64,000 bases of DNA. Origin: Microbacterium testaceum StLB037 (GTDB lineage Bacteria; Actinomycetota; Actinomycetes; Actinomycetales; Microbacteriaceae). The position numbers and the translations under genes are program-made. The DNA lies in assembly GCF_900104345.1 (NCBI RefSeq), contig NZ_FNJN01000004.1, forward strand, positions 62,802-126,801, read 5' to 3'. A model generated the notes under the pieces. That model worked only from the letters and a program-made list of their open reading frames with translations, made no database searches and was not told the DNA's origin. Positions 1 to 64,000 of this stretch are shown in pieces (the stretch's first letter is position 1; each line of letters opens with the position of its first letter).

Positions 1-1
1 C

Positions 2-1408
2 GTGTGGTCGGGCCTCCAGGCCGCCTACGCCGAGCTCGTCGCCGACGTGCGGAAGCAGTACGGCGTCACCCCCGAGCGCTACGCCGCGATGGGTGTGTCG
101 GCCATGATGCACGGCTACCTCGCGTTCGACGCCGACGGCGAGCTGCTCGCGCCCTTCCGCACGTGGCGTAACACCAACACCGGTGTCGCGGCGACCGAGC
201 TCACCGAGCTGCTGGGCGTGAACATCCCGCTCCGCTGGTCGATCGCGCACCTGCACCAGGCCGTCGTCGACGCCGAGCCGCACGTGCCCGAGATCCGCTT
301 CCTCACCACCCTCGCCGGGTACGTGCACTGGAAGCTCACCGGTGAGAAGGTGCTCGGCGTGGGCGATGCCTCGGGCATGTTCCCCATCGATTCCTCCACC
401 CGCGACTACGACGCCGAGCTCGTCGCGCGCTACGACGCGCGCGCCGCGGGCCGGGTGCCCGCGCTGAACGACCTGCTGCCGCGCGTGCTCGTGGCGGGCA
501 CCGCCGCCGGCGCGCTGACCGATGCCGGTGCGACGCTGCTCGACCCGAGCGGAACCCTGCGCCCCGGCATCCCGTTCGCTCCTCCCGAGGGCGACGCGGG
601 CACCGGCATGGTCGCGACCTGCGCCGTGGCTCCCCGCACCGGAAACGTCAGCGCCGGCACGAGCATCTTCGCGATGGTCGTGCTCGAACGCCCGCTCACC
701 GAGGTGCACCACGAGCTCGACCTGGTCACGACGCCCGTGGGAGATGCGGTCGCGATGGTGCACTGCAACAACGGCGCGAGCGAGCTGGCCGCGTGGGCGA
801 ACATGTTCACCGCGTTCGCCGCCGCCGCCGGCACCCCGGTGACCCCGGATGCCACCTACGCGGCGCTCTTCGAGGCGGCGCTGAACGGCGAGGCCGACGC
901 CGGCGGGCTGCTCGCCTACAACCACCTCGCGGGCGAGCCCATCGCGGGTCTCGACGAGGGCCGACCGCTGGTCGTGCGCACCCCCGACAGCCGTCTGACG
1001 CTGCCGAACTTCATGCGCGCGCAGCTGTACGGCGTGTTCGGAACCCTCGCACTCGGCATGGACGTGCTCCACGGCGAGGGTGTGCAGCTCGACAAGATGT
1101 ACGCGCACGGCGGCATGTTCCGCACGGCGGGCGTCGCCCAGCGCTTCCTCGCCGCCGCCCTCGACGCACCCGTCGCGGTCGCCGAGACGGCGTCCGAGGG
1201 TGGGGCGTGGGGCATGGCCGTACTGGCCGCCTACGTCGCCGATGACTCCGGCCGCGACCTCGACCAGTGGCTGCGCGAAACGGTGTTCGCCACCGCCCCG
1301 ATCGTCACCGCCGATCCCGAGCCCGCCGACGTGGCCGGCTTCTCGTCCTACCTCGACCGTTACCGCGCAGGCCTCGCCGTCGAGGCCGCCGCCGTGGCAT
1401 CCCTCTGA
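2..1408 (+). CDS. FGGY-family sugar kinase, L-ribulokinase-like (5' truncated)
   Basis: Carbohydrate kinase of the FGGY family, probably phosphorylating L-ribulose made by the isomerase encoded 17 bp downstream. The frame is open to the left edge, so the N-terminus with the first phosphate-binding loop is missing; about 468 residues remain of a protein usually near 530. Visible family features are the N-terminal half ending around [11 protein letters not shown], the second-domain [11 protein letters not shown] segment near residue 217, and the C-terminal [10 protein letters not shown] and [15 protein letters not shown] motifs of the ATP-binding lobe. The first visible GTG is not taken as the true start. 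Adjacency to araA supports arabinose catabolism; xylulokinase activity is the alternative. Confidence 0.85.
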
Positions 1409-1425
1409 AAACGACAGGAACAAAC

Positions 1426-2937
1426 ATGACGCGCACGAAGCTCAAGAACGACCTCGACGGCTACGAGGTCTGGTTCGTCACCGGCAGCCAGAACCTTTAC
1501 GGCGAAGAGACGCTCAAGCAGGTCGCCGAGCAGTCGCAGGCGGTCGTCGAGGGCCTCGCCGGCCTGCCGGTGAAGGTCGTCTGGAAGCCCGTGCTGAAGG
1601 ACTCCGACAGCATCCGCCGCATGGCGCTCGAGATCAACGGCCGCGACGACGTCATCGGCGTCATCGCCTGGATGCACACCTTCAGCCCCGCGAAGATGTG
1701 GATCGCCGGCCTCGACGCCCTGCAGAAGCCGCTGCTGCACCTGCACACGCAGGCCAACGTGGAGCTGCCGTGGAACGACATCGACTTCGACTTCATGAAC
1801 CTCAACCAGGCCGCCCACGGCGACCGCGAGTTCGGGTACATCCAGACGCGCCTCGGCGTCTCGCGCAAGACGGTCGTCGGCCACGTGTCGAACCCGGCCG
1901 TACGCCAGCAGATCGAGGACTGGGAGCGCGCCGCCGCCGGCTGGACCGCCGCCCGCACCCTCAAGCTCGCGCGCTTCGGCGACAACATGCGCTACGTCGC
2001 CGTCACCGAGGGCGACAAGACCGAGGCCGAGCTGCGCTTCGGCGTGCAGGTCAACACGTGGGGCGTCAACGAGCTCGTCGAGGCTGTGGAGAAGGCATCG
2101 GATGCCGACATCGACGCCCTCGTGCAGGAGTACGTCGACAGCTACGACGTCGTCGACGAACTGCTCCCCGGCGGCGCGCGTCACCAGTCGCTGCGCGACG
2201 GTGCGGCGATCGAGTTGGGCCTGCGTTCGTTCCTCGAGGAGGGCGGCTTCGGTGCCTTCACCACCTCGTTCGAAGACCTCGGCGCGCTGAAGCAGTTGCC
2301 CGGTCTCGCGGTGCAGCGCCTCATGGCCGAGGGCTACGGCTTCGGCGCCGAAGGCGACTGGAAGACGGCGATCCTCGTGCGCGTCGCGAACGTCATGGGT
2401 GCGGGCCTCCCCGGTGGGGCCTCGCTCATGGAGGACTACACCTACGACCTCGTCCCCGGCTCCGAGCGCATCCTCGGAGCGCACATGCTCGAGGTCTCGC
2501 CCTCGCTGACCACGAAGAAGCCCCGCCTCGAGATCCACGAGCTGGGCATCGGCGGCAAGGACGACCCGGTGCGCCTGGTCTTCACCGCCGACGCGGGCCC
2601 CGCGCTGGTCGTCGCGATGAGCGACATGCGCGACCGCTTCCGTCTGGTGGCGAACGTCGTCGAGAACGTCGACGCGCCCGACCTGCCGAAGCTCCCTGTG
2701 GGCCGCGCGGTGTGGAAGCCCGCCCCCGACTTCGCGACCTCGGCCGGCTGCTGGCTCGCCGCCGGCGCCGCCCACCACACCGTCATGACGACGGCCGTGG
2801 GCATCGAGGTGTTCCGCGACTTCGCCGAGATCGCCAAGACCGAGCTCGTCGTGATCGACGACGACACCACGGTCCGCGGTTTCCAGAGCGAGCTGCGCTG
2901 GAACCAGGCGTACTACCGCCTGGCCCAGGGCCTGTAA
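1426..2937 (+). CDS. araA: L-arabinose isomerase AraA
   Basis: Converts L-arabinose to L-ribulose in the cytoplasm; 503 aa, the usual AraA length. The N-terminus ([14 protein letters not shown]) and the segment with [25 protein letters not shown] match the conserved AraA pattern around the catalytic glutamates, and the C-terminal AAHHTVMT segment supplies the metal-binding histidines. The ATG at 1426 is preferred because the AraA N-terminal motif begins there and AGGA lies about 9 bp upstream; the frame is open further upstream but overlaps the kinase. It probably forms an araBA operon with the kinase. Confidence 0.95.
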
Positions 2938-3470
2938 GACCCGTCACCCCGGGTGCCGCACTGCCCCGGGGTGACGCGGCGCGTGCGCCTCCCGTTCGCT
3001 CGGGACGCGCCCCGCTCGCCGAGGTGCCCCTTACCGCCTCGGCGAGCGGACCGTGCCCCGGATCCGTGGTGGCGGTGGGCCGCCCCGGATCCGGGGCACT
3101 TTTTGGTGTGGCCGGCTCAGTCTGCATTTGTCGGGACATGGATGCCGCGGCATCCGGTGCTGAGGGGCATGTCCCCATTTCGGTGGGGGGGTGTCCCAGA
3201 TTGTGCGGCTGGCGGGCTGTCCTGCCAGCGATTTTTGGGACATGGATGCCGCGGCATCCGGTGCTCAGCGGCGTGTCCCCATTTCGGTGGGGGGTGTCCC
3301 AGGTTGTGCGGCTGGCGGGGTGTCCAGCCAGCGTTTTTCGGGGCATGGACGCCGTGGCATCCGGGGCACGGAGGAACCTGTGGTCGGCGCCGGGCCGGAA
3401 CCCGGCCGAGGAATACCGTTCGACCTTGCACGGTTTCCGTTCGTTCACCTCGACCGATGGGAACCCCGTT
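2938..3470. other. 533-bp non-coding gap holding a tandem repeat
   Basis: No convincing gene. Positions 2940-3130 are GC-rich with a short CACCCCGGG/CCCCGGGGTG hairpin just after araA (about 2945-2974) that may terminate the ara transcript. Positions 3133-3365 are the tandem repeat listed separately. The last 100 bp should hold the promoter of the downstream reductase; no clear -35/-10 pair is visible. Confidence 0.6.
3133..3365. repeat. 104-bp tandem repeat, two full copies and a partial third
   Basis: Copies start at 3133, 3237 and 3341, exactly 104 bp apart. Each begins GGGACATGGATGCC (third copy GGGCATGGACGCC) and carries the 16-bp palindrome GGATGCCGCGGCATCC, a CCCCATTTCGGTGGGG hairpin and an imperfect GGCTGG/CCAGCC stem before a T-run. 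Every unit could therefore fold into several hairpins on either strand. It has no CRISPR-like spacers and no conserved reading frame. Function unknown. Confidence 0.85.
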
Positions 3471-4538
3471 TTGACTGACTCCGCACATGCCCTCGTGGTC
3501 GGCGCCACCGGTATCGCCGGCGGCGCGCTGATCGACCGACTCTCCGACGAGGGATGGGCGGTGACCGGCCTTTCCCGTCGGCCCGGTGCGGAGCGTCCGG
3601 GTGTCGGATGGCGGTCGGCCGACCTGCGCTCGCCCGAGTCGTTGCACGCAGCGCTGGGCGACCTGCCCGTCACCCACGTCTTCTTCACCGCATGGTCGCG
3701 GCAGGACACGGAGGCCGAGAACATCGCCGTCAACGGCGGTATGGTCCGTGACCTGCTCGCGGCGCTCTCCGACGCTCCGGTGCGTCATGTCGCCCTGATG
3801 ACCGGGCTCAAGCACTACCTCGGGCCGTTCGAGGCGTACGGCCAGGGCGAGATGCCCGACACCCCGTTCCACGAGGACGAGCCGCGACTCGACGTCGACA
3901 ACTTCTACTACGCGCAGGAGGACGAGCTGTTCGCCGCCGCCCGCCGTCAGGGCTTCACGTGGTCGGTCCACCGTTCGCACACGGTTCTCGGCCATGCCGT
4001 CGGCAACGCGATGAACATGGGGCTCACGATCGCCGTCGCCGCCGCGATCAGCCGGCACACGGGCCGGCCGCTCGTCTTCCCCGGCAGCGAGACCCAGTGG
4101 AACGGCCTCACGGATGTGACCGACGCCGACCTGCTCGCGAGCCAGATGGTCTGGGCGGCGACGCACCCCGAGGGCGCTGACGAGGCGTTCAACACCGCGA
4201 ACGGCGACGTCTTCCGGTGGCGCTGGATGTGGCCGCGCATCGCGGCAGACCTCGGCGTCGAGGCGGAGGGCTTCGACACGGCCCCGCGCCCGTTCGAACA
4301 GCAGATGGCCGATGCGGCGCCGGTGTGGGCCGAGATCGTCGAGCAGCACGGACTCGTCGAACCCGACATCACGCGCGTCGCCTCGTGGTGGCACACCGAT
4401 GCCGATCTCGGGCGCGACATCGAGGTGATGACCGATATGTCGAAGAGCCGCCTCTCGGGGTTCACCGAGCACCACCGCACGCGCGACTCGTTCACGAAGC
4501 TCTTCGAGCGGTACCGCGCGGCGCGGCTCATCCCCTGA
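3471..4538 (+). CDS. SDR-family oxidoreductase, PRISE-like
   Basis: NAD(P)H-dependent reductase of the extended short-chain dehydrogenase superfamily, 355 aa. The Rossmann motif GATGIAGGAL is near the N-terminus, and the protein has the features of the progesterone-5-beta-reductase/iridoid-synthase-like (PRISE) group: TGLKHYLGPF, the NFYYAQEDEL segment with the active-site tyrosine, and NTANGDVFRWRWMWPRIA. The start is taken as TTG at 3471, just before the Rossmann fold, with a weak GGGAA upstream; no ATG or GTG fits. The substrate cannot be read from sequence, though PRISE proteins reduce activated C=C bonds of enones. Confidence 0.8.
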   Translation: MTDSAHALVVGATGIAGGALIDRLSDEGWAVTGLSRRPGAERPGVGWRSADLRSPESLHAALGDLPVTHVFFTAWSRQDTEAENIAVNGGMVRDLLAALSDAPVRHVALMTGLKHYLGPFEAYGQGEMPDTPFHEDEPRLDVDNFYYAQEDELFAAARRQGFTWSVHRSHTVLGHAVGNAMNMGLTIAVAAAISRHTGRPLVFPGSETQWNGLTDVTDADLLASQMVWAATHPEGADEAFNTANGDVFRWRWMWPRIAADLGVEAEGFDTAPRPFEQQMADAAPVWAEIVEQHGLVEPDITRVASWWHTDADLGRDIEVMTDMSKSRLSGFTEHHRTRDSFTKLFERYRAARLIP

Positions 4539-4592
4539 GGAGGAGCGACGGGGCGACCCATCCGTCGGCGGTGACACGGGGTCGCGCCCTAT

Positions 4593-4620
4593 GGTTCCTG
4601 ATGCCACGGCATCCGGAACC
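4593..4620. terminator. Bidirectional hairpin between convergent genes
   Basis: Inverted repeat GGTTCCTGATGCC / GGCATCCGGAACC around an AC loop, with one bulge-like mismatch, between the stop codons at 4538 (+) and 4630 (-). No strong T-run, as is usual in GC-rich actinobacteria. Confidence 0.6.
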
Positions 4621-4629
4621 GTAGGGCCC

Positions 4630-5274
4630 TCACTCCGCAACGAAAGATGCCAATGCCGTCCGGTACGTCCTCGATTCTTCGCGGATCTCGGCCGTGACCA
4701 ACAGGGCGTTCGGCCCCAGCGTCCGCACGTACGGACCGCGGCAGGCGAGGACGACGATGCGCTCGAGTCCACGTCGCCAGGCGGGGACCAGAGCCTCGAG
4801 ATCGCGGCGCTCCGGATGCTCGTCGAGCGGTCTCGGAGCGGCCGATCGGGCAGCTTCGAACGAGCGTTCCTGCCACTCGCGGTACGAGGGGTCCTCGAAC
4901 ACGTCCTCGCCGAACTCGCTGCGCCACGACGGGCCCACGACTTGCGAGAGCAGAGTCTCCCGCTGCTCGGTGGGGAGGTCCCGGTCCATGAGCCGCTCCA
5001 TCGCGGCATGATCGGTCGGCCGCCCCGCGTGCTCGATGATGCGCCGCCATAGCGAGGGCCAGACGGCCGCCCATCGGGAGCGTTCCGCCTCGGTCAGCTC
5101 ACGGGCCGCCGGTGCGGGAGTGTCCGTCAGCAGCGGCGGGACATCTCCCTCGACGTCGAGGCCGTACGCCTCTCGCACCCAGAGCATCTCGTCGGCCGCG
5201 TGCGGGCGGTCTTCGATGGAGATCACCATGTCGTGAGGCCACGGGTTACCGGGATCGGGGTGTGTCGACCACAT
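4630..5274 (-). CDS. Hypothetical protein, 214 aa
   Basis: Not recognised. A soluble, acidic, Trp/Arg/Glu-rich protein without signal peptide or membrane segment. The N-terminus is His/Pro/Asp-rich (HPDPGNPWPHDMV) and the middle region (about 60-150) is predicted helical from its composition. Codon use is like the neighbours. The start at 5274 is uncertain because GAGGAG lies directly against the ATG; the ATG at residue 16 is the alternative. It stands alone between two hairpins. Confidence 0.6.
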   Translation of the reverse strand: MWSTHPDPGNPWPHDMVISIEDRPHAADEMLWVREAYGLDVEGDVPPLLTDTPAPAARELTEAERSRWAAVWPSLWRRIIEHAGRPTDHAAMERLMDRDLPTEQRETLLSQVVGPSWRSEFGEDVFEDPSYREWQERSFEAARSAAPRPLDEHPERRDLEALVPAWRRGLERIVVLACRGPYVRTLGPNALLVTAEIREESRTYRTALASFVAE

Positions 5275-5341
5275 CTCCTCATGGTGACAAGGGACCCGGC
5301 GGCGCTCAACCCTCCGGACGCCACGCGAAGGTGCCGTTTAG

Positions 5342-5412
5342 CGGTTTGGGGCGCATCTTTCCGTTCGGGGCCTAAATTTCCCGCCCCGAACGGACGAACG
5401 CGCCCCGAACCG
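5342..5412. terminator. Nested double hairpin after dgt
   Basis: Inner perfect 11-bp stem CCGTTCGGGGC (5361-5371) with GCCCCGAACGG (5383-5393), inside an outer 13-bp stem CGGTTTGGGGCGC (5342-5354) with GCGCCCCGAACCG (5400-5412, one mismatch). It starts 3 bp after the dgt stop codon, so it most simply ends the dgt transcript. The doubled, near-identical arms look like a repeat inserted into itself. Confidence 0.6.
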
Positions 5413-5414
5413 GC

Positions 5415-6992
5415 CTACAGCCGCTGCCCCAGCGCCCACAGACGGTCGGCGCGACCCGAGATCGCCTCCGACAGGGCGAACGCCTGCGAATCGGTGAGGG
5501 ATGCCACGTAGTCCACGATTCCGCGGGATCGCGCGAGCTTCTCGGCCTCGGCGTCCGAGGGGCGACGCTCGACGGGAAGGGACGCGTACTGCTCGCGGGC
5601 CAGGGCGATGAGCTCGCGCAGCCGCCGAGGGGTGCGGGCGCGGTCGAGGTCGTCGTCGAGCCACTCGCCGAGCGCGCGCACCGACCGGGCCAGGATGCGG
5701 CTCATGCCGCGCTGCTGGATGGCGAGGTCGGGGCGGCTGAGCACGAACCTCTTGTGCACGAACTTCAACACCTCGACGTGGTGCCACGCCCAGGGCGACA
5801 GCACGACGGGCCCCGCGCGCGGGGTGTCGAGGGGACGGAGGTCCGCCGACTCCTGGAACCGGCGGATCCAGCGATCGGTGAAGGCGGCGAGGCGACGCTC
5901 CGCCGTCAGCGACCCGTCGAACGGGCGCGCCAGCAGGTCGGTCACCATCTCGGCATCCACGTCGCTGACGGCGGCGAGGAAGGCCTCGTCGTCGGCGATC
6001 CAGGGGTCGTCGCGGCGCATCTTGCGGCGCAGGCGCTCGAGGCCGGCGCCGGGCATGAGCTCGGCACGGACCTCGGCGTCATCGCGATCGCGCCACACGA
6101 GGACGTCGTCCAGCCACCCGCGGAACTCGGCGGCGATGGGGGCGTGGTCGAGGATCCCCGCGCGGTAGAAATCGTCCACGTCGTGCACCGAGTAGGCGAT
6201 GTCGTCGGCGAGGTCCATCACCGCGCCTTCGACGCTCTGGCGGAGGGGCTCGGCATCCACTCCCTGCCGGGCTTCGACGAGATCGGCGAGGTCGAGGTCG
6301 TAGGCCGAGTACTTGTGTACGCGGTACGCGCCGTCGGGGGAGCGACGGATGCCGCGGGGCGGGCCGATCCGTTCGACGTCGGCGGGGTCGACCGACGGTG
6401 CCCACGGGTACTTCGCCGAGGCCGCGCGGACGGCCGCGGTGAGATTGAGCCCGCGCGGGGCGTTCTCGACCACGTCGAGGGCGGTGAGGATGCGATAGGT
6501 CTGGGCGTTGCCCTCGAAGCCGTCGGGGAGGCCGAGTTCTTCTCGCGCGAGACGGTCGAGGGTGGACTCGCCGAGGTGGCCGAAGGGCGGGTGGCCGAGG
6601 TCGTGCGCGTAGGCGGCCGCCTCGACGACGGTGGCGTTGCAGACGTCGCCCTCACCGGCCCGCCGGGAGCGGGTGTTCAGCTGTAGGGCGACGACGCGGG
6701 CGATCGCGCTGACCTTGAGCGTGTGGGTGAGGCGGTTGTGCACGGGGGCCCCGCCGATCGAGGGCGACACGACCTGCGTCACGGCGGACAGGCGCGAGAA
6801 GTACGGCGAGAACTGGATGCGCTCCAGATCGATCGACCACGGGTCGGTTCGGGCGTCGTCGCCGTCGGGGTAGACGCGCGAGGCGAGGTTGCCGACGGCG
6901 CGGTCGTGGCGCGAGCCGGCGTCGGGCCCACCGGACGCAGGGTGCGCGAGCGCAGCGGCTTCGGGGGGCGTGGTCTCGTCGTGCAGCGTCAT
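5415..6992 (-). CDS. dgt: Deoxyguanosinetriphosphate triphosphohydrolase (dGTPase)
   Basis: HD-superfamily dNTP triphosphohydrolase that splits dGTP to deoxyguanosine and triphosphate, affecting dNTP pools. 525 aa, normal for the actinobacterial form. Visible motifs are the early RIQFSPYFSRLSAVTQV segment, the first metal histidine in HNRLTHTLKVS, the HD pair in AYAHDLGHPPFGHLGE and the second-metal segment DLADDIAYSVHDVDDF. A GAGAGGA ribosome site sits 7 bp before the ATG. It is probably transcribed alone and ends at the nested hairpin. Confidence 0.93.
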   Translation of the reverse strand: MTLHDETTPPEAAALAHPASGGPDAGSRHDRAVGNLASRVYPDGDDARTDPWSIDLERIQFSPYFSRLSAVTQVVSPSIGGAPVHNRLTHTLKVSAIARVVALQLNTRSRRAGEGDVCNATVVEAAAYAHDLGHPPFGHLGESTLDRLAREELGLPDGFEGNAQTYRILTALDVVENAPRGLNLTAAVRAASAKYPWAPSVDPADVERIGPPRGIRRSPDGAYRVHKYSAYDLDLADLVEARQGVDAEPLRQSVEGAVMDLADDIAYSVHDVDDFYRAGILDHAPIAAEFRGWLDDVLVWRDRDDAEVRAELMPGAGLERLRRKMRRDDPWIADDEAFLAAVSDVDAEMVTDLLARPFDGSLTAERRLAAFTDRWIRRFQESADLRPLDTPRAGPVVLSPWAWHHVEVLKFVHKRFVLSRPDLAIQQRGMSRILARSVRALGEWLDDDLDRARTPRRLRELIALAREQYASLPVERRPSDAEAEKLARSRGIVDYVASLTDSQAFALSEAISGRADRLWALGQRL

Positions 6993-7089
6993 CCGGTCCT
7001 CTCGCGGCGTCGATGGCGTGGGTCAACGCTAACGCGGCGCCGGGTCGTCGGCAGTGCCGGAGACGACCGCGATCGCCGGTGTTACATTC

Positions 7090-7489
7090 GACTCGCCCGC
7101 ACTGTCGCACTCGAAGATCTCCTCGACGCCGGAACCATCGTGGCCATCGGTTCCGACTGGCCCATCGGGCCCTTCGACCCGCGGGAGATCATCGCGATCG
7201 CTGAGATGCGACGGCGGGTGGGCGCGGTCGACATGGGCGCGGTGGGGCCGTCGCAGCGGCTGACACGGGCAGAGGCCCTCACGGCGTACACGCTCTCTGC
7301 GGCGCAGACTGCCGGGGTGGACGAGGGGGCGATCGCCCCCGGGCGCAGCGCAAGCTTCACCGTGTTCCAGGGCGACCTTTTCGCCCCGCCCCCGACGACC
7401 TGCCTGCCGTGGCCATACGGGGCACGATCATCGAGGACGTGGTCGGTTTCGCCGCCGCCGTCGACGTCCTGAGCGGTCCCGCCGGCTGA
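7090..7489 (+). pseudogene. Amidohydrolase (YtcJ-like) C-terminal remnant
   Basis: The translated fragment LDAGTIVAIGSDWPIGPFDP followed by LTRAEALTAYTLSAAQ and IAPGRSASFTVFQGDLFA is the C-terminal third of a metal-dependent amidohydrolase; GSDWP carries the metal-binding aspartate. The N-terminal two thirds are absent and the fragment begins close to the dgt promoter. Near 7393 the homology changes frame (DDLPAVAIRGTIIEDVVGF continues in another frame to the stop at 7487-7489), so there is a frameshift as well. No usable start is seen. It is decayed and presumably not expressed. Confidence 0.7.
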
Positions 7490-7519
7490 GGTCGCCGCCC
7501 CGCCCGGGGCCGGCCCAGA

Positions 7520-7566
7520 GTCCAGAACACCCGGAGGGCCCGAGAATCCGTCCGGGTGTTCTGGAC
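7520..7566. terminator. 16-bp perfect hairpin
   Basis: GTCCAGAACACCCGGA (7520-7535) pairs perfectly with TCCGGGTGTTCTGGAC (7551-7566) around a 15-nt loop, just after the amidohydrolase remnant. It is likely the surviving terminator of that gene. The rest of the gap (7567-7780) holds no recognisable gene. Confidence 0.5.
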
Positions 7567-7780
7567 GTTCGAGCGGTGGTTCTCCGCTGCGCCGAGAGTC
7601 AATCTCGCCGCACCTCGACGTCGACCACGCGCTGTGCGCCGGCCGTGACGCGAGCATGATCGAGCGCATCTCGGAGCTTCATCGGCTCGCGCACTCCCCG
7701 CTTATACGCCTCCGTGCCGACCGCCGCAATCATCCGGGCCGCCGTGTACTCGAGAAGGCGCCCGGCTTAACGTTGCGAGT

Positions 7781-8563
7781 GTGACGCTGAACCATATTCG
7801 ACGAGGGACGGGCAGCCCGCTGCTGCTGGTGCACGGCTTGGGCGCGGGCTGGCGATCCTGGGCCCCGGTCCTCGACGACCTGGCCCGGCACCGTGAGGTC
7901 ATCGCCGTCGATCTGCCGGGGTTCGGTCAGACACCGCCGCTGTCCGGTGACGTTTCCATCGCCACGTTGACCGACTCCGTCGCGGACTTCATCCGCGAGC
8001 AGGGGCTGGATGCGGTCTCCACCGTCGGGCAGTCGATGGGCGGCCGAATCGTGCTCGAGCTCGCGCGGAGGGGAGTCGGCGCAGACACCGTGGCGTTGGA
8101 CCCCGGCGGCTTCTGGAGTCCCCGTGAGCGTGCCGTCTTCGCCGCCACGCTGCGGCCGTCGATCGCGCTGGTCCGAGCATTGCGCGGCACGCTGCCGGCC
8201 CTGCTCGGCAACCCCGTCGGGCGGACGCTGCTCCTGGCGCAGCTGTCAACGCGACCCTGGGCTCTTTCGCGGGAAACCGTGCTGGCGGACGTGCGCGGAC
8301 TGGCCGATTCCCCCTCGGTCGGAGACGCCATGGACGCCCTCACGAAAGGCCCGCTGCAACAGGGCGCCCCCGCAGGCACGGCACCCGGCCGGGTCACCAT
8401 CGGGTGGGGTCGGCGCGATCTCGTGACGGTGCCGAAACAGGCCGATCGCGCCACGCGACTGTTCCCCGACGCCTCGCTCCACTGGTTCGAACGGTGCGGC
8501 CATTTCCCGCAATGGGACGCCCCCCGCGAAGCGACGCAACTCATCCTCGACCGCACCAGCTGA
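7781..8563 (+). CDS. Alpha/beta-fold hydrolase
   Basis: Serine hydrolase of the alpha/beta superfamily, 260 aa, cytoplasmic, without signal peptide. Oxyanion motif LLLVHGLGAGW near residue 15, nucleophile elbow GQSMGG near residue 86, acid residue in GWGRRDLVTVP and catalytic histidine in RCGHFPQWDAP near the C-terminus: a complete triad. The GTG start has no good Shine-Dalgarno sequence, so the mRNA may be nearly leaderless. Substrate unknown. It converges on the glycosidase gene across a strong hairpin. Confidence 0.85.
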   Translation: MTLNHIRRGTGSPLLLVHGLGAGWRSWAPVLDDLARHREVIAVDLPGFGQTPPLSGDVSIATLTDSVADFIREQGLDAVSTVGQSMGGRIVLELARRGVGADTVALDPGGFWSPRERAVFAATLRPSIALVRALRGTLPALLGNPVGRTLLLAQLSTRPWALSRETVLADVRGLADSPSVGDAMDALTKGPLQQGAPAGTAPGRVTIGWGRRDLVTVPKQADRATRLFPDASLHWFERCGHFPQWDAPREATQLILDRTS

Positions 8564-8601
8564 TACAGAGGACTGCGCGACCGTCACCGGCAGCCGGGTT
8601 T

Positions 8602-8647
8602 CCGGGTTCGGCGCGAAACGTCGTGCTCGGTTTCGCGCCGAACCCGG
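8602..8647. terminator. 17-bp perfect hairpin between convergent genes
   Basis: CCGGGTTCGGCGCGAAA (8602-8618) and its exact complement (8631-8647) form a long perfect stem with a 12-nt loop, between the hydrolase stop (8563) and the glycosidase stop (8650). Likely bidirectional terminator. Confidence 0.7.
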
Positions 8648-8649
8648 CC

Positions 8650-11004
8650 TCACCCCCTCCGCACGTCCACCTCGACGATCCGCGCGTCATCGATGCCCAC
8701 CTCGTACGCCGGCCCGGTGATCCGCAGCGTCACCGACTCGTCGACCGCCGCGCACGACGGCCCGAGCCGTAGCTCCACCTCGCCCGCCTCAACCACACGT
8801 CGCAGCGCACGATCGCTGTAGGCAAGACGCGATGCGGGCACGGTGAAGCGCACGTCGGCGCTCTCGCCGGGATCGAGTTCCACACGCGCGTACGCCACGA
8901 GCTGCGCGACGGGGCGCGTGACGGTCGCAACAGCACGATGCGCGTAGATCTGCACGACGTCGGCGCCGCACACGGCTCCGGTGTTCGTTACGCGAGCCGA
9001 GACGGTGAGCGCATCGCCGGCGCGCGCCTCGGCGGAGATTCCGGATGCCGGCACACCGGCGTCGCGGCGCGCGTGGGTCGCCGTGACTCCGTCCACCCGT
9101 AGCTCCCCCCTCTCGAACGTCGTGTACGACAACCCGAATCCGAACGGGCGCACGGGGGTGGGGTCGGTGCTCGTGACGCCTGACGGCCCGCCCAGCAGGG
9201 GGTGGAGGTAGGAGTAGGGCTGCGCACCGGCGGAGCGGGGGAGCGAGACGGGCAGACGCCCCGAGGGGGTGGCGTCTCCGGCGAGCAGCGCGGCCAGCGC
9301 GGGCCCGCCCTCCTCGCCGGGGAAGAACGCCTGCAGCACCGCTGCCGGTCCCGCGGCGACATCGAGCGCCCAGCCCAGGGCGTAGGGTCGACCGGTCAGC
9401 AGCACGAGCACGACGGGCGTGCCGGTCGCGACGACGGCCTCGACGAGCTGTCGCTGCACGCCCGGCAGTTCCAGCGAGTCGGCGTCGTTGCCCTCGCCGA
9501 CCGTTCCGCGTCCGAAGAGCCCGGACCGGTCGCCGACGACAACGATCGCGACCTCGGCGTCGCGGGCGGCGGACACCGCGGCCTCCAGACCCGAGAGCTC
9601 CGTCCCCTCGACCTCGCATCCGCGGGTGTAGGAGACCTCGCCGAACAGCTCGACGAGTGCCTCGCGGACCGTCGGGATCTCGAAGCCCATCGGGGTTCCG
9701 GGGTGGTGCGCGAGCACGTGGTTGGCGAACGAATAGCAGCCCATCAGCGCCTCGGCGCTGTCGCCGTTCGGTCCGATGACGGCGATCCGCGTTCCGGCTG
9801 CGAGGGGAAGGACGCCGTCGTTGCGCAGCAGCACGGCCGATTCCTCGGCGAGTCGACGCGCGAGGGCGCGATGCTCGGCGTCGTCGAGGTCGACCGTGGT
9901 CGGGGCCTCGGAGAAGTCGGCATCCAGCAGCCCGAGGTCTTCCTTCTCGGCGAGCACGCGCGCGACCGCCCGGTCGACCACGGACTCGGGAAGGGCGCCG
10001 GATGCCACCCGCTCGGCCAGATACGGGTAGGCGTCGGGCCCCGGAAGCTCGACGTCGATCCCGGCCTCGAGGGCAAGCTGTGCGGCCTCGCCGCGGTCGG
10101 CGGCGATCCCGTGCATCGAGCGGAGGAACTCCACGGCGAAGTAGTCCGACACGACCGTGCCGTCGAACCCCCACCGGCGGCGGAGGAGGTCGGTCAGCAG
10201 CTCGGGGCTCGATGCGACGGGCACCCCGTCGATCTCGGTGTAGGAGTTCATGACGCTGCGCACGCCGCCGTCGCGCACGGCCATCTCGAACGGGGGGAGG
10301 AAGACGTCCTGCAGTTCGCGCTGCCCGGCCGACACGGGGGCGTGATTGCGCCCGGCGCGCGAGGCGGAGTATCCGACGAAGTGCTTCAGTGTCGCGTGCA
10401 CGCCCGCCTCCTGGAGCCCGCGGACGTACGCCGTGCCGATCGTGCCGACCACGTACGGGTCTTCGGCGATGCACTCGTCGACGCGTCCCCACCGGGCGTC
10501 GCGCACCACGTCGAGCACCGGAGCGAGCCCCTGATGCACACCGACCTCGCGCATCGAGCGACCGATCGCGGATGCCATGAGCTCGACGGCATCCGGATCG
10601 AAAGACGCCCCCCAGGCCAGGGGTGTGGGGAAGGTCGCCGCCTTCCACGCCGCGAATCCGGTGAGGCATTCTTCGTGCACGAGCGCGGGGATGCCGAGGC
10701 GCGTCTCGGTCTGCAGGCGACGCTGTTCGCCCCACAGCCACTGGGCGCGCTCGACCGGGTCGACCGGTCGCGTGCCGTAGACACGGGTCAGGTGGCCGAG
10801 GCCGTGCACCGTGGCATCGGCGTAGGCGGTGGTGGTGACCTTCTCGCCCGAGAGGGGGGCGACGACCTCGTCGCCCTGGTCGACCCAGTACCCGACGAGC
10901 TGCGCGAGCTTCTCGTCGAGGGTCATCTCGGCCACGAGCGCTCGCACGCGGGGGGACGTTCCGGATACCCGGGCAGCACCGACGTCGGTGTTCTGGATGG
11001 TCAT
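8650..11004 (-). CDS. Glycoside hydrolase family 3 (beta-glucosidase/xylosidase type)
   Basis: GH3 enzyme, 784 aa, with the full layout: N-terminal TIM-barrel domain (about 25-330), the nucleophile Asp near residue 287 in VVSDYFAVEF, the alpha/beta sandwich domain (about 380-600) and a C-terminal fibronectin-III-like domain ending near 775. KHFVGYSASRAGRNHAPVS is the substrate-binding stretch. It lacks a signal peptide, so it acts on oligosaccharides imported by the ABC transporter whose last permease gene ends 7 bp upstream. That makes it the fourth gene of the operon, presumably under the LacI repressor at 14382. Confidence 0.92.
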   Translation of the reverse strand: MTIQNTDVGAARVSGTSPRVRALVAEMTLDEKLAQLVGYWVDQGDEVVAPLSGEKVTTTAYADATVHGLGHLTRVYGTRPVDPVERAQWLWGEQRRLQTETRLGIPALVHEECLTGFAAWKAATFPTPLAWGASFDPDAVELMASAIGRSMREVGVHQGLAPVLDVVRDARWGRVDECIAEDPYVVGTIGTAYVRGLQEAGVHATLKHFVGYSASRAGRNHAPVSAGQRELQDVFLPPFEMAVRDGGVRSVMNSYTEIDGVPVASSPELLTDLLRRRWGFDGTVVSDYFAVEFLRSMHGIAADRGEAAQLALEAGIDVELPGPDAYPYLAERVASGALPESVVDRAVARVLAEKEDLGLLDADFSEAPTTVDLDDAEHRALARRLAEESAVLLRNDGVLPLAAGTRIAVIGPNGDSAEALMGCYSFANHVLAHHPGTPMGFEIPTVREALVELFGEVSYTRGCEVEGTELSGLEAAVSAARDAEVAIVVVGDRSGLFGRGTVGEGNDADSLELPGVQRQLVEAVVATGTPVVLVLLTGRPYALGWALDVAAGPAAVLQAFFPGEEGGPALAALLAGDATPSGRLPVSLPRSAGAQPYSYLHPLLGGPSGVTSTDPTPVRPFGFGLSYTTFERGELRVDGVTATHARRDAGVPASGISAEARAGDALTVSARVTNTGAVCGADVVQIYAHRAVATVTRPVAQLVAYARVELDPGESADVRFTVPASRLAYSDRALRRVVEAGEVELRLGPSCAAVDESVTLRITGPAYEVGIDDARIVEVDVRRG

Positions 11005-11011
11005 GGTGGGG

Positions 11012-11896
11012 TCAGCCCTTCACGGCGCCGGTGAGGCCGCCGACGATCCGACGCTCGAAGACACTGAAGAACAGCAGAGCGGGGATCATCGACAGCGAAG
11101 TGAATGCCAGGACCCGCGCGGTGTCGACGGAGTACTGCGAGGCGAAGGCCTGTGTGCCGAGAGGCAGCGTGAAGGCGGCCTCGTTGTTGAGGATGAACAG
11201 CGGCAGCATGTACGAGTTCCAGCTGTTGACGAAGGCCAGGATGCCGACGGTCACGACCGCGGGGACGGCGAGGGGCAGCACCATGCGCCAGAAGAAGCCG
11301 AGCCGCCCGAGCCCGTCAATCGAGGCGGCCTCCTGTAGCTCGCTCGGGATCGCCGCGAGGAACGGCGACAGGATGATGATCGTCAGCGGCAGGGCGAACG
11401 CGATCTGCGGAACGATGACGCCCGCGAGCGAGTTCATCAGGCCGAGGTTGCGAACGAGGATGTACAGCGGCGTGATGGCCACGGTCATCGGGAACATCAG
11501 GCCCGCGGTGAACAGCGCGAACACCGCGCCGCGACCGCGGAAACGGTAGCGCGCCAGGGCGTAGGCCGCCATCAGACCCAACGCGACGACGAAGACCGTC
11601 GTGGCGATCGCCGCGATGGCGGAGTTGCCGACCTGGCCCCAGAAGATGGGGCTGCCGAGCACGTCGGCGTAGTTCTGCCAGTTCCAGGTGGTCGGGAAGC
11701 CCGCCGGGTCGACGGTGATCTCGGCGTTCGAGCGGAAGCCGCCGAGGATGATGTAGACCACGGGGGCCAGCATCATGCCGATCAGCAGCAGGGCGACGAA
11801 GCCGACGAGCACCGAGGTGGAGCGCTTCGCCCCGGCGGGGGAGCGCAGCGACGAGCGCGGGGCCTTGGGGGCCACGAGCGTGGCGGTAGCGGTCAT
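11012..11896 (-). CDS. Carbohydrate ABC transporter permease (MalG type)
   Basis: Inner-membrane subunit of a CUT1 sugar importer, 294 aa with six hydrophobic segments. The EAA loop reads EAASIDGLGRLGFFWRMVLPL (about 195-215), where it would contact the ATPase. The ATG at 11896 overlaps the stop of the preceding permease (ATGA), indicating translational coupling. No ATPase gene lies in the cluster, so a shared MsiK-type ATPase elsewhere is likely. Confidence 0.92.
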   Translation of the reverse strand: MTATATLVAPKAPRSSLRSPAGAKRSTSVLVGFVALLLIGMMLAPVVYIILGGFRSNAEITVDPAGFPTTWNWQNYADVLGSPIFWGQVGNSAIAAIATTVFVVALGLMAAYALARYRFRGRGAVFALFTAGLMFPMTVAITPLYILVRNLGLMNSLAGVIVPQIAFALPLTIIILSPFLAAIPSELQEAASIDGLGRLGFFWRMVLPLAVPAVVTVGILAFVNSWNSYMLPLFILNNEAAFTLPLGTQAFASQYSVDTARVLAFTSLSMIPALLFFSVFERRIVGGLTGAVKG

Positions 11897-12909
11897 TTGG
11901 TGCCTCCGGTGAGGGCGCCGGCGGTGTCGCGCCGCAGCACGAAGCGCTGGTAGACGAGGGCGACGGCGAGCGAGATGAGGAACATGACCACGGCCACGGC
12001 GCTGCCGTAGCCGAAGCTGCCCGCGTTGCGGCCGTTGGCGACCATGTAGGTGGCCATGGTCGAGGTGCCGGCGGTCGACGCGACGTACTGGCCCCAGATG
12101 ATCCAGACGAGGTCGAACAGTTGCAGCGAGCCGATGATCGACAGGAACGCCCAGATGCGGATGGTCGGACCCATCAGCGGCAGCACGATGTGGCGCTGGA
12201 TCTGCCAGTACGAGGCGCCGTCGATGGCCGCGGCCTCGCTGAGCTCTTCGGGAATGCCCTGGAGCCCGGCGAGGAACAGGATCACCGCGAAGCCGATGTA
12301 TTTCCACGTGATGATGATCAGCAGCGTCCAGATGGCGAGCGCCGGGTCGGAGATCCAGTCGGCGCGGAGGGCGCCGAGCCCGATCTTCTCGAGAGCCCCG
12401 TTCAGCGCTCCGCCCGACTGCAGCATGAGGCCCCAGCCGAGACCGACCACGACCTCCGAGATGACGTAGGGCACGAAGATCAGCACGCGGATGAGCGACT
12501 GCGCCCGCATCTTGCGGTTCAGCAGCAGCGCGAGTCCGAGGGCGAGGGGCCCCTGCAGGACGAGAGAGCCGCCCACGATGAACGCGTTGTGGCCGAGGGC
12601 CTCGTGGAACGCGGGGTCGGTGAGGATCGTGACGTAGTTGCGGATGCCGACGAAGTCGACCGGAGTGCCGAAGCCAGACCACTTGTAGAAGCCGTAGTAC
12701 GCGGCCAGGGCGACGGGGAGGATGACGAACGACACGAAGACCACCAGGGCGGGCCCCAGGAGGATCGCGAGTTCGCCGCGGATGCGCCAGTTCTCGAGCC
12801 GTCGCCGCGCGGGCGGCCGCCCGGCTGAGGGGGTGCGCTGCGCACCCTCCCCGGCCGGGCGGCGAGACCCGGCGGCGTCGGTCGCCGAGGCGGCGAGCTG
12901 CGTCGTCAT
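11893..12909 (-). CDS. Carbohydrate ABC transporter permease (MalF type)
   Basis: 338-aa membrane subunit paired with the MalG-type protein. After a hydrophilic, Arg/Pro-rich N-terminus (about 50 aa) it has six membrane segments and an EAA loop ELSEAAAIDGASYWQIQRHI. The ATG at 12909 lies 12 bp after the binding-protein stop. The frame is open far upstream, but that part overlaps the binding protein and is not coding. Confidence 0.92.
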   Translation of the reverse strand: MTTQLAASATDAAGSRRPAGEGAQRTPSAGRPPARRRLENWRIRGELAILLGPALVVFVSFVILPVALAAYYGFYKWSGFGTPVDFVGIRNYVTILTDPAFHEALGHNAFIVGGSLVLQGPLALGLALLLNRKMRAQSLIRVLIFVPYVISEVVVGLGWGLMLQSGGALNGALEKIGLGALRADWISDPALAIWTLLIIITWKYIGFAVILFLAGLQGIPEELSEAAAIDGASYWQIQRHIVLPLMGPTIRIWAFLSIIGSLQLFDLVWIIWGQYVASTAGTSTMATYMVANGRNAGSFGYGSAVAVVMFLISLAVALVYQRFVLRRDTAGALTGGTK

Positions 12910-12920
12910 GAGCGGTGTCC

Positions 12921-14207
12921 TCAGCGGGAGGCGGCGGCGTTGACGGCGTCGACGATGCCCTGCGGCGAACCCTTGCCGGCGAACATGTCGACGACGGCGA
13001 CGTTCAGCGCGTTGCCGACGTTCTGGCCGTAGAGGGTGTCGAGCCACACCGAGACGTAGGGAGCCTTCGAGTAGGCCTCGAGCACCGACTTCAGCGCGGG
13101 CGTCGTCACCGCTCCCTCGGCCTCGCTCGAGGCGGGGAGGGTCTGGAACGCCTTCGCGTAGGCCTCCTGGTTCTCCTTGTTCACGAGGAAGTTCAAGAAG
13201 TCGGTGCACTGCGCGGGAGCGTTGACCCAGCACGAGTAGCCGTCGACGCCGCCCATCATGGCGCCCGGCTCGCCGTCTCCGCCCGAGACCTCGGGGAAGG
13301 GGAACCAGCCGAGGTCGGCCAGGGGCTGCTCGTCGGGGGTCAGCGAGGCGATCACGCCCGGGTCCCACGCGCCCATGAGCTCCATGGCGGCCTGATGGTT
13401 GGCCAGCAGGCCCGCCGACGAACCGGCGCCCTGCTGGGCGGCGGTGGTGAGGAAGCCGTCGTTGAAGGGCTGGGTGGCGAGGAAGGACTGCAGGTCTTCG
13501 CCGGCCTTCAGCCAGCACGGGTCGTCGAAGCTGCGGCTCGCGGCGGCGGAGTCGAGCACGTCCTTCGAGCAGGCGCGCAGTGCGAAGTTGTAGTACCAGT
13601 GGGCGGCGGGCCAGGCGTCCTTCGCGCCGACGGCGATCGGGGCCACACCGGTCGCCTTGATCTTGGCGTTGGCCGCCTCGAGCTCGTCGATGGTCTTCGG
13701 CGCCGCGGTGACGCCGGCGGCGGTGAGCAGGTCTTGAGAGGTGAAGATGCCCGAGGGGAGCACAGCGACGGGCATGCCGTAATTCTTGCCGTCGATCTCG
13801 AACGCCGACAGCGAGGAGCCCAGCGCGGTCTTGGCGTCGGCCGAGATCTTGTCGGTCAGGTCCATCGCCTGGCCGGCGGTGACGATGTCGGCGAGCTTGC
13901 CGCCGCCGCGGGCCATGAACAGGTCGGGGGCGTCGCCCGAGTTGAGGGCGGTCTGGAGCTTGCCGTCCATCTCCTCGTTCTGCACGGCCTGGATCTCGAT
14001 GGTGACGCCCGGATTCGCCGCTTCGAAGGCGGCGGCGGTGTCTTCCCAGTACTTCTTGCCGTCGCCGGTGGTGGAGTTGTGCCAGAGCGTCAGGGTGACG
14101 CTGCCGTCGGCGTTCTGGCCGCTGCCGCCGCCTGCGGCGCACCCGCCGAGAGCGAGGGTGCCGGCCACGGCGAGGGCCGCTCCGGCGAGGATCTTGCGCG
14201 TGTTCAT
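12921..14207 (-). CDS. Sugar ABC transporter substrate-binding lipoprotein
   Basis: Family-1 extracellular solute-binding protein, 428 aa. The N-terminus has a positively charged start, hydrophobic core and lipobox LALGGC, so Cys (about residue 23) is lipidated and the protein is held outside the membrane. TLTLWHNSTTGDGKKYWEDTA is the typical first strand and helix. ATG at 14207 with CGGGAA about 6 bp upstream. It is first in the operon binding protein - MalF - MalG - GH3, so the ligand is probably a beta-linked oligosaccharide. Confidence 0.92.
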   Translation of the reverse strand: MNTRKILAGAALAVAGTLALGGCAAGGGSGQNADGSVTLTLWHNSTTGDGKKYWEDTAAAFEAANPGVTIEIQAVQNEEMDGKLQTALNSGDAPDLFMARGGGKLADIVTAGQAMDLTDKISADAKTALGSSLSAFEIDGKNYGMPVAVLPSGIFTSQDLLTAAGVTAAPKTIDELEAANAKIKATGVAPIAVGAKDAWPAAHWYYNFALRACSKDVLDSAAASRSFDDPCWLKAGEDLQSFLATQPFNDGFLTTAAQQGAGSSAGLLANHQAAMELMGAWDPGVIASLTPDEQPLADLGWFPFPEVSGGDGEPGAMMGGVDGYSCWVNAPAQCTDFLNFLVNKENQEAYAKAFQTLPASSEAEGAVTTPALKSVLEAYSKAPYVSVWLDTLYGQNVGNALNVAVVDMFAGKGSPQGIVDAVNAAASR

Positions 14208-14340
14208 GTGATTCCCGTTTCTCTTCGTCGAGGTGCGCCGTGGGACGCGTCGGTGTTCGGCTGCTCCGCCGTTCATGCGCTTCTCGGGGTCTGCTGCTCC
14301 CGAGGTGTCAGCAGTGTCGCCCGCGGGCGGAGGGGTCGTC

Positions 14341-14360
14341 AAACGTTTTCGAAAATGATT
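14341..14360. promoter_or_regulatory. LacI-type operator
   Basis: AAACGTTTTCGAAAATGATT contains the perfect palindrome TTTTCGAAAA with central CG (14346-14355), the hallmark of LacI/GalR operators. It lies between the divergent sugar-uptake operon (starts 14207) and the LacI gene (starts 14382). Confidence 0.75.
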
Positions 14361-14381
14361 TCCACGCTAGGGTCGGATGCC

Positions 14382-15383
14382 ATGACGAGGCGCCCGACCA
14401 TTCACGACGTCGCCGCGGCGGCCGGGGTCTCGGTGGCCACGGTGTCGAAAGCGGTGAACGGTCGCTACGGCGTCTCGCCCGAGACGGTGAGCCGCGTGCT
14501 CGACGCGGTGAAGACCCTCGGCTACGAATCCAGCCTCGTCGCGAGCAGCATGCGCTCGCGCCGCACCGGCGTGATCGGCGTACTCGTGGCCGACATCGAG
14601 CCGTTCTCGGCCGAGATCCTCAAGGGCGTCGGGGGAGCCCTGTCCGACACCGGGTACGACCTGCTCGCGTACACCGGTGCCCGTCGCGACGGCGAAGGGT
14701 GGGAGCGTCGCTCGCTCAGCCGCCTGAGCGGAACGCTCATCGATGCGGCGATCATCGTCACCCCCACGGTCGTCAACGTCTCGGGCGAGGTGCCGATCGT
14801 CGCGATCGACCCGCACACGGGCCGAGGTGATGTGCCGACCGTCGAGTCCGACAGCTACACCGGTGCGCAGCAGGCGGTGCACTACCTGGCGCAGCTCGGT
14901 CACCGCCGCATCGGGTTCATCGCGGGGCGTCCCGACCTGCGCTCGGCGGGCGCCCGCGCCTCGGGGTACCGCGCGGGACTCGCGGCCGCCGGCATCGCCT
15001 TCGACCCCGCTCTCGTCGGCGTCGGCCGCTACGCCCAGGACGTCGCCCGCGAGGCCGCCGAGGCCATGCTCTCGCTCGACGATCCGCCTACGGCGGTGTT
15101 CGCGGCGAACGACCTGTCGGCGTTGTCCATCATCGAGGTCGCCGGCGCGCGCGGACTGACCGTGCCCGACGACCTGTCGGTGGTCGGTTTCGACGACGTC
15201 CCCGAGGCCGCGCGCGCCCAACCGGCCCTGACCACCGTCCGCCAGCCGATGAAGCGCCTCGGCGCCGAGGCCGTGCGGATGGTGCTGACGCTCCTCGCCG
15301 GTGACACTTTGCCCGAGACGCACATCGAACTGCGGACCCGCCTCGTCGCGCGCGGGACGACGGCGCCCCCGCGCGTGCGCTGA
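14382..15383 (+). CDS. LacI-family transcriptional regulator
   Basis: 333 aa: helix-turn-helix at residues 5-25 (TIHDVAAAAGVSVATVSKAVNG), hinge helix around 50-60, and a periplasmic-binding-like sugar domain to the end (VGVLVADIEPFSAEILKGV; GHRRIGFIAG; VPDDLSVVGFDD). It is divergent from the glycosidase/ABC operon with a matching operator about 30 bp before its own start. It likely represses both until an oligosaccharide inducer binds. Confidence 0.93.
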   Translation: MTRRPTIHDVAAAAGVSVATVSKAVNGRYGVSPETVSRVLDAVKTLGYESSLVASSMRSRRTGVIGVLVADIEPFSAEILKGVGGALSDTGYDLLAYTGARRDGEGWERRSLSRLSGTLIDAAIIVTPTVVNVSGEVPIVAIDPHTGRGDVPTVESDSYTGAQQAVHYLAQLGHRRIGFIAGRPDLRSAGARASGYRAGLAAAGIAFDPALVGVGRYAQDVAREAAEAMLSLDDPPTAVFAANDLSALSIIEVAGARGLTVPDDLSVVGFDDVPEAARAQPALTTVRQPMKRLGAEAVRMVLTLLAGDTLPETHIELRTRLVARGTTAPPRVR

Positions 15384-15540
15384 AGCAGGCGGGGCGGGGG
15401 ACGCCGGCATCCGGCGTCTTTTCCGCAACGTGCGGACACGTCTCGAACCGTCCGGACCCACCGACGCTCGACGCTCGTTCGCCGCGTCCGCACCGCCCGT
15501 CGCGCGCCGCGACACCCCCCGGCTCCGGTACCGTCGAAGA

Positions 15541-16047
15541 ATGCCTACCGCGAGCAGTAAAGACGACGAGGTCGACCTCCTCATCGACGCCTGGTCGCAG
15601 CTGCTGCCCGAGGTCGACCTGACACCCCTCGACGTGATGTCGCGCCTGCGTCGCGCGGCCTTCCACCTGTCGAAGCTCCGCGCGAAAGCCTTCGCGAGTG
15701 CCGACATCGCCGTGTGGGAGTTCGACGTGCTCGCGGTGCTCCGGCGCGCGGGCACCGAGCTCAGCGCCACGCGCCTGATCACCGCCACCATGATCGGCAG
15801 CGCAGCGATGACCAACCGCCTCGACAAGCTCGCCGAGCGCGGCCTCGTGAACCGACGCCCCAACCCCTCCGACGGTCGTGCGATCCTCGTCGCGATCACC
15901 GCCGAGGGCATCGAGCGGGTGGATGCCGCGATGACCGAGCTCGTCCGCCTCGAGGCCGACGCCCTGCGCGATGTCAGCCGACAGGACCAGGCCCTCCTCG
16001 CGAGTGCCCTGCGCGTCCTCGCCGCCGGCGAGACGCACGAGGCGTGA
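15541..16047 (+). CDS. MarR-family transcriptional regulator
   Basis: 168-aa winged-helix regulator. The wing-and-recognition region MIGSAAMTNRLDKLAERGLVNRRPNPSDGRAILVAIT is the MarR signature (about 85-125); it is flanked by dimerisation helices. Its TGA overlaps the GTG of the next gene (GTGA), so the two are translationally coupled and the regulator may respond to sulfur or methyl metabolism. Ligand not evident. Confidence 0.9.
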   Translation: MPTASSKDDEVDLLIDAWSQLLPEVDLTPLDVMSRLRRAAFHLSKLRAKAFASADIAVWEFDVLAVLRRAGTELSATRLITATMIGSAAMTNRLDKLAERGLVNRRPNPSDGRAILVAITAEGIERVDAAMTELVRLEADALRDVSRQDQALLASALRVLAAGETHEA

Positions 16048-16898
16048 TCGACCTCGCCACCGCTCTGACCGAGCGCCCCGTCATCCTCGATGGCGGCCTC
16101 GGCACGCTGCTCGAGGCGCGCGGAAACGACGTCACGAGCGATCTCTGGTCGGCGCGAGTGCTGCGTGACGACCCCGACGAGGTGCGCGCCGCCCACGCCG
16201 AGTTCGTCGCCGCGGGCGCCGAGGTCGTGATCACCGCGTCGTACCAGATCGGTTTCGCCGGACGGATTCCGGATGCCGAGGTCGAGGCGCTGCTGCACCG
16301 TGCGGTGGCCGTGGCGCGAGAGGCCGGCGCGGCGGTGGTCGCGGCATCCGTCGGCCCGGTCGGAGCGCTCCGCGCCGACGGCAGCGAGTACACCGGCGCG
16401 TACGGGCTCTCGCTCGCCGAGCTGCGCGAGGCTCACCGCCGACGCCTGCACGTGCTCGCGGATGCCGGAGCCGACGTCCTCGCGATCGAGACCATTCCCT
16501 CGCCGCTAGAGGTGGAGGCCCTCGCGCTCGAGCTCGCCGCGCTCGACATGCCCGCTTTCGTCAGCCTCTCGGCCGACAGCACCGGTTTCGCGGGGAGCGG
16601 GGCGCTCGCCGCGGCACTGCGCGAAGCGGCATCCGCCCCCGGTGTCGTCGCCGTGGGCGTCAACTGCTGCGCTCCCGGCTCGGTACTGCCCGCGCTCGAA
16701 GACGCCCCGGGCCTGCCGCTGGTGGTCTACCCGAACACGGGCGAGACCTGGGATGCCGCAAGCCGCACCTGGCACGGCGGCGCCGCCCCGCTCGCCGACG
16801 ACGCGCCCGCGTGGGTCGCCGCCGGCGCGCGTCTGGTCGGCGGTTGCTGCCGGTCGACGCCCGCCGACATCGCCGCGATCGCGGCCGCGGTGCGCTGA
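16044..16898 (+). CDS. mmuM: Homocysteine S-methyltransferase family protein
   Basis: Transfers a methyl group, typically from S-methylmethionine, to homocysteine to give methionine; 284 aa, the usual MmuM size. GGLGTLLEARG opens the barrel. The zinc ligands are visible as Cys208 in GVNCC and the Cys268-Cys269 pair in GGCCRS. GTG start inside the regulator stop codon. Specificity (S-methylmethionine or another methyl donor) is inferred from family only. Confidence 0.88.
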   Translation: MIDLATALTERPVILDGGLGTLLEARGNDVTSDLWSARVLRDDPDEVRAAHAEFVAAGAEVVITASYQIGFAGRIPDAEVEALLHRAVAVAREAGAAVVAASVGPVGALRADGSEYTGAYGLSLAELREAHRRRLHVLADAGADVLAIETIPSPLEVEALALELAALDMPAFVSLSADSTGFAGSGALAAALREAASAPGVVAVGVNCCAPGSVLPALEDAPGLPLVVYPNTGETWDAASRTWHGGAAPLADDAPAWVAAGARLVGGCCRSTPADIAAIAAAVR

Positions 16899-16931
16899 GA
16901 TCCGCTCGCGCCGCCCGTTCCCGACGTCGCG

Positions 16932-17654
16932 TCAGTGACTGTCGATGATTCGGTCGAGCCATTCGGCGAGCAGAGCGCGCTCGGGGACTGAGAGGGCGGT
17001 GAGGTCGTCGGTGACTGCGCGCAGGGTGATGGCGGCGGCGCGATGCGCGGCGGGCATCTCCTCTGCCGCGGACTCTTCCTGCTCGATGAGAATTCGATCG
17101 AGGACGGCGTCGAGCAGAGTGGTCGCCAGTTCGGGGTCGCGCTCGCCGATCGGCTGTTCGAGGAGCGACAGAATGGCGCCCGTGCCGGCGGCGTGGATCA
17201 GCGCGACGGCGCGAGCCTCGGCGACGCGTAAGAGCCCCGCCGCGGCCACGCGGCGCACTCGCTCCTCGAGCGCGCGGACGCCGTTCGCGAGGGCGGGGGA
17301 ATCCCGGCCGCGGCGCGGGTCGCTGAGGATGACGTAGAGGTCGGCGTTGTCGAGGCCGAACCGCACCGTCTCGCCCCACGCTTCGCGGAGTTCGCCCACC
17401 GGATCCGTCGAGGCGGGGGCAGACGTCAGGGCGGAGGTCTTCGACGCGCTGAAGAGGGCCATCGCGTGCTCGGCGACCGCGTCGAGCAGGCCGTCCTTGT
17501 CGCCGAACAGGCGGTAAATCGTCGGAGCCTGAACGCCCGCGCGTTCGGCTACCGCCCGCGTCGTGACGCCCGCCGACCCTTCGGTGCGGAGGATCTCCGC
17601 CGCGGCTCCCACGATCCGCTCACGCACGTCGTCTCGGGGCGCCGGAGGAGTCAT
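16932..17654 (-). CDS. TetR/AcrR-family repressor
   Basis: 240 aa. N-terminal helix-turn-helix (about 25-47, VTTRAVAERAGVQAPTIYRLFGDKDGLL) and a helical ligand-binding C-terminal domain. It is divergent from the NmrA-type reductase, and a perfect inverted repeat lies directly before its start codon. It probably represses itself and the reductase. Confidence 0.9.
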   Translation of the reverse strand: MTPPAPRDDVRERIVGAAAEILRTEGSAGVTTRAVAERAGVQAPTIYRLFGDKDGLLDAVAEHAMALFSASKTSALTSAPASTDPVGELREAWGETVRFGLDNADLYVILSDPRRGRDSPALANGVRALEERVRRVAAAGLLRVAEARAVALIHAAGTGAILSLLEQPIGERDPELATTLLDAVLDRILIEQEESAAEEMPAAHRAAAITLRAVTDDLTALSVPERALLAEWLDRIIDSH

Positions 17655-17662
17655 GGTTCGAC

Positions 17663-17682
17663 GATAACAAACACTTGTTATC
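17663..17682. promoter_or_regulatory. TetR operator
   Basis: GATAACAA-ACAC-TTGTTATC is a perfect 8+8 inverted repeat 8 bp upstream of the TetR start. A further half-site GATAACAA lies at 17719-17726, next to the ribosome site of the divergent gene, so one repressor could cover both promoters. Confidence 0.75.
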
Positions 17683-17739
17683 AGCGGTAATCGCTGTTAG
17701 CTTCCCACTGTTTCCGTCGATAACAAAAGGAGCATGACG

Positions 17740-18606
17740 ATGATCACCATCACCGGCGCAACGGGCGCCCTGAACGGCCGGACGGTCGACCACCTGCTGC
17801 AGACCGTCGGCCCCGCGGACCTCACTCTCGTCGTCCGCGATCCCTCTCGCGCCGGGCGATTCGCCGAGCGCGGAGTGGCGGTTCGTCGCGGCGACTACGC
17901 GGACCCGACGAGTCTCCCGTCGGCGTTCGAAGGTGCCGATCGGTTGCTCCTCGTCTCGTCGAACGATCGGGGCGCCGACGCCGTCGCCCTGCACGCCGCG
18001 GCCGTCGACGCCGCGCGGATCGCCGAGGTCGGTCACGTGCTGTACACGAGCCACCAGGGTGCCCACGCGGCCTCCCCCTTCGGTCCCGCGCGCGACCACG
18101 CGGCGACCGAGGCGCTGCTCGCCGACTCGGGCCTGCGGTGGACGGCGCTGCGCAACGGGTTCTACGCGCACTCGCTCGAGTGGATGCTCGGGCCGTGGCG
18201 CGAGTCGGGCGTCGTGGCGGTGCCCGCCGACGGGCCGGTGTCATGGACCTCGCGCGAAGACGCAGCCGAGGCTGCTGCGGTTCTCCTCCTGAGCGACGAA
18301 CTGCCTCAGGGGCCCGTGACGCTCACGGCGGCCGACGCACCCCGTTTCGCCGACCTCGCGCGCTGGGCGGGAGAGGCGGCCCACCGCGACGTGGGCTTCG
18401 AGGTGGTCGACGAGGGCGAGTGGGCGCGCAGGGCGATCGCAGCCGGCCAACCCGAGGCTGCGGTCCCGTTCACTCTGGGGTTCTTCCGCGCGGTGTCCGG
18501 TGGCTTCTTCGGCGGAACCGCCCCGACGCTCCCGGACCTCCTCGGGCGTGAGCCCGTCACGGCGAGGAGCGTCGTGGAGTCGTTCGTAGGCTCGCCGTCC
18601 GCGTGA
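17740..18606 (+). CDS. NmrA-family NAD(P)H-binding oxidoreductase, QorB-like
   Basis: 288 aa, atypical SDR. Rossmann motif TGATGALNGRTV at the N-terminus, then SSNDRGADAVALH, LYTSHQGAH and LRNGFYAHSLEW as in quinone oxidoreductase 2/NmrA-like proteins. Two ATGs are close together; the second (17740) is chosen because AGGAG is 7 bp before it, while the first (17734) is only 1 bp from it. Likely a redox-stress enzyme controlled by the divergent TetR repressor, whose family often senses the quinone or electrophile substrate. Confidence 0.85.
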   Translation: MITITGATGALNGRTVDHLLQTVGPADLTLVVRDPSRAGRFAERGVAVRRGDYADPTSLPSAFEGADRLLLVSSNDRGADAVALHAAAVDAARIAEVGHVLYTSHQGAHAASPFGPARDHAATEALLADSGLRWTALRNGFYAHSLEWMLGPWRESGVVAVPADGPVSWTSREDAAEAAAVLLLSDELPQGPVTLTAADAPRFADLARWAGEAAHRDVGFEVVDEGEWARRAIAAGQPEAAVPFTLGFFRAVSGGFFGGTAPTLPDLLGREPVTARSVVESFVGSPSA

Positions 18607-18663
18607 GGGGTCAGACGTTGTCGCCTGGGGCGCCTCGAAGCGACGATTCCTGACCCCTCACGC
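18601..18663. terminator. 14-bp perfect hairpin between convergent genes
   Basis: GCGTGAGGGGTCAG (18601-18614) pairs exactly with CTGACCCCTCACGC (18650-18663). The left arm overlaps the TGA of the reductase and the right arm ends 11 bp before the Lrp stop, so it can terminate both transcripts. Confidence 0.75.
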
Positions 18664-18673
18664 GGGGGTGTGG

Positions 18674-19147
18674 TCAGTCGAAATCCGCCGCGAGGGCGTT
18701 GCGGTGGTACTCGAAGATGATGCTCGTGCGCGTCGAGGCGACGCTGTGTCGGGCCGAGAGGTGGTCGACGACGAAGCGGCGCACGGCCGACGAATCGTCG
18801 ACGGCGATGTGCACGAGGAAGTCGTCGGCGCCCCCGAGGAAGAACAGCTGGATCACGTCGGGGTGGCGGCGGATCTCGTGCGCGAACGCGCGGATGCTCT
18901 CCTGTCGCTGCCCCGGGCGCAGGGTCACCCCGACGATCGCCTGCAGTCCGCGGCCGAGGCGACTCTGGTCGACGGCGGCGTGGAACCCGGTGATGAGCCC
19001 GCGGTCGACGAGGCCCCGCAGGCGGGCATGGGCGGTGGATGCCGCGACCCCGAGCTCCTCGGCGAGGGCGGCGTTCGTCATCCGCGCGTCGGCCGACAGC
19101 AGCTCGATGGTGCGCGCGTCGAGGGGGTGCAGGTCGTCGTCGGCCAC
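18674..19147 (-). CDS. Lrp/AsnC-family regulator (AldR-like)
   Basis: 157 aa: helix-turn-helix in the first 60 residues (LDARTIELLSADARMTNAALAEELGVAASTAHARLRGL) and a RAM/ligand-binding domain with the FFLGGADDFLVHI stretch. The GTG at 19147 is chosen because GAAGGA lies 8 bp upstream and the protein then has normal length. Divergent from ald; AldR in mycobacteria controls ald in response to alanine, so the same job is inferred. Confidence 0.9.
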   Translation of the reverse strand: MADDDLHPLDARTIELLSADARMTNAALAEELGVAASTAHARLRGLVDRGLITGFHAAVDQSRLGRGLQAIVGVTLRPGQRQESIRAFAHEIRRHPDVIQLFFLGGADDFLVHIAVDDSSAVRRFVVDHLSARHSVASTRTSIIFEYHRNALAADFD

Positions 19148-19302
19148 CGTAGATCCTTCGCGTCGTCGAGCACAGTGGGGGTCATTTAGCCGATGATATC
19201 GCCAGGCAAGCCGCAAGAACCGAAGAATCTGCGGAGAAACACCACAGAAACACTCTTTTCTGCGATCCTCTCGGCAACGCTCATCCGCTCGAGGAGGAAC
19301 CC
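19148..19302. promoter_or_regulatory. Divergent lrp/ald control region
   Basis: 155 bp, locally richer in A/T than its surroundings (ACACTCTTTTCTGCG, ATGATATCG). Contains the GGAGG ribosome site for ald (near 19291-19297). No clean AldR-type repeat could be assigned by eye. Confidence 0.5.
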
Positions 19303-20388
19303 ATGCGCGTGTCCGTGCCGACCGAGATCAAGAACAACGAGAACCGCGTCGCCATGACGCCCGCGGGGGTCGATTCGCTCGTCCATCGTGGTCACGAGGT
19401 CTTCGTGCAGGCGGGTGCGGGTGAGGGCAGCGGCTTCTCCGATGAGCAGTACCGCGCGGCCGGGGCCGAGATCGTCGACACCGCCGAAGAGACCTGGGCG
19501 CGCGCCGAACTGCTGGTGAAGGTCAAAGAGCCCATCGCATCCGAGTACGGATTCCTGCGCCGCGACCTCACGCTCTTCACGTACCTGCACCTCGCGGCCG
19601 ACCGGCCGCTGACCGACGCCCTCATGGCCGCCGGTACCACGGCCGTGGCTTACGAGACGGTGCAGACCGCCGACCGCGCGCTGCCGCTCCTGGCGCCGAT
19701 GAGCGAGGTCGCCGGTCGGCTGTCGATCATCGAGGGCGCGCACCACCTGCTGCGCGCCTCGGGCGGGCGCGGGCTGCTCCCCGGCGGCGTCCCCGGCACC
19801 CCGAGGGCGAAGGTCGTCGTGATCGGCGGCGGCGTCGCGGGCGAGCACGCCGCGGCCAACGCCCTCGGACTCGGTGCCCGCGTCACGGTGATCGACATCT
19901 CGCTGCCCAAGCTCCGTCAGCTCGAGGAGCGCTTCGGCGGCGCGGTCGAGACCCGCGCCTCGACTCGCCTCGAGATCGCCGAGCAGCTCGCCGACGCCGA
20001 CCTCGTGATCGGCTCGGTGCTCATCCCCGGCGCCGCCGCCCCCAAACTCGTCACCGACGACATGGTGGCCGCGATGAAGCCGGGCTCGGTGCTCGTCGAC
20101 ATCGCGATCGACCAGGGCGGCTGCTTCGAGGGCTCGCGTCCGACCACGCACGACGCGCCCACCTTCCGCGTGCACGAGGCGCTGTACTACTGCGTGGCGA
20201 ACATGCCGGGCGCGGTGCCGCACACCTCGACGCGGGCGCTGTCGAACGCCACCCTGCCGTACATCACGCGCATCGCCGAGCAGGGCTGGGAGGCCGCGGC
20301 ATCCGCCGATCCCGCCCTCGCCAAGGGCCTGAACGTGCGCGCCGGCGTGGTCGTGAACGAGGGCGTCCGCGCCGCCTTCGACCTCTGA
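19303..20388 (+). CDS. ald: Alanine dehydrogenase
   Basis: NAD-dependent interconversion of L-alanine and pyruvate plus ammonia; 361 aa. N-terminal [20 protein letters not shown], substrate lysine in LVKVKEP (about 73-75), His96 in TYLHLAA, and the nucleotide motif [14 protein letters not shown] are all present. GAGGAGG lies about 6 bp before the ATG. Paired with the divergent Lrp regulator. Confidence 0.96.
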
Positions 20389-20415
20389 GCCGGTGGGCGT
20401 GCGGACGCCCGGCCG

Positions 20416-21099
20416 TCAGCCGCGCACCCAGGCGTAGGTGATCTCGGGGCGGCCCTGTCCGCCGTAGCGCGGCACACGGCGGACGCGACCCACGTCGGCG
20501 AGGTGCTCGAGATACCGGCGCGCGGTCACGCGCGACATGCCCTCGCTCTCACCGACCTCGGTCGACGACACCGCGCCCGCGGCGGTGCGCACCCTCTCGG
20601 CGACGGCCTGCAGCGTCTCGTCGCTGAGGCCCTTCGGCAGCCCCGGTGCGGTCACGGTGCGCAGCGACCCGAGCAGGGCGTCGACCTCCGACTGAGTTGC
20701 GTCGCCCGCCGCGCGGTCCAGTCCCTCGACGTAGGAACGGTACGCTTCCAGCCGCTCCCGGAACGCCGCGAACGCGAACGGCTTGATCAGGTACTGCACG
20801 ACCCCGATCGACACGGCCGCCCTCACGGTCGCGGCGTCGCGCACGGCTGTCACGGCGATGATGTCGACGCGCGATCCGGTGGCGCGCAGCCGGCGTGCCA
20901 CGTCGAGACCCGAGCCGTCGGGCATCGTCATGTCGAGCAGGACGAGATCGATCCGCCGGTCGGGATCGGCCAGCGCGGTGACAGCGGCGCGCGCCCCCGC
21001 GGCCTGCCCCACGACCTCGAAGCCCGGTAATCGCTCGACGTACGCGCTGTGGAGTTCGAGGGCGAGGGCGTCGTCGTCCACGACCAGCACGCGGATCAC
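20416..21099 (-). CDS. Response regulator, CitB/DcuR type
   Basis: 227 aa. Receiver domain with acidic pocket D8-D10, phospho-acceptor Asp56 ([12 protein letters not shown]), Thr84 and Lys106 (YLIKPF), then a C-terminal helix-turn-helix ([20 protein letters not shown]) as in CitB/DcuR regulators. The GTG start overlaps the kinase stop (GTGA), so the pair is made together. It probably activates the dicarboxylate transporter operon on the other side of the kinase. Confidence 0.92.
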
Positions 21100-22700
21100 G
21101 AGACCACCGCCTCGGCGACGGCGGGAAGGAAGACGCGGACGGTGGTGGGGTCCGCCACGACCTGCAGGGTTCCACCGTGGGCGGCGACGATATCGCGCAC
21201 GAGGGCGAGGCCCACGCCCCGGCCACCGGGGGCGTGCGCAGGCTTGGTCGACGCCCCGAAGGCGAACGGGTCGGGCAGCGACGGGTCGAAACCGGCCCCG
21301 CTGTCCGAGACGTCGAGCACCACGTCGCCACCGCCTTCGCGGAGGGTCGCGCGCACCCATCGGGGTTCGGCGCCTGCCGCTGCGGCATCCAGGGCGTTGT
21401 CGACAAGGTTGCCCACCACGGTGACCGCCTCGGCCGCGGCGAGGGGGAGTGCGGGCGTGGGCTCGGCGACGTCGAGGTCGAGGCGCACTCCGCGTTCGGA
21501 CGCCTCGTCGAGCTTGCCGAGCAGGAGGGCGACGACCACGGCGTCGTCATCGTCCGAGACGAGGCGATCGGCGAGCTCTTGCCGTTCGCCGGTCGAGGCC
21601 ACGATCAATCGGCGGGCCTCGTCGATGCGTCCGAGTTCGAGCAGCGCCAGCAGGGCATGCAGCCGGTTGCCGTGCTCGTGGGTCTGGGAACGGAGGGTGT
21701 CGCTGAGGGTCCGGACCCCCTCGAGCTCACCGAGCAGTGCCTGCAGCTCCGAGCGGTCGCGCAGCGTCATGACTCGGCCGCGCTCGGGCGCGCGACGCCC
21801 CGCGAGATCACGTGCTTCCTCCTGGTTGACCAGCAGCACCCGCTCTCCGTTCACGACGGTCTCCTCGACCATGCGCCGACCGCTCGCGATGGCCTCGGCG
21901 AGGCCGGCATCCATGTCGACCGCGCGCGGATCGAGTGAGACCTGCCCGCTGGAGGCGGGAGGAAGGCCCAGAAGGTCAGCGGCTTCGTCGTTGTAGAGCA
22001 CGATGCGTCCGGAGCGATCGGTGACCACGAGACCCTCGCGGAGGGAGTGCAGCACCGTCTCGTAGCTCTCGACGAGGCGCGACAGTTCGGCGGGCGTGTA
22101 CGAACCGGTCACGCGTCGGGCACTGCGGCGGACGTAGAGGGCGCCGAGAACCCCCATCCCGACGATGGCGGCGGATGCCAGCACGATCAGTGGTGCGCGA
22201 GCGGCGAGGTCCTGCTGCACGGCGCCGAGCGTGACCCCGACGGCGACGAGGCCCACGATGTCGCCGTTCTCGTCGCCGCCGTCGCGGATGGGGACGATGG
22301 TGCGCACCGAGGGACCGAGAGTGCCCTCGTAGACCTCGGTGAACGTCTGGCCGGCGAGGGCTTCGGTTCGCGAGCCGATGTACTGCTGGCCGATCTCGGA
22401 CCGGTTGCGGTGGGTGAGGCGGATGCCGTCGGGGGTCATGATCGTGACGAACGACAGGTCGGCGTCGGGGAGGATCTGCTCGACCATCGGCTGCAGCGCA
22501 GCGGAGTCGCGCTGCACCACGAGAGCCGCCACGTCGGGCTCGTGCGCCAGCGTCTCGGCCACCGAACGCGTGACCTTCTCGGCCTCGCGCTGTCCGGAAT
22601 CGCTCAGCTGCACCGACAACAACGCCGCCAGGACGCCGGCGACCAGGATCACGACGCCGAGGGACACCAATGCCAGGCGTCCACCCACGCTCAGTCTCAT
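21096..22700 (-). CDS. Sensor histidine kinase, CitA/DcuS type
   Basis: 534 aa. One membrane segment at about 12-33, an extracytoplasmic PDC/Cache sensor (about 35-165), a second membrane segment (about 170-190), a PAS domain (about 210-310), an H-box with His341 (SQTHEHGNRLHALLALLELG), and an HATPase domain with GNLVDNALDAA and GGRGVGLALV. This is the layout of citrate/C4-dicarboxylate sensors. ATG at 22700 begins the first membrane helix; GGCGGGG lies just upstream. Divergent from dctA. Confidence 0.92.
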   Translation of the reverse strand: MRLSVGGRLALVSLGVVILVAGVLAALLSVQLSDSGQREAEKVTRSVAETLAHEPDVAALVVQRDSAALQPMVEQILPDADLSFVTIMTPDGIRLTHRNRSEIGQQYIGSRTEALAGQTFTEVYEGTLGPSVRTIVPIRDGGDENGDIVGLVAVGVTLGAVQQDLAARAPLIVLASAAIVGMGVLGALYVRRSARRVTGSYTPAELSRLVESYETVLHSLREGLVVTDRSGRIVLYNDEAADLLGLPPASSGQVSLDPRAVDMDAGLAEAIASGRRMVEETVVNGERVLLVNQEEARDLAGRRAPERGRVMTLRDRSELQALLGELEGVRTLSDTLRSQTHEHGNRLHALLALLELGRIDEARRLIVASTGERQELADRLVSDDDDAVVVALLLGKLDEASERGVRLDLDVAEPTPALPLAAAEAVTVVGNLVDNALDAAAAGAEPRWVRATLREGGGDVVLDVSDSGAGFDPSLPDPFAFGASTKPAHAPGGRGVGLALVRDIVAAHGGTLQVVADPTTVRVFLPAVAEAVVS

Positions 22701-22836
22701 CACCCCGCCCTTCGTCGCGCTTGCCGTGAACAATACGACCACAAATCGCCCGCACGTCCCGCGTCGATCAAAGTCATGACATCGACCGGCGCCCCCGCCG
22801 GACTCAACGAAGGCGTTAGAAAAGGGGAAGTCGCTC

Positions 22837-24291
22837 ATGGCACTCTCACTCCGCACCACACGCGACGGTCGGCCTCGCAAGAAGATCGACCGCAATCACT
22901 GGCTCTACATCTCCGTCATCGTCGCGGTCGTCGCCGGTGTCATCGTGGGCCTCGTCGCCCCGCAGTTCGCCACGGCCCTCGAGCCGGTCGGGAAGGGCTT
23001 CGTCAGCCTCATCAAGATGATGATCGCCCCGGTCATCTTCTGCACGATCGTCGTGGGCATCGGCTCGATCGCGAAGGCCTCCACGGTCGGCAAGATCGGT
23101 GGCCTGGCGATGGTCTACTTCCTGGTCATGTCGTCGTTCGCCCTGATCATCGGCCTCGTCGTCGGCAACATCATCCACCCGGGCGAGGGCCTGAACATCG
23201 CCGGCGCTCAGTACGACGCACCCGCCGCCGAGGCGACCTCGACCCAGGAGTTCATCCTGGGCATCATCCCCACGACGTTCTTCTCGGCGTTCACCGGCGG
23301 CAGCATCCTCCAGGTGCTGTTCATCGCCCTTCTCGTCGGCTTCGCCCTGCAGGGCATGGGCGAGCGCGGGGCGCGTATGGTCGAGGGCATTCGCAACTTC
23401 CAGGTGCTCGTCTTCCGCATCCTCGGCATGATCCTCTGGCTCGCGCCGATCGGAGCCTTCGGCGCCATCGCCGCGGTCGTCGGCAAGACCGGTTTCCAGG
23501 CCGTGATCAGCCTCGGCATCCTGATGGGCGCCTTCTACCTCACGTGCTTCCTCTTCATCGCGGTGGTGCTGGGCACGCTCCTGTACGTCGTGACGCGCGT
23601 CAACATCTTCACGCTGATGAAGTACCTGGGCCGCGAGTACCTGCTGATCGTCGGCACCTCGTCGTCCGAGGCCGCTCTTCCCCGCCTCATCGCCAAGATG
23701 GAGCACCTGGGTGTCTCGAAGCCGGTCGTCGGCATCACGGTCCCGACGGGCTACTCGTTCAACCTCGACGGCACCGCGATCTACCTGACGATGGCCTCGC
23801 TCTTCATCGCCACCGCGATGGGTTCGCCCATGTCGATCGGTGAGCAGATCGGCCTCATGATCTTCATGATCATCGCGTCGAAGGGCGCCGCCGGTGTCAC
23901 CGGTGCCGGCCTCGCCACCCTCGCCGGTGGTCTGTCGGCCTACCGCCCCGACCTGGTCGACGGTGTCGGTGTCATCGTCGGCATCGACCGCTTCATGTCC
24001 GAGGCCCGCGCCGTCACCAACTTCACGGGCAACGCGGTGGCCACGATGCTCATCGGCGTCTGGACGAAGGAGTACGACGGACAGCGCGTCCGCGAGGTGC
24101 TCGCCGGCAACATCCCGTTCGACGAGACGATCCTCACCGGACACGACCACTCGGCCACTCCCGCGGCGGATGCCAAGGAGCAGGCGTCCGCCCAGGTCGG
24201 CGCGGGCCCCGCGGCCACCGTCGACACGCAGTCGCTCGACGCCTTCCGCGCTCAGGCCGAGGCGGAGGCCGCGGCACGGGGTCGCTCGTGA
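22837..24291 (+). CDS. dctA: C4-dicarboxylate:cation symporter DctA
   Basis: 484 aa sodium- or proton-coupled importer of succinate, fumarate or malate (DAACS family). The substrate-binding serine-rich loop is visible as VGTSSSEAALPR, followed by PTGYSFNLDGTAIYL and the NFTGNAVATMLI helix. AAAAGGGG precedes the ATG. The last 45 residues are a hydrophilic Ala/Glu-rich tail. It overlaps the next gene by GTGA and is divergent from the sensor kinase. Confidence 0.94.
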   Translation: MALSLRTTRDGRPRKKIDRNHWLYISVIVAVVAGVIVGLVAPQFATALEPVGKGFVSLIKMMIAPVIFCTIVVGIGSIAKASTVGKIGGLAMVYFLVMSSFALIIGLVVGNIIHPGEGLNIAGAQYDAPAAEATSTQEFILGIIPTTFFSAFTGGSILQVLFIALLVGFALQGMGERGARMVEGIRNFQVLVFRILGMILWLAPIGAFGAIAAVVGKTGFQAVISLGILMGAFYLTCFLFIAVVLGTLLYVVTRVNIFTLMKYLGREYLLIVGTSSSEAALPRLIAKMEHLGVSKPVVGITVPTGYSFNLDGTAIYLTMASLFIATAMGSPMSIGEQIGLMIFMIIASKGAAGVTGAGLATLAGGLSAYRPDLVDGVGVIVGIDRFMSEARAVTNFTGNAVATMLIGVWTKEYDGQRVREVLAGNIPFDETILTGHDHSATPAADAKEQASAQVGAGPAATVDTQSLDAFRAQAEAEAAARGRS

Positions 24292-25121
24292 CTCTGACGC
24301 ACCACACCTCGGCGGGGGCGGCTTCGGCCGCCCCCGCCCCGGCGCGTGTCGACCTCGCGCGCACCTGGATGCTGCGCTCGCCGCTGGCGGGCGGGCTCGA
24401 GACCGCGGCCGACGTGCTCGTGCTCGACCTCGAGGACGGGCTCCCCGCCGGCCGGAAGGACGAGGGCCGCGAGCGGGTGCGCCGCGCGGCAGCCGAGGCG
24501 CCGGTCTGGATGCGTATCAGTGCCGCGGGAACCCGCGACGGAGAGGCCGACCTCGCCCTCGGCCGAGAGCTCGACGATCGCCTCGCCGGTGTCGTGCTGG
24601 CCATGTGCGCCGGGCCCGACGACGTGGCGCATATCGCGGCATCCCTCCCCTCCGGCACCTCGATCGTCGCGATGGTCGAGTCGGCCGCGGCGCTCCTGGC
24701 CGCTCCCGCCATCGCCGCCCACCCCGCGACTCGTCGCCTGGCCTTCGGGACCGGCGACTTCCGGCGCGACACGGGCATGGCGGCCGACCGCATCGCGTTG
24801 TCGTGGCCGCGGGCGCAACTCGTGGTGGCGTCGGCCGCGGCGGGGATCGCCGGGCCGATCGACGGCCCGTGCGGGCCGATCGAGCAGGCGAAGGATGCCG
24901 CGGTGCACGCGGTCGCGATGGGTTTCACCGGCACGCTCGCTCTTCGGGATGCCGCCGTCCCCGGCGCTCACGCGGGTTTCACCCCCGCTCCCGCCGACGT
25001 CGACGCCGCTCGGGCGCTGCTCTCCACGACGCCCGAGGGGCCGGTCGACGGGTCGTACGCCCCCACGTTGGCGCGGGCGCGGGCGCTCATCGAGCGCGCC
25101 GAGGCGCTCGCGGCTCTCTGA
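24288..25121 (+). CDS. HpcH/HpaI aldolase/citrate lyase-like protein (CitE-like)
   Basis: 277 aa TIM-barrel lyase of the CitE/malyl-CoA lyase superfamily. RTWMLRSPL at the start, metal-site VLVLDLEDGLPAGRKDEGR (about 45-65), and the second acidic ligand in IVAMVESAAALLAAP; FGTGDFRRDTGM replaces the usual FGxxDY. GTG start within the dctA stop codon, so translation is coupled. It presumably acts on the imported acid or its CoA thioester; no citrate lyase alpha/gamma subunits are nearby, so it is a stand-alone CitE-like enzyme. Confidence 0.85.
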   Translation: MTLTHHTSAGAASAAPAPARVDLARTWMLRSPLAGGLETAADVLVLDLEDGLPAGRKDEGRERVRRAAAEAPVWMRISAAGTRDGEADLALGRELDDRLAGVVLAMCAGPDDVAHIAASLPSGTSIVAMVESAAALLAAPAIAAHPATRRLAFGTGDFRRDTGMAADRIALSWPRAQLVVASAAAGIAGPIDGPCGPIEQAKDAAVHAVAMGFTGTLALRDAAVPGAHAGFTPAPADVDAARALLSTTPEGPVDGSYAPTLARARALIERAEALAAL

Positions 25122-25145
25122 CGGACGTACGGGACGCTCCCGCGG

Positions 25146-25703
25146 TCAGCCCCGCCGGAACCACCGCCGACGCCGCGCCGGCGCGGCCACCGCGGCCGCT
25201 TCCAGACGTGCCCTCCGCCGCTCGATCCACGCCTCCACCTGGGCATCCACGTCGACCGTCGGGGTCACGACGGGCGGGCCGCCCTGGAGCTGCCGCCGCG
25301 CTTCGATCACGCGGCGGTTGAAGTCTTCGACCGCCTCGCGCACCTCGGGTTCGTGTGCGATGGCATCCAGCCGCTCGGCCATCTCGGCGTGCTCGACCCG
25401 CAGGGTCAGAGCGGGTGGGCCCAGGCCGGTCAGCTGTTCGGTCTCGATCTTGCGACGGATCCACCAGTCCGGGTCGTGGGAGCCGCCCAGATCGGGGAGA
25501 GGCTTGCCCGCGCCCGGAAGGTTGTCGAACTCGCCGCGTCGGATGGCCTGCTGGATCGAGGTCTCGACGAAAGCGGCGCGCTCCGCGGCGGTCGAGCCCC
25601 GCGCGGGACCCTCGTGCTCGGCGGGTTCCGGCTCGAGGCCGGCGTCGCGGAGCTGTCGGTCCAGGCGGTAGCGCTCGGCGGCCTGACGGGCGTCGTCGCT
25701 CAC
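25146..25703 (-). CDS. DUF1992 (DnaJC28-like conserved domain) protein
   Basis: 185 aa, cytoplasmic. The DUF1992 signature is clear: FVETSIQQAIRRGEFDNLPGAGKPL (about 45-70) followed by DPDWWIRRKIETEQL. The C-terminal part is basic (RRRRWFRRG). GTG start overlaps the stop of the upstream oxygenase gene (GTGA). Function of the family is unknown. Confidence 0.88.
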   Translation of the reverse strand: MSDDARQAAERYRLDRQLRDAGLEPEPAEHEGPARGSTAAERAAFVETSIQQAIRRGEFDNLPGAGKPLPDLGGSHDPDWWIRRKIETEQLTGLGPPALTLRVEHAEMAERLDAIAHEPEVREAVEDFNRRVIEARRQLQGGPPVVTPTVDVDAQVEAWIERRRARLEAAAVAAPARRRRWFRRG

Positions 25704-26632
25704 GCCGCCTCCCGCCCCTCACGCTTCAACCGCGCCAGTCGCTGCCGCGCCATGTCCTGGGCGCGGGGGCCGGATCCGAGAGCCCGTTCGGTGACGCGCA
25801 AGATGACGCGCGTGAGCGTCAGGACAGGGAGGGGCCAGCGCCGCACCCCGAGCATCTTCCGATACCGGCGGGGGATGGTCGCCACCGCCGCGGCGAACAG
25901 CACGCGGTACGACAGGCCCATGAGGCCGCGGAACGGCGGCTTGCGCAGAAAGCGCACGACGTCGGCGACGCGCTCGTCGCCGCGCAACTCGCCACGGTCG
26001 GCGAAGCCGTCGATCTCGGCGCGCAGGGCGGCACGGGTCAGGGGCGGGTCCACGACCCGCATGAGGCGGCCGGCCGTCGCCCAGTCGGCGACGTACGCGT
26101 CGGGCCCGCCGGGGATGGGCAAGCGCGACACCTCGTGACCCGCCAGGAACGCGTCGGTGAAGGCGAGGTGCACCCATCGCACCAGATCCGCCGCCTCAGC
26201 GGTGTAGGCGCGTTCCGAACCGTCGCCGGCCCGGTATTCGCCCTTCACGCGTCGGTGGAATCGGCCGACGCGCGCGGTTTCGGCATCCGCCTGGGTCTTC
26301 GATCCGTACGTCAGGGTGATGACCCACCGGACGGTTCCGGTGAGACGGCCGATCGGATCCTCGCGATACCGCGACCAGTCGTGCACGCCCGCCAGGGCGC
26401 CGGGGTGCAGTGCCTGCAGGAGCAGGGCCCGGATGCCGGCGACCAGGGTCCCCATTCCGGCGTGCACGGTCCACGCGGGGCCGTTCTCGACGAAGTATCC
26501 GGTGTCGTCGCCGTCGGCGATGGCGCGCACGTAGGGCGCCATGCCGGTGGGGTCTCCCGCCAGGGCGACGAGGATCTTCCCGCGCAGCGACTGGATCCAG
26601 CCGGGCACGGGTCTCGAAGCGTCGATCGTCAC
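25700..26632 (-). CDS. MpaB/DUF2236-family oxygenase
   Basis: 310 aa. DUF2236 proteins are related to rubber oxygenase Lcp and MpaB, b-type-haem oxygenases. Family features: GMGTLVAGIRALLLQALHPGALAGVHDWSRYREDPIGRL, and the ARVGRFHRRVKG and LVRWVHLAFTDAFL helices whose His residues are haem-ligand candidates. No signal peptide. GTG at 26632 with GGAAGG almost adjacent, so the exact start is uncertain. First gene of a two-gene operon with DUF1992. Confidence 0.85.
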   Translation of the reverse strand: MTIDASRPVPGWIQSLRGKILVALAGDPTGMAPYVRAIADGDDTGYFVENGPAWTVHAGMGTLVAGIRALLLQALHPGALAGVHDWSRYREDPIGRLTGTVRWVITLTYGSKTQADAETARVGRFHRRVKGEYRAGDGSERAYTAEAADLVRWVHLAFTDAFLAGHEVSRLPIPGGPDAYVADWATAGRLMRVVDPPLTRAALRAEIDGFADRGELRGDERVADVVRFLRKPPFRGLMGLSYRVLFAAAVATIPRRYRKMLGVRRWPLPVLTLTRVILRVTERALGSGPRAQDMARQRLARLKREGREAA

Positions 26633-26678
26633 CCTTCCAGCGTGCCACCGTCTGAGCGGGCGGGCTCCGCTGGCGGGG

Positions 26679-27209
26679 TCAGTGTCCCTCGTGCGAGATG
26701 ACGGGGACCGTTCCGTCGTCGCGGAGGAGGACGGCGTTCTGCGTCGCCCCCAGAGCGGGGGTGACGACGACGGCGATGACGGCGGCCGCCACCAGTAGGC
26801 CGACGACGCTCATCGGTTGAGCGGTGCGCGGCGCACTCGAATCCCGGGCGGTGCGGCGCAGGTGCAGGGCCGCCGAGGCGCCCACGACGACGAGCAGGAG
26901 GGATGCCGCGGCGACGCCGACGATGCTCGTGTGAGCGGGCGCGGCGAACATCAGGGCTGCCGTGAGGGCGAGGGCGCCGAGCGCTCCCGCCAGAGCCGTC
27001 CGCGGAACGACGAGTCGTCCCGTGGACAGGGTGGCCGCGCCCCACGCGAGTGAGGCGAGACCGAGGATCACCATCCCGATCCCGAGGCCGCTCGCGACGG
27101 CCCCGGAATTGGGACGGATGATCGCACCCGCGCCGAGGGCGGCGGTGGTGAGGCCGGCCCCCCAGGCGGATACGGAGGGCCACGACCGCACGAAGGTCGC
27201 GGCGGTCAT
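26679..27209 (-). CDS. Membrane protein of unknown function
   Basis: 176 aa with five likely transmembrane segments (about 15-33, 42-60, 70-88, 94-114, 133-152) and a short polar tail (RDDGTVPVISHEGH). Not assigned to a family with certainty. It begins 2 bp after the DUF4383 gene, so the two are surely cotranscribed. Confidence 0.75.
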   Translation of the reverse strand: MTAATFVRSWPSVSAWGAGLTTAALGAGAIIRPNSGAVASGLGIGMVILGLASLAWGAATLSTGRLVVPRTALAGALGALALTAALMFAAPAHTSIVGVAAASLLLVVVGASAALHLRRTARDSSAPRTAQPMSVVGLLVAAAVIAVVVTPALGATQNAVLLRDDGTVPVISHEGH

Positions 27210-27211
27210 CG

Positions 27212-27622
27212 TCAGACCGCCGCGGTGCGGGGGACGTTGCGCTCGGTGCCGAGACCGACACCCAGCAGCACGACGGCGCTGGCGAGGTGCAGGAAGTGGT
27301 CGGGCGTGTTGAGCGCGAGGATGTTGGCCCCCGTGCCGACGAGGAAGAAGCCCACGATGCCGAGGAGCAGGTAGACGGCTCCGACGGTCGTGTTGACGCC
27401 CTTGGCGGCACGCGCGTTGGCGAGACCCGAGACGAGCAGCGCGGCACCGATCAGGAGGTGCGCGATGTTGTGGAGCGGGTTGACCTCGAAGATGCCGAGG
27501 AGCAGACCGCCCTGCGTGGCGATGAAACCGACGCCGCCGGTGACGGCGAAGCCGAGCAGACCGACCAGAAGGTAGACAGCGCCGAAGACGGTGGCCACGA
27601 GACGGTTGGGTGACGAGCTCAT
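27212..27622 (-). CDS. DUF4383 membrane protein
   Basis: 136 aa, four membrane helices. The DUF4383 pattern is present: GAVYLLVGLLGFAVTGG, VNPLHNIAHLLIGAALL and LNTPDHFLHLASAVVLLGVG. A GGGAGG site 6 bp before the ATG fixes the start. Function unknown; it often sits with general-stress genes in actinobacteria. Followed by a second membrane protein gene. Confidence 0.88.
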   Translation of the reverse strand: MSSSPNRLVATVFGAVYLLVGLLGFAVTGGVGFIATQGGLLLGIFEVNPLHNIAHLLIGAALLVSGLANARAAKGVNTTVGAVYLLLGIVGFFLVGTGANILALNTPDHFLHLASAVVLLGVGLGTERNVPRTAAV

Positions 27623-27874
27623 GATGAACCTCCCAGATTGTTGGCAGCGACCGTCCGGTCGCTTCACCCCATCTTCGGAGACAATGCTCGATTCGGATTG
27701 GCCTTTGCGCGCACGGGCCGTTCTCCGGTATGCATCCGGAAACGACAGAAGGCCCCCGAGTACTCTCCGAGGCCCTCCGCAACAGATTCGACCATAAGGA
27801 TCGGCGTCGACCGGATCGAGGGGATTGCATTTCCCGTGCTGTTCACCTATCCCCGCATCTGCCACACTCTGGCC

Positions 27875-28303
27875 ATGCGTTTCGAAACGACCCTGTCGCA
27901 GATGGGCAACAACACCGGGATCGAGGTCCCCGCCGAGGTGCTCGACGCCCTCGGGGGCGGAAAGCGCGCCGCGGTGGTCGTCGAGGTGAACGGCTTCACG
28001 TACCGCAGCACGGTCGGCTCGATGGGCGGTAAGTCGCTGATCCCCTTCTCGTCCGACAAACGGGCGAGCACCGGTCTGTCCGGAGGGGATCCCATATCCG
28101 TCGATCTCACCCTCGACACCGAGCCCCGCTCGGTCGAGGTGCCCGAGGACCTTGCCGCAGCGCTCGCTGCGGCCGGTGCGCGCGACGCCTTCGACGCGCT
28201 TTCGCCGAGCGCGCGGAAGGCGCACGTGACCAATGTCGAGGCGGCGAAGGCGGCCGACACCCGCTCGCGCCGTATCGACGCGATCGTCGCGAAGCTGTCC
28301 TGA
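27875..28303 (+). CDS. YdeI/OmpD-associated family protein with DUF1905 domain
   Basis: 142 aa. N-terminal DUF1905 beta-barrel (MRFETTLSQMGNNTGIEVPAEVL to about residue 85) and a C-terminal YdeI-type helical segment (FDALSPSARKAHVTNVEAAK). No signal peptide. ATG chosen because the domain begins there; no clear ribosome site. The 250 bp upstream (27623-27874) contain only the divergent promoter of the DUF4383 gene and an imperfect GGCC-rich stem near 27761-27785. Confidence 0.85.
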   Translation: MRFETTLSQMGNNTGIEVPAEVLDALGGGKRAAVVVEVNGFTYRSTVGSMGGKSLIPFSSDKRASTGLSGGDPISVDLTLDTEPRSVEVPEDLAAALAAAGARDAFDALSPSARKAHVTNVEAAKAADTRSRRIDAIVAKLS

Positions 28304-28346
28304 GCGATTGACGCTTCCCGGGCGATAGCCTGGACGGGGAGGTCAC

Positions 28347-28979
28347 GTGGGGCGCACGAAAGAGGCCATCGCCGAGGGACTGTCGATCGCGACAGCCGCG
28401 GCTCGGCTCGCCGTGCGCAACCGCATCCTCGTCGACACGATCGCCCGCGGTGGTCAGTTCGATGGCGAGGTCTTCGCCGAGCTGGCGCGCGAGACGCTGC
28501 GCTCCCTCGCCGACGAGCAGGACCAGGCCGCCGAGCGCGTGACCCACCAGCGTAAACGCGCGTGGGGGCGGTTCTCGGATTCGTCCGGCACCCACGACTA
28601 CCGTGACCGCGACACGCGCAACCTCCGCCGTCGCGCGAAGCAGTCCCGCGGCGTCGCGAAGGAACTGCGCGCGCTCGCCGACGACCCCGAACGGGTCAAG
28701 GTGCTGGTCGGCGATGCGCGGATCGCCGCGTGGGGCGATGTCGAGGCGAACCTCAGCCAACGACTCGACGTCGAGGGAATGACGGCGGATGCCGATCCCG
28801 AGTACGCCCAGATGCGCAAGGCGCGGATGGACGCCCTGCGCATGGTCGATCTGGCCCGCCTCGCCTCACAGGCGAAGCGGCGGGCGAAGGAACGGGACGC
28901 CGCCGACGAAGCGGAGGCGCCGAGCGACGCACCGGACGCGGGCAAGAGCGGCAAGAAAAAAAAGTCCGCCGCGCGCTGA
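28347..28979 (+). CDS. Hypothetical protein, 210 aa
   Basis: Not recognised. Almost entirely charged helix: Arg/Ala/Asp-rich with two stretches suited to coiled coil (about 30-120 and 140-185) and a lysine run near the C-terminus. No signal peptide or membrane segment. GTG at 28347 with GGGGAGG 5 bp upstream is a convincing start. It is the last chromosomal gene before the prophage. Confidence 0.7.
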   Translation: MGRTKEAIAEGLSIATAAARLAVRNRILVDTIARGGQFDGEVFAELARETLRSLADEQDQAAERVTHQRKRAWGRFSDSSGTHDYRDRDTRNLRRRAKQSRGVAKELRALADDPERVKVLVGDARIAAWGDVEANLSQRLDVEGMTADADPEYAQMRKARMDALRMVDLARLASQAKRRAKERDAADEAEAPSDAPDAGKSGKKKKSAAR

Positions 28980-29053
28980 CCCGTCGCCGTCGCGTGGGCC
29001 GTGCGTTCCCGAGCCAGTTGCCGCAGAGGCCACCGGCATCCGGGCAGAGAAAA

Positions 29054-29084
29054 AGCCCCGGCGGAGTTTCCTCACGCCGGGGCT
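29054..29084 (-). terminator. Host tRNA-Arg terminator, now downstream of the prophage repressor
   Basis: On the minus strand AGCCCCGGCG pairs with CGCCGGGGCT (11-nt loop) and is followed by TTTTTCTCT, a classic rho-independent terminator. It lies just outside attL. Before integration it stood about 20 bp after the 3' end of tRNA-Arg; now it lies 13 bp after the repressor stop codon. Confidence 0.85.
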
Positions 29085-29096
29085 CTTCTTACTGTC

Positions 29097-29399
29097 TCAA
29101 CACAGTGTGCGCCCGAAGGGACTCGAACCCCTAACCTTCTGATCTGTAGTCGCGCCGACCCGGCCACGGCCCGCGGGAACCGGCTCATAGCCAGCTCCGG
29201 GCAACAGATCGGTCACGGCGACCTCGAAGAATGCCGCGACGGCTAGCAGTTCGTCCAGCATCCAGGACCGGTCACCCGAGAGCTTCCGGCTTACCGACTT
29301 CTGCGTCGAGGCGAGCACGGATGCCAACGCCTCCTGCGAGATTCGGCGTTCGCGCATGATGTCACGGACCTTCTGTCCGGTGATGGCGTCGGCGTTCAT
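29097..29399 (-). CDS. Prophage immunity repressor (XRE family) whose 3' end crosses attL
   Basis: 100 aa in the prophage. Residues 5-68 are a Cro/CI-type helix-turn-helix domain (ISQEALASVLASTQKSVSRKLSG). The tail from about residue 82 is translated from the att core itself (TTDQKVRGSSPFGRT), then LC and a TGA supplied by host DNA at 29097-29099. In circular phage DNA the frame would instead continue through attP for 32 codons to 45133, giving 130 aa. GTG at 29408, with GGAG 4 bp upstream, is an alternative start (3 aa longer). Divergent from the rightward operon, with three operators between them. Repressor role is inferred from position and domain. Confidence 0.85.
   Translation of the reverse strand: MNADAITGQKVRDIMRERRISQEALASVLASTQKSVSRKLSGDRSWMLDELLAVAAFFEVAVTDLLPGAGYEPVPAGRGRVGATTDQKVRGSSPFGRTLC
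29107..29151. other. attL (45-bp core)
   Basis: 45 bp identical to 45233-45277 except T at 29145 for C at 45271. It is the 3' half of tRNA-Arg on the minus strand. The shared sequence continues outward as ACTGTCTCAACACAGT (29091-29106), matched at 45215-45230 after a 2-bp gap, so phage and host share the tRNA flank too. Confidence 0.92.
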
Positions 29400-29409
29400 G
29401 CGCGCCACA

Positions 29410-29504
29410 CTACTCCAATTTGGCGACACGCCGTGTGCAATCAATCCCGGCGTGTTACTCCGATTCGGCCTAGCTTCGTGCTCGTGACTAGACCGAATCG
29501 GAGT
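29410..29504. promoter_or_regulatory. Prophage immunity operators O1-O3
   Basis: Three copies of a 14-bp site CCRAATYGGAGTRR: O1 reads CCAAATTGGAGTAG on the minus strand (palindromic core 29415-29423), O2 CCGAATCGGAGTAA on the minus strand (core 29460-29468), O3 CCGAATCGGAGTGA on the plus strand (core 29493-29501). The cores are 9-bp palindromes. The GGAG inside O1 and O3 also serves as the ribosome site of the repressor and of the rightward gene, so repressor binding would cover both translation starts. Confidence 0.8.
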
Positions 29505-29509
29505 GAAGC

Positions 29510-29980
29510 GTGAGCCTCGAAGCGTACATATGGGCGGCAAACCTGCCGCTCAGCCGCTGCAACGGTACGCCCTTCCGTGTCCTCCTCCAGCTCGCCGACC
29601 GCACGGACGGCCTCGGATACGGCGCTTACCCTCACGTCTCGACCATCGCCGATGTCCTCGAATGCTCCGAGCGCACCGTCCAGCGAGCCCTTCGCGAACT
29701 CCTCGCCGCCGACCTCATTCGCGAGGGTGATCAGCGCTACGTCCAACACCTCGACTCGCGCTACCGCCCGACCGTCTACGACGTGCTCACGACGGCCCTC
29801 GTCTACACCGAATCCAGGGGTGACAACTCAGTCACCCCTAGCCGATTCAGGGGTGACAAAAACCGGCGCCCAGGGGTGACAACTGGTGTCGCACTAAGAA
29901 CCGCCCAAGAACCTACTTACCAAGACTCTCCTAGGGCTCTCACCTTGGTAACCGCGCAAGAGGTCGAGGAAGACCGATGA
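29510..29980 (+). CDS. Phage helix-turn-helix protein, first gene of the rightward operon
   Basis: 156 aa. Winged helix-turn-helix at about 15-80 (YGAYPHVSTIADVLECSERTVQRALRELLAADLI), a fold typical of phage and plasmid replication initiators and Cro-like proteins. The C-terminal half contains repeated SVTPSRFRGDK/RPGVTTG motifs translated from AGGGGTGACAA iterons. GTG start directly after operator O3. It is the only early gene able to serve in replication; a Cro-like role is the alternative. Confidence 0.75.
   Translation: MSLEAYIWAANLPLSRCNGTPFRVLLQLADRTDGLGYGAYPHVSTIADVLECSERTVQRALRELLAADLIREGDQRYVQHLDSRYRPTVYDVLTTALVYTESRGDNSVTPSRFRGDKNRRPGVTTGVALRTAQEPTYQDSPRALTLVTAQEVEEDR
29816..29882. 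repeat. Iterons inside the early helix-turn-helix gene, candidate phage origin
   Basis: AGGGGTGACAA occurs at 29816-29826, 29849-29859 and 29872-29882, with one inverted copy GTCACCCCT at 29831-29839. Spacing is 33 and 23 bp. Iterons within a replication-initiator-like gene are a common origin layout; operator sites for the same protein are the alternative. Confidence 0.6.
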
Positions 29981-30114
29981 GCGCACACGTCCACGATTTC
30001 GACCCCGTAAGCGGGTGGTGCTCGGGATGCACCGTCCGCGACGACGGTCGCCACCTCTGGCACGGCGGAGACGTGACCAGGCCTCGACCCACAGAACAGG
30101 GAGACGACCAATGA
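29977..30114 (+). CDS. Phage microprotein with WCSGC motif, 45 aa
   Basis: Begins with ATG overlapping the previous stop (ATGA) and ends overlapping the next start in the same way. Contains HDFDPVSGWCSGCTVRDDGR and HLWHGG, a possible small zinc-binding loop. Function unknown. Confidence 0.65.
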   Translation: MSAHVHDFDPVSGWCSGCTVRDDGRHLWHGGDVTRPRPTEQGDDQ

Positions 30115-30293
30115 AGCTCTACAAGCTCAACTCGCACAGCACCGCCTCGCACCCGACGCAGTACGTCTTGGTGCTGGCGGAGAGCATGCGCGAAGCCATC
30201 GCCGCAGCCCACCGTGAGCACCAAGACGTGATGTGGGGAACGAGCATCCCGATGCGCGATGCACGCGCCGACGAGACGTTGATCGAAGCATGA
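30111..30293 (+). CDS. Phage hypothetical protein, 60 aa
   Basis: Starts MKLYKLNSHSTASHPTQYVL with GGGAG 7 bp upstream; overlaps the genes on both sides by ATGA. The single helix AESMREAIAAAHREHQDV resembles small phage proteins of unknown role. Confidence 0.7.
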   Translation: MKLYKLNSHSTASHPTQYVLVLAESMREAIAAAHREHQDVMWGTSIPMRDARADETLIEA

Positions 30294-30562
30294 GCACCAC
30301 GATTGCCGCCGCGCGCGCCTTGTCCGACCTGGTGGCCACTGCTCGGGAACGAGGTCTGAACGCGCGCGAACTCGGCATCCAGCGCCCCGCGTACGGACTG
30401 CTGAACATCGCCATCGACCTCGACAGCGCTCGAACGCGCCTGATCCAGGAAGGCGACGACTATCTCGACGCCGCGTGGGCGTTCATCGACGCGGGTCGGA
30501 GGATGATCGCCGACCACTCGGAAACGATCGAGCGAGAGGTTGACCGCCGTGCTCGCGCCTGA
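30290..30562 (+). CDS. Phage hypothetical protein, 90 aa
   Basis: All-helical soluble protein (IAAARALSDLVATARERGLNARELGI ... TIEREVDRRARA). Start overlaps the preceding stop. No family recognised. Confidence 0.7.
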   Translation: MSTTIAAARALSDLVATARERGLNARELGIQRPAYGLLNIAIDLDSARTRLIQEGDDYLDAAWAFIDAGRRMIADHSETIEREVDRRARA

Positions 30563-30644
30563 TTCCATCCCGGCCATCCCGGGTCTCATCGTCGGTCTCC
30601 TGCTCGCCGTGCTCGTCATCCGCAAGGGCTGGTGGCGAGCATGA
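30549..30644 (+). CDS. Phage single-span membrane microprotein, 31 aa
   Basis: GTG at 30549 lies within the end of the previous gene; one hydrophobic helix (IPGLIVGLLLAVLVIRKGWW) fills the protein. Its TGA overlaps the next ATG. It could be an early membrane effector. Coding status rests on the unbroken overlap chain. Confidence 0.5.
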   Translation: MLAPDSIPAIPGLIVGLLLAVLVIRKGWWRA

Positions 30645-30799
30645 TCCGGGTTGCGCCCAGCGGTGAGTGGTGGGAGCAGATCAGGGAGTTCACCGGCCCG
30701 GGTCGCTACGTCGTAGCGGTCGTCCAGTGCAAGAGCAACGGGCACATCCGCAACGTCGCTCAGTCCACGTTCGACACCTGGCCCGAGGCGACGGCATGA
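30641..30799 (+). CDS. Phage hypothetical protein, 52 aa
   Basis: MIRVAPSGEWWEQIREFTGP..., a small beta-rich protein linked by ATGA overlaps to both neighbours. No family recognised. Confidence 0.6.
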   Translation: MIRVAPSGEWWEQIREFTGPGRYVVAVVQCKSNGHIRNVAQSTFDTWPEATA

Positions 30800-31137
30800 C
30801 CGGCAAGCACTCCGACCCCGAGTACCTGGCCAACGCCAAGCTCGTCCGCGCTCAGGTCCGGCAGGCCTGGCGCTTCGGAACCGAGGTGCGGTGCTGGCGT
30901 CGAGGGTGCCCCATCGAACCGGGCCAGCCCTTCGATGTGGGCCACCTCGACCCGGACGGCGGGCACGGACGCGACAACCTCGCGCCCGAGTGCCGACCGT
31001 GCAACCGCAGCGAGGGCGGGCGCCGAGGTGCCGCCATCACCAACGCCCGACGCCGCGACAGACAGCCCCGACCGACGCGCCAACCCCGCCGTGACCTCCG
31101 CTCGACGCCGACGCGGAGCGGGCTCGCGCCGTGGTGA
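30796..31137 (+). CDS. Phage HNH endonuclease
   Basis: 113 aa. HNH fold with Cys33/Cys38 and Cys66/Cys69 forming the zinc knuckle and catalytic FDVGHLDPDGGHGRDNLAPECRPCN (His50, Asn61). HNH nucleases directly upstream of the large terminase take part in packaging in many siphoviruses, and no separate small terminase is visible here. The C-terminal 40 residues are Arg/Pro-rich and could bind DNA. Confidence 0.85.
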   Translation: MTGKHSDPEYLANAKLVRAQVRQAWRFGTEVRCWRRGCPIEPGQPFDVGHLDPDGGHGRDNLAPECRPCNRSEGGRRGAAITNARRRDRQPRPTRQPRRDLRSTPTRSGLAPW

Positions 31138-31226
31138 CGACCGACTTTTTTGGCCGGCGCGCGCACCCCCGCCTACGGCTCCAACTCCGATTCCTCCCCC
31201 TGACCTGAGAGGCCAGACCGACCACC

Positions 31227-32852
31227 ATGACCACCCTCATCACCGGGGCTCCCCCCCTGCTCGCCGACCTGTGGTCCGAGGCGAACTGGCTCGAATGGCG
31301 CTCCCGCCTCGACGGCCTCCACCTGATCAGCAACCCCCAGCTCGTCACCACCGAGCAGACCCGCGGCGAGTTCATCGAAGGCGCGCGACTGCTCCGCCTT
31401 GACCACCGAGAGCGAGCGGGCGACGGCGGCAAGGGGCCGTCGCCGATGCAGCTCATGGTGGCCGATCTCCTCGCCGCGGGCGTGTTCATGAACGCCATTG
31501 ACGAGTCCCGCCGATCCACCAAGACGACCGCAGTGCAAGCCATCATGCTCGGGCGTTGCTACCACCGCGAGGACTACCAGGTCGGCTGGACGATGTTCAC
31601 GACCGGCGCCAAAGCGGGCGAGCGGTTCCGCAAGGACATCGTGGCGCATCTCCGCCGCCTGTACCCCGACGAGCGGGTCAGCCCCATCAAGATCAACGTC
31701 GGGAAGGGCACCGAGCACCTGGAGTTCCGCGACACCGGCTCGTTCCTCAACGTCTACACGCCCAACGGTGAGGGCTTCCGCTCCGGTGGCTTTGACTTCG
31801 CATTCGGTGACGAGGGCGCCGAGGCCGACCTCGACCAGGGCCAGGACGTCGAGCGCGCCGTTATCCCCACCATGGACACCAAGGTCGGCGCCCAGTTCGT
31901 CATCGCCGGGACCGGCGCCAAGTGGCGCACCGGCAATCTCCTCTGGCGAGCCCTCCACGACCCCGACGCCAACGTGCTCTGGCACGGCATCCCCGAGAGC
32001 ACCGACCGCGAGCAGCTCGCCTCCTGGGAGCCCGAGCTGCCGCACCCGCTCACCGGAGCCACCGGAGGTCGCATGCGCGAATGGATCGAGCGCACGCACC
32101 CCGGCGTGTCCTTCACCACCCCCATCGGCGCCGTCAAACGATCGTTCGACAAGGTGAGCCTGGACGACTTCCTGATTGAGTACGGCGGACAGTTCGGCTT
32201 CGAGGGTGCCGCTGACGCCATGATCCCGCCCGCCCTCTGGAAGCCGACCACCGAGCCGTTCCCCGCCGAGCTGCCCGCCCGCTGCTCCGTCGCGCTGAAG
32301 GTCCACCACCTCGGGCACGCGGCATCCCTCGCCATCGCGTGGGAGTACGAGGAGCTGAACGACCTCGTGGGCGAGGCGTTCGAACTCGAAGGCGTGCGCG
32401 AGAAACCCAAGCGCCGCGCCCTCGCGCTGTGGCACTGGCAACAGGGCACGCACGGCCTCGCGCGCGAGGTCATCGAACGCCTTCGCAGGCGCCCCGGCTT
32501 GACCCTCGGCTACGACAAGCGCGGCTACACCGAGGACATCGTGGAGAAGGAAATCGCCCTGGCTCAGCCCACACCGATCCTCCGCCCCAGCATCACGAAC
32601 GACATTCCCCGATCCGCCGTCGCCCTCATGAAAGGACTCGAGAACGGGTCCCTCGTGATCTTCGGACACGACCAGCTCAACGCCGCCGCCTCCCGCGCCA
32701 CCCGCCAGGCCTTCGGCAACTACGGCACCTGGCGATTCGGGGCGCCGAAAGATGATCCCGATTTCGACGTGACGCCCCTGGAGGCCGCAGCGCTGGCCCT
32801 CCACTGGCTCGAAGACACCACGCCCATCGCCTCCGCCGACGACTCGTTCTAA
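31227..32852 (+). CDS. terL: Terminase large subunit
   Basis: 541 aa DNA-packaging motor. ATPase domain with a Walker A-like segment at about 93-102 (ESRRSTKTTA) and Walker B at about 189-198 (FDFAFGDEGA). The C-terminal nuclease domain carries the acidic residues. ATG at 31227 follows an 89-bp gap, in which AATCGGAGT (31184-31192, minus strand) resembles the immunity operator. Confidence 0.9.
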   Translation: MTTLITGAPPLLADLWSEANWLEWRSRLDGLHLISNPQLVTTEQTRGEFIEGARLLRLDHRERAGDGGKGPSPMQLMVADLLAAGVFMNAIDESRRSTKTTAVQAIMLGRCYHREDYQVGWTMFTTGAKAGERFRKDIVAHLRRLYPDERVSPIKINVGKGTEHLEFRDTGSFLNVYTPNGEGFRSGGFDFAFGDEGAEADLDQGQDVERAVIPTMDTKVGAQFVIAGTGAKWRTGNLLWRALHDPDANVLWHGIPESTDREQLASWEPELPHPLTGATGGRMREWIERTHPGVSFTTPIGAVKRSFDKVSLDDFLIEYGGQFGFEGAADAMIPPALWKPTTEPFPAELPARCSVALKVHHLGHAASLAIAWEYEELNDLVGEAFELEGVREKPKRRALALWHWQQGTHGLAREVIERLRRRPGLTLGYDKRGYTEDIVEKEIALAQPTPILRPSITNDIPRSAVALMKGLENGSLVIFGHDQLNAAASRATRQAFGNYGTWRFGAPKDDPDFDVTPLEAAALALHWLEDTTPIASADDSF

Positions 32853-32864
32853 GGACCTCGCATC

Positions 32865-33083
32865 GTGAACACCAGCCCCATCAAACTCGACTGCTCGCCC
32901 GTATCCATCGTCGTGTCTTGCGAGGACCACCCGTGGTGGCGGTCCTTCCGATTTCACAAGGACGATGCCTGGGACAGTGCATGCGCGCACGAGGAGCGGG
33001 AGCACGGCGACGACCGCCGTCAACGCCACGCCCGCGACGTGCGTCGCGCTCGCGCCCGGGAGGTCGCCATTAGTGAGATGTGA
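32865..33083 (+). CDS. Phage hypothetical protein, 72 aa
   Basis: Small protein with SCEDHPWWRSFRFHKDDAW and an RRQRHARDVRRARARE basic tail; conserved Cys/His spacing hints at a zinc site. GTG start after the terminase stop. Such genes between terminase and portal are common in small actinophages. Function unknown. Confidence 0.6.
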   Translation: MNTSPIKLDCSPVSIVVSCEDHPWWRSFRFHKDDAWDSACAHEEREHGDDRRQRHARDVRRARAREVAISEM

Positions 33084-33107
33084 CTAAACGTCCGCATGGT
33101 TTGAAAC

Positions 33108-34175
33108 GTGGGAATCTTCGGGCGGAACATCGACAAGACGTACGGGTCACGGGCGGCGCTGCCGCTCGTGACCCCGTTCGCTCCCCAGGACAACCTAGTG
33201 GAGGTCGTCGCCCGAGACCTGTGGCCCGAGCACGAGGCGCCGAAGACCGTCACTCGCGACACCGCCCTCCGCATCCCCGCCGTCAAGCGGGCACACGACA
33301 TTCACTGCTCCGTCCTCTCCCGCCTCCCGTGGCGGCAGTACGACAAAGACACCGAGGTCGCCGTACAGCCCGAGTGGCTCGTCAACTCCCGCACCGGTAC
33401 CGGCCCCCGCCAGCTCCGCTGGGGCGTCACCTCCGACCTGTTTATCCACGGCTGGGCCGCAATCGGCTTCACCATGGACAGCCCCGGCAAGCCCACCGAC
33501 GCGCTGCACGTCCCCTTCGGCGCGTGGTCTGTCAACGAAGCCGGACGCATCGACGTAGACGAGCAGCTCGTGCCCGCCCAGTACCGCGAACTGGTCATCG
33601 CCATTCCGCTCGGCTACGGCTCCCGCGGCATGCTCACCGACGCCCGCGACTCGCTCATCGCCGCGCGGTTCATTGAAGCCGCCTACCTCGACCGCGTGGA
33701 GAACCCGATCCCGGCCACGGACATCGAGCTGTCCAAGGAGTACTGGAACGCCTGGGGCAAGGAGGAGCGCGAGTCGTTCCGTCAGACCTACATCAAGAAC
33801 CGCCAGGCCAAGAACGGCGCCGTGTCCATGCGTCCCGAGTACGCCAAGCCGAACTACTCCGGTGCCGTCGAGGTCGGCCTGTTCGAGTCGGCTCGCAACG
33901 GCGTACGCCTCGACATCGCCAACCACGCGGGCATCCCCGCGTCAATGCTCGAAGGCTCCCGCCAGGGCGGCGGAACTGACATCAAGTACTCCGGCGTCAA
34001 CAATGGCGCCGACCGCAACGAACTCTGGGACTTCGGCCTCGACAAGTACGCCTCCGCCATCGACGACCGGCTCTCCCTGGACGACGTGTGCCCCTCTGGC
34101 GAATCGATCCGCGTGGACGCATCCCGCTACCTCACCGCTCCCAATCCGACCACACCCCAGACAAGCGAGGACTGA
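33108..34175 (+). CDS. Portal protein
   Basis: 355 aa, HK97-type portal that forms the DNA channel at the capsid vertex. Supporting stretches are TALRIPAVKRAHDIHCSVLSRLPW near the N-terminus and LDIANHAGIPASMLEGSRQGGGTDIKYSGVNN in the stem/wing region. Short for a portal but the position after terminase fits. GTG start at 33108. Confidence 0.85.
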   Translation: MGIFGRNIDKTYGSRAALPLVTPFAPQDNLVEVVARDLWPEHEAPKTVTRDTALRIPAVKRAHDIHCSVLSRLPWRQYDKDTEVAVQPEWLVNSRTGTGPRQLRWGVTSDLFIHGWAAIGFTMDSPGKPTDALHVPFGAWSVNEAGRIDVDEQLVPAQYRELVIAIPLGYGSRGMLTDARDSLIAARFIEAAYLDRVENPIPATDIELSKEYWNAWGKEERESFRQTYIKNRQAKNGAVSMRPEYAKPNYSGAVEVGLFESARNGVRLDIANHAGIPASMLEGSRQGGGTDIKYSGVNNGADRNELWDFGLDKYASAIDDRLSLDDVCPSGESIRVDASRYLTAPNPTTPQTSED

Positions 34176-34178
34176 CCC

Positions 34179-34448
34179 ATGGCAAACACCAGCAAGCCCG
34201 CCGACTCCACCGAGACTGAAACCCCGCCTGTCGCGGTTCCGCAGCTTCCGCCCGAGCTGGCCTCCCGGTTCCTCACCGAGACCGAGCCGGTGACAGGCGA
34301 CCAGGCCGCAGTCATCCGAGCCAACGCGTATGCCCTCGCCCTGGCCGCGGAGCAGATCGTGATGCTCCCGAACAGCCGCGAACGCTCTCTCGCGCTCACC
34401 GCGCTCGAAGAGGCGCTCATGTGGGCCAACAAGGCGGTGTTCGCGTAA
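34179..34448 (+). CDS. acb2: Acb2/Tad1-like cyclic-nucleotide sponge (anti-CBASS/Thoeris)
   Basis: 89 aa. After a disordered Pro/Thr-rich N-terminus (1-28), residues 30-88 match the helical-hairpin domain of Acb2/Tad1 proteins: F...PVTGDQAAVIRANAYALA, then the signature NSRERSLALTALEEALMW with ANKAV. Known Acb2 hexamers sequester cyclic di- and trinucleotides made by CBASS enzymes. It sits in the structural operon between portal and capsid, overlapping the capsid start by one base. Family call from the signature; binding activity is inferred. Confidence 0.8.
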   Translation: MANTSKPADSTETETPPVAVPQLPPELASRFLTETEPVTGDQAAVIRANAYALALAAEQIVMLPNSRERSLALTALEEALMWANKAVFA

Positions 34449-36205
34449 TGGAACCTGTCATCATCGACGCGGGCACGCTGACATTCTCGGATGCCGACAT
34501 GACCGCAACCGGACTGCTCATCCCGTACGGCGTGCAGTGCCGCTCCAACCTCGGCATGTTCACCTTCGCCAAGGGCGACGTGACCATTCCCACCGACTTC
34601 ACCGGCATGTCCCTCAACATCGAGCACCGCCGCGAGAGCGTTGTCGGCGGCTTCGTCAACGCCTGGGAGCAGGACGAGGGAACTTTCGGCACGTTCAAGT
34701 ACGCCGACACCCCCGCGGGACGCCAGGCCTACGCGGACGGTAAAAGCGGTAAGCGCAAGAACCTCTCCGCAGAGGTCGCCAACGTCCGCATCCAGGGCGG
34801 CAAGGCCCTGCCCGGCGCGAACCTCTTCGCCGCCGCCCAGGTCGAACGCCCCGCCTTTGAGGGCGCGACCCTTCTCGCCGCGGAGGACACCCCCTCCTCG
34901 GACTCGTACACCGCACCGGACGCCGCCAGCTCCAGCCGGTACGTCACGCAGTTCACCGACGACCAGGGCGTCAAGTGGTCCCGCGTCGAGGAAACCACCA
35001 GTACCACCACGGTCACCAAACTCTCCGACGCTGACGAGGCAGACGAGCCCAACCCCGACGACAAGCCCGCAGAAAAGGAGACGACGTTGAACGCCAGCGC
35101 CATCGAATCGCCCCTCATCACCGTCCCGGCCACCTTCCTCGGCTCCGCACCGCGCGGCTCCAATGGCCTCGTGAAGGCCGCAGACATCGACCTCGGGACC
35201 GTGTTCGCCGCCATCCACGCCATCAAGGCCAAGGTCCCCGGCGCGGTCCAGGACGCCGAGACCCTCCTCGCCGCCCTGGCCGACATCAAGTACGACACCG
35301 CGGGCGGGCTCACCACCGCGGGCTCCGGCATCCTCCAGCCTGCCTGGGTTGGCAAGCTCTGGCAGGGCCGCCGCTACCAGCAGAAGTACATCGACCTCGG
35401 CACCCACACCTTCGGCGGCATCCAGCTCGGCGGACGCAAGGGCTACACCATGAACGCCGGAGCCGAACTCGTCCAGTCCTGGGCGGGCAACAAGGCCGAC
35501 ATCCCGTCCGGCTCCGCCACCACCGCCACCCGCGCCAGCACCCTCCGCAAGTACGGCTGGGGAGCCGACATCGCCCGAGAGTGGTTCGACCTCGAAGGCG
35601 GAGCCGATGTCATCGAAGAGCTGATCAAGCTCGTAATCGACAGCTACGCCCGCGTCACCGACCGCGACGCACTGTCCGACATCTTCAAGATCGCCTCCCA
35701 GGGCGACGGCGTTGCGCTCTCGCGCACCATCGCACCCAACGCCCTGCCCGCCGGCACTCCCGCAAACAGCGCGTACTACCCCGCCGCGGTGCAGCTCATC
35801 CAGGCCATCGAAGCCGTCACCGACGCTGACGACACCCCCACCTTCGCCGTCGTCAACCCCGTCGCCTGGGCGCAGCTCATCTACACCCCGAAGGACCTCC
35901 TGCCCGAGTTCGTTCAGCTCTCGGTCAGCGTCGGTAACGGCGAGGCGGGCGTGGACGCGGCCAGCGGCAAGGTCGTCGTCAAGAAGGCTCCCCAGGCCTA
36001 CTTCCCCGGCACGAAGACCACCGACCCGCAGGTGGTCGCCGGAGCCAAGGGCGGCATCGAGTTCAAGGAGCAGGGCACCACGCCCATCAGCCTCGAAGCG
36101 CTCGACATCGCCCGCGGCGGCGTGGACCGCGCCAACGTCGGATACCTGGAGACGTTCAACGTCCGCCCGGAATCCTTCGCCTTCGTCGGCACCAAAGCCG
36201 CCTGA
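34448..36205 (+). CDS. Fused capsid maturation protease and major capsid protein
   Basis: 585 aa. Residues 1 to about 150 resemble a phage prohead protease (GLLIPYGVQCRSNLGMFTF; SLNIEHRRESVVGGF with the catalytic-type His; NLSAEVANVRI with Ser). A Ser/Thr/Asp-rich linker (about 150-215) follows. From about 220 the protein has HK97-type capsid features (delta-like ETLLAALADI, QPAWVGKLWQGRRY, ATRASTLRKYGWGADI). One chain thus supplies both protease and shell subunit. No frameshift separates them. Confidence 0.85.
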   Translation: MEPVIIDAGTLTFSDADMTATGLLIPYGVQCRSNLGMFTFAKGDVTIPTDFTGMSLNIEHRRESVVGGFVNAWEQDEGTFGTFKYADTPAGRQAYADGKSGKRKNLSAEVANVRIQGGKALPGANLFAAAQVERPAFEGATLLAAEDTPSSDSYTAPDAASSSRYVTQFTDDQGVKWSRVEETTSTTTVTKLSDADEADEPNPDDKPAEKETTLNASAIESPLITVPATFLGSAPRGSNGLVKAADIDLGTVFAAIHAIKAKVPGAVQDAETLLAALADIKYDTAGGLTTAGSGILQPAWVGKLWQGRRYQQKYIDLGTHTFGGIQLGGRKGYTMNAGAELVQSWAGNKADIPSGSATTATRASTLRKYGWGADIAREWFDLEGGADVIEELIKLVIDSYARVTDRDALSDIFKIASQGDGVALSRTIAPNALPAGTPANSAYYPAAVQLIQAIEAVTDADDTPTFAVVNPVAWAQLIYTPKDLLPEFVQLSVSVGNGEAGVDAASGKVVVKKAPQAYFPGTKTTDPQVVAGAKGGIEFKEQGTTPISLEALDIARGGVDRANVGYLETFNVRPESFAFVGTKAA

Positions 36206-36223
36206 GCGTCGGGAGCGTAGGAC

Positions 36224-36583
36224 ATGGCCAACGCCAAGTGGTACACCACGGAAACCGACGCGGAGCGTACGCGCCTCCGCGCCGCGTGGGGGGACGCACC
36301 GATCGAGAACCTTGACGTTCTCGAACAGCTCCTCGACACCGCCAAGGAACAGGTCATCGCCTACGCTCCCACCGCTCTCCTGGACCCCGAGACCGGCCAG
36401 CCCGTCTACCCGGCGCGGTACGCGCTCGCGCAGCTCATGCAGGCCACCAACCTGTGGAACGCCGGACGGGTCACCAGCGCCGGGGACATCGGGGACGGTT
36501 CGTACGTCTTCACCCCTCGCCCCATGGATAAGACCATCCGCGGCATCATCCGCCCCGAGGACGGGAAGCCCGACATTGGGTAA
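36224..36583 (+). CDS. Head-tail connector protein
   Basis: 119 aa, mostly helical with ALAQLMQATNLWNAGRVTSAGDIGDGSYVFTPRPM near the C-terminus, as in gp6/gp15-like adaptor proteins. ATG after an 18-bp gap. Role assigned by position and helix content. Confidence 0.75.
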   Translation: MANAKWYTTETDAERTRLRAAWGDAPIENLDVLEQLLDTAKEQVIAYAPTALLDPETGQPVYPARYALAQLMQATNLWNAGRVTSAGDIGDGSYVFTPRPMDKTIRGIIRPEDGKPDIG

Positions 36584-36953
36584 CGCACGCACACGCCTCG
36601 CCGCGCTCATCACGCCCATGCTCCCCGCCGACTTCCGGGCAAACGTCAAGCCCTACACCGTCCGCGCCATCGGCACGCTCTCGGCACCCACCGTCTTCAT
36701 CGACTACACGCGCATCACCCACGACGGCATGCCCCAAGGGGCCATGCTCGACGGCTTCGACATCGCGCTCGTGTCGCCCCTCACGGACTTCGCGAAAGCG
36801 GAGGACTACCTGGACCCCGCCGTCCGCGAGTTCGTCCGCGCCATCGACCCCGCCCCCGACCTCGCATGGTCGGAGACCAACAAACGCGAGCTGTCCGAAT
36901 ACCTCGCGTGGGTCGTCACCGTCTCCTTCCCGACCGCCTCACACCAGGAGTAA
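36576..36953 (+). CDS. Head-tail connector or tail-terminator-like protein
   Basis: 125 aa, alpha/beta. Begins at TTG 36576, overlapping the preceding stop; this is the only start that covers the conserved-looking NARTRLAALITPMLPADF. The order connector - this gene - tail tube points to a tail terminator or stopper. Family not certain. Confidence 0.65.
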   Translation: MGNARTRLAALITPMLPADFRANVKPYTVRAIGTLSAPTVFIDYTRITHDGMPQGAMLDGFDIALVSPLTDFAKAEDYLDPAVREFVRAIDPAPDLAWSETNKRELSEYLAWVVTVSFPTASHQE

Positions 36954-36958
36954 GCACC

Positions 36959-37360
36959 ATGCCCAAGATCACCAACACCGGTTACTACCCGGCTGGAACA
37001 CTCAGCATCGGCACCGACGAGTACACCCTCGCCATCGACTCCGCCGTGCTCACCCCCACCACGCCCACCACCGTCATCAACGACATCGGCGGGGGCGTCC
37101 AGCAGATCGCCGGAATCCCCGTGTGGGCGCTCGCCCTGAGCATCGTGCAGGACCTCGCCACCGCGTCGTCCTTCTCGCAGTACCTCATCGCCAACGCCGG
37201 TCAGATCAAGTCGGCGACGTACAAGCCCCAGGCCGGGGCCACCTCGAAGACGTTCACGCTCAACCTTCTCATCATCCCGGCGTCCATCGGCGGCGCGGGC
37301 GGCTCCGTCGCCAAGAGCACCGTGACGCTCCCCGTCAGCGGACAGCCCACCATCGCCTGA
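36959..37360 (+). CDS. Major tail (tube) protein
   Basis: 133 aa, rich in beta structure and Gly/Thr/Ser (GTDEYTLAIDSAVLTPTTP; GQIKSATYKPQAGATSK; STVTLPVSGQPTIA). CAGGAG lies 9 bp upstream of the ATG. Composition and position before the tape measure support the tube role. Confidence 0.8.
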   Translation: MPKITNTGYYPAGTLSIGTDEYTLAIDSAVLTPTTPTTVINDIGGGVQQIAGIPVWALALSIVQDLATASSFSQYLIANAGQIKSATYKPQAGATSKTFTLNLLIIPASIGGAGGSVAKSTVTLPVSGQPTIA

Positions 37361-37363
37361 CAC

Positions 37364-37852
37364 ATGCGAATCTCGCTCCTCATCGACGGGTCCCCGCTGG
37401 CCGTGCTCGCCACGGTCATGCGGGGCCTCCCGACCGACGTGAAGCGAGAGATCGGCACCCGCACCAAGGGACCCGCCGTGGACATGTGGCGCGAGGAGCT
37501 GAACGACAACGCCGAGGACCGCCGACAATTCGCCCTCGCCAAGTCCGGCACGGTCGGCGTCACCCAATCCAACGTCACGCTCCGAGCCGGTGGAGTTGGC
37601 CGCCTGTCCTCCGGGACGCCCGTTTCAGCCATCGCCAAGGCCACCGAGTTCGGTGCCAACGCCGACCAAAAAATCCTCACCCGCAGCCGCGCGGGCAAGC
37701 CGTACAAGCGCCGCCTCGGCCCCACCTTCGGGCCTCCCCGCCGCGGGGGCAAGGTCGCCTACCCCGCCGCCGCCAAGGTCATCGCCCGTGTGGCATCCCT
37801 GTGGATTCAGACCGCTTACCGAACCGTCTACGAGAAGATCGAGAGGCTTTGA
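37364..37852 (+). CDS. Phage tail-completion-like protein
   Basis: 162 aa, Arg/Lys-rich with KATEFGANADQKILTRSRAGKPYKR and a C-terminal helix; resembles HK97 gp10-type neck/tail proteins in size and composition. It stands where tail assembly chaperones usually are but has no slippery sequence. Assignment weak. Confidence 0.55.
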   Translation: MRISLLIDGSPLAVLATVMRGLPTDVKREIGTRTKGPAVDMWREELNDNAEDRRQFALAKSGTVGVTQSNVTLRAGGVGRLSSGTPVSAIAKATEFGANADQKILTRSRAGKPYKRRLGPTFGPPRRGGKVAYPAAAKVIARVASLWIQTAYRTVYEKIERL

Positions 37853-37853
37853 C

Positions 37854-39125
37854 GTGGCCCGCAACCCCATCGAAATTCCGATTGCGTCGGAGACCGGGGC
37901 CTTCGAAAAGGGCATCAAGTCCGGCGTCATCGAGCCGGTGAAGGACGCTGAGAAGGCGCTAAAAAACCTCGCCGAGGTTCGCGGACCCGACCAGCTCGAG
38001 AACGACCTTCGGGACGCGCAGCGCCAGACTGCCAAGCTCGCCGACGAGACCGACCGCACCGCTAAGGCCATCGAGAAGGACTTCAAGCGCGCCTACCGCG
38101 AGGCCAAGGAAGGCGCCGATTCCGTGGGCGACTCCGGGCGCGCCGGATTCGGCAAGGTCCGCGAGGGCGCGCAAGAGGTCACCCAGGAAATCGGGTCGAA
38201 CCTCGGCGAGGCAGTCTCTAGCATCCGCGGCGACATGAGCGACCTCGGCCAGGTCGGCCAGGACACCCTCGGCGGGCTCGCTGCCACCCTCGCGAGCGCC
38301 GGTCCCGCGGGCATCGCCGGTGCCGCAGCTCTCGCCGCGGGAGCCGTGGGCCTCGGCCTCGTCACTTCCGAGCTGGAGAAACAGGGCGAACAGGCCGACC
38401 GGCTCCGCGACCGGCTCGCCGGTGCCTACCAGGAGGCCGCCCAGGAGGGTCGCCGCTACCTCGACGTTTCTCAGTACATCGCCGAGGCGCAGGACCTCAT
38501 GTTCAACACCGAGCGCGCCGACGAGTGGAAGCAAATCCAGGAGGACGCCAACACCCTCGGCATGGACGTGGGCGACGTGATCCGCGCCAACGCGGGCGAC
38601 CTCGAACAGCAGCAGCGCGTCCAGGAGCGCATCAACGCGCTACTCGATGAGGCTCAGTCCAAGAGCGGCGCGGGCGACGGACTCGCCAACATCCTCCGCA
38701 ACGCCGCCGACTCCGAACTTGCCGTGAAGGGCCTGGAGAAGGTGAGCGATCGGTGGGGCGACATCAACGCCGTCACCGAGGAGAACGCCCGCAAGACCGA
38801 AATCGCGAACGACGTGGTGAGCGGCTACTACCAGGAGGCCATCCGCAAAGCGGGCCTCGCCGAGACCGCCACCGATCAGTTCGGCAACAAGCTCTACGAG
38901 CTGCCGGACGGAAAGCAGGTTGTCATCGACGCCGACACCGGGCGAGCAACCGACGACGTGTCCCGGTTCAAGGGCGACATCAACGCCGCCACCCAAGCCC
39001 GCACCGCCATGGTGCGCGTCAACATCGACGACTCCGCCTGGCGCAACTGGAAGCCCGGCGACAAGATCGGCAACGTCCGCACGGCTGTAGCGCCCGGTGG
39101 CGCAGGCGGGACCACGTGGTACTAA
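37854..39125 (+). CDS. Tape measure protein (short)
   Basis: 423 aa from GTG 37854. Long coiled-coil helices (about 15-110 and 180-330) surround a hydrophobic segment (about 140-172, GGLAATLASAGPAGIAGAAA). This is a typical tape-measure layout. The short length implies a short tail, roughly 60-65 nm at 1.5 Å per residue. Confidence 0.8.
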   Translation: MARNPIEIPIASETGAFEKGIKSGVIEPVKDAEKALKNLAEVRGPDQLENDLRDAQRQTAKLADETDRTAKAIEKDFKRAYREAKEGADSVGDSGRAGFGKVREGAQEVTQEIGSNLGEAVSSIRGDMSDLGQVGQDTLGGLAATLASAGPAGIAGAAALAAGAVGLGLVTSELEKQGEQADRLRDRLAGAYQEAAQEGRRYLDVSQYIAEAQDLMFNTERADEWKQIQEDANTLGMDVGDVIRANAGDLEQQQRVQERINALLDEAQSKSGAGDGLANILRNAADSELAVKGLEKVSDRWGDINAVTEENARKTEIANDVVSGYYQEAIRKAGLAETATDQFGNKLYELPDGKQVVIDADTGRATDDVSRFKGDINAATQARTAMVRVNIDDSAWRNWKPGDKIGNVRTAVAPGGAGGTTWY

Positions 39126-39472
39126 TGCCCGCAACCATCGCCAGCTCCGTCGCCACGCTCACCCCCGCGGCCCTCTCGAACTACACCGCCGACCAAGACG
39201 GCGGGTCGATCCTTCACGACATCCTCGGACGCACCGAAGACGACATCACATTGCGCCCGGCAGGAATGCGCAAGGGCACCATGACACTCGACTTCGCCAC
39301 CGACGCCCTCGCCAACGCCGCCCGCGTGAGTCTCGGCGCCGCCGCCGTGTGGACCCTCACCCACACCGAGCGAACCACCGTGAACATGCGATTCGTCGTC
39401 CGCCGCCACGGACGCGAGGTCGCCGGCGACGGTCGCTACGCCGTGCGCGTGGACTTCGAGGAGGTCCCGTGA
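39125..39472 (+). CDS. Minor tail protein (distal tail-like)
   Basis: 115 aa, beta-rich (TLRPAGMRKGTMTLDFATDALAN; TTVNMRFVVRRHGREVAG). ATG overlaps the tape-measure stop. Position suggests a baseplate or distal-tail part; no family assigned. Confidence 0.6.
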   Translation: MPATIASSVATLTPAALSNYTADQDGGSILHDILGRTEDDITLRPAGMRKGTMTLDFATDALANAARVSLGAAAVWTLTHTERTTVNMRFVVRRHGREVAGDGRYAVRVDFEEVP

Positions 39473-41166
39473 CCGTCTCCACCCACACCTACACCGCCGT
39501 CGTCGTCGGAACTCCCAACCGAGACCTGTCGATCCGCGGTGGAGGAGTGACCCTCGACACCTCGCGCGCGCCGTTCGTCACTGGAACCATTCAGGTCGCC
39601 ATGCCGGGAACCGTCACGCTCGCCGCGCTCGACGTCCGTACCTCCCCGCCGCCGCGCATCCTCATCACGGCCACCAGCGTCATCGACGGCGTGACGCAAA
39701 CTCGCGTGTTCAACCTCACGCTCCGGGACCGTGTGATCGCGTTCCGCGACGGGACCATTGGGCTCCCCGTCTCGTCAGACGAAGCTCTCGTGCTCGACCA
39801 CGCACCGCTCGCCGACGATGAGGCACTGTTCACCCGCCAGGGCTCCCTTCGCTCGATAGTCGCCTACGTCTTGGGAAAGGCCATCCCCGGCGCGACACTC
39901 GCCGCAGGGCCCGACCAGGCCGTCTCCGTCTACGCCGACGCCACGAACGAGATGATCAACCCCGCCGCCGCGGTTGACCTCACCGGATGGAATGCAACCA
40001 ACCTCAACACCTTCACCCGCGCCACTGTCCAGGCCTGGGCCGCGAACAGTAACCAGACCGCATTCAACCTCCGTGGCACGGCCAACACCGACTCCTACAT
40101 CGACACCGCCTTCGCGGCCCCCGGCATGGCCGGACGGAACTACCTCCTGCGCGCCCGCCAGCGCACCACCGGCATCGCCCTGCCGTCTGCTAACGCGGGA
40201 CGCCTCCGCGTGTTCTACAGCACCAACGGCGGCGTCACCTACTGGCCCCTCGCCGACGCCTACGGAACCTCCGCCGCGAACACCACCGCCGACGTGTCGA
40301 TGCGCGTCGGGTTCCCCATCGGAACCACGCACATCATCGTCCGCGCCTACCACGGCTTCAACAACGACCAGTCCGTCCTCTGGTCTGACTTCCGACTCAG
40401 CGAGTACACCGGCGATCCCACCGACCTTGCCTACTTCGACGGCAACACACCAGGCACCACCGGCTACCTCTACACCTGGAACGGCGCCGCTGGGCTGAGC
40501 ATCACCCGCCGCCGCGCGCTCATCAGCCGCGACCCCGAAGCCCTCCTGTGGAAAGCCGGACAGTCCGGGCTCCGCCTCCTGGCCTCGCTCGTGCAAGCCC
40601 TCGGTCTGCGCCTCGTGTGCGACGAGACCCGCACATGGTCGCTTCGAGCGGAGGGATACGCCGCCCCCGGCGCCCTCGCCATCCGCCACGGCGTCAACCT
40701 CATCGACGCCGACGACAGCATTTCCCGCGACGGGGAATCCTGGTTCGACGCCGCCGTCACCGTCTACCGGTGGACCGATCGAAACGGCGACCGGCAAGAA
40801 CGCCGCGACACCTACGCCATGGCGGGCTACAGCCGCCTCCGCACCTTCGAACGGGAGATGCCCTACCCCGGCCCCGGATTCAGCCAATACGCCGTCAGGC
40901 GGGCGCAAGGCCGCGGGCGCGAGGTCACCGCCGCCGCCGTCGCCGACTGGCGAGCGCAAGCCGAACAGGCCATCACCGTCGTCCTCGAAGGCGCCCCCAT
41001 CCAAACCGGCCAGACCAGCCGCGTCGATTTCAGCTTCGACCGCGACGAAATGACCGTGACCACCCGCACCACCGACACCCCCGCCGCCGCATGGGTCCTC
41101 ATCCCCTCCGGTAGCAAATGGACCGACCAGCCCACGGGCGGGTCCTGGACAGGAGAGGCAATCTAA
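39469..41166 (+). CDS. Minor tail protein with carbohydrate-binding-like insert
   Basis: 565 aa. N-terminal beta region (about 1-140) and C-terminal tail-hub-like part (about 355-565) flank a jelly-roll-like insert (about 155-345: NEMINPAAAVDLTGWNATNL, NTDSYIDTAFAAPGMAGRNY) of the carbohydrate-binding type, which could touch the host wall. GTG start overlaps the preceding stop (GTGA). Confidence 0.75.
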   Translation: MTVSTHTYTAVVVGTPNRDLSIRGGGVTLDTSRAPFVTGTIQVAMPGTVTLAALDVRTSPPPRILITATSVIDGVTQTRVFNLTLRDRVIAFRDGTIGLPVSSDEALVLDHAPLADDEALFTRQGSLRSIVAYVLGKAIPGATLAAGPDQAVSVYADATNEMINPAAAVDLTGWNATNLNTFTRATVQAWAANSNQTAFNLRGTANTDSYIDTAFAAPGMAGRNYLLRARQRTTGIALPSANAGRLRVFYSTNGGVTYWPLADAYGTSAANTTADVSMRVGFPIGTTHIIVRAYHGFNNDQSVLWSDFRLSEYTGDPTDLAYFDGNTPGTTGYLYTWNGAAGLSITRRRALISRDPEALLWKAGQSGLRLLASLVQALGLRLVCDETRTWSLRAEGYAAPGALAIRHGVNLIDADDSISRDGESWFDAAVTVYRWTDRNGDRQERRDTYAMAGYSRLRTFEREMPYPGPGFSQYAVRRAQGRGREVTAAAVADWRAQAEQAITVVLEGAPIQTGQTSRVDFSFDRDEMTVTTRTTDTPAAAWVLIPSGSKWTDQPTGGSWTGEAI

Positions 41167-42050
41167 TGGCCACCGGAGACGACGCCCTCGCGGCAGGAAT
41201 GGACGTGGTGCCCGGCACCGCAGACCGCCGCCTCGGGTACGAAGAGATCAACAAGACCCGCGACTACATCGCCCAGCGGACGGCCACCGTCACGCCCGTC
41301 AGCAAGGGCGGAACCGGCGCGACCACCGCCGCGCAGGCGCGCGCCAACCTCGACGTGGCACCTGCCAGCGAGGTCGGAAAGCGAGCATCCATCAACGCCC
41401 TGGCGCAGCCGTTCGCCGTCGCACAGATTGAAACCAACCCCGCGCACCAACTCGGCATGTACTACAGCGACGGCGCCGCCCGCCCCGTCGTTCGCGTGGA
41501 CCAGACGGACATCACCCTGGCATCCAAGGGCGACACGGACGCCGCCCTGACCGCCGCCAGCAACGCGAGCAGCAACGCGGACGGACGTGTGGCCAAGGGC
41601 GGGGACACGATGACAGGGAACCTGTTCCTCCCGAACTCCACCGCAGCCACCGCGAGCTGGCAGGTCGCCTACATCAACGGTGACGGGCGACTCTGCCGAG
41701 GTTCGTCCTCGCAGCGCTACAAGAAGTACATCAGCGCCTTCGAGCCCGAAGCTCTCGGCGACATCTGGCCCGCTCTCCAGCGCTACCAGATGCGCTCCGA
41801 CGGCATCATGCCCGGCGACGGCAAGTGGCACTACGGCTACATCGCCGAGCAGATGTCACAGCACCCCGACCAAGACCGTTTCGTCGTCTACCGCGACGTG
41901 GACGACACGGGGGAGCAGGTGCCCGACTCCATCGACTTCATCGGTCTCCTGCTCGCCCAGACGGCACAGCTTCACGAGCAGCTCGCCAACGCCCTCGTTG
42001 GCCTCGACCTGGCCCACCAACGCATCGCACAACTGGAGCAGGGCGCATGA
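41166..42050 (+). CDS. Tail fibre with S74 intramolecular chaperone
   Basis: 294 aa. Fibre motif SKGGTGATTAAQAR at about 46-59, GGDTMTGNLFLP at about 145-156, and a C-terminal S74 autoprotease/chaperone domain from about 178 (GSSSQRYKKYISAFEPEAL, with the Ser/Lys pair) to the end coiled coil. S74 domains trimerise the fibre and then cut themselves off, so the mature fibre would be about 180 aa. Confidence 0.88.
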   Translation: MATGDDALAAGMDVVPGTADRRLGYEEINKTRDYIAQRTATVTPVSKGGTGATTAAQARANLDVAPASEVGKRASINALAQPFAVAQIETNPAHQLGMYYSDGAARPVVRVDQTDITLASKGDTDAALTAASNASSNADGRVAKGGDTMTGNLFLPNSTAATASWQVAYINGDGRLCRGSSSQRYKKYISAFEPEALGDIWPALQRYQMRSDGIMPGDGKWHYGYIAEQMSQHPDQDRFVVYRDVDDTGEQVPDSIDFIGLLLAQTAQLHEQLANALVGLDLAHQRIAQLEQGA

Positions 42051-42763
42051 CCCTCGCATTCGAGGACGCCGTAGACATCGGCTACGGACGCGGACGCCTC
42101 GCCCCCGACGCCGCAGCATCCCTCCGCCGCGTGGATGCCGCGTTCGGGCGACCCGCTGACGTGAACGAGGCCTGGCGCTCGCCCGAGCAAGCTAATGCCA
42201 ACTACGCCCGATACCTCCGCTACCTCAACGGCACCGGACCATGGGCGCCCATCGCACTCCCCGCGGATCAGTCCGTCCACTGCGAGGGCAACGCCGTCGA
42301 TACCGACGACACCCGACCCGACCAGATGCCGACCTGGAACGACCACGGCTGGTACTGGACCGTCTACCGCGGCGGCGAGCTGAAAGAGCGCTGGCACCTC
42401 GAGCGATTCCCCAGCCGTGACAACCACCGAAACACCCCCGCGACCGCGGGAACCGAACCCCTCACACCGAAGGACTGGTACGACATGTTGGACCCCACCG
42501 AACTGCAGAAGCTCATGACCGCCGCCTTCCTCGACGCGCTCCGCCAGAACGCCCGCGAAGAGGCCAACAAGACCGTGACCTACAGCGTCCCGGACGGTGC
42601 CGGCGGGCAGGTCTACTGGGCCGTCGACTTCGACAACAACACCAAGGCCCGCCTGTGGAACGGCGAACAGCTCGACATTCGCCGAGCCCTCGGATTCCGC
42701 GAGCTCATCAACCAGCCCCCGCAGTCCCTCGACGGCTTCACCGATATCTCGGTTCAGCCGTGA
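42047..42763 (+). CDS. Endolysin, M15-type D-Ala-D-Ala peptidase
   Basis: 238 aa. Zinc-peptidase domain in residues 1-125 with ligands His78 and Asp85 (SVHCEGNAVDTDD) and His117 (KERWHLER), like VanY/M15 lysins that cut peptidoglycan cross-links. The C-terminal half (about 145-238) may bind the wall or assemble. No signal peptide, so release depends on the holin. ATGA overlap with the fibre gene. Confidence 0.88.
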   Translation: MTLAFEDAVDIGYGRGRLAPDAAASLRRVDAAFGRPADVNEAWRSPEQANANYARYLRYLNGTGPWAPIALPADQSVHCEGNAVDTDDTRPDQMPTWNDHGWYWTVYRGGELKERWHLERFPSRDNHRNTPATAGTEPLTPKDWYDMLDPTELQKLMTAAFLDALRQNAREEANKTVTYSVPDGAGGQVYWAVDFDNNTKARLWNGEQLDIRRALGFRELINQPPQSLDGFTDISVQP

Positions 42764-42804
42764 GCCTCACCACTCGCCGATCCCGGCGCGACCGAAAGGA
42801 CGTC

Positions 42805-43161
42805 ATGACCGATCCCACCCCCAAGCCCGCAGAGCCCGTGCTGTCCAAGAACCTCGCGTTCGGCGCCATCGCCCTCATTGTCGTCCTCGGCGTGGTCGGC
42901 GTGGTGCTCCTGCACCTGTTCCGGCCCGACGCCTCGGCCACTTTCATTCAGACCATCGTGACCTTCGCTGGCATCCTGACTGTGGCAATTACCACGATCT
43001 ACGGACTCGGCAAGCTCGGTGATCGGGTCGAGGTCGTCCAGCGGCAGACCAACGGCAACCTGGCCATGCGGGACCGCATCATCGCGGAGAAGGACGCGCA
43101 GATCGCGGCGCTCCACGTCGAGAAGGTCGAACTGGCCAAGCAGCTCCCGCCCACCGCGTGA
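42805..43161 (+). CDS. Holin
   Basis: 118 aa with two transmembrane segments (about 18-38 and 48-70) and a charged coiled-coil C-terminus. ATG at 42805 has GAAAGGA 5 bp upstream; GTG at 42760, inside the lysin stop, is an alternative that adds an Arg-rich leader. Directly after the endolysin and last in the rightward operon. Confidence 0.8.
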   Translation: MTDPTPKPAEPVLSKNLAFGAIALIVVLGVVGVVLLHLFRPDASATFIQTIVTFAGILTVAITTIYGLGKLGDRVEVVQRQTNGNLAMRDRIIAEKDAQIAALHVEKVELAKQLPPTA

Positions 43162-43167
43162 CGCAAG

Positions 43168-43198
43168 AAAGGGTGTCAGGCTATCCCTGACACCCTTT
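43168..43198. terminator. Terminator at the end of the late operon
   Basis: AAAGGGTGTCAGG (43168-43180) and CCTGACACCCTTT (43186-43198) form a 13-bp stem with T-run, able to act in both directions between the holin and the leftward small gene. The same core stem, GGGTGTCAGG/CCTGACACCC, recurs at 45165-45189. Confidence 0.88.
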
Positions 43199-43212
43199 CG
43201 TCGTCCTCGGTG

Positions 43213-43407
43213 CTACGCCGAGAGCTTGCCGTTGCGGCGGTTCGCCTCCTTGATCGCCGCATCCACCGTGCCATCCGCGACGGCGACGGCGTGTGCTCGC
43301 ATGCCGCTCACGATGGCCGCGCGAACGATCCAGTAGAGAGCGGCAAGCGACACTGCTACGCCGATCAGCCACACGACGATTGCCCCTAGGTAGTCCTCAT
43401 TGCTCAT
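43213..43407 (-). CDS. Phage small membrane protein, 64 aa
   Basis: One long hydrophobic stretch (about 8-34, GAIVVWLIGVAVSLAALYWI) and a basic C-terminus. AAAGGA 7 bp before the ATG. It follows integrase by 12 bp on the same strand, so it is likely expressed in lysogens and could alter the cell surface or infection by other phages. Function unknown. Confidence 0.7.
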   Translation of the reverse strand: MSNEDYLGAIVVWLIGVAVSLAALYWIVRAAIVSGMRAHAVAVADGTVDAAIKEANRRNGKLSA

Positions 43408-43419
43408 GCGCGCATCCTT

Positions 43420-44391
43420 TCATGTCACCGGGGCCAGGCGTGCGCCGACTCTCGACGCGCCCTCCACGATGGCTCGCTTGCGATCGTTCGGCAGATAGAC
43501 GTACACCTTCACCATGTTGATATTCGCCCAGCCCATTAGGTCGGCGACCACGTAGGCGTCACCCTCGGCAGCGACCCAGAACCGCGTAGCGGCACGGTGG
43601 CGCAGCTTATGCATGGTCCACGGGTCGCCGAGTAGCCTCGCGACGCGCTTGCCAACCCACTGCGGGGACACGTGGCCGTCGTCCTCGCCGCGGAACAGGT
43701 AGCCCTTACCCTGCTCCTCGGCGCGCGCCAGCAGCGCCTCCGCCATGGCCCGAGTCAGCGGCACCTCGCGCACCTTGCCTCCCTTGCTGTGGACGATCAG
43801 GTCATGCCCGAGCAACGTCGGCACGATGTCGCGGGACCCGATCACGGCCACCTCGGCGCGGCGTAGGCCGTGCTCCGCTGCCAGGTCGATCCATAGCCGC
43901 TCGTCCTCGTCGGCGCGCGCGAGCGCCGCCAGGTAGATCGAATCCGGCACCGGCCTCGGGCGAGGGTCGGACGGCTTCACGCGCGCAATGTGATCGACCG
44001 GACTCGACGGCGTGCGACCCGTGGCGACCGCCCAGGCGTAGAACGCCTCGAACGTGTTCCGACGACCGCGGCGCGTCTCTTGAGCCCAGTTCATCGACGC
44101 CATGTATCCGGCGACATCGTCCGTCGTGACGGCCCACGGGCCGGTGTAGACGTTCTTCGCCAGGTGCCCCAGGTGTTGCGCCCACGACTTTCGCGACGAC
44201 GCCGCCTTGCCCGCTGCAACCTGCCCCAAGAGAAACGCTTCGATAGCGTCCCCCCACTCCTCAGTGACTCGCACCGGTCCCCCTGTAATTCCTGTGTCTG
44301 ACATTGGCGAGTCAGGAAAGTAGAACATGTGTTCGATTGCGTGCGGCTTCGTCTGCATCACGGTCGAATAACGGCACGCTGGCGACGGCAC
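43420..44391 (-). CDS. int: Tyrosine-recombinase integrase
   Basis: 323 aa from the first start; ATG at 44304 (294 aa) is a plausible alternative and neither has a good ribosome site. N-terminal SAM-like core-binding domain (about 45-125) and catalytic domain with Arg177 (AEHGLRRAEV), Lys in the SKGGKVREVPL hairpin, His261-x-x-Arg264 (HKLRHRAATRF), Trp288 replacing the second His (LMGWANINM) and nucleophile Tyr297. It should join attP to the tRNA-Arg attB. Located 0.85 kb from attR. Confidence 0.93.
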   Translation of the reverse strand: MPSPACRYSTVMQTKPHAIEHMFYFPDSPMSDTGITGGPVRVTEEWGDAIEAFLLGQVAAGKAASSRKSWAQHLGHLAKNVYTGPWAVTTDDVAGYMASMNWAQETRRGRRNTFEAFYAWAVATGRTPSSPVDHIARVKPSDPRPRPVPDSIYLAALARADEDERLWIDLAAEHGLRRAEVAVIGSRDIVPTLLGHDLIVHSKGGKVREVPLTRAMAEALLARAEEQGKGYLFRGEDDGHVSPQWVGKRVARLLGDPWTMHKLRHRAATRFWVAAEGDAYVVADLMGWANINMVKVYVYLPNDRKRAIVEGASRVGARLAPVT

Positions 44392-44411
44392 GCTCCAGAT
44401 AGGCTCCAGGC

Positions 44412-44855
44412 GTGGAGGAATGGTGGGGAAGTTTGGCCTCCGACATCGTCGGTCAGGTCATCCTGCTGTTGGTGACCTCGTCGGTGACTTGGTACTTCGC
44501 GCGGCGAAACCGCGCGGTGTGGGTACTGGAGCATGTGCGTGACGAGGACTGGACCCTTACCTACCGCGGGTGGCGAACCGCGTGGGATGTTCAGATCAGC
44601 CAATTCGTCTCGCCGAGGGTTTCTGCGCGGATCGCCGACGGTAAAGAATTCAGACCCGTGCGCTCTGACTGGCAGCGCGATGACCGCACTATGGTGAACG
44701 GCTTTCAGCGGGGTGAAGAGCTGACCCTCATGTGGTACGACCGCAGGCGGCGCGTGGCGTCCATCCAAACTCGAGAGAGCGAGAGCCGCTATGAGGTGTC
44801 TGCGGCCGACGTGCGGCGAGGGCTTCTGAACCACCTCGTCAATCGCGGGGCTTGA
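44412..44855 (+). CDS. Phage membrane-anchored protein, possible lysogenic moron
   Basis: 147 aa from GTG 44412. One transmembrane helix (about 10-28, DIVGQVILLLVTSSVTWYFA) and a soluble cytoplasmic domain (ERVR/WVLEHVRDEDWTLTYRGWRTAWD; MVNGFQRGEELTLMWYDRRRR). It opposes integrase and the att-proximal gene. Such stand-alone lysogenic genes often mediate superinfection exclusion; this is inference. Confidence 0.65.
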   Translation: MEEWWGSLASDIVGQVILLLVTSSVTWYFARRNRAVWVLEHVRDEDWTLTYRGWRTAWDVQISQFVSPRVSARIADGKEFRPVRSDWQRDDRTMVNGFQRGEELTLMWYDRRRRVASIQTRESESRYEVSAADVRRGLLNHLVNRGA

Positions 44856-44860
44856 ACTGC

Positions 44861-45136
44861 TCAAGCTATGACCTTCTCTCGTACGGCGTAGCGCTCCTGG
44901 GCTGTCTGTCGCTTGATCCCGAGCGCCATGCCGATGTAGGCCCACGAACCGCGGCGCGCGTGCTGGCCTCGCACGGCAGTCACGATGGCCGCTTCGAGCG
45001 TGTCGCGCATGGCCACGAGTTGCCGCAGCTCGATCTCATCGGCTTCGGCGGTTCGGACGCCTGCGCGTCGGATCATCCGGTTGACGGCTTCGAGAAATTC
45101 GTCTGTCTCGCGCTCAACGCGCTTGCGACGGGTCAC
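44861..45136 (-). CDS. Phage helix-turn-helix protein next to attP
   Basis: 91 aa from GTG 45136 (GTG 45151 is an alternative adding 5 aa). Helical N-terminus and a C-terminal HTH-like SWAYIGMALGIKRQTAQERYA. In circular phage DNA its GTG overlaps the TGA of the extended repressor frame (GTGA), so the two would be coupled; integration uncouples them. Could be an excision or directionality factor or a lysogeny regulator. Confidence 0.7.
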   Translation of the reverse strand: MTRRKRVERETDEFLEAVNRMIRRAGVRTAEADEIELRQLVAMRDTLEAAIVTAVRGQHARRGSWAYIGMALGIKRQTAQERYAVREKVIA

Positions 45137-45164
45137 CGTGCCACCTCGCACGGGAACGAGAAAA

Positions 45165-45189
45165 GGGTGTCAGGGAAACCCTGACACCC
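45165..45189 (-). terminator. Phage-supplied terminator behind tRNA-Arg
   Basis: GGGTGTCAGGG (45165-45175), loop AAA, CCCTGACACCC (45179-45189), followed on the minus strand by TTTTCTCG. It ends the tRNA-Arg transcript in the lysogen. In the free phage it lies inside the extended repressor frame, 29 bp before that frame's stop codon. Confidence 0.88.
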
Positions 45190-45232
45190 CATGATGTCCT
45201 CAAAGAGGTCATCGACTGTCTCAACACAGTAC

Positions 45233-45277
45233 GTGCGCCCGAAGGGACTCGAACCCCTAACCTTCTGATCCGTAGTC
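45233..45277. other. attR (45-bp core)
   Basis: Right copy of the attachment core, within the intact tRNA-Arg gene. Differs from attL only at 45271 (C, the middle part of the anticodon region). Because the C must be host sequence and the extra AC at 45231-45232 must be phage sequence, the strand exchange took place between 45233 and 45270. Confidence 0.92.
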
Positions 45278-45306
45278 AGATGCTCTATCCATTGAGCTAC
45301 GGGCGC
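45234..45306 (-). tRNA. tRNA-Arg (anticodon ACG)
   Basis: 73 nt on the minus strand: acceptor GCGCCCG/CGGGCGC, D arm with GCTCAATGGATAGAGC, anticodon stem TCTGA/TCAGA with loop CTACGGA giving ACG, variable AGGTT, T arm GGGGTTCGAGTCCC, discriminator A. CCA is not encoded. A -10-like TATGCT lies 38 bp upstream (45344-45349). Its 3' half has been replaced by identical phage sequence. Confidence 0.97.
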
Positions 45307-45457
45307 AGGGCCTCCGCGCGAAACGGCGCGCAGGCCGTGGTCCAGCATAGCCGGGACGATGGGAGACGTCTAATCGGCTCCGAACGGCGTGCATCCCGGG
45401 CGTGGCGCGTCGGTGACGGGAGGGTGTCGAGTCGGGGTGGGGACGTACGCTGGCGGG

Positions 45458-46954
45458 ATGAGCGCATACACCTCCGCGTTCGAGCTGTTCTCCATCGGGA
45501 TCGGACCCTCGAGCTCCCACACCGTCGGCCCCATGAAGGCCGCCCTCCAGTTCGTCGCGCGAGTCGAGGACGACGGTGTCCTCGAGCGGGTGGCATCCGT
45601 TTCGTGCGCCCTGTACGGCTCCCTCGGAGCGACCGGCATCGGTCACGGCACCCCCGACGCGGTCGTGGCGGGCCTGCAGGGCCTCGACCCCGAGACCGTG
45701 GATCCGGATGCCGTGCGGCGGGCGTGGTCCGACTGGCCCGAGGGGCGGAGCCTCGCTCTCGCGGGTCGACACGAGATCCCGTTCGCGAAGGCCGACATCG
45801 CGCTCGAGCCGCGCACGCGCCTGCCCGGCCACCCGAACGCGATGACGCTCGTCGCGCGCGACGGCGAGGGGTCCGTGATCGCGGAGGACACGTTCTATTC
45901 GATCGGCGGGGGATTCATCCGGCGAGAAGGAGAGCCCGCGCGCGTGGCGGCGGCGCCGGTTCCTCTCGACTTCGATGACGCGGCGACCCTGATCGAGCTG
46001 TGCGACGAGCGCGGCATCACGATCGCCGAGGCCGCACGGCTGAACGAGGCGGCCCTGCGCTCCGACGAAGAGATCGCGGCGGGCTTGGATCGCATCTGGG
46101 ATGCCATGGCGGCGTGCGTGAACGCCGGACTCGAGAACGACGGCGTGCTGCCCGGCATCCTGAAGGTGAAGCGACGGGCCGCGGTCATCCGAGGGCAGCT
46201 GGACGCCATCGAAGCCGAGGGGCACCGCGAGCTCCCGGGGGAGTGGCTCGGGGCGTTCGCGCTCGCCGTCAACGAGGAGAATGCCGCCGGCGGTCGTGTC
46301 GTCACCGCCCCCACGAACGGTGCCGCGGGGATCCTCCCCGCGGTCGCCATGTACTGGTGGCGCTTCCTGGCTGACTCGGGTCTCGGAGCCGGCAACGCCG
46401 TCACGCCCTACGGCGAGCTCGTCGGAAGCGCCCTGCTCGGCTACGACGGTCACGCGGTGACGCGCGGCGAGGTCGCGGAGTGGGACGACGGCGACGTGGC
46501 CGAGGCGAACCGTCGACGCGGCATCCGCCGGTTCCTCCTCACCGCGACGGCTCTCGGCTCGCTCTTCAAAGCGAATGCGTCGATATCCGGCGCCGAGGGC
46601 GGCTGCCAGGCAGAGGTCGGGTCCGCGTGCGCGATGGCGGCGGGCGGCCTGACCGCGGTCATGGGCGGGACCAATCGGCAGATCGAGAACGCCGCCGAGA
46701 TCGCCATGGAACATCACCTCGGTCTCACGTGCGACCCCGTCGGTGGGCTCGTGCAGATCCCCTGCATCGAGCGGAACGCGATCGCGGCATCGACCGCGGT
46801 GACGGCTGCCCGACTCGCTCTGCGCGGCGACGGTTCCCACTACGTCTCGTTGGATGCCGTCGTCGAGACGATGCGTCAGACGGGGATCGACATGTCGACG
46901 AAGTACAAGGAGACCAGCGAGGGCGGTCTCGCGGTGAACGTCATCGAGTGCTGA
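45458..46954 (+). CDS. sdaA: L-serine ammonia-lyase
   Basis: 498 aa single-chain iron-sulfur serine dehydratase that makes pyruvate and ammonia from L-serine. N-terminal beta domain with FSIGIGPSSSHTVGPMKAA; catalytic alpha domain with NEENAAGGRVVTAPTNGAAG. Cluster cysteines are in SGAEGGCQAEVGSACAMAAG and LTCDPVGGLVQIPCIERNA. ATG at 45458 behind GGCGGG. Transcribed away from the tRNA. Confidence 0.95.
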   Translation: MSAYTSAFELFSIGIGPSSSHTVGPMKAALQFVARVEDDGVLERVASVSCALYGSLGATGIGHGTPDAVVAGLQGLDPETVDPDAVRRAWSDWPEGRSLALAGRHEIPFAKADIALEPRTRLPGHPNAMTLVARDGEGSVIAEDTFYSIGGGFIRREGEPARVAAAPVPLDFDDAATLIELCDERGITIAEAARLNEAALRSDEEIAAGLDRIWDAMAACVNAGLENDGVLPGILKVKRRAAVIRGQLDAIEAEGHRELPGEWLGAFALAVNEENAAGGRVVTAPTNGAAGILPAVAMYWWRFLADSGLGAGNAVTPYGELVGSALLGYDGHAVTRGEVAEWDDGDVAEANRRRGIRRFLLTATALGSLFKANASISGAEGGCQAEVGSACAMAAGGLTAVMGGTNRQIENAAEIAMEHHLGLTCDPVGGLVQIPCIERNAIAASTAVTAARLALRGDGSHYVSLDAVVETMRQTGIDMSTKYKETSEGGLAVNVIEC

Positions 46955-46967
46955 GGGCACCCGACGA

Positions 46968-47399
46968 TCAGTCCTGCGCGCGCAGCTTCGCGGTGAGGGA
47001 GTGCAGCTGAGCGAGTTCGTCGTCGTCGAGCCGGGCCATGCGCTCGGCGATCGACCGGCCGTGCGCCGCGGCGATACGGCGGAACGTCACGGCGCCGTTC
47101 TCGGTGGCCGTGACGAGGGAGCCGCGGCCGTCTTCGGGGTCGGCGCATTTGGTCAGCAGGCCCCGTGACACCATGCGCTCGACCAGGCGCGACACGCTCG
47201 GCTGGCTGATGAGCATGTTGCCCGTGACATCGCGCAGGCGTGCCGTCATGCGCGGGGCGCGCGTGACGGTGAGCAGCACGTCGTACTCCGCCTGGGTCAG
47301 CTCGGTGCTGTCGAAATCCGACCGGATGTCCTCGAAGACCTCGTGCTGGGCGCGGAAAAGGCTCTCCCAGGCCTGCACGGCGAGACGGCGATCGGTCAT
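46968..47399 (-). CDS. MarR-family transcriptional regulator
   Basis: 143 aa winged helix: LTQAEYDVLLTVTRAPRMTARLRDV, recognition helix region MLISQPSVSRLVERMVSRGLL, wing KCADPEDGRGSLVTATENG. ATG at 47399 chosen by fit to the family; the longer open frame upstream is unrelated. Convergent with sdaA, 13 bp apart. Ligand unknown. Confidence 0.9.
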   Translation of the reverse strand: MTDRRLAVQAWESLFRAQHEVFEDIRSDFDSTELTQAEYDVLLTVTRAPRMTARLRDVTGNMLISQPSVSRLVERMVSRGLLTKCADPEDGRGSLVTATENGAVTFRRIAAAHGRSIAERMARLDDDELAQLHSLTAKLRAQD

Positions 47400-47567
47400 A
47401 GGTTCAGCGTAGGGCCGACAGCGTCCCTCGCGCCCCGCGCGCGGGTAGCACACGCGGGTGGACGGACGAGTCACCTGCCGGTCATCTTCGTTCCCGTCGC
47501 CGTTCATGTGAGCGGACGGTGAGCTTCCTATGGTCGGAGTGTCCCCCCAGACGAAGGTGGCTCCGCC

Positions 47568-50500
47568 ATGCGTTCTCCGCGTACCCGTTTCCTTTCCGCA
47601 ACGCTGTCGACGATGCTCGTCGCCGGCACGGTCCCGATCCTCGCCGTCCCGGCCGCGCACGCCGCGCCCGGACCGGCCGAGATCGTGGTCACCGAGATCC
47701 TCGCCGACAACACCGGTGCCGATGACTTCGAATACGTCGAGATCCACAACGTCTCGAACGCGCCCGTCGACCTGGCGGCATCCGGGATCTCCTTCGCGTA
47801 TTCGTACGCCGATTCGGCCGACCGCTCGCGCGACGTCGCCCTCACCGCCGAGCCGCTCACACTCGCGAAGGGTGAGACGGCGTTGCTGTGGGTGAGCTAC
47901 ACCTCGGGCGCGGTCGACACCTCAGCCCGGACGGTCGAAGAGTTCCGCGCGCGCCACGGCGTCGACGAGGGCGTGCAGGTGGCCCGCCTCACCGGTCAGG
48001 CCGGGCTCGCGAACGGGGGCAACCGCGGGATCCGCGTCCTCGACCACGGCGAGCTCTCGTCATGGTCGCACGCCCCGACCGGGGCGTTCGGCGTTGACCT
48101 CGCCGCGCACTTCCGGCTGCCGTCGGACCCCGCCGCGCAGCGGATGGACGTGCTCGCGGTGAACGCGGCTCCCTCGCCCGGGACCGTGCTGCCCGAGGCC
48201 GTCACGCGCCCGGGGGGTGATCCGTCGCCCGAGCCGAGCCCCGAGCCGACCTCGCCCGGCGAGACGCTGCCCGCGGGGGCGCCCCTGCAGGTGACCGAGT
48301 TGCTTCCGGACTCCGCGAACGTGGGCGGGTCCGATGGCTACGAGTTCATCGAGGTCTTCAACGCCACCGACGCCCCCATCGACTTCTCCGACTACGCGAT
48401 CGACTACCTCTACCCGGTCGAGGGCACGGTCAGCCGGTGGCCGGCCGTTCCCTCCGACGTCGTCATCCCGGGGCGCGGGTCCCTCGTGTTCTGGATCAAG
48501 AACGGCGCGAACGACGCCTTGACCGCGGCCGACTTCAACCGCCAGTTCGGCACCGACCTGGTCGCCGGGCGGTCCTTGGTCGAGATCTCGTCGGCGGGAA
48601 TGGCGAACAGCAGTCCTCGCGGCATCCAGGTGTCCACCAACACCGGCCACCCGGTCAGCGCCGCCTTCTACAACCTCGACGGGCGCGACGACACCCAGGC
48701 CGACAAGGGGATCCGCTACGCGGCGACCGAAGACGCGACCCGGCAGCGCCTCGTCGATCTGGCCCCCGCCACCCCCGGTACCGTCCAGCCCGACCAGGTG
48801 GGTTCGGCCCCCGTCGCCACCCCCGTCGACACGACGGCGCCCACGATCACCGATCGAACGGCGGCGCAGATCGCCCCCGGCGACGACTTCGTCATCGACC
48901 TCGCCATCAGCGACGACCACGAGGTCCGCACGGCGACGCTCGAACTGCGCAACGACGTCGACACCACCGCGTTGCGGGTCAACCTCACCGACGCGGGCGA
49001 CGGAGTCTTCCGGCACACGGTGAAGGCCGTCGACCTCACCGGAAAGCACTGGTACGCCTACACGGTCACGGCGACCGACGGCACGAACGTTCAGACTTCG
49101 ACGGAGCGCCGCGTCGACGTCGCCGGCACCTCCGACGACCCCGTGCGTCTCAACGTGGACGACGGTCGTTTCGTCAACGGTACGACCGAGATCGTGGCAT
49201 CCGGGAACGCGTATCCGAGTCCGCTGAGTCTGAGCATCGACGGGGCGGCGGTCGCGACGGCACCCAGCCTCGAGGGGCGACCCACCTTCGTCTTCGAGGC
49301 GACGAACGTCAACTACTACTTCAAGAACGGCGTGCGCATCGCGGACGACGTGCTGACGATCTTCGACAAGGGCACCGAAGGGTGGGAGACCATCTCGACC
49401 CCCGTGCCGCTGAGCTACCTGTCGGAGGTCGACGACCTCACCGTGAGTGTCTGGGCCGGAACGAAGAAGGCCCCCGAGATCGACCCCGACGAGAACAACG
49501 ACGACTTCGAGATCCGGGGGCTGCGTCTCGTGCTCCCCGACGGTCGCACCCTGACCCCGGCGGGTTACGACGACCCGGCCGCGGTGCTCAGGATGGGCGA
49601 CAGCGCCGGGAAGCTCGACTTCTTCGACGCACGCTTCGCGATCCCCGACGACGCGTACTCGGCGGTGTCGCACACCTGGGACACCACCTCCCGCGCTGAC
49701 GGCGACGCGGTCGTCTCGGCCACCGACGGCGACGAGACGGTCACGCGCACAGTACGCGTCGACAACACCGCGCCCGTGGTGACCTCGCGCATCGTCGACG
49801 GCACCGCTTACCGCGGCCCGATCGACATCGACGCGCAGATCGTCGACGCCGGGTCGGGGGTCGCCTCGACCGTCGCTCGACTCGACGGCCGCGAGATCAC
49901 CCTTCCCCTGAAGACGTCGTCGCTCGACCTCGAGGCCGGCGACCACCGGCTCGAGATCGTCGCGACCGACGGGGTCGGCAACACCACCACCTGGTCGGCC
50001 GTCTTCGAAACCTACGCGGAGCAGCCGGCCGCGGGGCTGCTCACCCCCGCCGACGGCGCCGAGGTCGCGGCCGGCGAGGTCACCCTGCAGGCGAAGGTCG
50101 AGGACCCGCAGGGGGACGCGCTCGACGTCGCCTTCCTCGAAGGTCGCCGACTCGATCTGGCCGACGGCGATGTGGCGGTGCGATCGGGCACGGTGGCCGA
50201 CGCCGCCTCGGTCGATCGCTCGGAGCCGCAGACGCTGTCGCGCGCTCAGGTCGAGACCTTCGCCGCCGTCGACGGTCTGAGCGACGACGTCTCGAGCACC
50301 GAGGCGTTCCCGTACCAGCTCTTCGAGGTGGGCGTGGATGCCGCGGACGCGGGCGCCGACGTGCGATCGACGTGGTCGGGACGAGCGAACGCCGGGGCGA
50401 CGGTCGTGCTGTCGGTGCAGCGTCGCGACGGTTCGGGCTGGGATGAAGTCGACCGACACGTCACCCGGAACGCCGACGAGGCCTTCGAGCTCGACGGAGT

Positions 50501-52016
50501 CGTTCCGGTCGACGAGTACGCGGTCGACGGTGTCGTGCGCATGCTCGTCCAGCACTCCGAGGGTTTCGCGGCACCCGATCAGAGCACGCGCGACACCGCG
50601 GTGACCCCGCACAATGCCTCCGACGTGCCGCGTTCGGACTACGACTTCACCCTCGGGTGGGAGTCTGACACGCAGTACTACAACGAGAACGAGATGGCGG
50701 GGAACCCCTACAGGCACCAGGAGGCCATCCACTCCTACTTCCTCGACCGTCGAGAAGAACTGAACCTGCAGTACGTGTTCCACACCGGCGACATCGTGGA
50801 CGACTACGACGTCATCCCGCAGTGGGACCGGGCGGCGGTGCAGTACGACCGCCTCGACGCGGCGGGTCTGCCGTACGGGGTGCTCGCCGGCAATCACGAC
50901 GTCGGCCATGACGTGGGCGACTACACGAACTACGGCCGGTACTTCGGAGAGGACCGTTTCGCCGCCAGCCCCTGGTACGGCGGCAGTTACGAGAACAATC
51001 GCGGCCACTACGACCTCGTGTCGGCGGGCGGCATCGACTTCCTCATGCTGTACACCGGGTGGCTACCGGACGATGCGTCGATCGCGTGGATGAACGACGT
51101 CTTGAAGCGCTACCCCGATCGCGTGGCGATCGTGGCTCAGCACGAGTTCATCCTCACCACGGGAGGGCTGGGGGCCATCCCGCAGCGGGTGCTCGACGAG
51201 GTGGTGGCTCCCAATCCGAATGTGCGGATGGTGATGTCGGGGCATTATCACGACGCCTTCCTCCGGACGGATGCCTTCGACGACGATGGAGACGGCGTCG
51301 ACGACCGCACCGTGTATTCGATGCTGTTCGACTACCAGGGCCTGCCCGAGGGAGGCCTCGGGTTCTTGCGCCTGATGCACTTCGACAACCAGGGCGAGCG
51401 CAGGATGGTGCGCACTTATTCGCCGTCGCTCGACCAGTACAACTCCGACGAGCCGAGCCTGCTCGGTCCGGCCGACGACCCGTACGCGCAGCAGGAGTTC
51501 GAGCTGACGTACGACCAGCTCGGTATCGAGCCGCGTGAGCGCACGCTCGGCACGGACGCGTTCTCGGCCGAGGTGCTCGGCACGAACGAGATCGCCTCGT
51601 TCTCGGACGTCGACAGCGGAAGCGTGCTGTCGGCGACCTGGACGCTGACCGAGGAGGGGGAGCGGGGATGGTACGTGCGATCGACGGATCCGTTCGGCGC
51701 CGTGGACTCCTCGCGCGTCGCGCTCTTCACCGTGCGCGCGGTCTCCGTCGGGCCGGGGGATCCGGGTGCGCCGGGTGCCCCGGGGCCGGGTTCGCCCGGA
51801 CAGCCGGGTGCGGGTTCGCCGGACCGCCCGGGTGCGGGAACCGGTGACGGTTCGACCGCGGACGGCGCAGAGGGAGGGAATCGACCGGGGCGCGCGCCTC
51901 TCGCGGTGACGGGGGCGGACGTCGGCGTGCTGGTGCCGTGGGCGGTGGGAGCGGCGCTGCTGCTCGCGGTCGGCGCGACCCTGCTCGCTATCCGACGACG
52001 ACCGCGCCGGAGCTGA
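47568..52016 (+). CDS. Cell-wall-anchored metallophosphoesterase with lamin-tail domains
   Basis: 1482 aa. Signal peptide 1-33 (cut near AHA/APG). Two lamin-tail domains (about 36-200, EIVVTEILADN; about 240-400, LQVTELLPDS) and several Ig-like/bacterial beta domains (about 420-1020) precede a calcineurin-type phosphoesterase (about 1030-1260): Asp1034, GDIVDD (1074-1079), GNHD (1108-1111), QHE and GHYH (1225-1228). After a Gly/Pro-rich spacer the C-terminus has the sortase signal LAVTG (1445-1449), a membrane helix and RRRPRRS. A secreted phosphatase or nuclease-like enzyme fixed to the wall, perhaps for phosphate scavenging. Transcribed alone. Confidence 0.88.
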   Translation: MRSPRTRFLSATLSTMLVAGTVPILAVPAAHAAPGPAEIVVTEILADNTGADDFEYVEIHNVSNAPVDLAASGISFAYSYADSADRSRDVALTAEPLTLAKGETALLWVSYTSGAVDTSARTVEEFRARHGVDEGVQVARLTGQAGLANGGNRGIRVLDHGELSSWSHAPTGAFGVDLAAHFRLPSDPAAQRMDVLAVNAAPSPGTVLPEAVTRPGGDPSPEPSPEPTSPGETLPAGAPLQVTELLPDSANVGGSDGYEFIEVFNATDAPIDFSDYAIDYLYPVEGTVSRWPAVPSDVVIPGRGSLVFWIKNGANDALTAADFNRQFGTDLVAGRSLVEISSAGMANSSPRGIQVSTNTGHPVSAAFYNLDGRDDTQADKGIRYAATEDATRQRLVDLAPATPGTVQPDQVGSAPVATPVDTTAPTITDRTAAQIAPGDDFVIDLAISDDHEVRTATLELRNDVDTTALRVNLTDAGDGVFRHTVKAVDLTGKHWYAYTVTATDGTNVQTSTERRVDVAGTSDDPVRLNVDDGRFVNGTTEIVASGNAYPSPLSLSIDGAAVATAPSLEGRPTFVFEATNVNYYFKNGVRIADDVLTIFDKGTEGWETISTPVPLSYLSEVDDLTVSVWAGTKKAPEIDPDENNDDFEIRGLRLVLPDGRTLTPAGYDDPAAVLRMGDSAGKLDFFDARFAIPDDAYSAVSHTWDTTSRADGDAVVSATDGDETVTRTVRVDNTAPVVTSRIVDGTAYRGPIDIDAQIVDAGSGVASTVARLDGREITLPLKTSSLDLEAGDHRLEIVATDGVGNTTTWSAVFETYAEQPAAGLLTPADGAEVAAGEVTLQAKVEDPQGDALDVAFLEGRRLDLADGDVAVRSGTVADAASVDRSEPQTLSRAQVETFAAVDGLSDDVSSTEAFPYQLFEVGVDAADAGADVRSTWSGRANAGATVVLSVQRRDGSGWDEVDRHVTRNADEAFELDGVVPVDEYAVDGVVRMLVQHSEGFAAPDQSTRDTAVTPHNASDVPRSDYDFTLGWESDTQYYNENEMAGNPYRHQEAIHSYFLDRREELNLQYVFHTGDIVDDYDVIPQWDRAAVQYDRLDAAGLPYGVLAGNHDVGHDVGDYTNYGRYFGEDRFAASPWYGGSYENNRGHYDLVSAGGIDFLMLYTGWLPDDASIAWMNDVLKRYPDRVAIVAQHEFILTTGGLGAIPQRVLDEVVAPNPNVRMVMSGHYHDAFLRTDAFDDDGDGVDDRTVYSMLFDYQGLPEGGLGFLRLMHFDNQGERRMVRTYSPSLDQYNSDEPSLLGPADDPYAQQEFELTYDQLGIEPRERTLGTDAFSAEVLGTNEIASFSDVDSGSVLSATWTLTEEGERGWYVRSTDPFGAVDSSRVALFTVRAVSVGPGDPGAPGAPGPGSPGQPGAGSPDRPGAGTGDGSTADGAEGGNRPGRAPLAVTGADVGVLVPWAVGAALLLAVGATLLAIRRRPRRS

Positions 52017-52137
52017 CCACCACGACGGCGCCTGCCCCTCGGGGTGGGCGCCGTCGTCGATGGTGGCGGCGGATGCGCGCGGGCGTCGGGTGCCGGCATC
52101 CGTTCGAGGGAGAAGGGGCCCGATCGAGGGCGAGAGT

Positions 52138-52171
52138 AAGGGCCGGTCGGAGAGGCTTCCGACCGGCCCTT
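52138..52171. terminator. 13-bp hairpin, first copy of the duplicated unit
   Basis: AAGGGCCGGTCGG (52138-52150) pairs with CCGACCGGCCCTT (52159-52171), 8-nt loop. It ends the phosphoesterase transcript and is the left part of a unit repeated at 53811. Confidence 0.75.
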
Positions 52172-52174
52172 GTC

Positions 52175-52274
52175 CCTGCACCAAGAGTGTCCTGCAATCA
52201 CATGTCGGTAGCTGCCACAGCAAAACAACTACCGTGCGAGCACTCTATAACGGTGAGGTAACGGAGGGGAAGAG
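52175..52274. repeat. ~100-bp duplicated element, copy 1
   Basis: From CCTGCACC to GGAAGAG it is about 95% identical to 53844-53943. Contains CGGTAG...CTACCG and GTGC-NN-GCAC inverted repeats and TATAACGG, a possible -10. It contains no reading frame. Lies between the phosphoesterase and the TetR gene. Confidence 0.85.
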
Positions 52275-52460
52275 CTCGCCGTTATATTTTCGTGATCGAT
52301 TTTCCGGGGGGTCTCCGCGTCACCTCAGCGTGATCTGGGGCTGCGCGGATCCCCCTCCGGAGGGCCGTTCCCCTCACTCGGAGGCGCGGCATCGCCCTAC
52401 GATCGTCTGGTGGACACACCGCGGGTGGCGACCTCGCCGCCTCGCTGGTGCGAATGAGGG
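52275..52460. other. Gap before the TetR gene
   Basis: Starts with an unusually A/T-rich patch (CGTTATATTTTCGTGATCGA, 52282-52301), then ordinary GC-rich sequence with a GGATCCCCCTCCGG/CCGGAGGG stem. Probably promoter of the TetR gene; no gene seen. Confidence 0.45.
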
Positions 52461-53099
52461 GTGGGGCAGGTGAACCGACGTCAGCAGGGCATGGCCGAGG
52501 CGCGGCGCGCGATCATCGAGGCGGCCGGCGAGCAGTTCGCGATCCGCGGCTACGAGGGCGCGTCGTTCGCGCGCGTGGCCGAGGCGATGGGCCGCCCCAA
52601 GTCCGCCATCGGGTACCACCAGTTCGCCTCCAAGACGGCGCTGGCCGTCGCGGTGATCGAGTCGCAGCAGGTGCGGTGGCGCGAGATCGAGGGGCGATTG
52701 CCGCAGCCCCACGGGCTCGAGCGTCTCGCTGGGCTGCTGTTGGCGGCGTCGTTGGACGCCCGTTCGTGCCCGGTCGCGGCCGGCGCCACGCGGCTCCTCC
52801 ATGAACTGCGCAAACAGGGGGTCGAGGTGCCCGACGGCTTCGATTGGTACGGCATCATCGCCGCCGAACTCGACGCCGCCGCCCGCGCGCACGGGGTCGC
52901 CGAGGTCCCCTCGTTCGCCCCCGAGCTGCTCCTGGGGGCGACCTTCGGCGTCTACGAGACCGGGGACGTCGACGACGCCGCGCTGGCGTCGCGTCTTACA
53001 TCGCTCTGGGTGCCCCTGCTGCGCTCGTTCGGATTCCTCGACGCCGAGGACGAGGTGCAACGAGCCGCCGCGCAGGAGTTCGTGCCTCTTCCGCACTGA
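52461..53099 (+). CDS. TetR-family regulator, ScbR/ArpA-like
   Basis: 212 aa. Helix-turn-helix at about 30-60 (ASFARVAEAMGRPKSAIGYHQFASKTALAVAVIESQQ) and a ligand domain with LERLAGLLLAASLDARSCPVAAGATRLLHE. The pattern after the HTH resembles gamma-butyrolactone receptor-type TetR proteins, but that subtype is a tentative call. GTG 52461 or 52470 could start it. Its genes of control are not obvious; it lies between the two copies of the duplicated element. Confidence 0.82.
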   Translation: MGQVNRRQQGMAEARRAIIEAAGEQFAIRGYEGASFARVAEAMGRPKSAIGYHQFASKTALAVAVIESQQVRWREIEGRLPQPHGLERLAGLLLAASLDARSCPVAAGATRLLHELRKQGVEVPDGFDWYGIIAAELDAAARAHGVAEVPSFAPELLLGATFGVYETGDVDDAALASRLTSLWVPLLRSFGFLDAEDEVQRAAAQEFVPLPH

Positions 53100-53142
53100 T
53101 TCCGCATCACGTCGTCGCGCGATGAGCGAGGGATGGGGCGGC

Positions 53143-53763
53143 TCAGCGTCCGCGCACGTGATTCCACTGCGTGATGACTTCGGAGCCGTGCTCGAAGCCG
53201 AGCTCGCTGACGGCCGAAGTGCCCAGGACGAAGTATCGCCCGCCCGCCGCCGTGAGACCGAGCCAGGTGCCCGCGAGAGCGCGGAGGAAGTGGGAGTGCG
53301 AGAAGAGCAGAACCTGCTGACCGGCGCGCACGCGGGGCCGGAGCTCGGCGAGCAGGGACTGTGCGCGCTCGGTGACCTGCTCGACGGTCTCTCCGGGGGT
53401 GGCCCCCGCGGGGGCTCCAGCCTGCCAGATCGTCCACGGGCGGCCGAGTTGCTCGATGATCTCGGGGGTCGTCAGGCCCTCGTAGGCGCCGTAGTCCCAC
53501 TCGACCAGGCGCGGCTCGTGCTGCGCGTCGCCGTAGCCCGCGCGCTCGGCGGTTTCGATCGCCCGCTGGAGGGGGCTGGTGAGCACGAGGTCGTATCGAC
53601 GCGTGGCGAGAAGAGTCCCGGCGAGCTCGGCCTTGTACGCACCGGTCTCGGTCAGGGGGATGTCGGTGAGCCCGGTGTGCTTGCCGGTCCGACTCCATTC
53701 GGTCTCGCCGTGCCTCACGAGCACGATGCGCCCGTCGGGTTCGGTCAACACTTCGTCTTTCAC
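53143..53763 (-). CDS. Histidine phosphatase family protein (phosphoglycerate-mutase-like)
   Basis: 206 aa. Catalytic motif LVRHGETEW (His18), LTSPLQRAIETAE with the second Arg, EWDYGAYEG with Glu, and LLFSHSHFLRALAG with the second His. GTG at 53763 is chosen because GGGAGGA lies 8 bp upstream; the open frame further upstream runs into the duplicated element. Broad-specificity phosphatase is most likely; mutase activity cannot be told from sequence. Confidence 0.88.
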   Translation of the reverse strand: MKDEVLTEPDGRIVLVRHGETEWSRTGKHTGLTDIPLTETGAYKAELAGTLLATRRYDLVLTSPLQRAIETAERAGYGDAQHEPRLVEWDYGAYEGLTTPEIIEQLGRPWTIWQAGAPAGATPGETVEQVTERAQSLLAELRPRVRAGQQVLLFSHSHFLRALAGTWLGLTAAGGRYFVLGTSAVSELGFEHGSEVITQWNHVRGR

Positions 53764-53810
53764 CGTCTCATCCTCCCGCGTCGCCGTAGTTTCGCATTCC
53801 GAAACGGACG

Positions 53811-53842
53811 AAGGGCCGGTCGGGAAATCCCGACCGGCCCTT
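53811..53842. terminator. 15-bp hairpin, second copy of the duplicated unit
   Basis: AAGGGCCGGTCGGGA (53811-53825) pairs with TCCCGACCGGCCCTT (53828-53842) around AA. Stem sequence nearly identical to that at 52138. Here it lies upstream of, not downstream of, the adjacent phosphatase gene. Confidence 0.75.
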
Positions 53843-53843
53843 T

Positions 53844-53943
53844 CCTGCACCAGAGTGTCCTGCAATCACATGTCGGTAGCTGCCACAGCAAAACAACTAC
53901 CGTGCTTGCACTCTATAACGGCGAGATAACGGAGTGGAAGAGG
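53844..53943. repeat. ~100-bp duplicated element, copy 2
   Basis: Second copy in the same orientation as 52175-52274, about 1.67 kb to the right. Differences include GCTTGC for GCGAGC (keeping the GTGC/GCAC pairing), CGAGA for TGAGG and one single-base gap. The rest of the gap to 54080 holds nothing recognisable. Confidence 0.85.
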
Positions 53944-54080
53944 GGTCGGGGCGTTCTTTTCTCTTTCATAGGTTCCGAGTGGCGAAGGGGGCTTCTCTCC
54001 ACTCTCTGGGTTTCACGATCCCTCCCCCGTGGCCCGCCCGACGACCCGTGAATGTCGGAGGTCGTCGCTAGCATGCACAC

Positions 54081-55469
54081 ATGTCCTCGCCGACGCCCTC
54101 TGCCGCTGACTCCGCGGGGTCGAGCGTGCGCGAGGCGCTGGTGGCCGAGGCCCTCGCCGCCGATGCCGCGCTCGCCGCGGCCGAGGCCCGGCGCACGCGG
54201 GCCTACGCCGCTCTCGGCCAGTACGGCCTGACGCGCGCCACCGAGCACAGGTCGTCCGTGCGCGCGTCCGATATGGCGATGCGAGAGATCGCGTCCGAGG
54301 TGGCCGCGGTGGCGCGCCTCTCCGACCGCACCGTGCAGACGCACATCGGTCGGGCGCTGCAACTCGTCGACGACTACCCCGCTGTCGTCGACGCCTGGGA
54401 GGCGGGCGCTCTCACTCGAGCCCACGTGCGGATCGTGCTGGATGCCGGGGCCGCCCTGCCCGAGGAACGGCGTCCGGAGTTCGACACCCTCGCCGTGGGG
54501 CTGGCCGCCCAGCTCAGCCCGGGGCGGCTGCGTTCGCGGTTGGCCGCGCTCGCCGAGAAGCTGAACCCGACGACGCTGACCGAGAGGCACCAGCGGGGCC
54601 GCGAGACGCGGTGCGTCCGGGTCGTGCCGGGCGTGGACGGCATGTCCGACCTCATCGCGACTCTTCCCACCGTGCTCGCGGTGGGCATCTACGACCGGCT
54701 GACGCTGCAGAGCCGCGCGGTGATCGACGCGCGGACGGTCGGCGGCCCGGACCCGCAGGTGGACCGCACGACCGCCGAACCTGTTCAGGGCCAGGGAGCG
54801 ACGGCATCCGCCGTCGACGAACGCACGACCGACCAGTTGCGCGCCGACATCCTGGCCGACCTTCTTCTGGCGGCGGCTCCCGTCGCCGATCCGACCCGCT
54901 CCGGGGACGGTCCCGGCGTGCTCGGGGAGATCCGTGCTCGCGTGCAGGTCGTCGTGCCCGCACTGACGATGCTGCGGCCCGGCGACGAGAACCTCGACCC
55001 TGCGGAACTCGTCGGGCACGGTCCCATCGACGCCGAGACCGCTCGTGGCATCGCGGAATCCACGACCATCCCCTGGGATCGCGTGGTCACCCATCCCGTC
55101 ACGGGGGCCGTGCTGTTCACCGACACGTATCAGCGGTCCTCCGCCATCGACCGGCACCTCCGCGCCCGCGACCGGCGTTGCCGGTGGCCCGGGTGCGCTG
55201 TCCCCGCCGTCCGGTGCGAGGTCGATCACACGGTCGACTGGGCCTTGGGTGGAACGACTCGCGTCGACAATCTCGCCCACCTGTGCCAGCGGCACCACTC
55301 GCAGAAGCAGTTCACCCGGTGGAAGGTGAGGCAGAGAGCCGGCGGCATCCTGGAATGGACGTCTCCGTCCGGTCGTGTCTACGCGGACGAGCCGCTGCCC
55401 TACGCTCCCGCCGTGCGCTTCCTGCCTGATGATCCGTCGCCACCCGACGACGAGGCGGCCCCGTTCTGA
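54081..55469 (+). CDS. DUF222 (13E12-repeat-type) HNH endonuclease
   Basis: 462 aa. DUF222 domain (about 20-330, with ALTRAHVRIVLDAGAALPEE and QLSPGRLRSRLAALAEKLNP) followed by an HNH domain (about 365-415: CRWPGCAVPAVRCEVDHTVDW, GGTTRVDNLAHLCQRHHSQK) with intact Cys and His residues. Related to REP13E12 proteins of mycobacteria. Often multicopy and near repeats; it starts 138 bp after duplicated element copy 2. Role unknown. Confidence 0.9.
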   Translation: MSSPTPSAADSAGSSVREALVAEALAADAALAAAEARRTRAYAALGQYGLTRATEHRSSVRASDMAMREIASEVAAVARLSDRTVQTHIGRALQLVDDYPAVVDAWEAGALTRAHVRIVLDAGAALPEERRPEFDTLAVGLAAQLSPGRLRSRLAALAEKLNPTTLTERHQRGRETRCVRVVPGVDGMSDLIATLPTVLAVGIYDRLTLQSRAVIDARTVGGPDPQVDRTTAEPVQGQGATASAVDERTTDQLRADILADLLLAAAPVADPTRSGDGPGVLGEIRARVQVVVPALTMLRPGDENLDPAELVGHGPIDAETARGIAESTTIPWDRVVTHPVTGAVLFTDTYQRSSAIDRHLRARDRRCRWPGCAVPAVRCEVDHTVDWALGGTTRVDNLAHLCQRHHSQKQFTRWKVRQRAGGILEWTSPSGRVYADEPLPYAPAVRFLPDDPSPPDDEAAPF

Positions 55470-55499
55470 GTGTCTGCGAACCCGGGCCTCACGCCTGAG

Positions 55500-55985
55500 T
55501 CACATTGGGGCTGTGCGCTCGCCCGTGTCCTCCCGGGTCAGCGCGCGCGTCCACGCAATTTCGCGGGAGAGCTGTCCCGTTCGTCGGAACAACTGCACCT
55601 GGTACGTGTCCGGGAGGGCAGCGGCCAGCTCGTCCCGATCGGCGGGGGCGAACCCCAGGCCCTGCCAGAACGGACCAGAGCGGCGGCTGAACAACCACGC
55701 GCGCGAAGCGCCTTCGTCGGCTGCGCGCGCAAGAGCGAAGCGAGCCAGAGCGCCGCCGAGGCCCCGCGAGCGCGTCTCGGGACGGACGGCCACGCTGCGG
55801 ATGAGAGCGTGTCGCCCGTCGCCGCTCAGCTCGTACCCGGTGCTGCCGATCACCGCTCCCGCCTGATCGCGTTCGACCCACAACCGCACTTCCGGGGCGT
55901 CGAGGCCGCTCAGGGTGAGATCGACCGCCTCGAGGAACGCCGTCAGCGCTCCGATATCGCGGGGACGACAGGGTTCGAGGTCCAT
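55500..55985 (-). CDS. GNAT-family N-acetyltransferase (ArsN2-like)
   Basis: 161 aa from ATG 55985 (a TTG 12 bp upstream is possible). Acetyl-CoA site SVAVRPETRSRGLGGALARFALARAADEGA, and YELSGDGRHALIRSVAV before it. ArsN-type proteins have this arrangement, but no arsenic genes are nearby and the substrate is unknown. Convergent with the HNH gene, 30 bp apart. Confidence 0.82.
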   Translation of the reverse strand: MDLEPCRPRDIGALTAFLEAVDLTLSGLDAPEVRLWVERDQAGAVIGSTGYELSGDGRHALIRSVAVRPETRSRGLGGALARFALARAADEGASRAWLFSRRSGPFWQGLGFAPADRDELAAALPDTYQVQLFRRTGQLSREIAWTRALTREDTGERTAPM

Positions 55986-56067
55986 GTGCCGAGTCAACCA
56001 GTCATTTCAGCGGTTCCCCGCTGGCCCACCGATTCGCGAGCCGCCGCCCGCCTGGGAGGATGGAGTC

Positions 56068-56877
56068 GTGCCCCACGACATCCGCCTCATCGCCGTCGAC
56101 ATGGACGGCACCCTCCTCGACGGCGAGGGCAACATCCCCGACCCGCTCTGGAGCCTTCTGCCCCGGCTGGCGGAGCGCGGAGTGGCCTTCGTCCCCGCCT
56201 CGGGTCGGCAGCTCGCCACGCTGCAGCGATCGTTCGGCGAAGCCGCGGGCGAGATGACCTTCATCGCCGAGAACGGCGCGTACGTCGTCCGCGCGGGCGT
56301 CGAGGTCTCGTCCGACGCGATCGATCGCGAGGTCGTCGAGCGGGTCGTCCGTCACCTCCGCGATCTCGGTGAGCGGGGATACGACCTGGGGGTCGTGCTG
56401 TGCGGAAAGCGTTCGGCCTACATCGAGCGCACCGACGACGCCTTCCGCGCCGAGGCCGACACGTACTACGCGGCGCTCGAGGCGGTCGACGACATCCTCG
56501 AGGTCGACGACGACGTCCTGAAGATCGCGATCTACGACTTCGCCGTCGCCGAGCACAGCGTCGGTCGCGCGCTCGACGAGATCGCCGAAACACACCGTGT
56601 CGTGGTGTCGGGGCGTCACTGGGTCGACATCATGAACCTTCACGTCGACAAGGGCGCGGCCCTCGCGCGGCTGCAAGAGGCGCTCGACGTCGTGCCCGCG
56701 CAGACGGCAGCCTTCGGCGACTACCTCAACGACCTCGAGATGCTGGATGCCGCCGACTGGTCGTACGCGATGCGCGAGGCCCACCCCGAGGTCGTCGCTC
56801 GCGCGCGCTACCGCGCCCCCTCGAATCTCGACCACGGCGTCGTCACGACGATCCGCGAACTGTTCCCCGAGTCGTAG
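56068..56877 (+). CDS. HAD-superfamily (Cof type) phosphatase
   Basis: 269 aa. Nucleophile loop AVDMDGTLLDG (Asp11, Asp13), Ser/Thr motif PASGRQLATL, lysine in DKGAALARL and final acidic motif AFGDYLNDLEML, with a C2-type cap between. Likely sugar-phosphate phosphatase. GTG at 56068 with GGGAGG 8 bp upstream. Confidence 0.9.
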   Translation: MPHDIRLIAVDMDGTLLDGEGNIPDPLWSLLPRLAERGVAFVPASGRQLATLQRSFGEAAGEMTFIAENGAYVVRAGVEVSSDAIDREVVERVVRHLRDLGERGYDLGVVLCGKRSAYIERTDDAFRAEADTYYAALEAVDDILEVDDDVLKIAIYDFAVAEHSVGRALDEIAETHRVVVSGRHWVDIMNLHVDKGAALARLQEALDVVPAQTAAFGDYLNDLEMLDAADWSYAMREAHPEVVARARYRAPSNLDHGVVTTIRELFPES

Positions 56878-56884
56878 GGCGAGC

Positions 56885-58087
56885 TCAGACGCCCGACGCG
56901 TCCAGCGCCGCCGCGAGATCGGCGACCAGGTCGTCGGGATCCTCCAGACCCACCGACAACCGCAGGTGCCCGTAGCGTCGGAACTCTTCCGGATACGTCA
57001 CCGTCCGCGGTCCGTCCGCGGCGGTGTGCACGATGAGGCTGTCGTCGTGACCGAGAGAGAACCCCGAGGTGACGAGGCGGAGCTGACCGACCATGCGGTT
57101 CTGCGCGTCGGGTCCGCCGTCGACGGCGAACGCCATCATGCCGCCGTATCCGCGCCCGCCGAATTGGCGCCGCGCGGTCTCATGGCCCGGGTGCGAGGGC
57201 AGGCCCGGGTAGGCGACGAACGCCACCCGGGGGTCGGCCTCGAGGAACGCGGCGATCCGCTCCGCCGATGACAGGTGCTGGCGCAGGCGCAGGGGCAGCG
57301 TCACGGATCCACGTTCGATCATCCAGGCGTTGAAGGGCGAGATGACGCCGCCGACGTCGACCATCGCGTCGGCCTTGATCGGCTCGATCAGCTCCGACCG
57401 CCCGATCACCGCCCCGCCCATCGCATCGCCGTGACCGTTGATGTACTTCGTCAGCGAGTGCACGACCAGATCGGCACCGTCGGCGAGCGGTCGGTAGAAC
57501 GGAGGCGGGGTGAAGGTGGAGTCCACCATCAGCAGCGCGCCGGCCGCGTGCGCGATGTCCGCGATCGCGGCGACGTCCGTGACCTTGGTGGTCGGGTTCG
57601 CGATCGCCTCGACGCACACGAGCTTCGTCTCGGGCCGCATCGCCGCGCGGACGGCATCCGGATCCGAGATGTCGACGAAGGTGGCATGGATGCCGTAGCG
57701 GCGGGGGAGCAGCTCGCTCCACAGCCGCCAGGTGGCCTCGTAGACGACGTCGCTCACCACGACGTGGTCGCCCGCGCGCACGTGCGTGAAGAACACCGCG
57801 TGGAGGGCGGCGACCCCGGAGGCGAGGGCGACGGCCTCTTCTCCGCCCTCGAGGGCGGCGAGCTTGCGCTCGAGGGCGAGCTGGTTGACGCCGGTGTTGC
57901 GGGTGTAGAGCCCGGGCGCGGTGGCCGACCAGCTGATCTCGCTCGGGTCTTCGGGGAGCTCGTAGGAGTTCGACATGACCAGCGGCGTGCGCAGAGCGCG
58001 AGTGCTGTCGAGCTGCTTGCCGCCGTGGACGGCGAGACTCGCCTCGGCGAGCGTGTCGCTGTCGGTGCGGTCGGGGCGCTCTGCCAT
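56885..58087 (-). CDS. Trans-sulfuration-family PLP enzyme (cystathionine lyase/synthase or methionine gamma-lyase type)
   Basis: 400 aa, Cys/Met-metabolism PLP family. PLP lysine Lys214 in VVHSLTKYINGHGDAMGG; SGVAALHAVFFTHVRAGDHVVVSDVVYEAT binds phosphate; MVDSTFTPP holds the PLP aspartate region. ATG at 58087 has GGAGGAAGGA 7 bp upstream. The YTRNTGVNQLALERKLAALEGGEEA stretch is typical. Exact reaction not resolvable. Divergent from an amino-acid permease, suggesting joint use of a sulfur amino acid. Confidence 0.88.
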   Translation of the reverse strand: MAERPDRTDSDTLAEASLAVHGGKQLDSTRALRTPLVMSNSYELPEDPSEISWSATAPGLYTRNTGVNQLALERKLAALEGGEEAVALASGVAALHAVFFTHVRAGDHVVVSDVVYEATWRLWSELLPRRYGIHATFVDISDPDAVRAAMRPETKLVCVEAIANPTTKVTDVAAIADIAHAAGALLMVDSTFTPPPFYRPLADGADLVVHSLTKYINGHGDAMGGAVIGRSELIEPIKADAMVDVGGVISPFNAWMIERGSVTLPLRLRQHLSSAERIAAFLEADPRVAFVAYPGLPSHPGHETARRQFGGRGYGGMMAFAVDGGPDAQNRMVGQLRLVTSGFSLGHDDSLIVHTAADGPRTVTYPEEFRRYGHLRLSVGLEDPDDLVADLAAALDASGV

Positions 58088-58214
58088 CTCGCCGTCCTTC
58101 CTCCGGCACCGACTGGACTCGGTGCGCTCCATTCAGCGTAGCCAGCGGTCATCAACTACTCTGACGTGCGGTCGCCCGAACGCGCGGCCCTCGAGGACGA
58201 ATGCGAGAACCCTC

Positions 58215-59669
58215 ATGAACCGACCCTCGGGTCCCGCCGTCGACCGCGCCGAGTCGGGCGAGCCGAAGAGGCAGCTCCGCCGCGCGATGGACGCGCGCCA
58301 CCTCGTGATGATCGCCCTCGGCGGCGTCATCGGGTCGGGTCTCTTCCTGAGCTCGGGCTACACGATCGCCCAGGCGGGTCCGCTCGGAGCCGTGCTCGCG
58401 TACCTGCTCGGCGCTTTCGTCGTGTGGCTCGTGATGGTGTGCCTCGGCGAGCTCGCGGTGACCTACCCCGTCTCGGGCTCGATCCACATCTACGCCGCGC
58501 GCACCATGGGGCCGGCGACGGGCTTCGCCACGGCGTGGCTGTACTGGCTGTGCTGGGTCGTCGCGCTGGGGTCGGAGTTCACGGCATCCGGGATCCTCAT
58601 GCAAAGGTGGTTCCCGAACGTCGACGTGTGGGTGTGGTGCGTGGTCTTCGCCGCGGTGCTGTTCACCCTCAACGCCATCTCGGCGCGCGTGTTCGGTGAG
58701 ACCGAGTTCTGGTTCGCCCTCATCAAGGTGCTCGCGATCGTCGCCCTGATCGTGCTGGGCGGCATGGCGATCTTCGGCTTCACCCCGCTCTCGTCCGAGC
58801 CGCACGAGGCGGTGCTGCTGAGCAACTTCGTCACGCCCGAGGGGCTTCTGCCCGCGGGTCTCGGCGGAGTGCTCATCACCTCGCTCGCCGTGTTCTACGC
58901 CTTCAGTGGGGCGGAGATCGTCGGGGTCGCCGCGGGCGAGACCAAGGACCCGGCCCGCAACATCCCCCGCGCGCTGCGCTCGACGGTGCTGCGCCTGCTC
59001 GTGCTCTTCGTCGGCTCGATCGTCGTGATCGCGGCGCTCCTGCCGTACGACAAGGCCGGCGTCAGCGAGAGCCCCTTCGTCGAGGTCTTCGACATCGTCG
59101 GGGTGCCCTACGCCGCCGACATCATGAACTTCGTCGTCATCACGGCCCTGCTCTCGGTGGGCAACAGCGGGCTGTACTCCTGCGCGCGCATGCTCTTCTC
59201 CCTCGCTGAAGAGGGGTACGCGCCGCGCGCTTTCACGAAGCTCACGCGCCGCGGCATCCCGATGGTGGCGTTGCTGGTGAGCCTCGCGATCGGCCTCGTC
59301 TCACTGATCACCAGCGTCGTCGCCGCCGAGACGGTGTACATCGTGCTCGTGTCGATCGCCGGCTTCGCGGCGGTGGCGGTGTGGATGGCGATCGTCGCTG
59401 CGCAGTTCTTCCACCGGCGCCAGTTCTTGCGCGAGGGAGGAGACCTCTCGACCCTCGCCTACCGCACGCCGATGTACCCGCTCGTGCCGATCCTCGCCTT
59501 CGTGCTGTTGACCGCGTCGATCGTGGCGATCGCGTTCGACCCGAACCAGGTCGCCGCCCTGTACTTCGGCATCCCGTTCGTGGGGCTCTGCTACCTGTTC
59601 TTCTGGCTGCGCTACGGCCGTAAGGGTACGGTTCCCGAGCGCCGCGATGAAGAGGCGCCGGTCGCCTGA
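58215..59669 (+). CDS. APC-superfamily amino acid permease
   Basis: 484 aa, twelve membrane segments. Conserved first helix MIALGGVIGSGLFLSSGYTIAQAGP and AFSGAEIVGVAAGETKDPARNIPRALRST in the middle, as in MmuP/AnsP/AroP-type transporters. Hydrophilic N-terminus of about 30 aa. ATG 58215 fits the family start. The divergent trans-sulfuration enzyme hints at a sulfur amino acid substrate. Confidence 0.9.
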   Translation: MNRPSGPAVDRAESGEPKRQLRRAMDARHLVMIALGGVIGSGLFLSSGYTIAQAGPLGAVLAYLLGAFVVWLVMVCLGELAVTYPVSGSIHIYAARTMGPATGFATAWLYWLCWVVALGSEFTASGILMQRWFPNVDVWVWCVVFAAVLFTLNAISARVFGETEFWFALIKVLAIVALIVLGGMAIFGFTPLSSEPHEAVLLSNFVTPEGLLPAGLGGVLITSLAVFYAFSGAEIVGVAAGETKDPARNIPRALRSTVLRLLVLFVGSIVVIAALLPYDKAGVSESPFVEVFDIVGVPYAADIMNFVVITALLSVGNSGLYSCARMLFSLAEEGYAPRAFTKLTRRGIPMVALLVSLAIGLVSLITSVVAAETVYIVLVSIAGFAAVAVWMAIVAAQFFHRRQFLREGGDLSTLAYRTPMYPLVPILAFVLLTASIVAIAFDPNQVAALYFGIPFVGLCYLFFWLRYGRKGTVPERRDEEAPVA

Positions 59670-59786
59670 ACCGTGCGGTGTGTACACCGCGTCCAGCCCG
59701 CCGCCGCTCGCACGCCACAGTGGCGGATGCCGAGAGCTCGCCGCCCGCAGTAGCGTCGCCGGAACATCGAGCACGCGGGAGGGCCC

Positions 59787-61109
59787 ATGGAAACCGTCGA
59801 CACTCTGGTCGTCGGGGCGGGGATCTCGGGGCTCGCCGCCGCTCGTCTCCTCGTGCGGGGCGGGCACCGGGTCGTCGTGCTCGAGGCGCGGGACCGGGTG
59901 GGTGGGCGCGTGTTCACCGATCGCTCCGGCGGCCACGTCACCGATCGCGGCGCATCGTGGATCCACGGCATCACCGACAGCCCCGTCGCGGACGCGGCGC
60001 GAGCCTTCGGCATGCCGATGGTGGAGTTCACCGTCGGCGGGTATCAGCCCGACTCCCGCCCGTTGGCGTACTTCGACGCCCGGGGTCGGCGCCTCGACGT
60101 CGACGCGGTGGCGGGATACGCCGCAGACATCCGCGCGCTCAACGCGACGCTCACGCGCGTCATCGGCGACGCCGAGCCGGACGCGACCTACGCGGACGTC
60201 GTCGAGCGTGCTCTCGCTCTACAGGACTGGGATGCCGAGCGTAGGGAGCGTGTGCGGGAGTACAACGACCGCCGCGCTCAGGAGCAGTACGGCATCGGCA
60301 TGGCCGAGCTCGGTGCCCACGGTCTCGACGATGACACCGTCGACGGCGACGAGGTCGTCTTCCCCCGGGGCTACGACGAGCTCGCGACGAACCTCGCGGT
60401 GGGTCTCGACGTCCGTCTCGGTCACGTCGTCTCGCGCGTCGAGCGTTCGGCCGCCGGCGTCGTGGTCGACACGGACCGCGGGACGTTCGTGGCGAGGGAG
60501 GCCGTGGTCACGGTCCCCGTCGGCGTCTTGCACGCCGGAGGCCTGGTGATCGAGCCCCCTCTCCCGCAGCCGCATCGCCGGGCGCTCGGGCTGCTCCGGA
60601 TGAACGCCTTCGAGAAGGTGGTGCTGCGCTTCGCTGAGCGATTCTGGGATGCCGGGGTCTACGGCATCCGTCAGCTCGGCGACGAGGGGGAGTGGTGGCA
60701 CTCCTGGTACGACCTCGGTCGGCTTCACGACGAGCCCGCCCTGCTCACGTTCGCCGCGGGTCCCGCTGCGGTGGCGACGCGCGAGTGGAGCGACGAGCGG
60801 ATCATCGCGTCGACCATGGTCCAGCTGCGCCGCCTCTACGGCGACGGTGTGCCCGATCCGACGAGCGCGATCGTCACGCGTTGGCAGGACGACCCGTTCT
60901 CACGGGGGTCGTACGCGTACATGCTCCCCGGTTCGGTCGGCGCCGACCACGACGAACTCGCCACCCCGGTCGACGGGGTGCTGCATCTCGCCGGAGAAGC
61001 GACGTGGGGTGACGACCCCGCCACCGTCCCCGGTGCACTGCTCTCGGGGCACCGGGCGGCGCAGAACGTTCTCGCTCGCGAGATCCCCGTCAGCGACCTC
61101 TGGGCGTGA
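59787..61109 (+). CDS. Flavin amine oxidase
   Basis: 440 aa FAD-dependent monoamine/polyamine oxidase. Dinucleotide motif [15 protein letters not shown] (7-21), [23 protein letters not shown], and C-terminal FAD motif [22 protein letters not shown]. Lacks a signal peptide. May extend amine or amino-acid use begun by the permease upstream, 117 bp apart. Confidence 0.9.
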
Positions 61110-61149
61110 CTCCGCGGACGGTCCCTGGATCTCTGGAGGGGACCGGGCC

Positions 61150-62010
61150 TCAGCGCGGCTCCGGCCCCGTCGCCACGGGCAGCTCGGGGTGGTTCGACCA
61201 CTGGCTCCACGACCCGGCGAAGACCCGCGGCTCGAAGCCCGCGAGCGTCAGGGCGACCGCCTGGTGCGCCGCCGTCACGCCCGACCCGCAGTAGACGCCG
61301 ACGCTCATGCCGTCTTCGGCCCCCAGCATCCGGAATCGCGAACGCAGGTCGTCGGGGGAGCGGAAGCGGCCGTCGCCGCCGACGTTCTCGGTGGTCGGGG
61401 CGCTCACCGCCCCGGGCACGTGTCCCGCGCGCGGGTCGATGGGTTCCACCTCGCCGCGATAGCGCTCGCCTGCCCGCGCGTCGAGCAGCAGACCCTCGTC
61501 GGCGAACGCGGCCACCTCGTCGAGTGCGAGGGTGGGCATCGCGCCGTAGGCCAGCGAGATCGAGCCGGGGGCGGGAGCCGCGGCATCCCCCTCCTCGAGC
61601 GCGAAGCCGGCCTCGGTCCACGCCGTCAGCGCCCCGTCTAGCAGGCGCACGTCGGCGACCCCGGCCGCGCGCAGCAGCCACCAGGCGCGGGCGCTCGACA
61701 TGTTCTTCAGGTCGTCGTAGACGACGACGGTGTCGCCCTCGTCGATACCCCACCGACGGGCGGTCTGCTCGAACGACTCGAGGGAGGGGAGCGGATGCCG
61801 GCCCTCGGTCGGTGCGCCGTGAGTGGCCAGGTCGTGGTCGAGGTCGACGTACTGCGCGCCCGGGATGTGTCCGGCGCGGTAGTCGGGCCGCCCGTCGGGG
61901 CGGTCCAGTCGCCAGCGCACGTCGAGCACCCGGACGGGACCGCCGTCGGCGTAGCGGCCCGCGGACAGGGCGTCGTGCAGTTCTTCGGCGGTGGTGAGGA
62001 TCGAGGCCAT
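61150..62010 (-). CDS. Two-domain rhodanese sulfurtransferase
   Basis: 286 aa. N-terminal inactive rhodanese domain (about 15-130) and C-terminal active one (about 155-280) with Cys241 in VYCGSGVTAA. Thiosulfate or 3-mercaptopyruvate is the usual donor. ATG at 62010 chosen by domain fit. Transcribed behind the DUF4188 gene, 4 bp apart. Confidence 0.9.
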   Translation of the reverse strand: MASILTTAEELHDALSAGRYADGGPVRVLDVRWRLDRPDGRPDYRAGHIPGAQYVDLDHDLATHGAPTEGRHPLPSLESFEQTARRWGIDEGDTVVVYDDLKNMSSARAWWLLRAAGVADVRLLDGALTAWTEAGFALEEGDAAAPAPGSISLAYGAMPTLALDEVAAFADEGLLLDARAGERYRGEVEPIDPRAGHVPGAVSAPTTENVGGDGRFRSPDDLRSRFRMLGAEDGMSVGVYCGSGVTAAHQAVALTLAGFEPRVFAGSWSQWSNHPELPVATGPEPR

Positions 62011-62014
62011 GCCC

Positions 62015-62527
62015 TCAGTCTGTCGCTCCGGCGGGCGCGGCGGCACCACCCGTGCGACCGTCGGCCACGCGTGCCCGTGCCCGGTCGTGTCGCGAGGCGA
62101 CGGGCACGATCTCGGTCGCCCGCGGCAGACCCATCGGCGGGGTTGCGACGTAAATGGTCTCGGCGCGCTCGACCACGTGCGTCTCGTGCCAGATGCCGAC
62201 CGCGCCGGGGGTCTTCCGCGCCCGCTGGTTGAAACGCGTCCAGGCGGGCCGGTGCTCCTGGGTCGGCGCCGAGGCGTAGGCGTAGAGCTTGTCGAGCGAC
62301 GACCAGTACTGCACGAGGTAGGGACCCCGGGAGCCGAGCAGCATCGTGAAACCGAGGAGCCCGGAGTCGGGGTCGGTGCTCAGCTCGCGCAGCATCCTGG
62401 GCATGTCGCCCATCAGCGGCATCCACTGGTCGGGTCGCCACCACTTGTTGACCGTCATGCCGATGTGGAAGACGACGAGCTCGCCGTCGTAGCGGTGGGT
62501 CGTTCGTCCCGGATTGATGGATGCCAT
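62015..62527 (-). CDS. DUF4188 protein
   Basis: 170 aa. DUF4188 signature GELVVFHIGMTVNKWWRPDQWMPLMGDMPRMLREL and GPYLVQYWSSLDKLYAYA; resembles a dimeric haem/monooxygenase-like fold. GAGGA 7 bp before the ATG. Divergent from a MerR regulator with GATAG operators between, and followed by a sulfurtransferase gene. Function unknown. Confidence 0.88.
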   Translation of the reverse strand: MASINPGRTTHRYDGELVVFHIGMTVNKWWRPDQWMPLMGDMPRMLRELSTDPDSGLLGFTMLLGSRGPYLVQYWSSLDKLYAYASAPTQEHRPAWTRFNQRARKTPGAVGIWHETHVVERAETIYVATPPMGLPRATEIVPVASRHDRARARVADGRTGGAAAPAGATD

Positions 62528-62540
62528 GGCTCGTCCTCAC

Positions 62541-62582
62541 TCGATAGTGTCACTATCCAGTGTTGGATAGTCTTGCTATCGA
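62541..62582. promoter_or_regulatory. GATAG operator cluster
   Basis: GATAGTGTCACTATC (62543-62557) is a perfect palindrome overlapping ACTATCCA-GTGT-TGGATAGT (62552-62571), with another CTATCGA at 62576-62582 mirroring TCGATAG at 62541. Dyads of this kind suit a MerR dimer controlling both the MerR gene and the divergent DUF4188 operon. Confidence 0.7.
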
Positions 62583-62597
62583 GTCAAGGGGCGAGCG

Positions 62598-63209
62598 GTG
62601 CGGATCTCGGAACTGTCGGCGACCAGCGGAGTACCCGTCGCCACCATCAAGTACTACCTGCGCGAGCGACTGCTGCCCGAGGGCGAGCGCACCTCGCCGA
62701 CGCAGGCGAGCTACGCAGCCTCGCACGTCCAGCGCCTCGGCGTCATCCGCGCGCTCGTCGACGCGGGCGTCGGGATCGCGGGGGTGCGCAAGGTGATCGG
62801 CGTGCTCGAAGAGCCGCCCGAGAACCCCTACGACCTGCTCGGCGCCGCCAATGCCGCCGTGACCCCGGTGGTCGACGGCGACCTCGACGTGACCGCGGCG
62901 ACCGCGCTGCTCGAGCGCATGGGCGGATCGCCCGTCGACTGTTTTCCCGACCAGCTCCGTGCCGTCGCCCAGGCCCTCGCGACACTCGATCGCGCCGGGT
63001 TCACCGTGCCGCCGTCGGTGATGGACAGCTACGTCACGCATCTCGCCGCGATCGGCGAGGCGGAGCTCGCCGCGACACCCGAGACGTCGATGGACGACGC
63101 TGTGCGCTACGTCGTGCTCGGCACCGCACTCGTCGAGCCGCTCATTCTGGCCCTGCGGCGGGTCGGCGAGCAGATCGCGGCGTCGAGACGCTTCTCGGCG
63201 GAAGGCTAG
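62598..63209 (+). CDS. MerR-family regulator
   Basis: 203 aa. Winged HTH in the first 70 residues (RISELSATSGVPVATIKYYLRERLLPEGERTSPTQASY) and a 120-residue C-terminal sensor domain without a metal-binding cysteine cluster (only one Cys), so a small-molecule or drug sensor is more likely than a metal sensor. GTG start. Confidence 0.88.
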   Translation: MRISELSATSGVPVATIKYYLRERLLPEGERTSPTQASYAASHVQRLGVIRALVDAGVGIAGVRKVIGVLEEPPENPYDLLGAANAAVTPVVDGDLDVTAATALLERMGGSPVDCFPDQLRAVAQALATLDRAGFTVPPSVMDSYVTHLAAIGEAELAATPETSMDDAVRYVVLGTALVEPLILALRRVGEQIAASRRFSAEG

Positions 63210-63496
63210 GGGTTCGGATTCGACGCCGCGCCGTCGAGCCAGAGGGTGTCGCTCTTGTCGCCGTGCGGCCCGCTGCGGCCGACGTGCGTGTCGCCGATCT
63301 GCGGGCCCTTCGTGATCACGTGCACGAGGGCCATGCCGTGGCCGCGCCCGAGGTCGTAGTCGTCCTTCAACCATTCGAGAATCGGGGTCGCCTTCGTGCC
63401 CGGACCGAAACCGCGCTCGGCGGCGAGGGCGACGAACTGCCGCGGGGTGAGACCCGTCTTGGTCTCGATGTTGTCGAGATACGCCTGGAAAGACAT
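63206..63496 (-). CDS. DUF4287 protein
   Basis: 96 aa. DUF4287 pattern SFQAYLDNIETKTGLTPRQFV and ILEWLKDDYDLGRGHGMALVHVI. Its stop overlaps the MerR stop by 3 bases (convergent genes with no spacer). Function unknown. Confidence 0.85.
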   Translation of the reverse strand: MSFQAYLDNIETKTGLTPRQFVALAAERGFGPGTKATPILEWLKDDYDLGRGHGMALVHVITKGPQIGDTHVGRSGPHGDKSDTLWLDGAASNPNP

Positions 63497-63577
63497 GGCC
63501 GCAGGCTACCGCGCACCTCCGACAGGGGTCCAGGCGAGAGCGCGGATCGGCCTCGCCGGCCGTTGTACGGTCGAGGG

Positions 63578-64000
63578 ATGGCCGTCACCGTGCATCGTTC
63601 CGCTGTCGCCGACATCGCCCCGCTCACGCTGTACCGCATCCTCTGGATGCGAGTGGCCGTGTTCGTGGTCGAGCAGGAGGCCGCTTACCCCGAGATCGAC
63701 GGCCGCGACATCGAGCCCGGCGCCGAACTGTTCTGGGCCGCCGATGGCGACGAGATCCGCGCGACGCTCCGCGTTCTCCGGGAGGCGGGGAACACGCGCA
63801 TCGGCCGGGTCGCCACCGCTCCCGCGGCTCGAGGGCGCGGCATCGCCGCCGACCTCATGCGGGCGGCGATCGATCTTCTGGATGCCGAGGCTCCCGGCAT
63901 CCCGATCCTGCTCGACGCTCAGGCGCACCTCGCCTCCTGGTACGGACGGTTCGGCTTCGTCGTGTCGGGGGCCCCTTTCGCCGAGGACGGCATTCCCCAC
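63578..64000 (+). CDS. GNAT acetyltransferase, ElaA-like (3' truncated)
   Basis: 141 residues to the window edge, no stop yet. ElaA-type segment TLYRILWMRVAVFVVEQEAAYPEIDGRD, and acetyl-CoA motif RIGRVATAPAARGRGIAADLM; LLDAQAHLASWYGRFGFV follows. Nearly complete, since ElaA proteins are about 150 aa. ATG at 63578. Confidence 0.85.
   Translation, partial: MAVTVHRSAVADIAPLTLYRILWMRVAVFVVEQEAAYPEIDGRDIEPGAELFWAADGDEIRATLRVLREAGNTRIGRVATAPAARGRGIAADLMRAAIDLLDAEAPGIPILLDAQAHLASWYGRFGFVVSGAPFAEDGIPH

Follow-up and report, generated by a model that had tools for sequence, protein, structure and literature searches.

The window analysed here is a stretch of 64,000 nucleotides from Microbacterium testaceum StLB037, and all coordinates refer to it. 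It carries a prophage of about 16 kb, with DNA of 67% GC, inserted at a tRNA-Arg(ACG) gene of a Microbacterium genome, which agrees with the Microbacterium-like host and tRNA-Arg site deduced in an initial annotation of this DNA. At the left end lies an XRE/Cro-C1 repressor gene (29097..29399, minus strand), 100 aa in its prophage form. Its assignment as repressor, also made in the initial annotation, was confirmed by profile searches (PHROG transcriptional repressor, E 3.7e-11; Pfam BetR and HTH_26 above the cut-off); the PHROG and Pfam searches covered 10 proteins each, a subset of the prophage ORFs, and a second repressor might lie among the others. A PDB sequence search with the repressor gave no match. 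The first rightward gene (29510..29980, plus strand) encodes a helix-turn-helix, replication-initiation-like protein (PHROG 1032, E 6.8e-17; Pfam HTH_36). In the virion region (31227..42050, plus strand), PHROG assigned terminase, portal, major capsid, major tail and a tail-fibre-like ORF; the PHROG search left 37590-39125 without a match. Next come a tyrosine integrase of 323 aa (43420..44391, minus strand; PHROG integrase, E 7.5e-32; Pfam Phage_integrase), a 147-aa ORF on the opposite strand (44412..44855, plus strand) for which the Pfam search returned no match, and a 91-aa gene (44861..45136, minus strand) whose product is 51% identical over 79 residues to gp19 of the 16.7-kb Microbacterium phage PensacolaC28 (PP978844.1). 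In the viral genome the integrase is downstream of the repressor with these two genes intervening, one of them on the other strand; the ORF layout thus agrees with the two-gene separation described previously.

As read from the sequence layout, the repressor is divergent from the rightward genes, with inverted repeats in between. The candidate operator is an inverted repeat at 29455..29505 (arms 29455-29473 and 29488-29505), accompanied by a degenerate third half-site with 2 mismatches at 29412..29423. A diverged repeat is found by eye in the same position in L129 and L130. A promoter scan of this repressor/rightward-gene layout gave no promoter-like match.

The exact att core is 38 bp and is present at 29107-29144 (29107..29144, minus strand, at the repressor end) and at 45233-45270. 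It corresponds to the 3′ part of the tRNA-Arg(ACG) gene, which is intact at the integrase end (45233..45306, minus strand); attB overlaps the host tRNA-Arg gene, which is restored on integration. The repressor frame follows the sense strand of the tRNA, and the part of it that passes through the tRNA is forced sequence. In the prophage, the XRE frame runs through the core to a stop in host DNA (29097-29099), starting 7 nt beyond the core, and yields a 100-aa form with the C-terminus TTDQKVRGSSPFGRTLC. Upon joining of the prophage ends in silico, the attP frame remains open through the phage-side tail (45133..45232, minus strand) to a stop at 45133-45135, yielding a 130-aa form with the C-terminus GRTYCVETVDDLFEDIMGCQGFPDTLFSFPCEVAR. 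The GTG start of the 91-aa gene shares 4 bp (GTGA) with this second stop. Which stop is used is determined by a dinucleotide, AC, present on the phage side only (45231..45232): since the 16-bp block ACTGTCTCAACACAGT beyond it is identical on both sides (29091-29106 and 45215-45230), these two bases alone switch the stop. Both frames with their coordinates, and the shift caused by AC, had been described in the initial annotation and proved correct, and its proposal that lysogen and free phage would make different repressor forms, set by integration, holds for the attP joined in silico.

The host side was compared with an empty site in another genome of the same species (G347), which lacks the two bases AC. 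It also carries the host block ACTGTCTCAACACAGT (29091..29106) that lies beside tRNA-Arg and gives the short-form stop. From 29044 on, 257 of 260 aligned columns match between this site and the joined window flanks; an ungapped comparison extending further left has 45 mismatches in 220 positions, explained by one indel and real divergence past the host terminator. That terminator is an intrinsic-terminator-like hairpin right behind the short-form stop (29051..29087, minus strand). Among 366 genomes of the genus, two show the phage-side junction pattern: that of the window and G136, the latter with a prophage of the same kind. The exact junction gave no match in IMG/VR, where the records are trimmed and lack that end.

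The viral tail was then considered for itself. A long form made unstable by the known route, as suggested initially, is unsupported: the viral repressor ends -EVAR and the integrase -LAPVT, neither of them ssrA-like, and the host tmRNA tag ends -ALAA. Some relatives do have viral repressors with ends resembling an ssrA tag: -LAA (G285a), -SAA (G152) and -AS (5 of 19). Inside the viral repressor frame, ahead of its stop, lies a terminator-like hairpin (45165..45189, minus strand); the 91-nt stretch around it has a fold z of -5.2, and none of 200 shuffles was as stable. Such an in-frame hairpin is present in 5/5 sense-class tails against 2/17 others, an exploratory contrast as the terminator criterion was defined after the window hairpin was known. 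The hairpin arm GTGTCAGG is also found exactly in G026 and PensacolaC28. The tails of G136 and the window are identical at 30 of 32 residues. Peptide conservation among the window, G136 and G085 was nevertheless discounted, much of it being a translation of the hairpin GGGTGTCAGG...CCTGACACCC; the conservation of the tail partly reflects the DNA hairpin and not necessarily the peptide. A codon-position test was set aside as a weak signal: differences at positions 1, 2 and 3 number 1, 2, 3 between window and G136 and 5, 8, 10 between window and G085, and the 15 tail pairs inspected show a third-position excess in some and none in others (G302-G144, G152-G076).

Openness of the frame was not accepted as evidence in itself, an opening of 30 codons arising easily by chance in GC-rich DNA; for this reason, relatives and a start-stop overlap control were used instead. 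We scanned 40 regions: the window plus 39 others selected among the top integrase and repressor matches, a subset of the genomes with a match (136 for the integrase, 24 for the repressor). A tRNA-end repeat was found in 27 of the 40, and 19 of these 27, window included, were worked up. Left out were G285b, G285c, G090 and the 13 regions without a repeat, as well as G339, where an HTH frame enters the core and was left unjoined, the copies differing near the crossover. By eye, no HTH frame enters the core in the tRNA-Gly elements G193, G310, G002 and G314. In all 19 worked-up elements the repressor frame enters the tRNA att core (tRNA-Arg, Asn or Val), and the joined forms extend about 14 to 71 codons beyond the crossover. 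The joined frames end in a 4-bp ATGA/GTGA start-stop overlap in 19/19 cases, compared to 13/38 other-frame controls (Fisher p 5.7e-7, the rows being related and hence not independent), and an ORF of at least 50 aa begins at the overlap in 16 of the 19. On these sequence grounds, the arrangement exceeds chance, both in its 19/19 layout and in its start-stop overlap against controls. The phage core avoids the stop of the host copy in different ways: by a 2-bp insert (window, G136), by TGG in place of TAG (G085, G277) or, in TGA-frame antisense elements, by having no A following CTTCTG. Genus and family searches together gave 55 repressor-match loci, with a stop inside the tRNA in 19, all antisense and 8 of them belonging to the worked-up set; the other 36 have no stop in the tRNA, and many are other XRE proteins. 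Two particular cases were noted in passing: in G285a two core copies are just 1.36 kb apart, and a second left copy in G085 has no repressor frame.

The search for related phages with attP inside the repressor gene, proposed along with the initial annotation, was successful. An uninterrupted long repressor gene is annotated in two isolated phages, PensacolaC28 (gp20, sense class) and Barebow (gp19). In the IMG/VR contig L178, a repressor 56% identical to that of the window runs through the core, with the integrase downstream. Two more IMG/VR records, with repressors 85% and 82% identical, have the same TTDQKVRGSSPFGRTLC-stop ending, and a metagenome-derived record carries an identical repressor and integrase, its source being possibly a near-identical strain. 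The 130-aa form gave no match in a search of the phage collection.

Integration-dependent immunity has been described, or at least predicted, for phages of Mycobacterium, Gordonia and Bifidobacterium. The likeness to BPs pointed out initially stood up: the nearest integrases in the phage collection include those of cluster G phages such as Angel, which we take to be a member of the BPs group. As in BPs and cluster G (Angel gp33/gp32), attP lies in the repressor gene, the target is tRNA-Arg, the host supplies the stop, the prophage form is the shorter one, repressor and then integrase are on the same strand, and a 4-bp overlap follows the long form. For BPs, PMC4557955 describes a stable and active short repressor and a degraded long form. 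In contrast to the four BPs-group repressors checked (Angel, Taheera, Sneeze, RitVan), which are all antisense to the tRNA and end -KAS, that of the window reads the sense strand, ends -VAR, has a hairpin in its tail and is separated from the integrase by two genes; the BPs-type orientation, with the tRNA transcribed toward the prophage repressor, is not that of the window. A hand-picked set of 18 repressor genes from described phages and prophages comprises 14 antisense, 1 sense and 3 lacking a T-arm motif, so that antisense reading accounts for 14 of 15 with a T-arm, whereas the window repressor is sense; prophiGD43A-5, visible solely as a 36-codon remnant, was excluded from this count.

Comparable layouts are found elsewhere. 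PMC5559632 describes small Gordonia phages of 16-18 kb with attP in the repressor (Jeanie, McGonagall, GMA5, Emperor, Coeur), GMA5 having an additional gene between integrase and repressor. Three of them were checked (Jeanie, Emperor, Coeur); their repressors follow the antisense strand and terminate in -VAA, unlike the sense-reading -VAR repressor of the window. In Bifidobacterium, tRNA-Met prophages were assigned attP in the repressor by in-silico joining (PMC6109161). For M. abscessus, PMC8092301 places attP in the repressor of MabB, C, H, K, N and O, with the stop at or near attL and the integrase either next to the repressor or 3 to 5 genes off; there, ssrA-like ends are typical and not universal, some prophages being without them, and the tRNA of MabB and MabK is transcribed toward the truncated repressor, i.e. 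antisense. No T-arm motif was seen in the repressor pieces of the two M. abscessus prophages examined. PensacolaC28 shares the orientation, with a sense-strand tRNA-Arg core in gp20 and an in-frame hairpin like the window. Its terminase, portal, capsid and integrase are 36%, 40%, 34% and 41% identical to those of the window, and the major tail also matches; the repressor bodies show no match beyond chance. PensacolaC28 uses another tRNA frame, with TGG where the host copies of G085 and G277 have TAG, its own host being unsequenced. The phage is called lytic, and the annotation splits its integrase into two ORFs (PMC11895466). Relative to the immunity systems of Mycobacterium, Gordonia and Bifidobacterium phages, what is different in the window, as judged from its predicted features, is the sense-strand reading, the viral end that is not ssrA-like and the terminator-like hairpin before the viral stop.

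We consider it probable that attP inside the repressor gene makes integration an immunity switch, the 100-aa protein being the working form and the 130-aa protein an inactive or short-lived one. Recombination at tRNA-Arg would provide the repressor with a host stop and give the 100-aa form, which we infer would bind the inverted repeats 29455-29505 and shut rightward (lytic) transcription. Immunity would then depend on prior integrase action, because the 100-aa form would exist only after integration. In the free phage the frame would run on to 130 aa, and the repressor would share a transcript with the 91-aa gene whose start overlaps the long-form stop; this product, predicted to be inactive or short-lived, would be removed by host proteolysis via its tail, the signal being other than an ssrA-like end. 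Real trans-translation, which we judge unlikely, could operate in the sense class in place of an encoded ssrA-like tag if integration swapped a terminator before the stop for a stop before the terminator. In the virus, the intrinsic terminator would precede the repressor stop and lead to stopless transcripts, and host tmRNA would tag the repressor (ANAKRTDFALAA tag) for degradation; in the lysogen, with the host stop ahead of the host tRNA terminator, an untagged, stable repressor would be made, and the viral-tail hairpin would double as the tRNA's replacement terminator.

The immunity switch was weighed against readings in which the long form has less meaning. In a very compact genome the repressor gene might simply adjoin attP, with its final codons lying in the tRNA part; both forms would then repress equally and the tail difference would have no regulatory role. 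Such a constraint would fit the forced sequence of the tRNA part, a window tail without recognisable degron, the weak codon-position evidence and the share of the tail taken up by the hairpin. We nonetheless hold it to be decidedly unlikely, as each of the 19 joined frames stays open up to a start-stop overlap and the phage core departs from the host copy where a stop must be avoided. Alternatively, the repressor might be an ordinary one, with the host stop as its true stop and the phage-side frame open by luck: openings of 30 codons are not rare at 67% GC, and tRNA sequence often gives such open ORFs. That all 19 worked-up elements share the arrangement, and that long genes are annotated in two isolated phages, makes this highly improbable. 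Finally, the att overlap may be inherited from an active ancestor, the window copy no longer excising. This is very unlikely, given that the core, integrase, repressor and tested major virion genes are intact as ORFs and that the record with identical repressor and integrase exists, perhaps from a near-identical strain.

The layout of the integration-dependent switch thus recurs in small Microbacterium prophages and probably in other genera of the family Microbacteriaceae. Repressors hold the attachment site in the sense as well as the antisense orientation, and some of these repressors have a tail in common. The copied tRNA end needs minimal editing, a 2-bp insert in one version and one changed base in the other, to render the host stop conditional. 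The sense class would offer a clean test of integration dependence without an encoded tag, and of the role of trans-translation. G136, nearest of the sense-class relatives that share this tail, has a stop within its integrase match. The att orientation, inverted relative to BPs, and the terminator-like hairpin of the viral tail had both escaped the initial annotation.

The prophage occupies positions 29107 to 45270 (16.1 kb) of the Microbacterium genome, and its virion genes are read rightward. At its left end an XRE repressor gene, starting at 29399, is transcribed leftward, divergently from the virion genes and out of the prophage. At its right end lie a tyrosine integrase gene and a 91-aa gene, both leftward, the latter adjoining an intact tRNA-Arg gene (predicted at 45233-45306) at the integrase end. 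A 147-aa ORF (44412-44855, + strand) lies beside the integrase on the opposite strand; it gave no match in a Pfam search, shows by eye a hydrophobic stretch close to its N-terminus and is possibly a lysogeny-expressed gene. As proposed in the initial annotation, two genes separate integrase and repressor in the joined form: the 91-aa gene and this opposite-strand ORF.

The att core is present at 29107-29144 and 45233-45270, 38 bp identical to the 3′ part of tRNA-Arg. In the prophage, the repressor frame crosses the core and meets a host stop codon at 29097-29099, giving 100 aa. When the prophage ends are joined in silico, it continues for 32 codons beyond the core, to 45133, giving 130 aa, which bears out the two repressor lengths initially annotated. 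The change of stop had been attributed to 2 bp found on the phage side only (45231-45232), and these are indeed the sole junction change, the next 16 bases being identical on both sides. An empty site is present in a genome of the same species (G347): from 29044 on, it agrees with the joined window flanks in 257 of 260 aligned columns; further left, an ungapped comparison gives 45 mismatches in 220, due to one indel and to divergence past the host terminator. This match identifies the left flank, short-form stop included, as host DNA and bases 45231-45232 as phage DNA. Of the 366 genomes of the genus, two have this phage-side pattern: the genome from which the window comes, and G136, where the core copies are identical over 45 bp, followed by the same two extra phage-side bases and again by 16 identical bp. 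We conclude with high confidence that integration alters the repressor C-terminus.

Viral forms are also seen without any joining. The tRNA-Arg core lies in the sense direction inside gp20 (137 aa) of Microbacterium phage PensacolaC28 (PP978844.1), and a core lies in antisense inside gp19 (133 aa) of the Curtobacterium phage Barebow. On an IMG/VR contig (L178), a repressor 56% identical to that of the window reads on across the core and reaches 140 aa; an integrase gene follows downstream, so that this contig looks unintegrated. The whole text of the PensacolaC28 announcement mentions neither attP nor an integration-dependent system. This phage forms clear plaques and was called lytic, and the annotation splits its integrase into two ORFs, each in its own frame (L159, 13009-13885). 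A non-integrating phage under integration-dependent immunity would be expected to have no active repressor.

Among the 366 genomes searched, the integrase query gave a match in 136 and the repressor query in 24. Forty regions were scanned (the window and 39 from the best matches); a tRNA-end repeat was present in 27, and 19 elements including the window were worked up, with tRNA-Arg, -Asn or -Val as target. In all 19 an HTH repressor frame runs into the att core, the prophage form being shorter and the joined form longer. Eighteen elements have an integrase, and in each it lies at the other end from the repressor; none was found on the G285a contig. The stop of every one of the 19 joined frames overlaps a start codon by 4 bp (ATGA or GTGA); in the other two reading frames of these arms, the first stop does so in 13 of 38 cases (Fisher p 5.7e-7, a value that overstates independence since the elements are related). 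The overlapping start opens an ORF of 50 aa or more in 16 of the 19; the window's is the 91-aa gene, a homologue of PensacolaC28 gp19, which overlaps gp20 likewise. By eye, no HTH frame into the core was seen in four tRNA-Gly elements with related integrases.

Several individual elements deserve mention. G339:C1 (L154) carries an 8-kb element, which may be a satellite or remnant, with a related integrase and an HTH frame into an antisense tRNA-Asn core. In G285:C175 (10633-12025, L071) a repressor has its two att copies just 1.36 kb apart, and the joined tail ends in -CYGLAA, near the host-type tmRNA tag end. A third tRNA-Arg-end copy lies about 10 kb left of the G085 prophage (C3 near 43110; L084 8063-8122); it may mark a second, tandem element, and gave no repressor frame. 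The repressors of the window (29097-29399) and G136 have different XRE bodies, the same core and a viral tail sharing 30 of 32 residues; from these sequences, immunity domains appear to have been swapped ahead of an att-tail module that stays constant. The G136 integrase match (C1:1516722-1517609, L080) contains one TAA stop, so that this prophage may no longer be active.

Two orientations can be distinguished. In the sense class (window, G136, G085, G277), the strand read by the repressor is the sense strand of the tRNA, and the integrase end holds the intact tRNA; the 15 remaining worked-up elements are antisense, with the intact tRNA at the repressor end. The sense class also includes two IMG/VR records that closely resemble the window, L129 and L130, which share its TTDQKVRGSSPFGRTLC-stop ending. 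The T-arm motif is missing from three of 18 repressor genes hand-picked from described phages and prophages; of the rest, 14 are antisense and one, that of PensacolaC28, is sense. Moreover, 19 of 55 repressor-hit loci from genus and family have their stop inside a tRNA, antisense every time. In the window frame, where the host block would give a TGA stop, the phage inserts 2 bp, just beyond the predicted tRNA gene (45233-45306). G085, G277 and PensacolaC28 use another frame, in which the phage copy reads TGG where the host tRNA, as seen in the two prophages, has TAG; this G for A change falls between the anticodon and T arms. On sequence, these are two solutions to one stop-avoidance problem, and the tRNA presumably still works with either. 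G026 is antisense, with an integrase sharing 65% identity with that of the window; near 1279750 of its contig C1 (L075, about 13710-13815), an antisense tRNA-Arg core is shortly followed by an inverted, sense-oriented copy, perhaps a trace of orientation change.

In mycobacteriophage BPs, the long repressor undergoes degradation and the short one is a stable, active protein, according to the parts consulted of PMC4557955 and the review PMC9262239. By analogy, an active repressor would likely be made by the integrated phage only, and the changed C-terminus quite probably constitutes an immunity switch. A candidate operator, an inverted repeat, lies at 29455-29505; L129 and L130 carry, by eye, a different repeat at this position, which would fit repressor and operator changing together. 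The initial annotation also assumed a long unstable form, and the known ssrA-like route to it finds no counterpart here: the window viral tail ends in -EVAR and the integrase in -LAPVT, neither tag-like, against a host tmRNA tag of ANAKRTDFALAA. Tag-like ends are found in some relatives (-LAA in G285a; -SAA in G152; -AS in G171, G100, G016, G296, G144, Barebow and the BPs relative Angel) but not in others, and the codon-position pattern of viral tails is weak. Since M. abscessus prophage systems without such tags have been described, with another signal presumed (PMC8092301, section 10), their absence by itself does not rule out membership.

A terminator-like hairpin (45165-45189) lies inside the viral repressor frame, before the stop; the 91-nt stretch around it has a folding z of -5.2, and equal stability was reached in 0 of 200 shuffles. 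Such in-frame hairpins occur in 5/5 sense-class viral tails versus 2/17 antisense ones, both poor (Fisher p 0.0008), an exploratory contrast, as the criterion was set after the window's hairpin was known and some rows are related. Per-tail shuffle rates of 0 to 30 in 100 mean that single matches are not significant. In sense-class prophages, a host terminator-like hairpin lies within about 80 nt past the short-form stop (4/4). The viral-tail hairpin is compatible with a substitute for the tRNA's own terminator, displaced by the prophage. It is also compatible with an additional role, truncating the repressor message ahead of its stop and thereby sending the protein to trans-translation, as in arfA; translating ribosomes might, however, suppress such a terminator. 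In G296:C21 (17300-17335, L081) a long palindrome directly precedes the core; it falls within the sequence coding for the repressor and may represent the opposite-strand terminator of the tRNA.

Integration-dependent immunity itself is known: in the portions of the literature consulted, mycobacteriophages are the established case, and the system is predicted for Gordonia phages (PMC5559632, PMC4929511), Bifidobacterium prophages (PMC6109161) and M. abscessus prophages (section 10 of PMC8092301; PMC9934374). The consulted parts of PMC9262239 and PMC6109161 describe no Microbacterium case. Nothing in this limited literature was seen to match the sense orientation, the switches of 2 bp and of one base, or a terminator within the repressor frame; relative to it, these features are new. 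In other genera of the family, repressor-like frames stop inside antisense tRNAs, namely tRNA-Lys (L099, L101, L102), tRNA-Thr (L104), tRNA-Met (L109, L112, L120), tRNA-Val (L100) and tRNA-Asn (L106, L125), which suggests that the system is widespread in the family.
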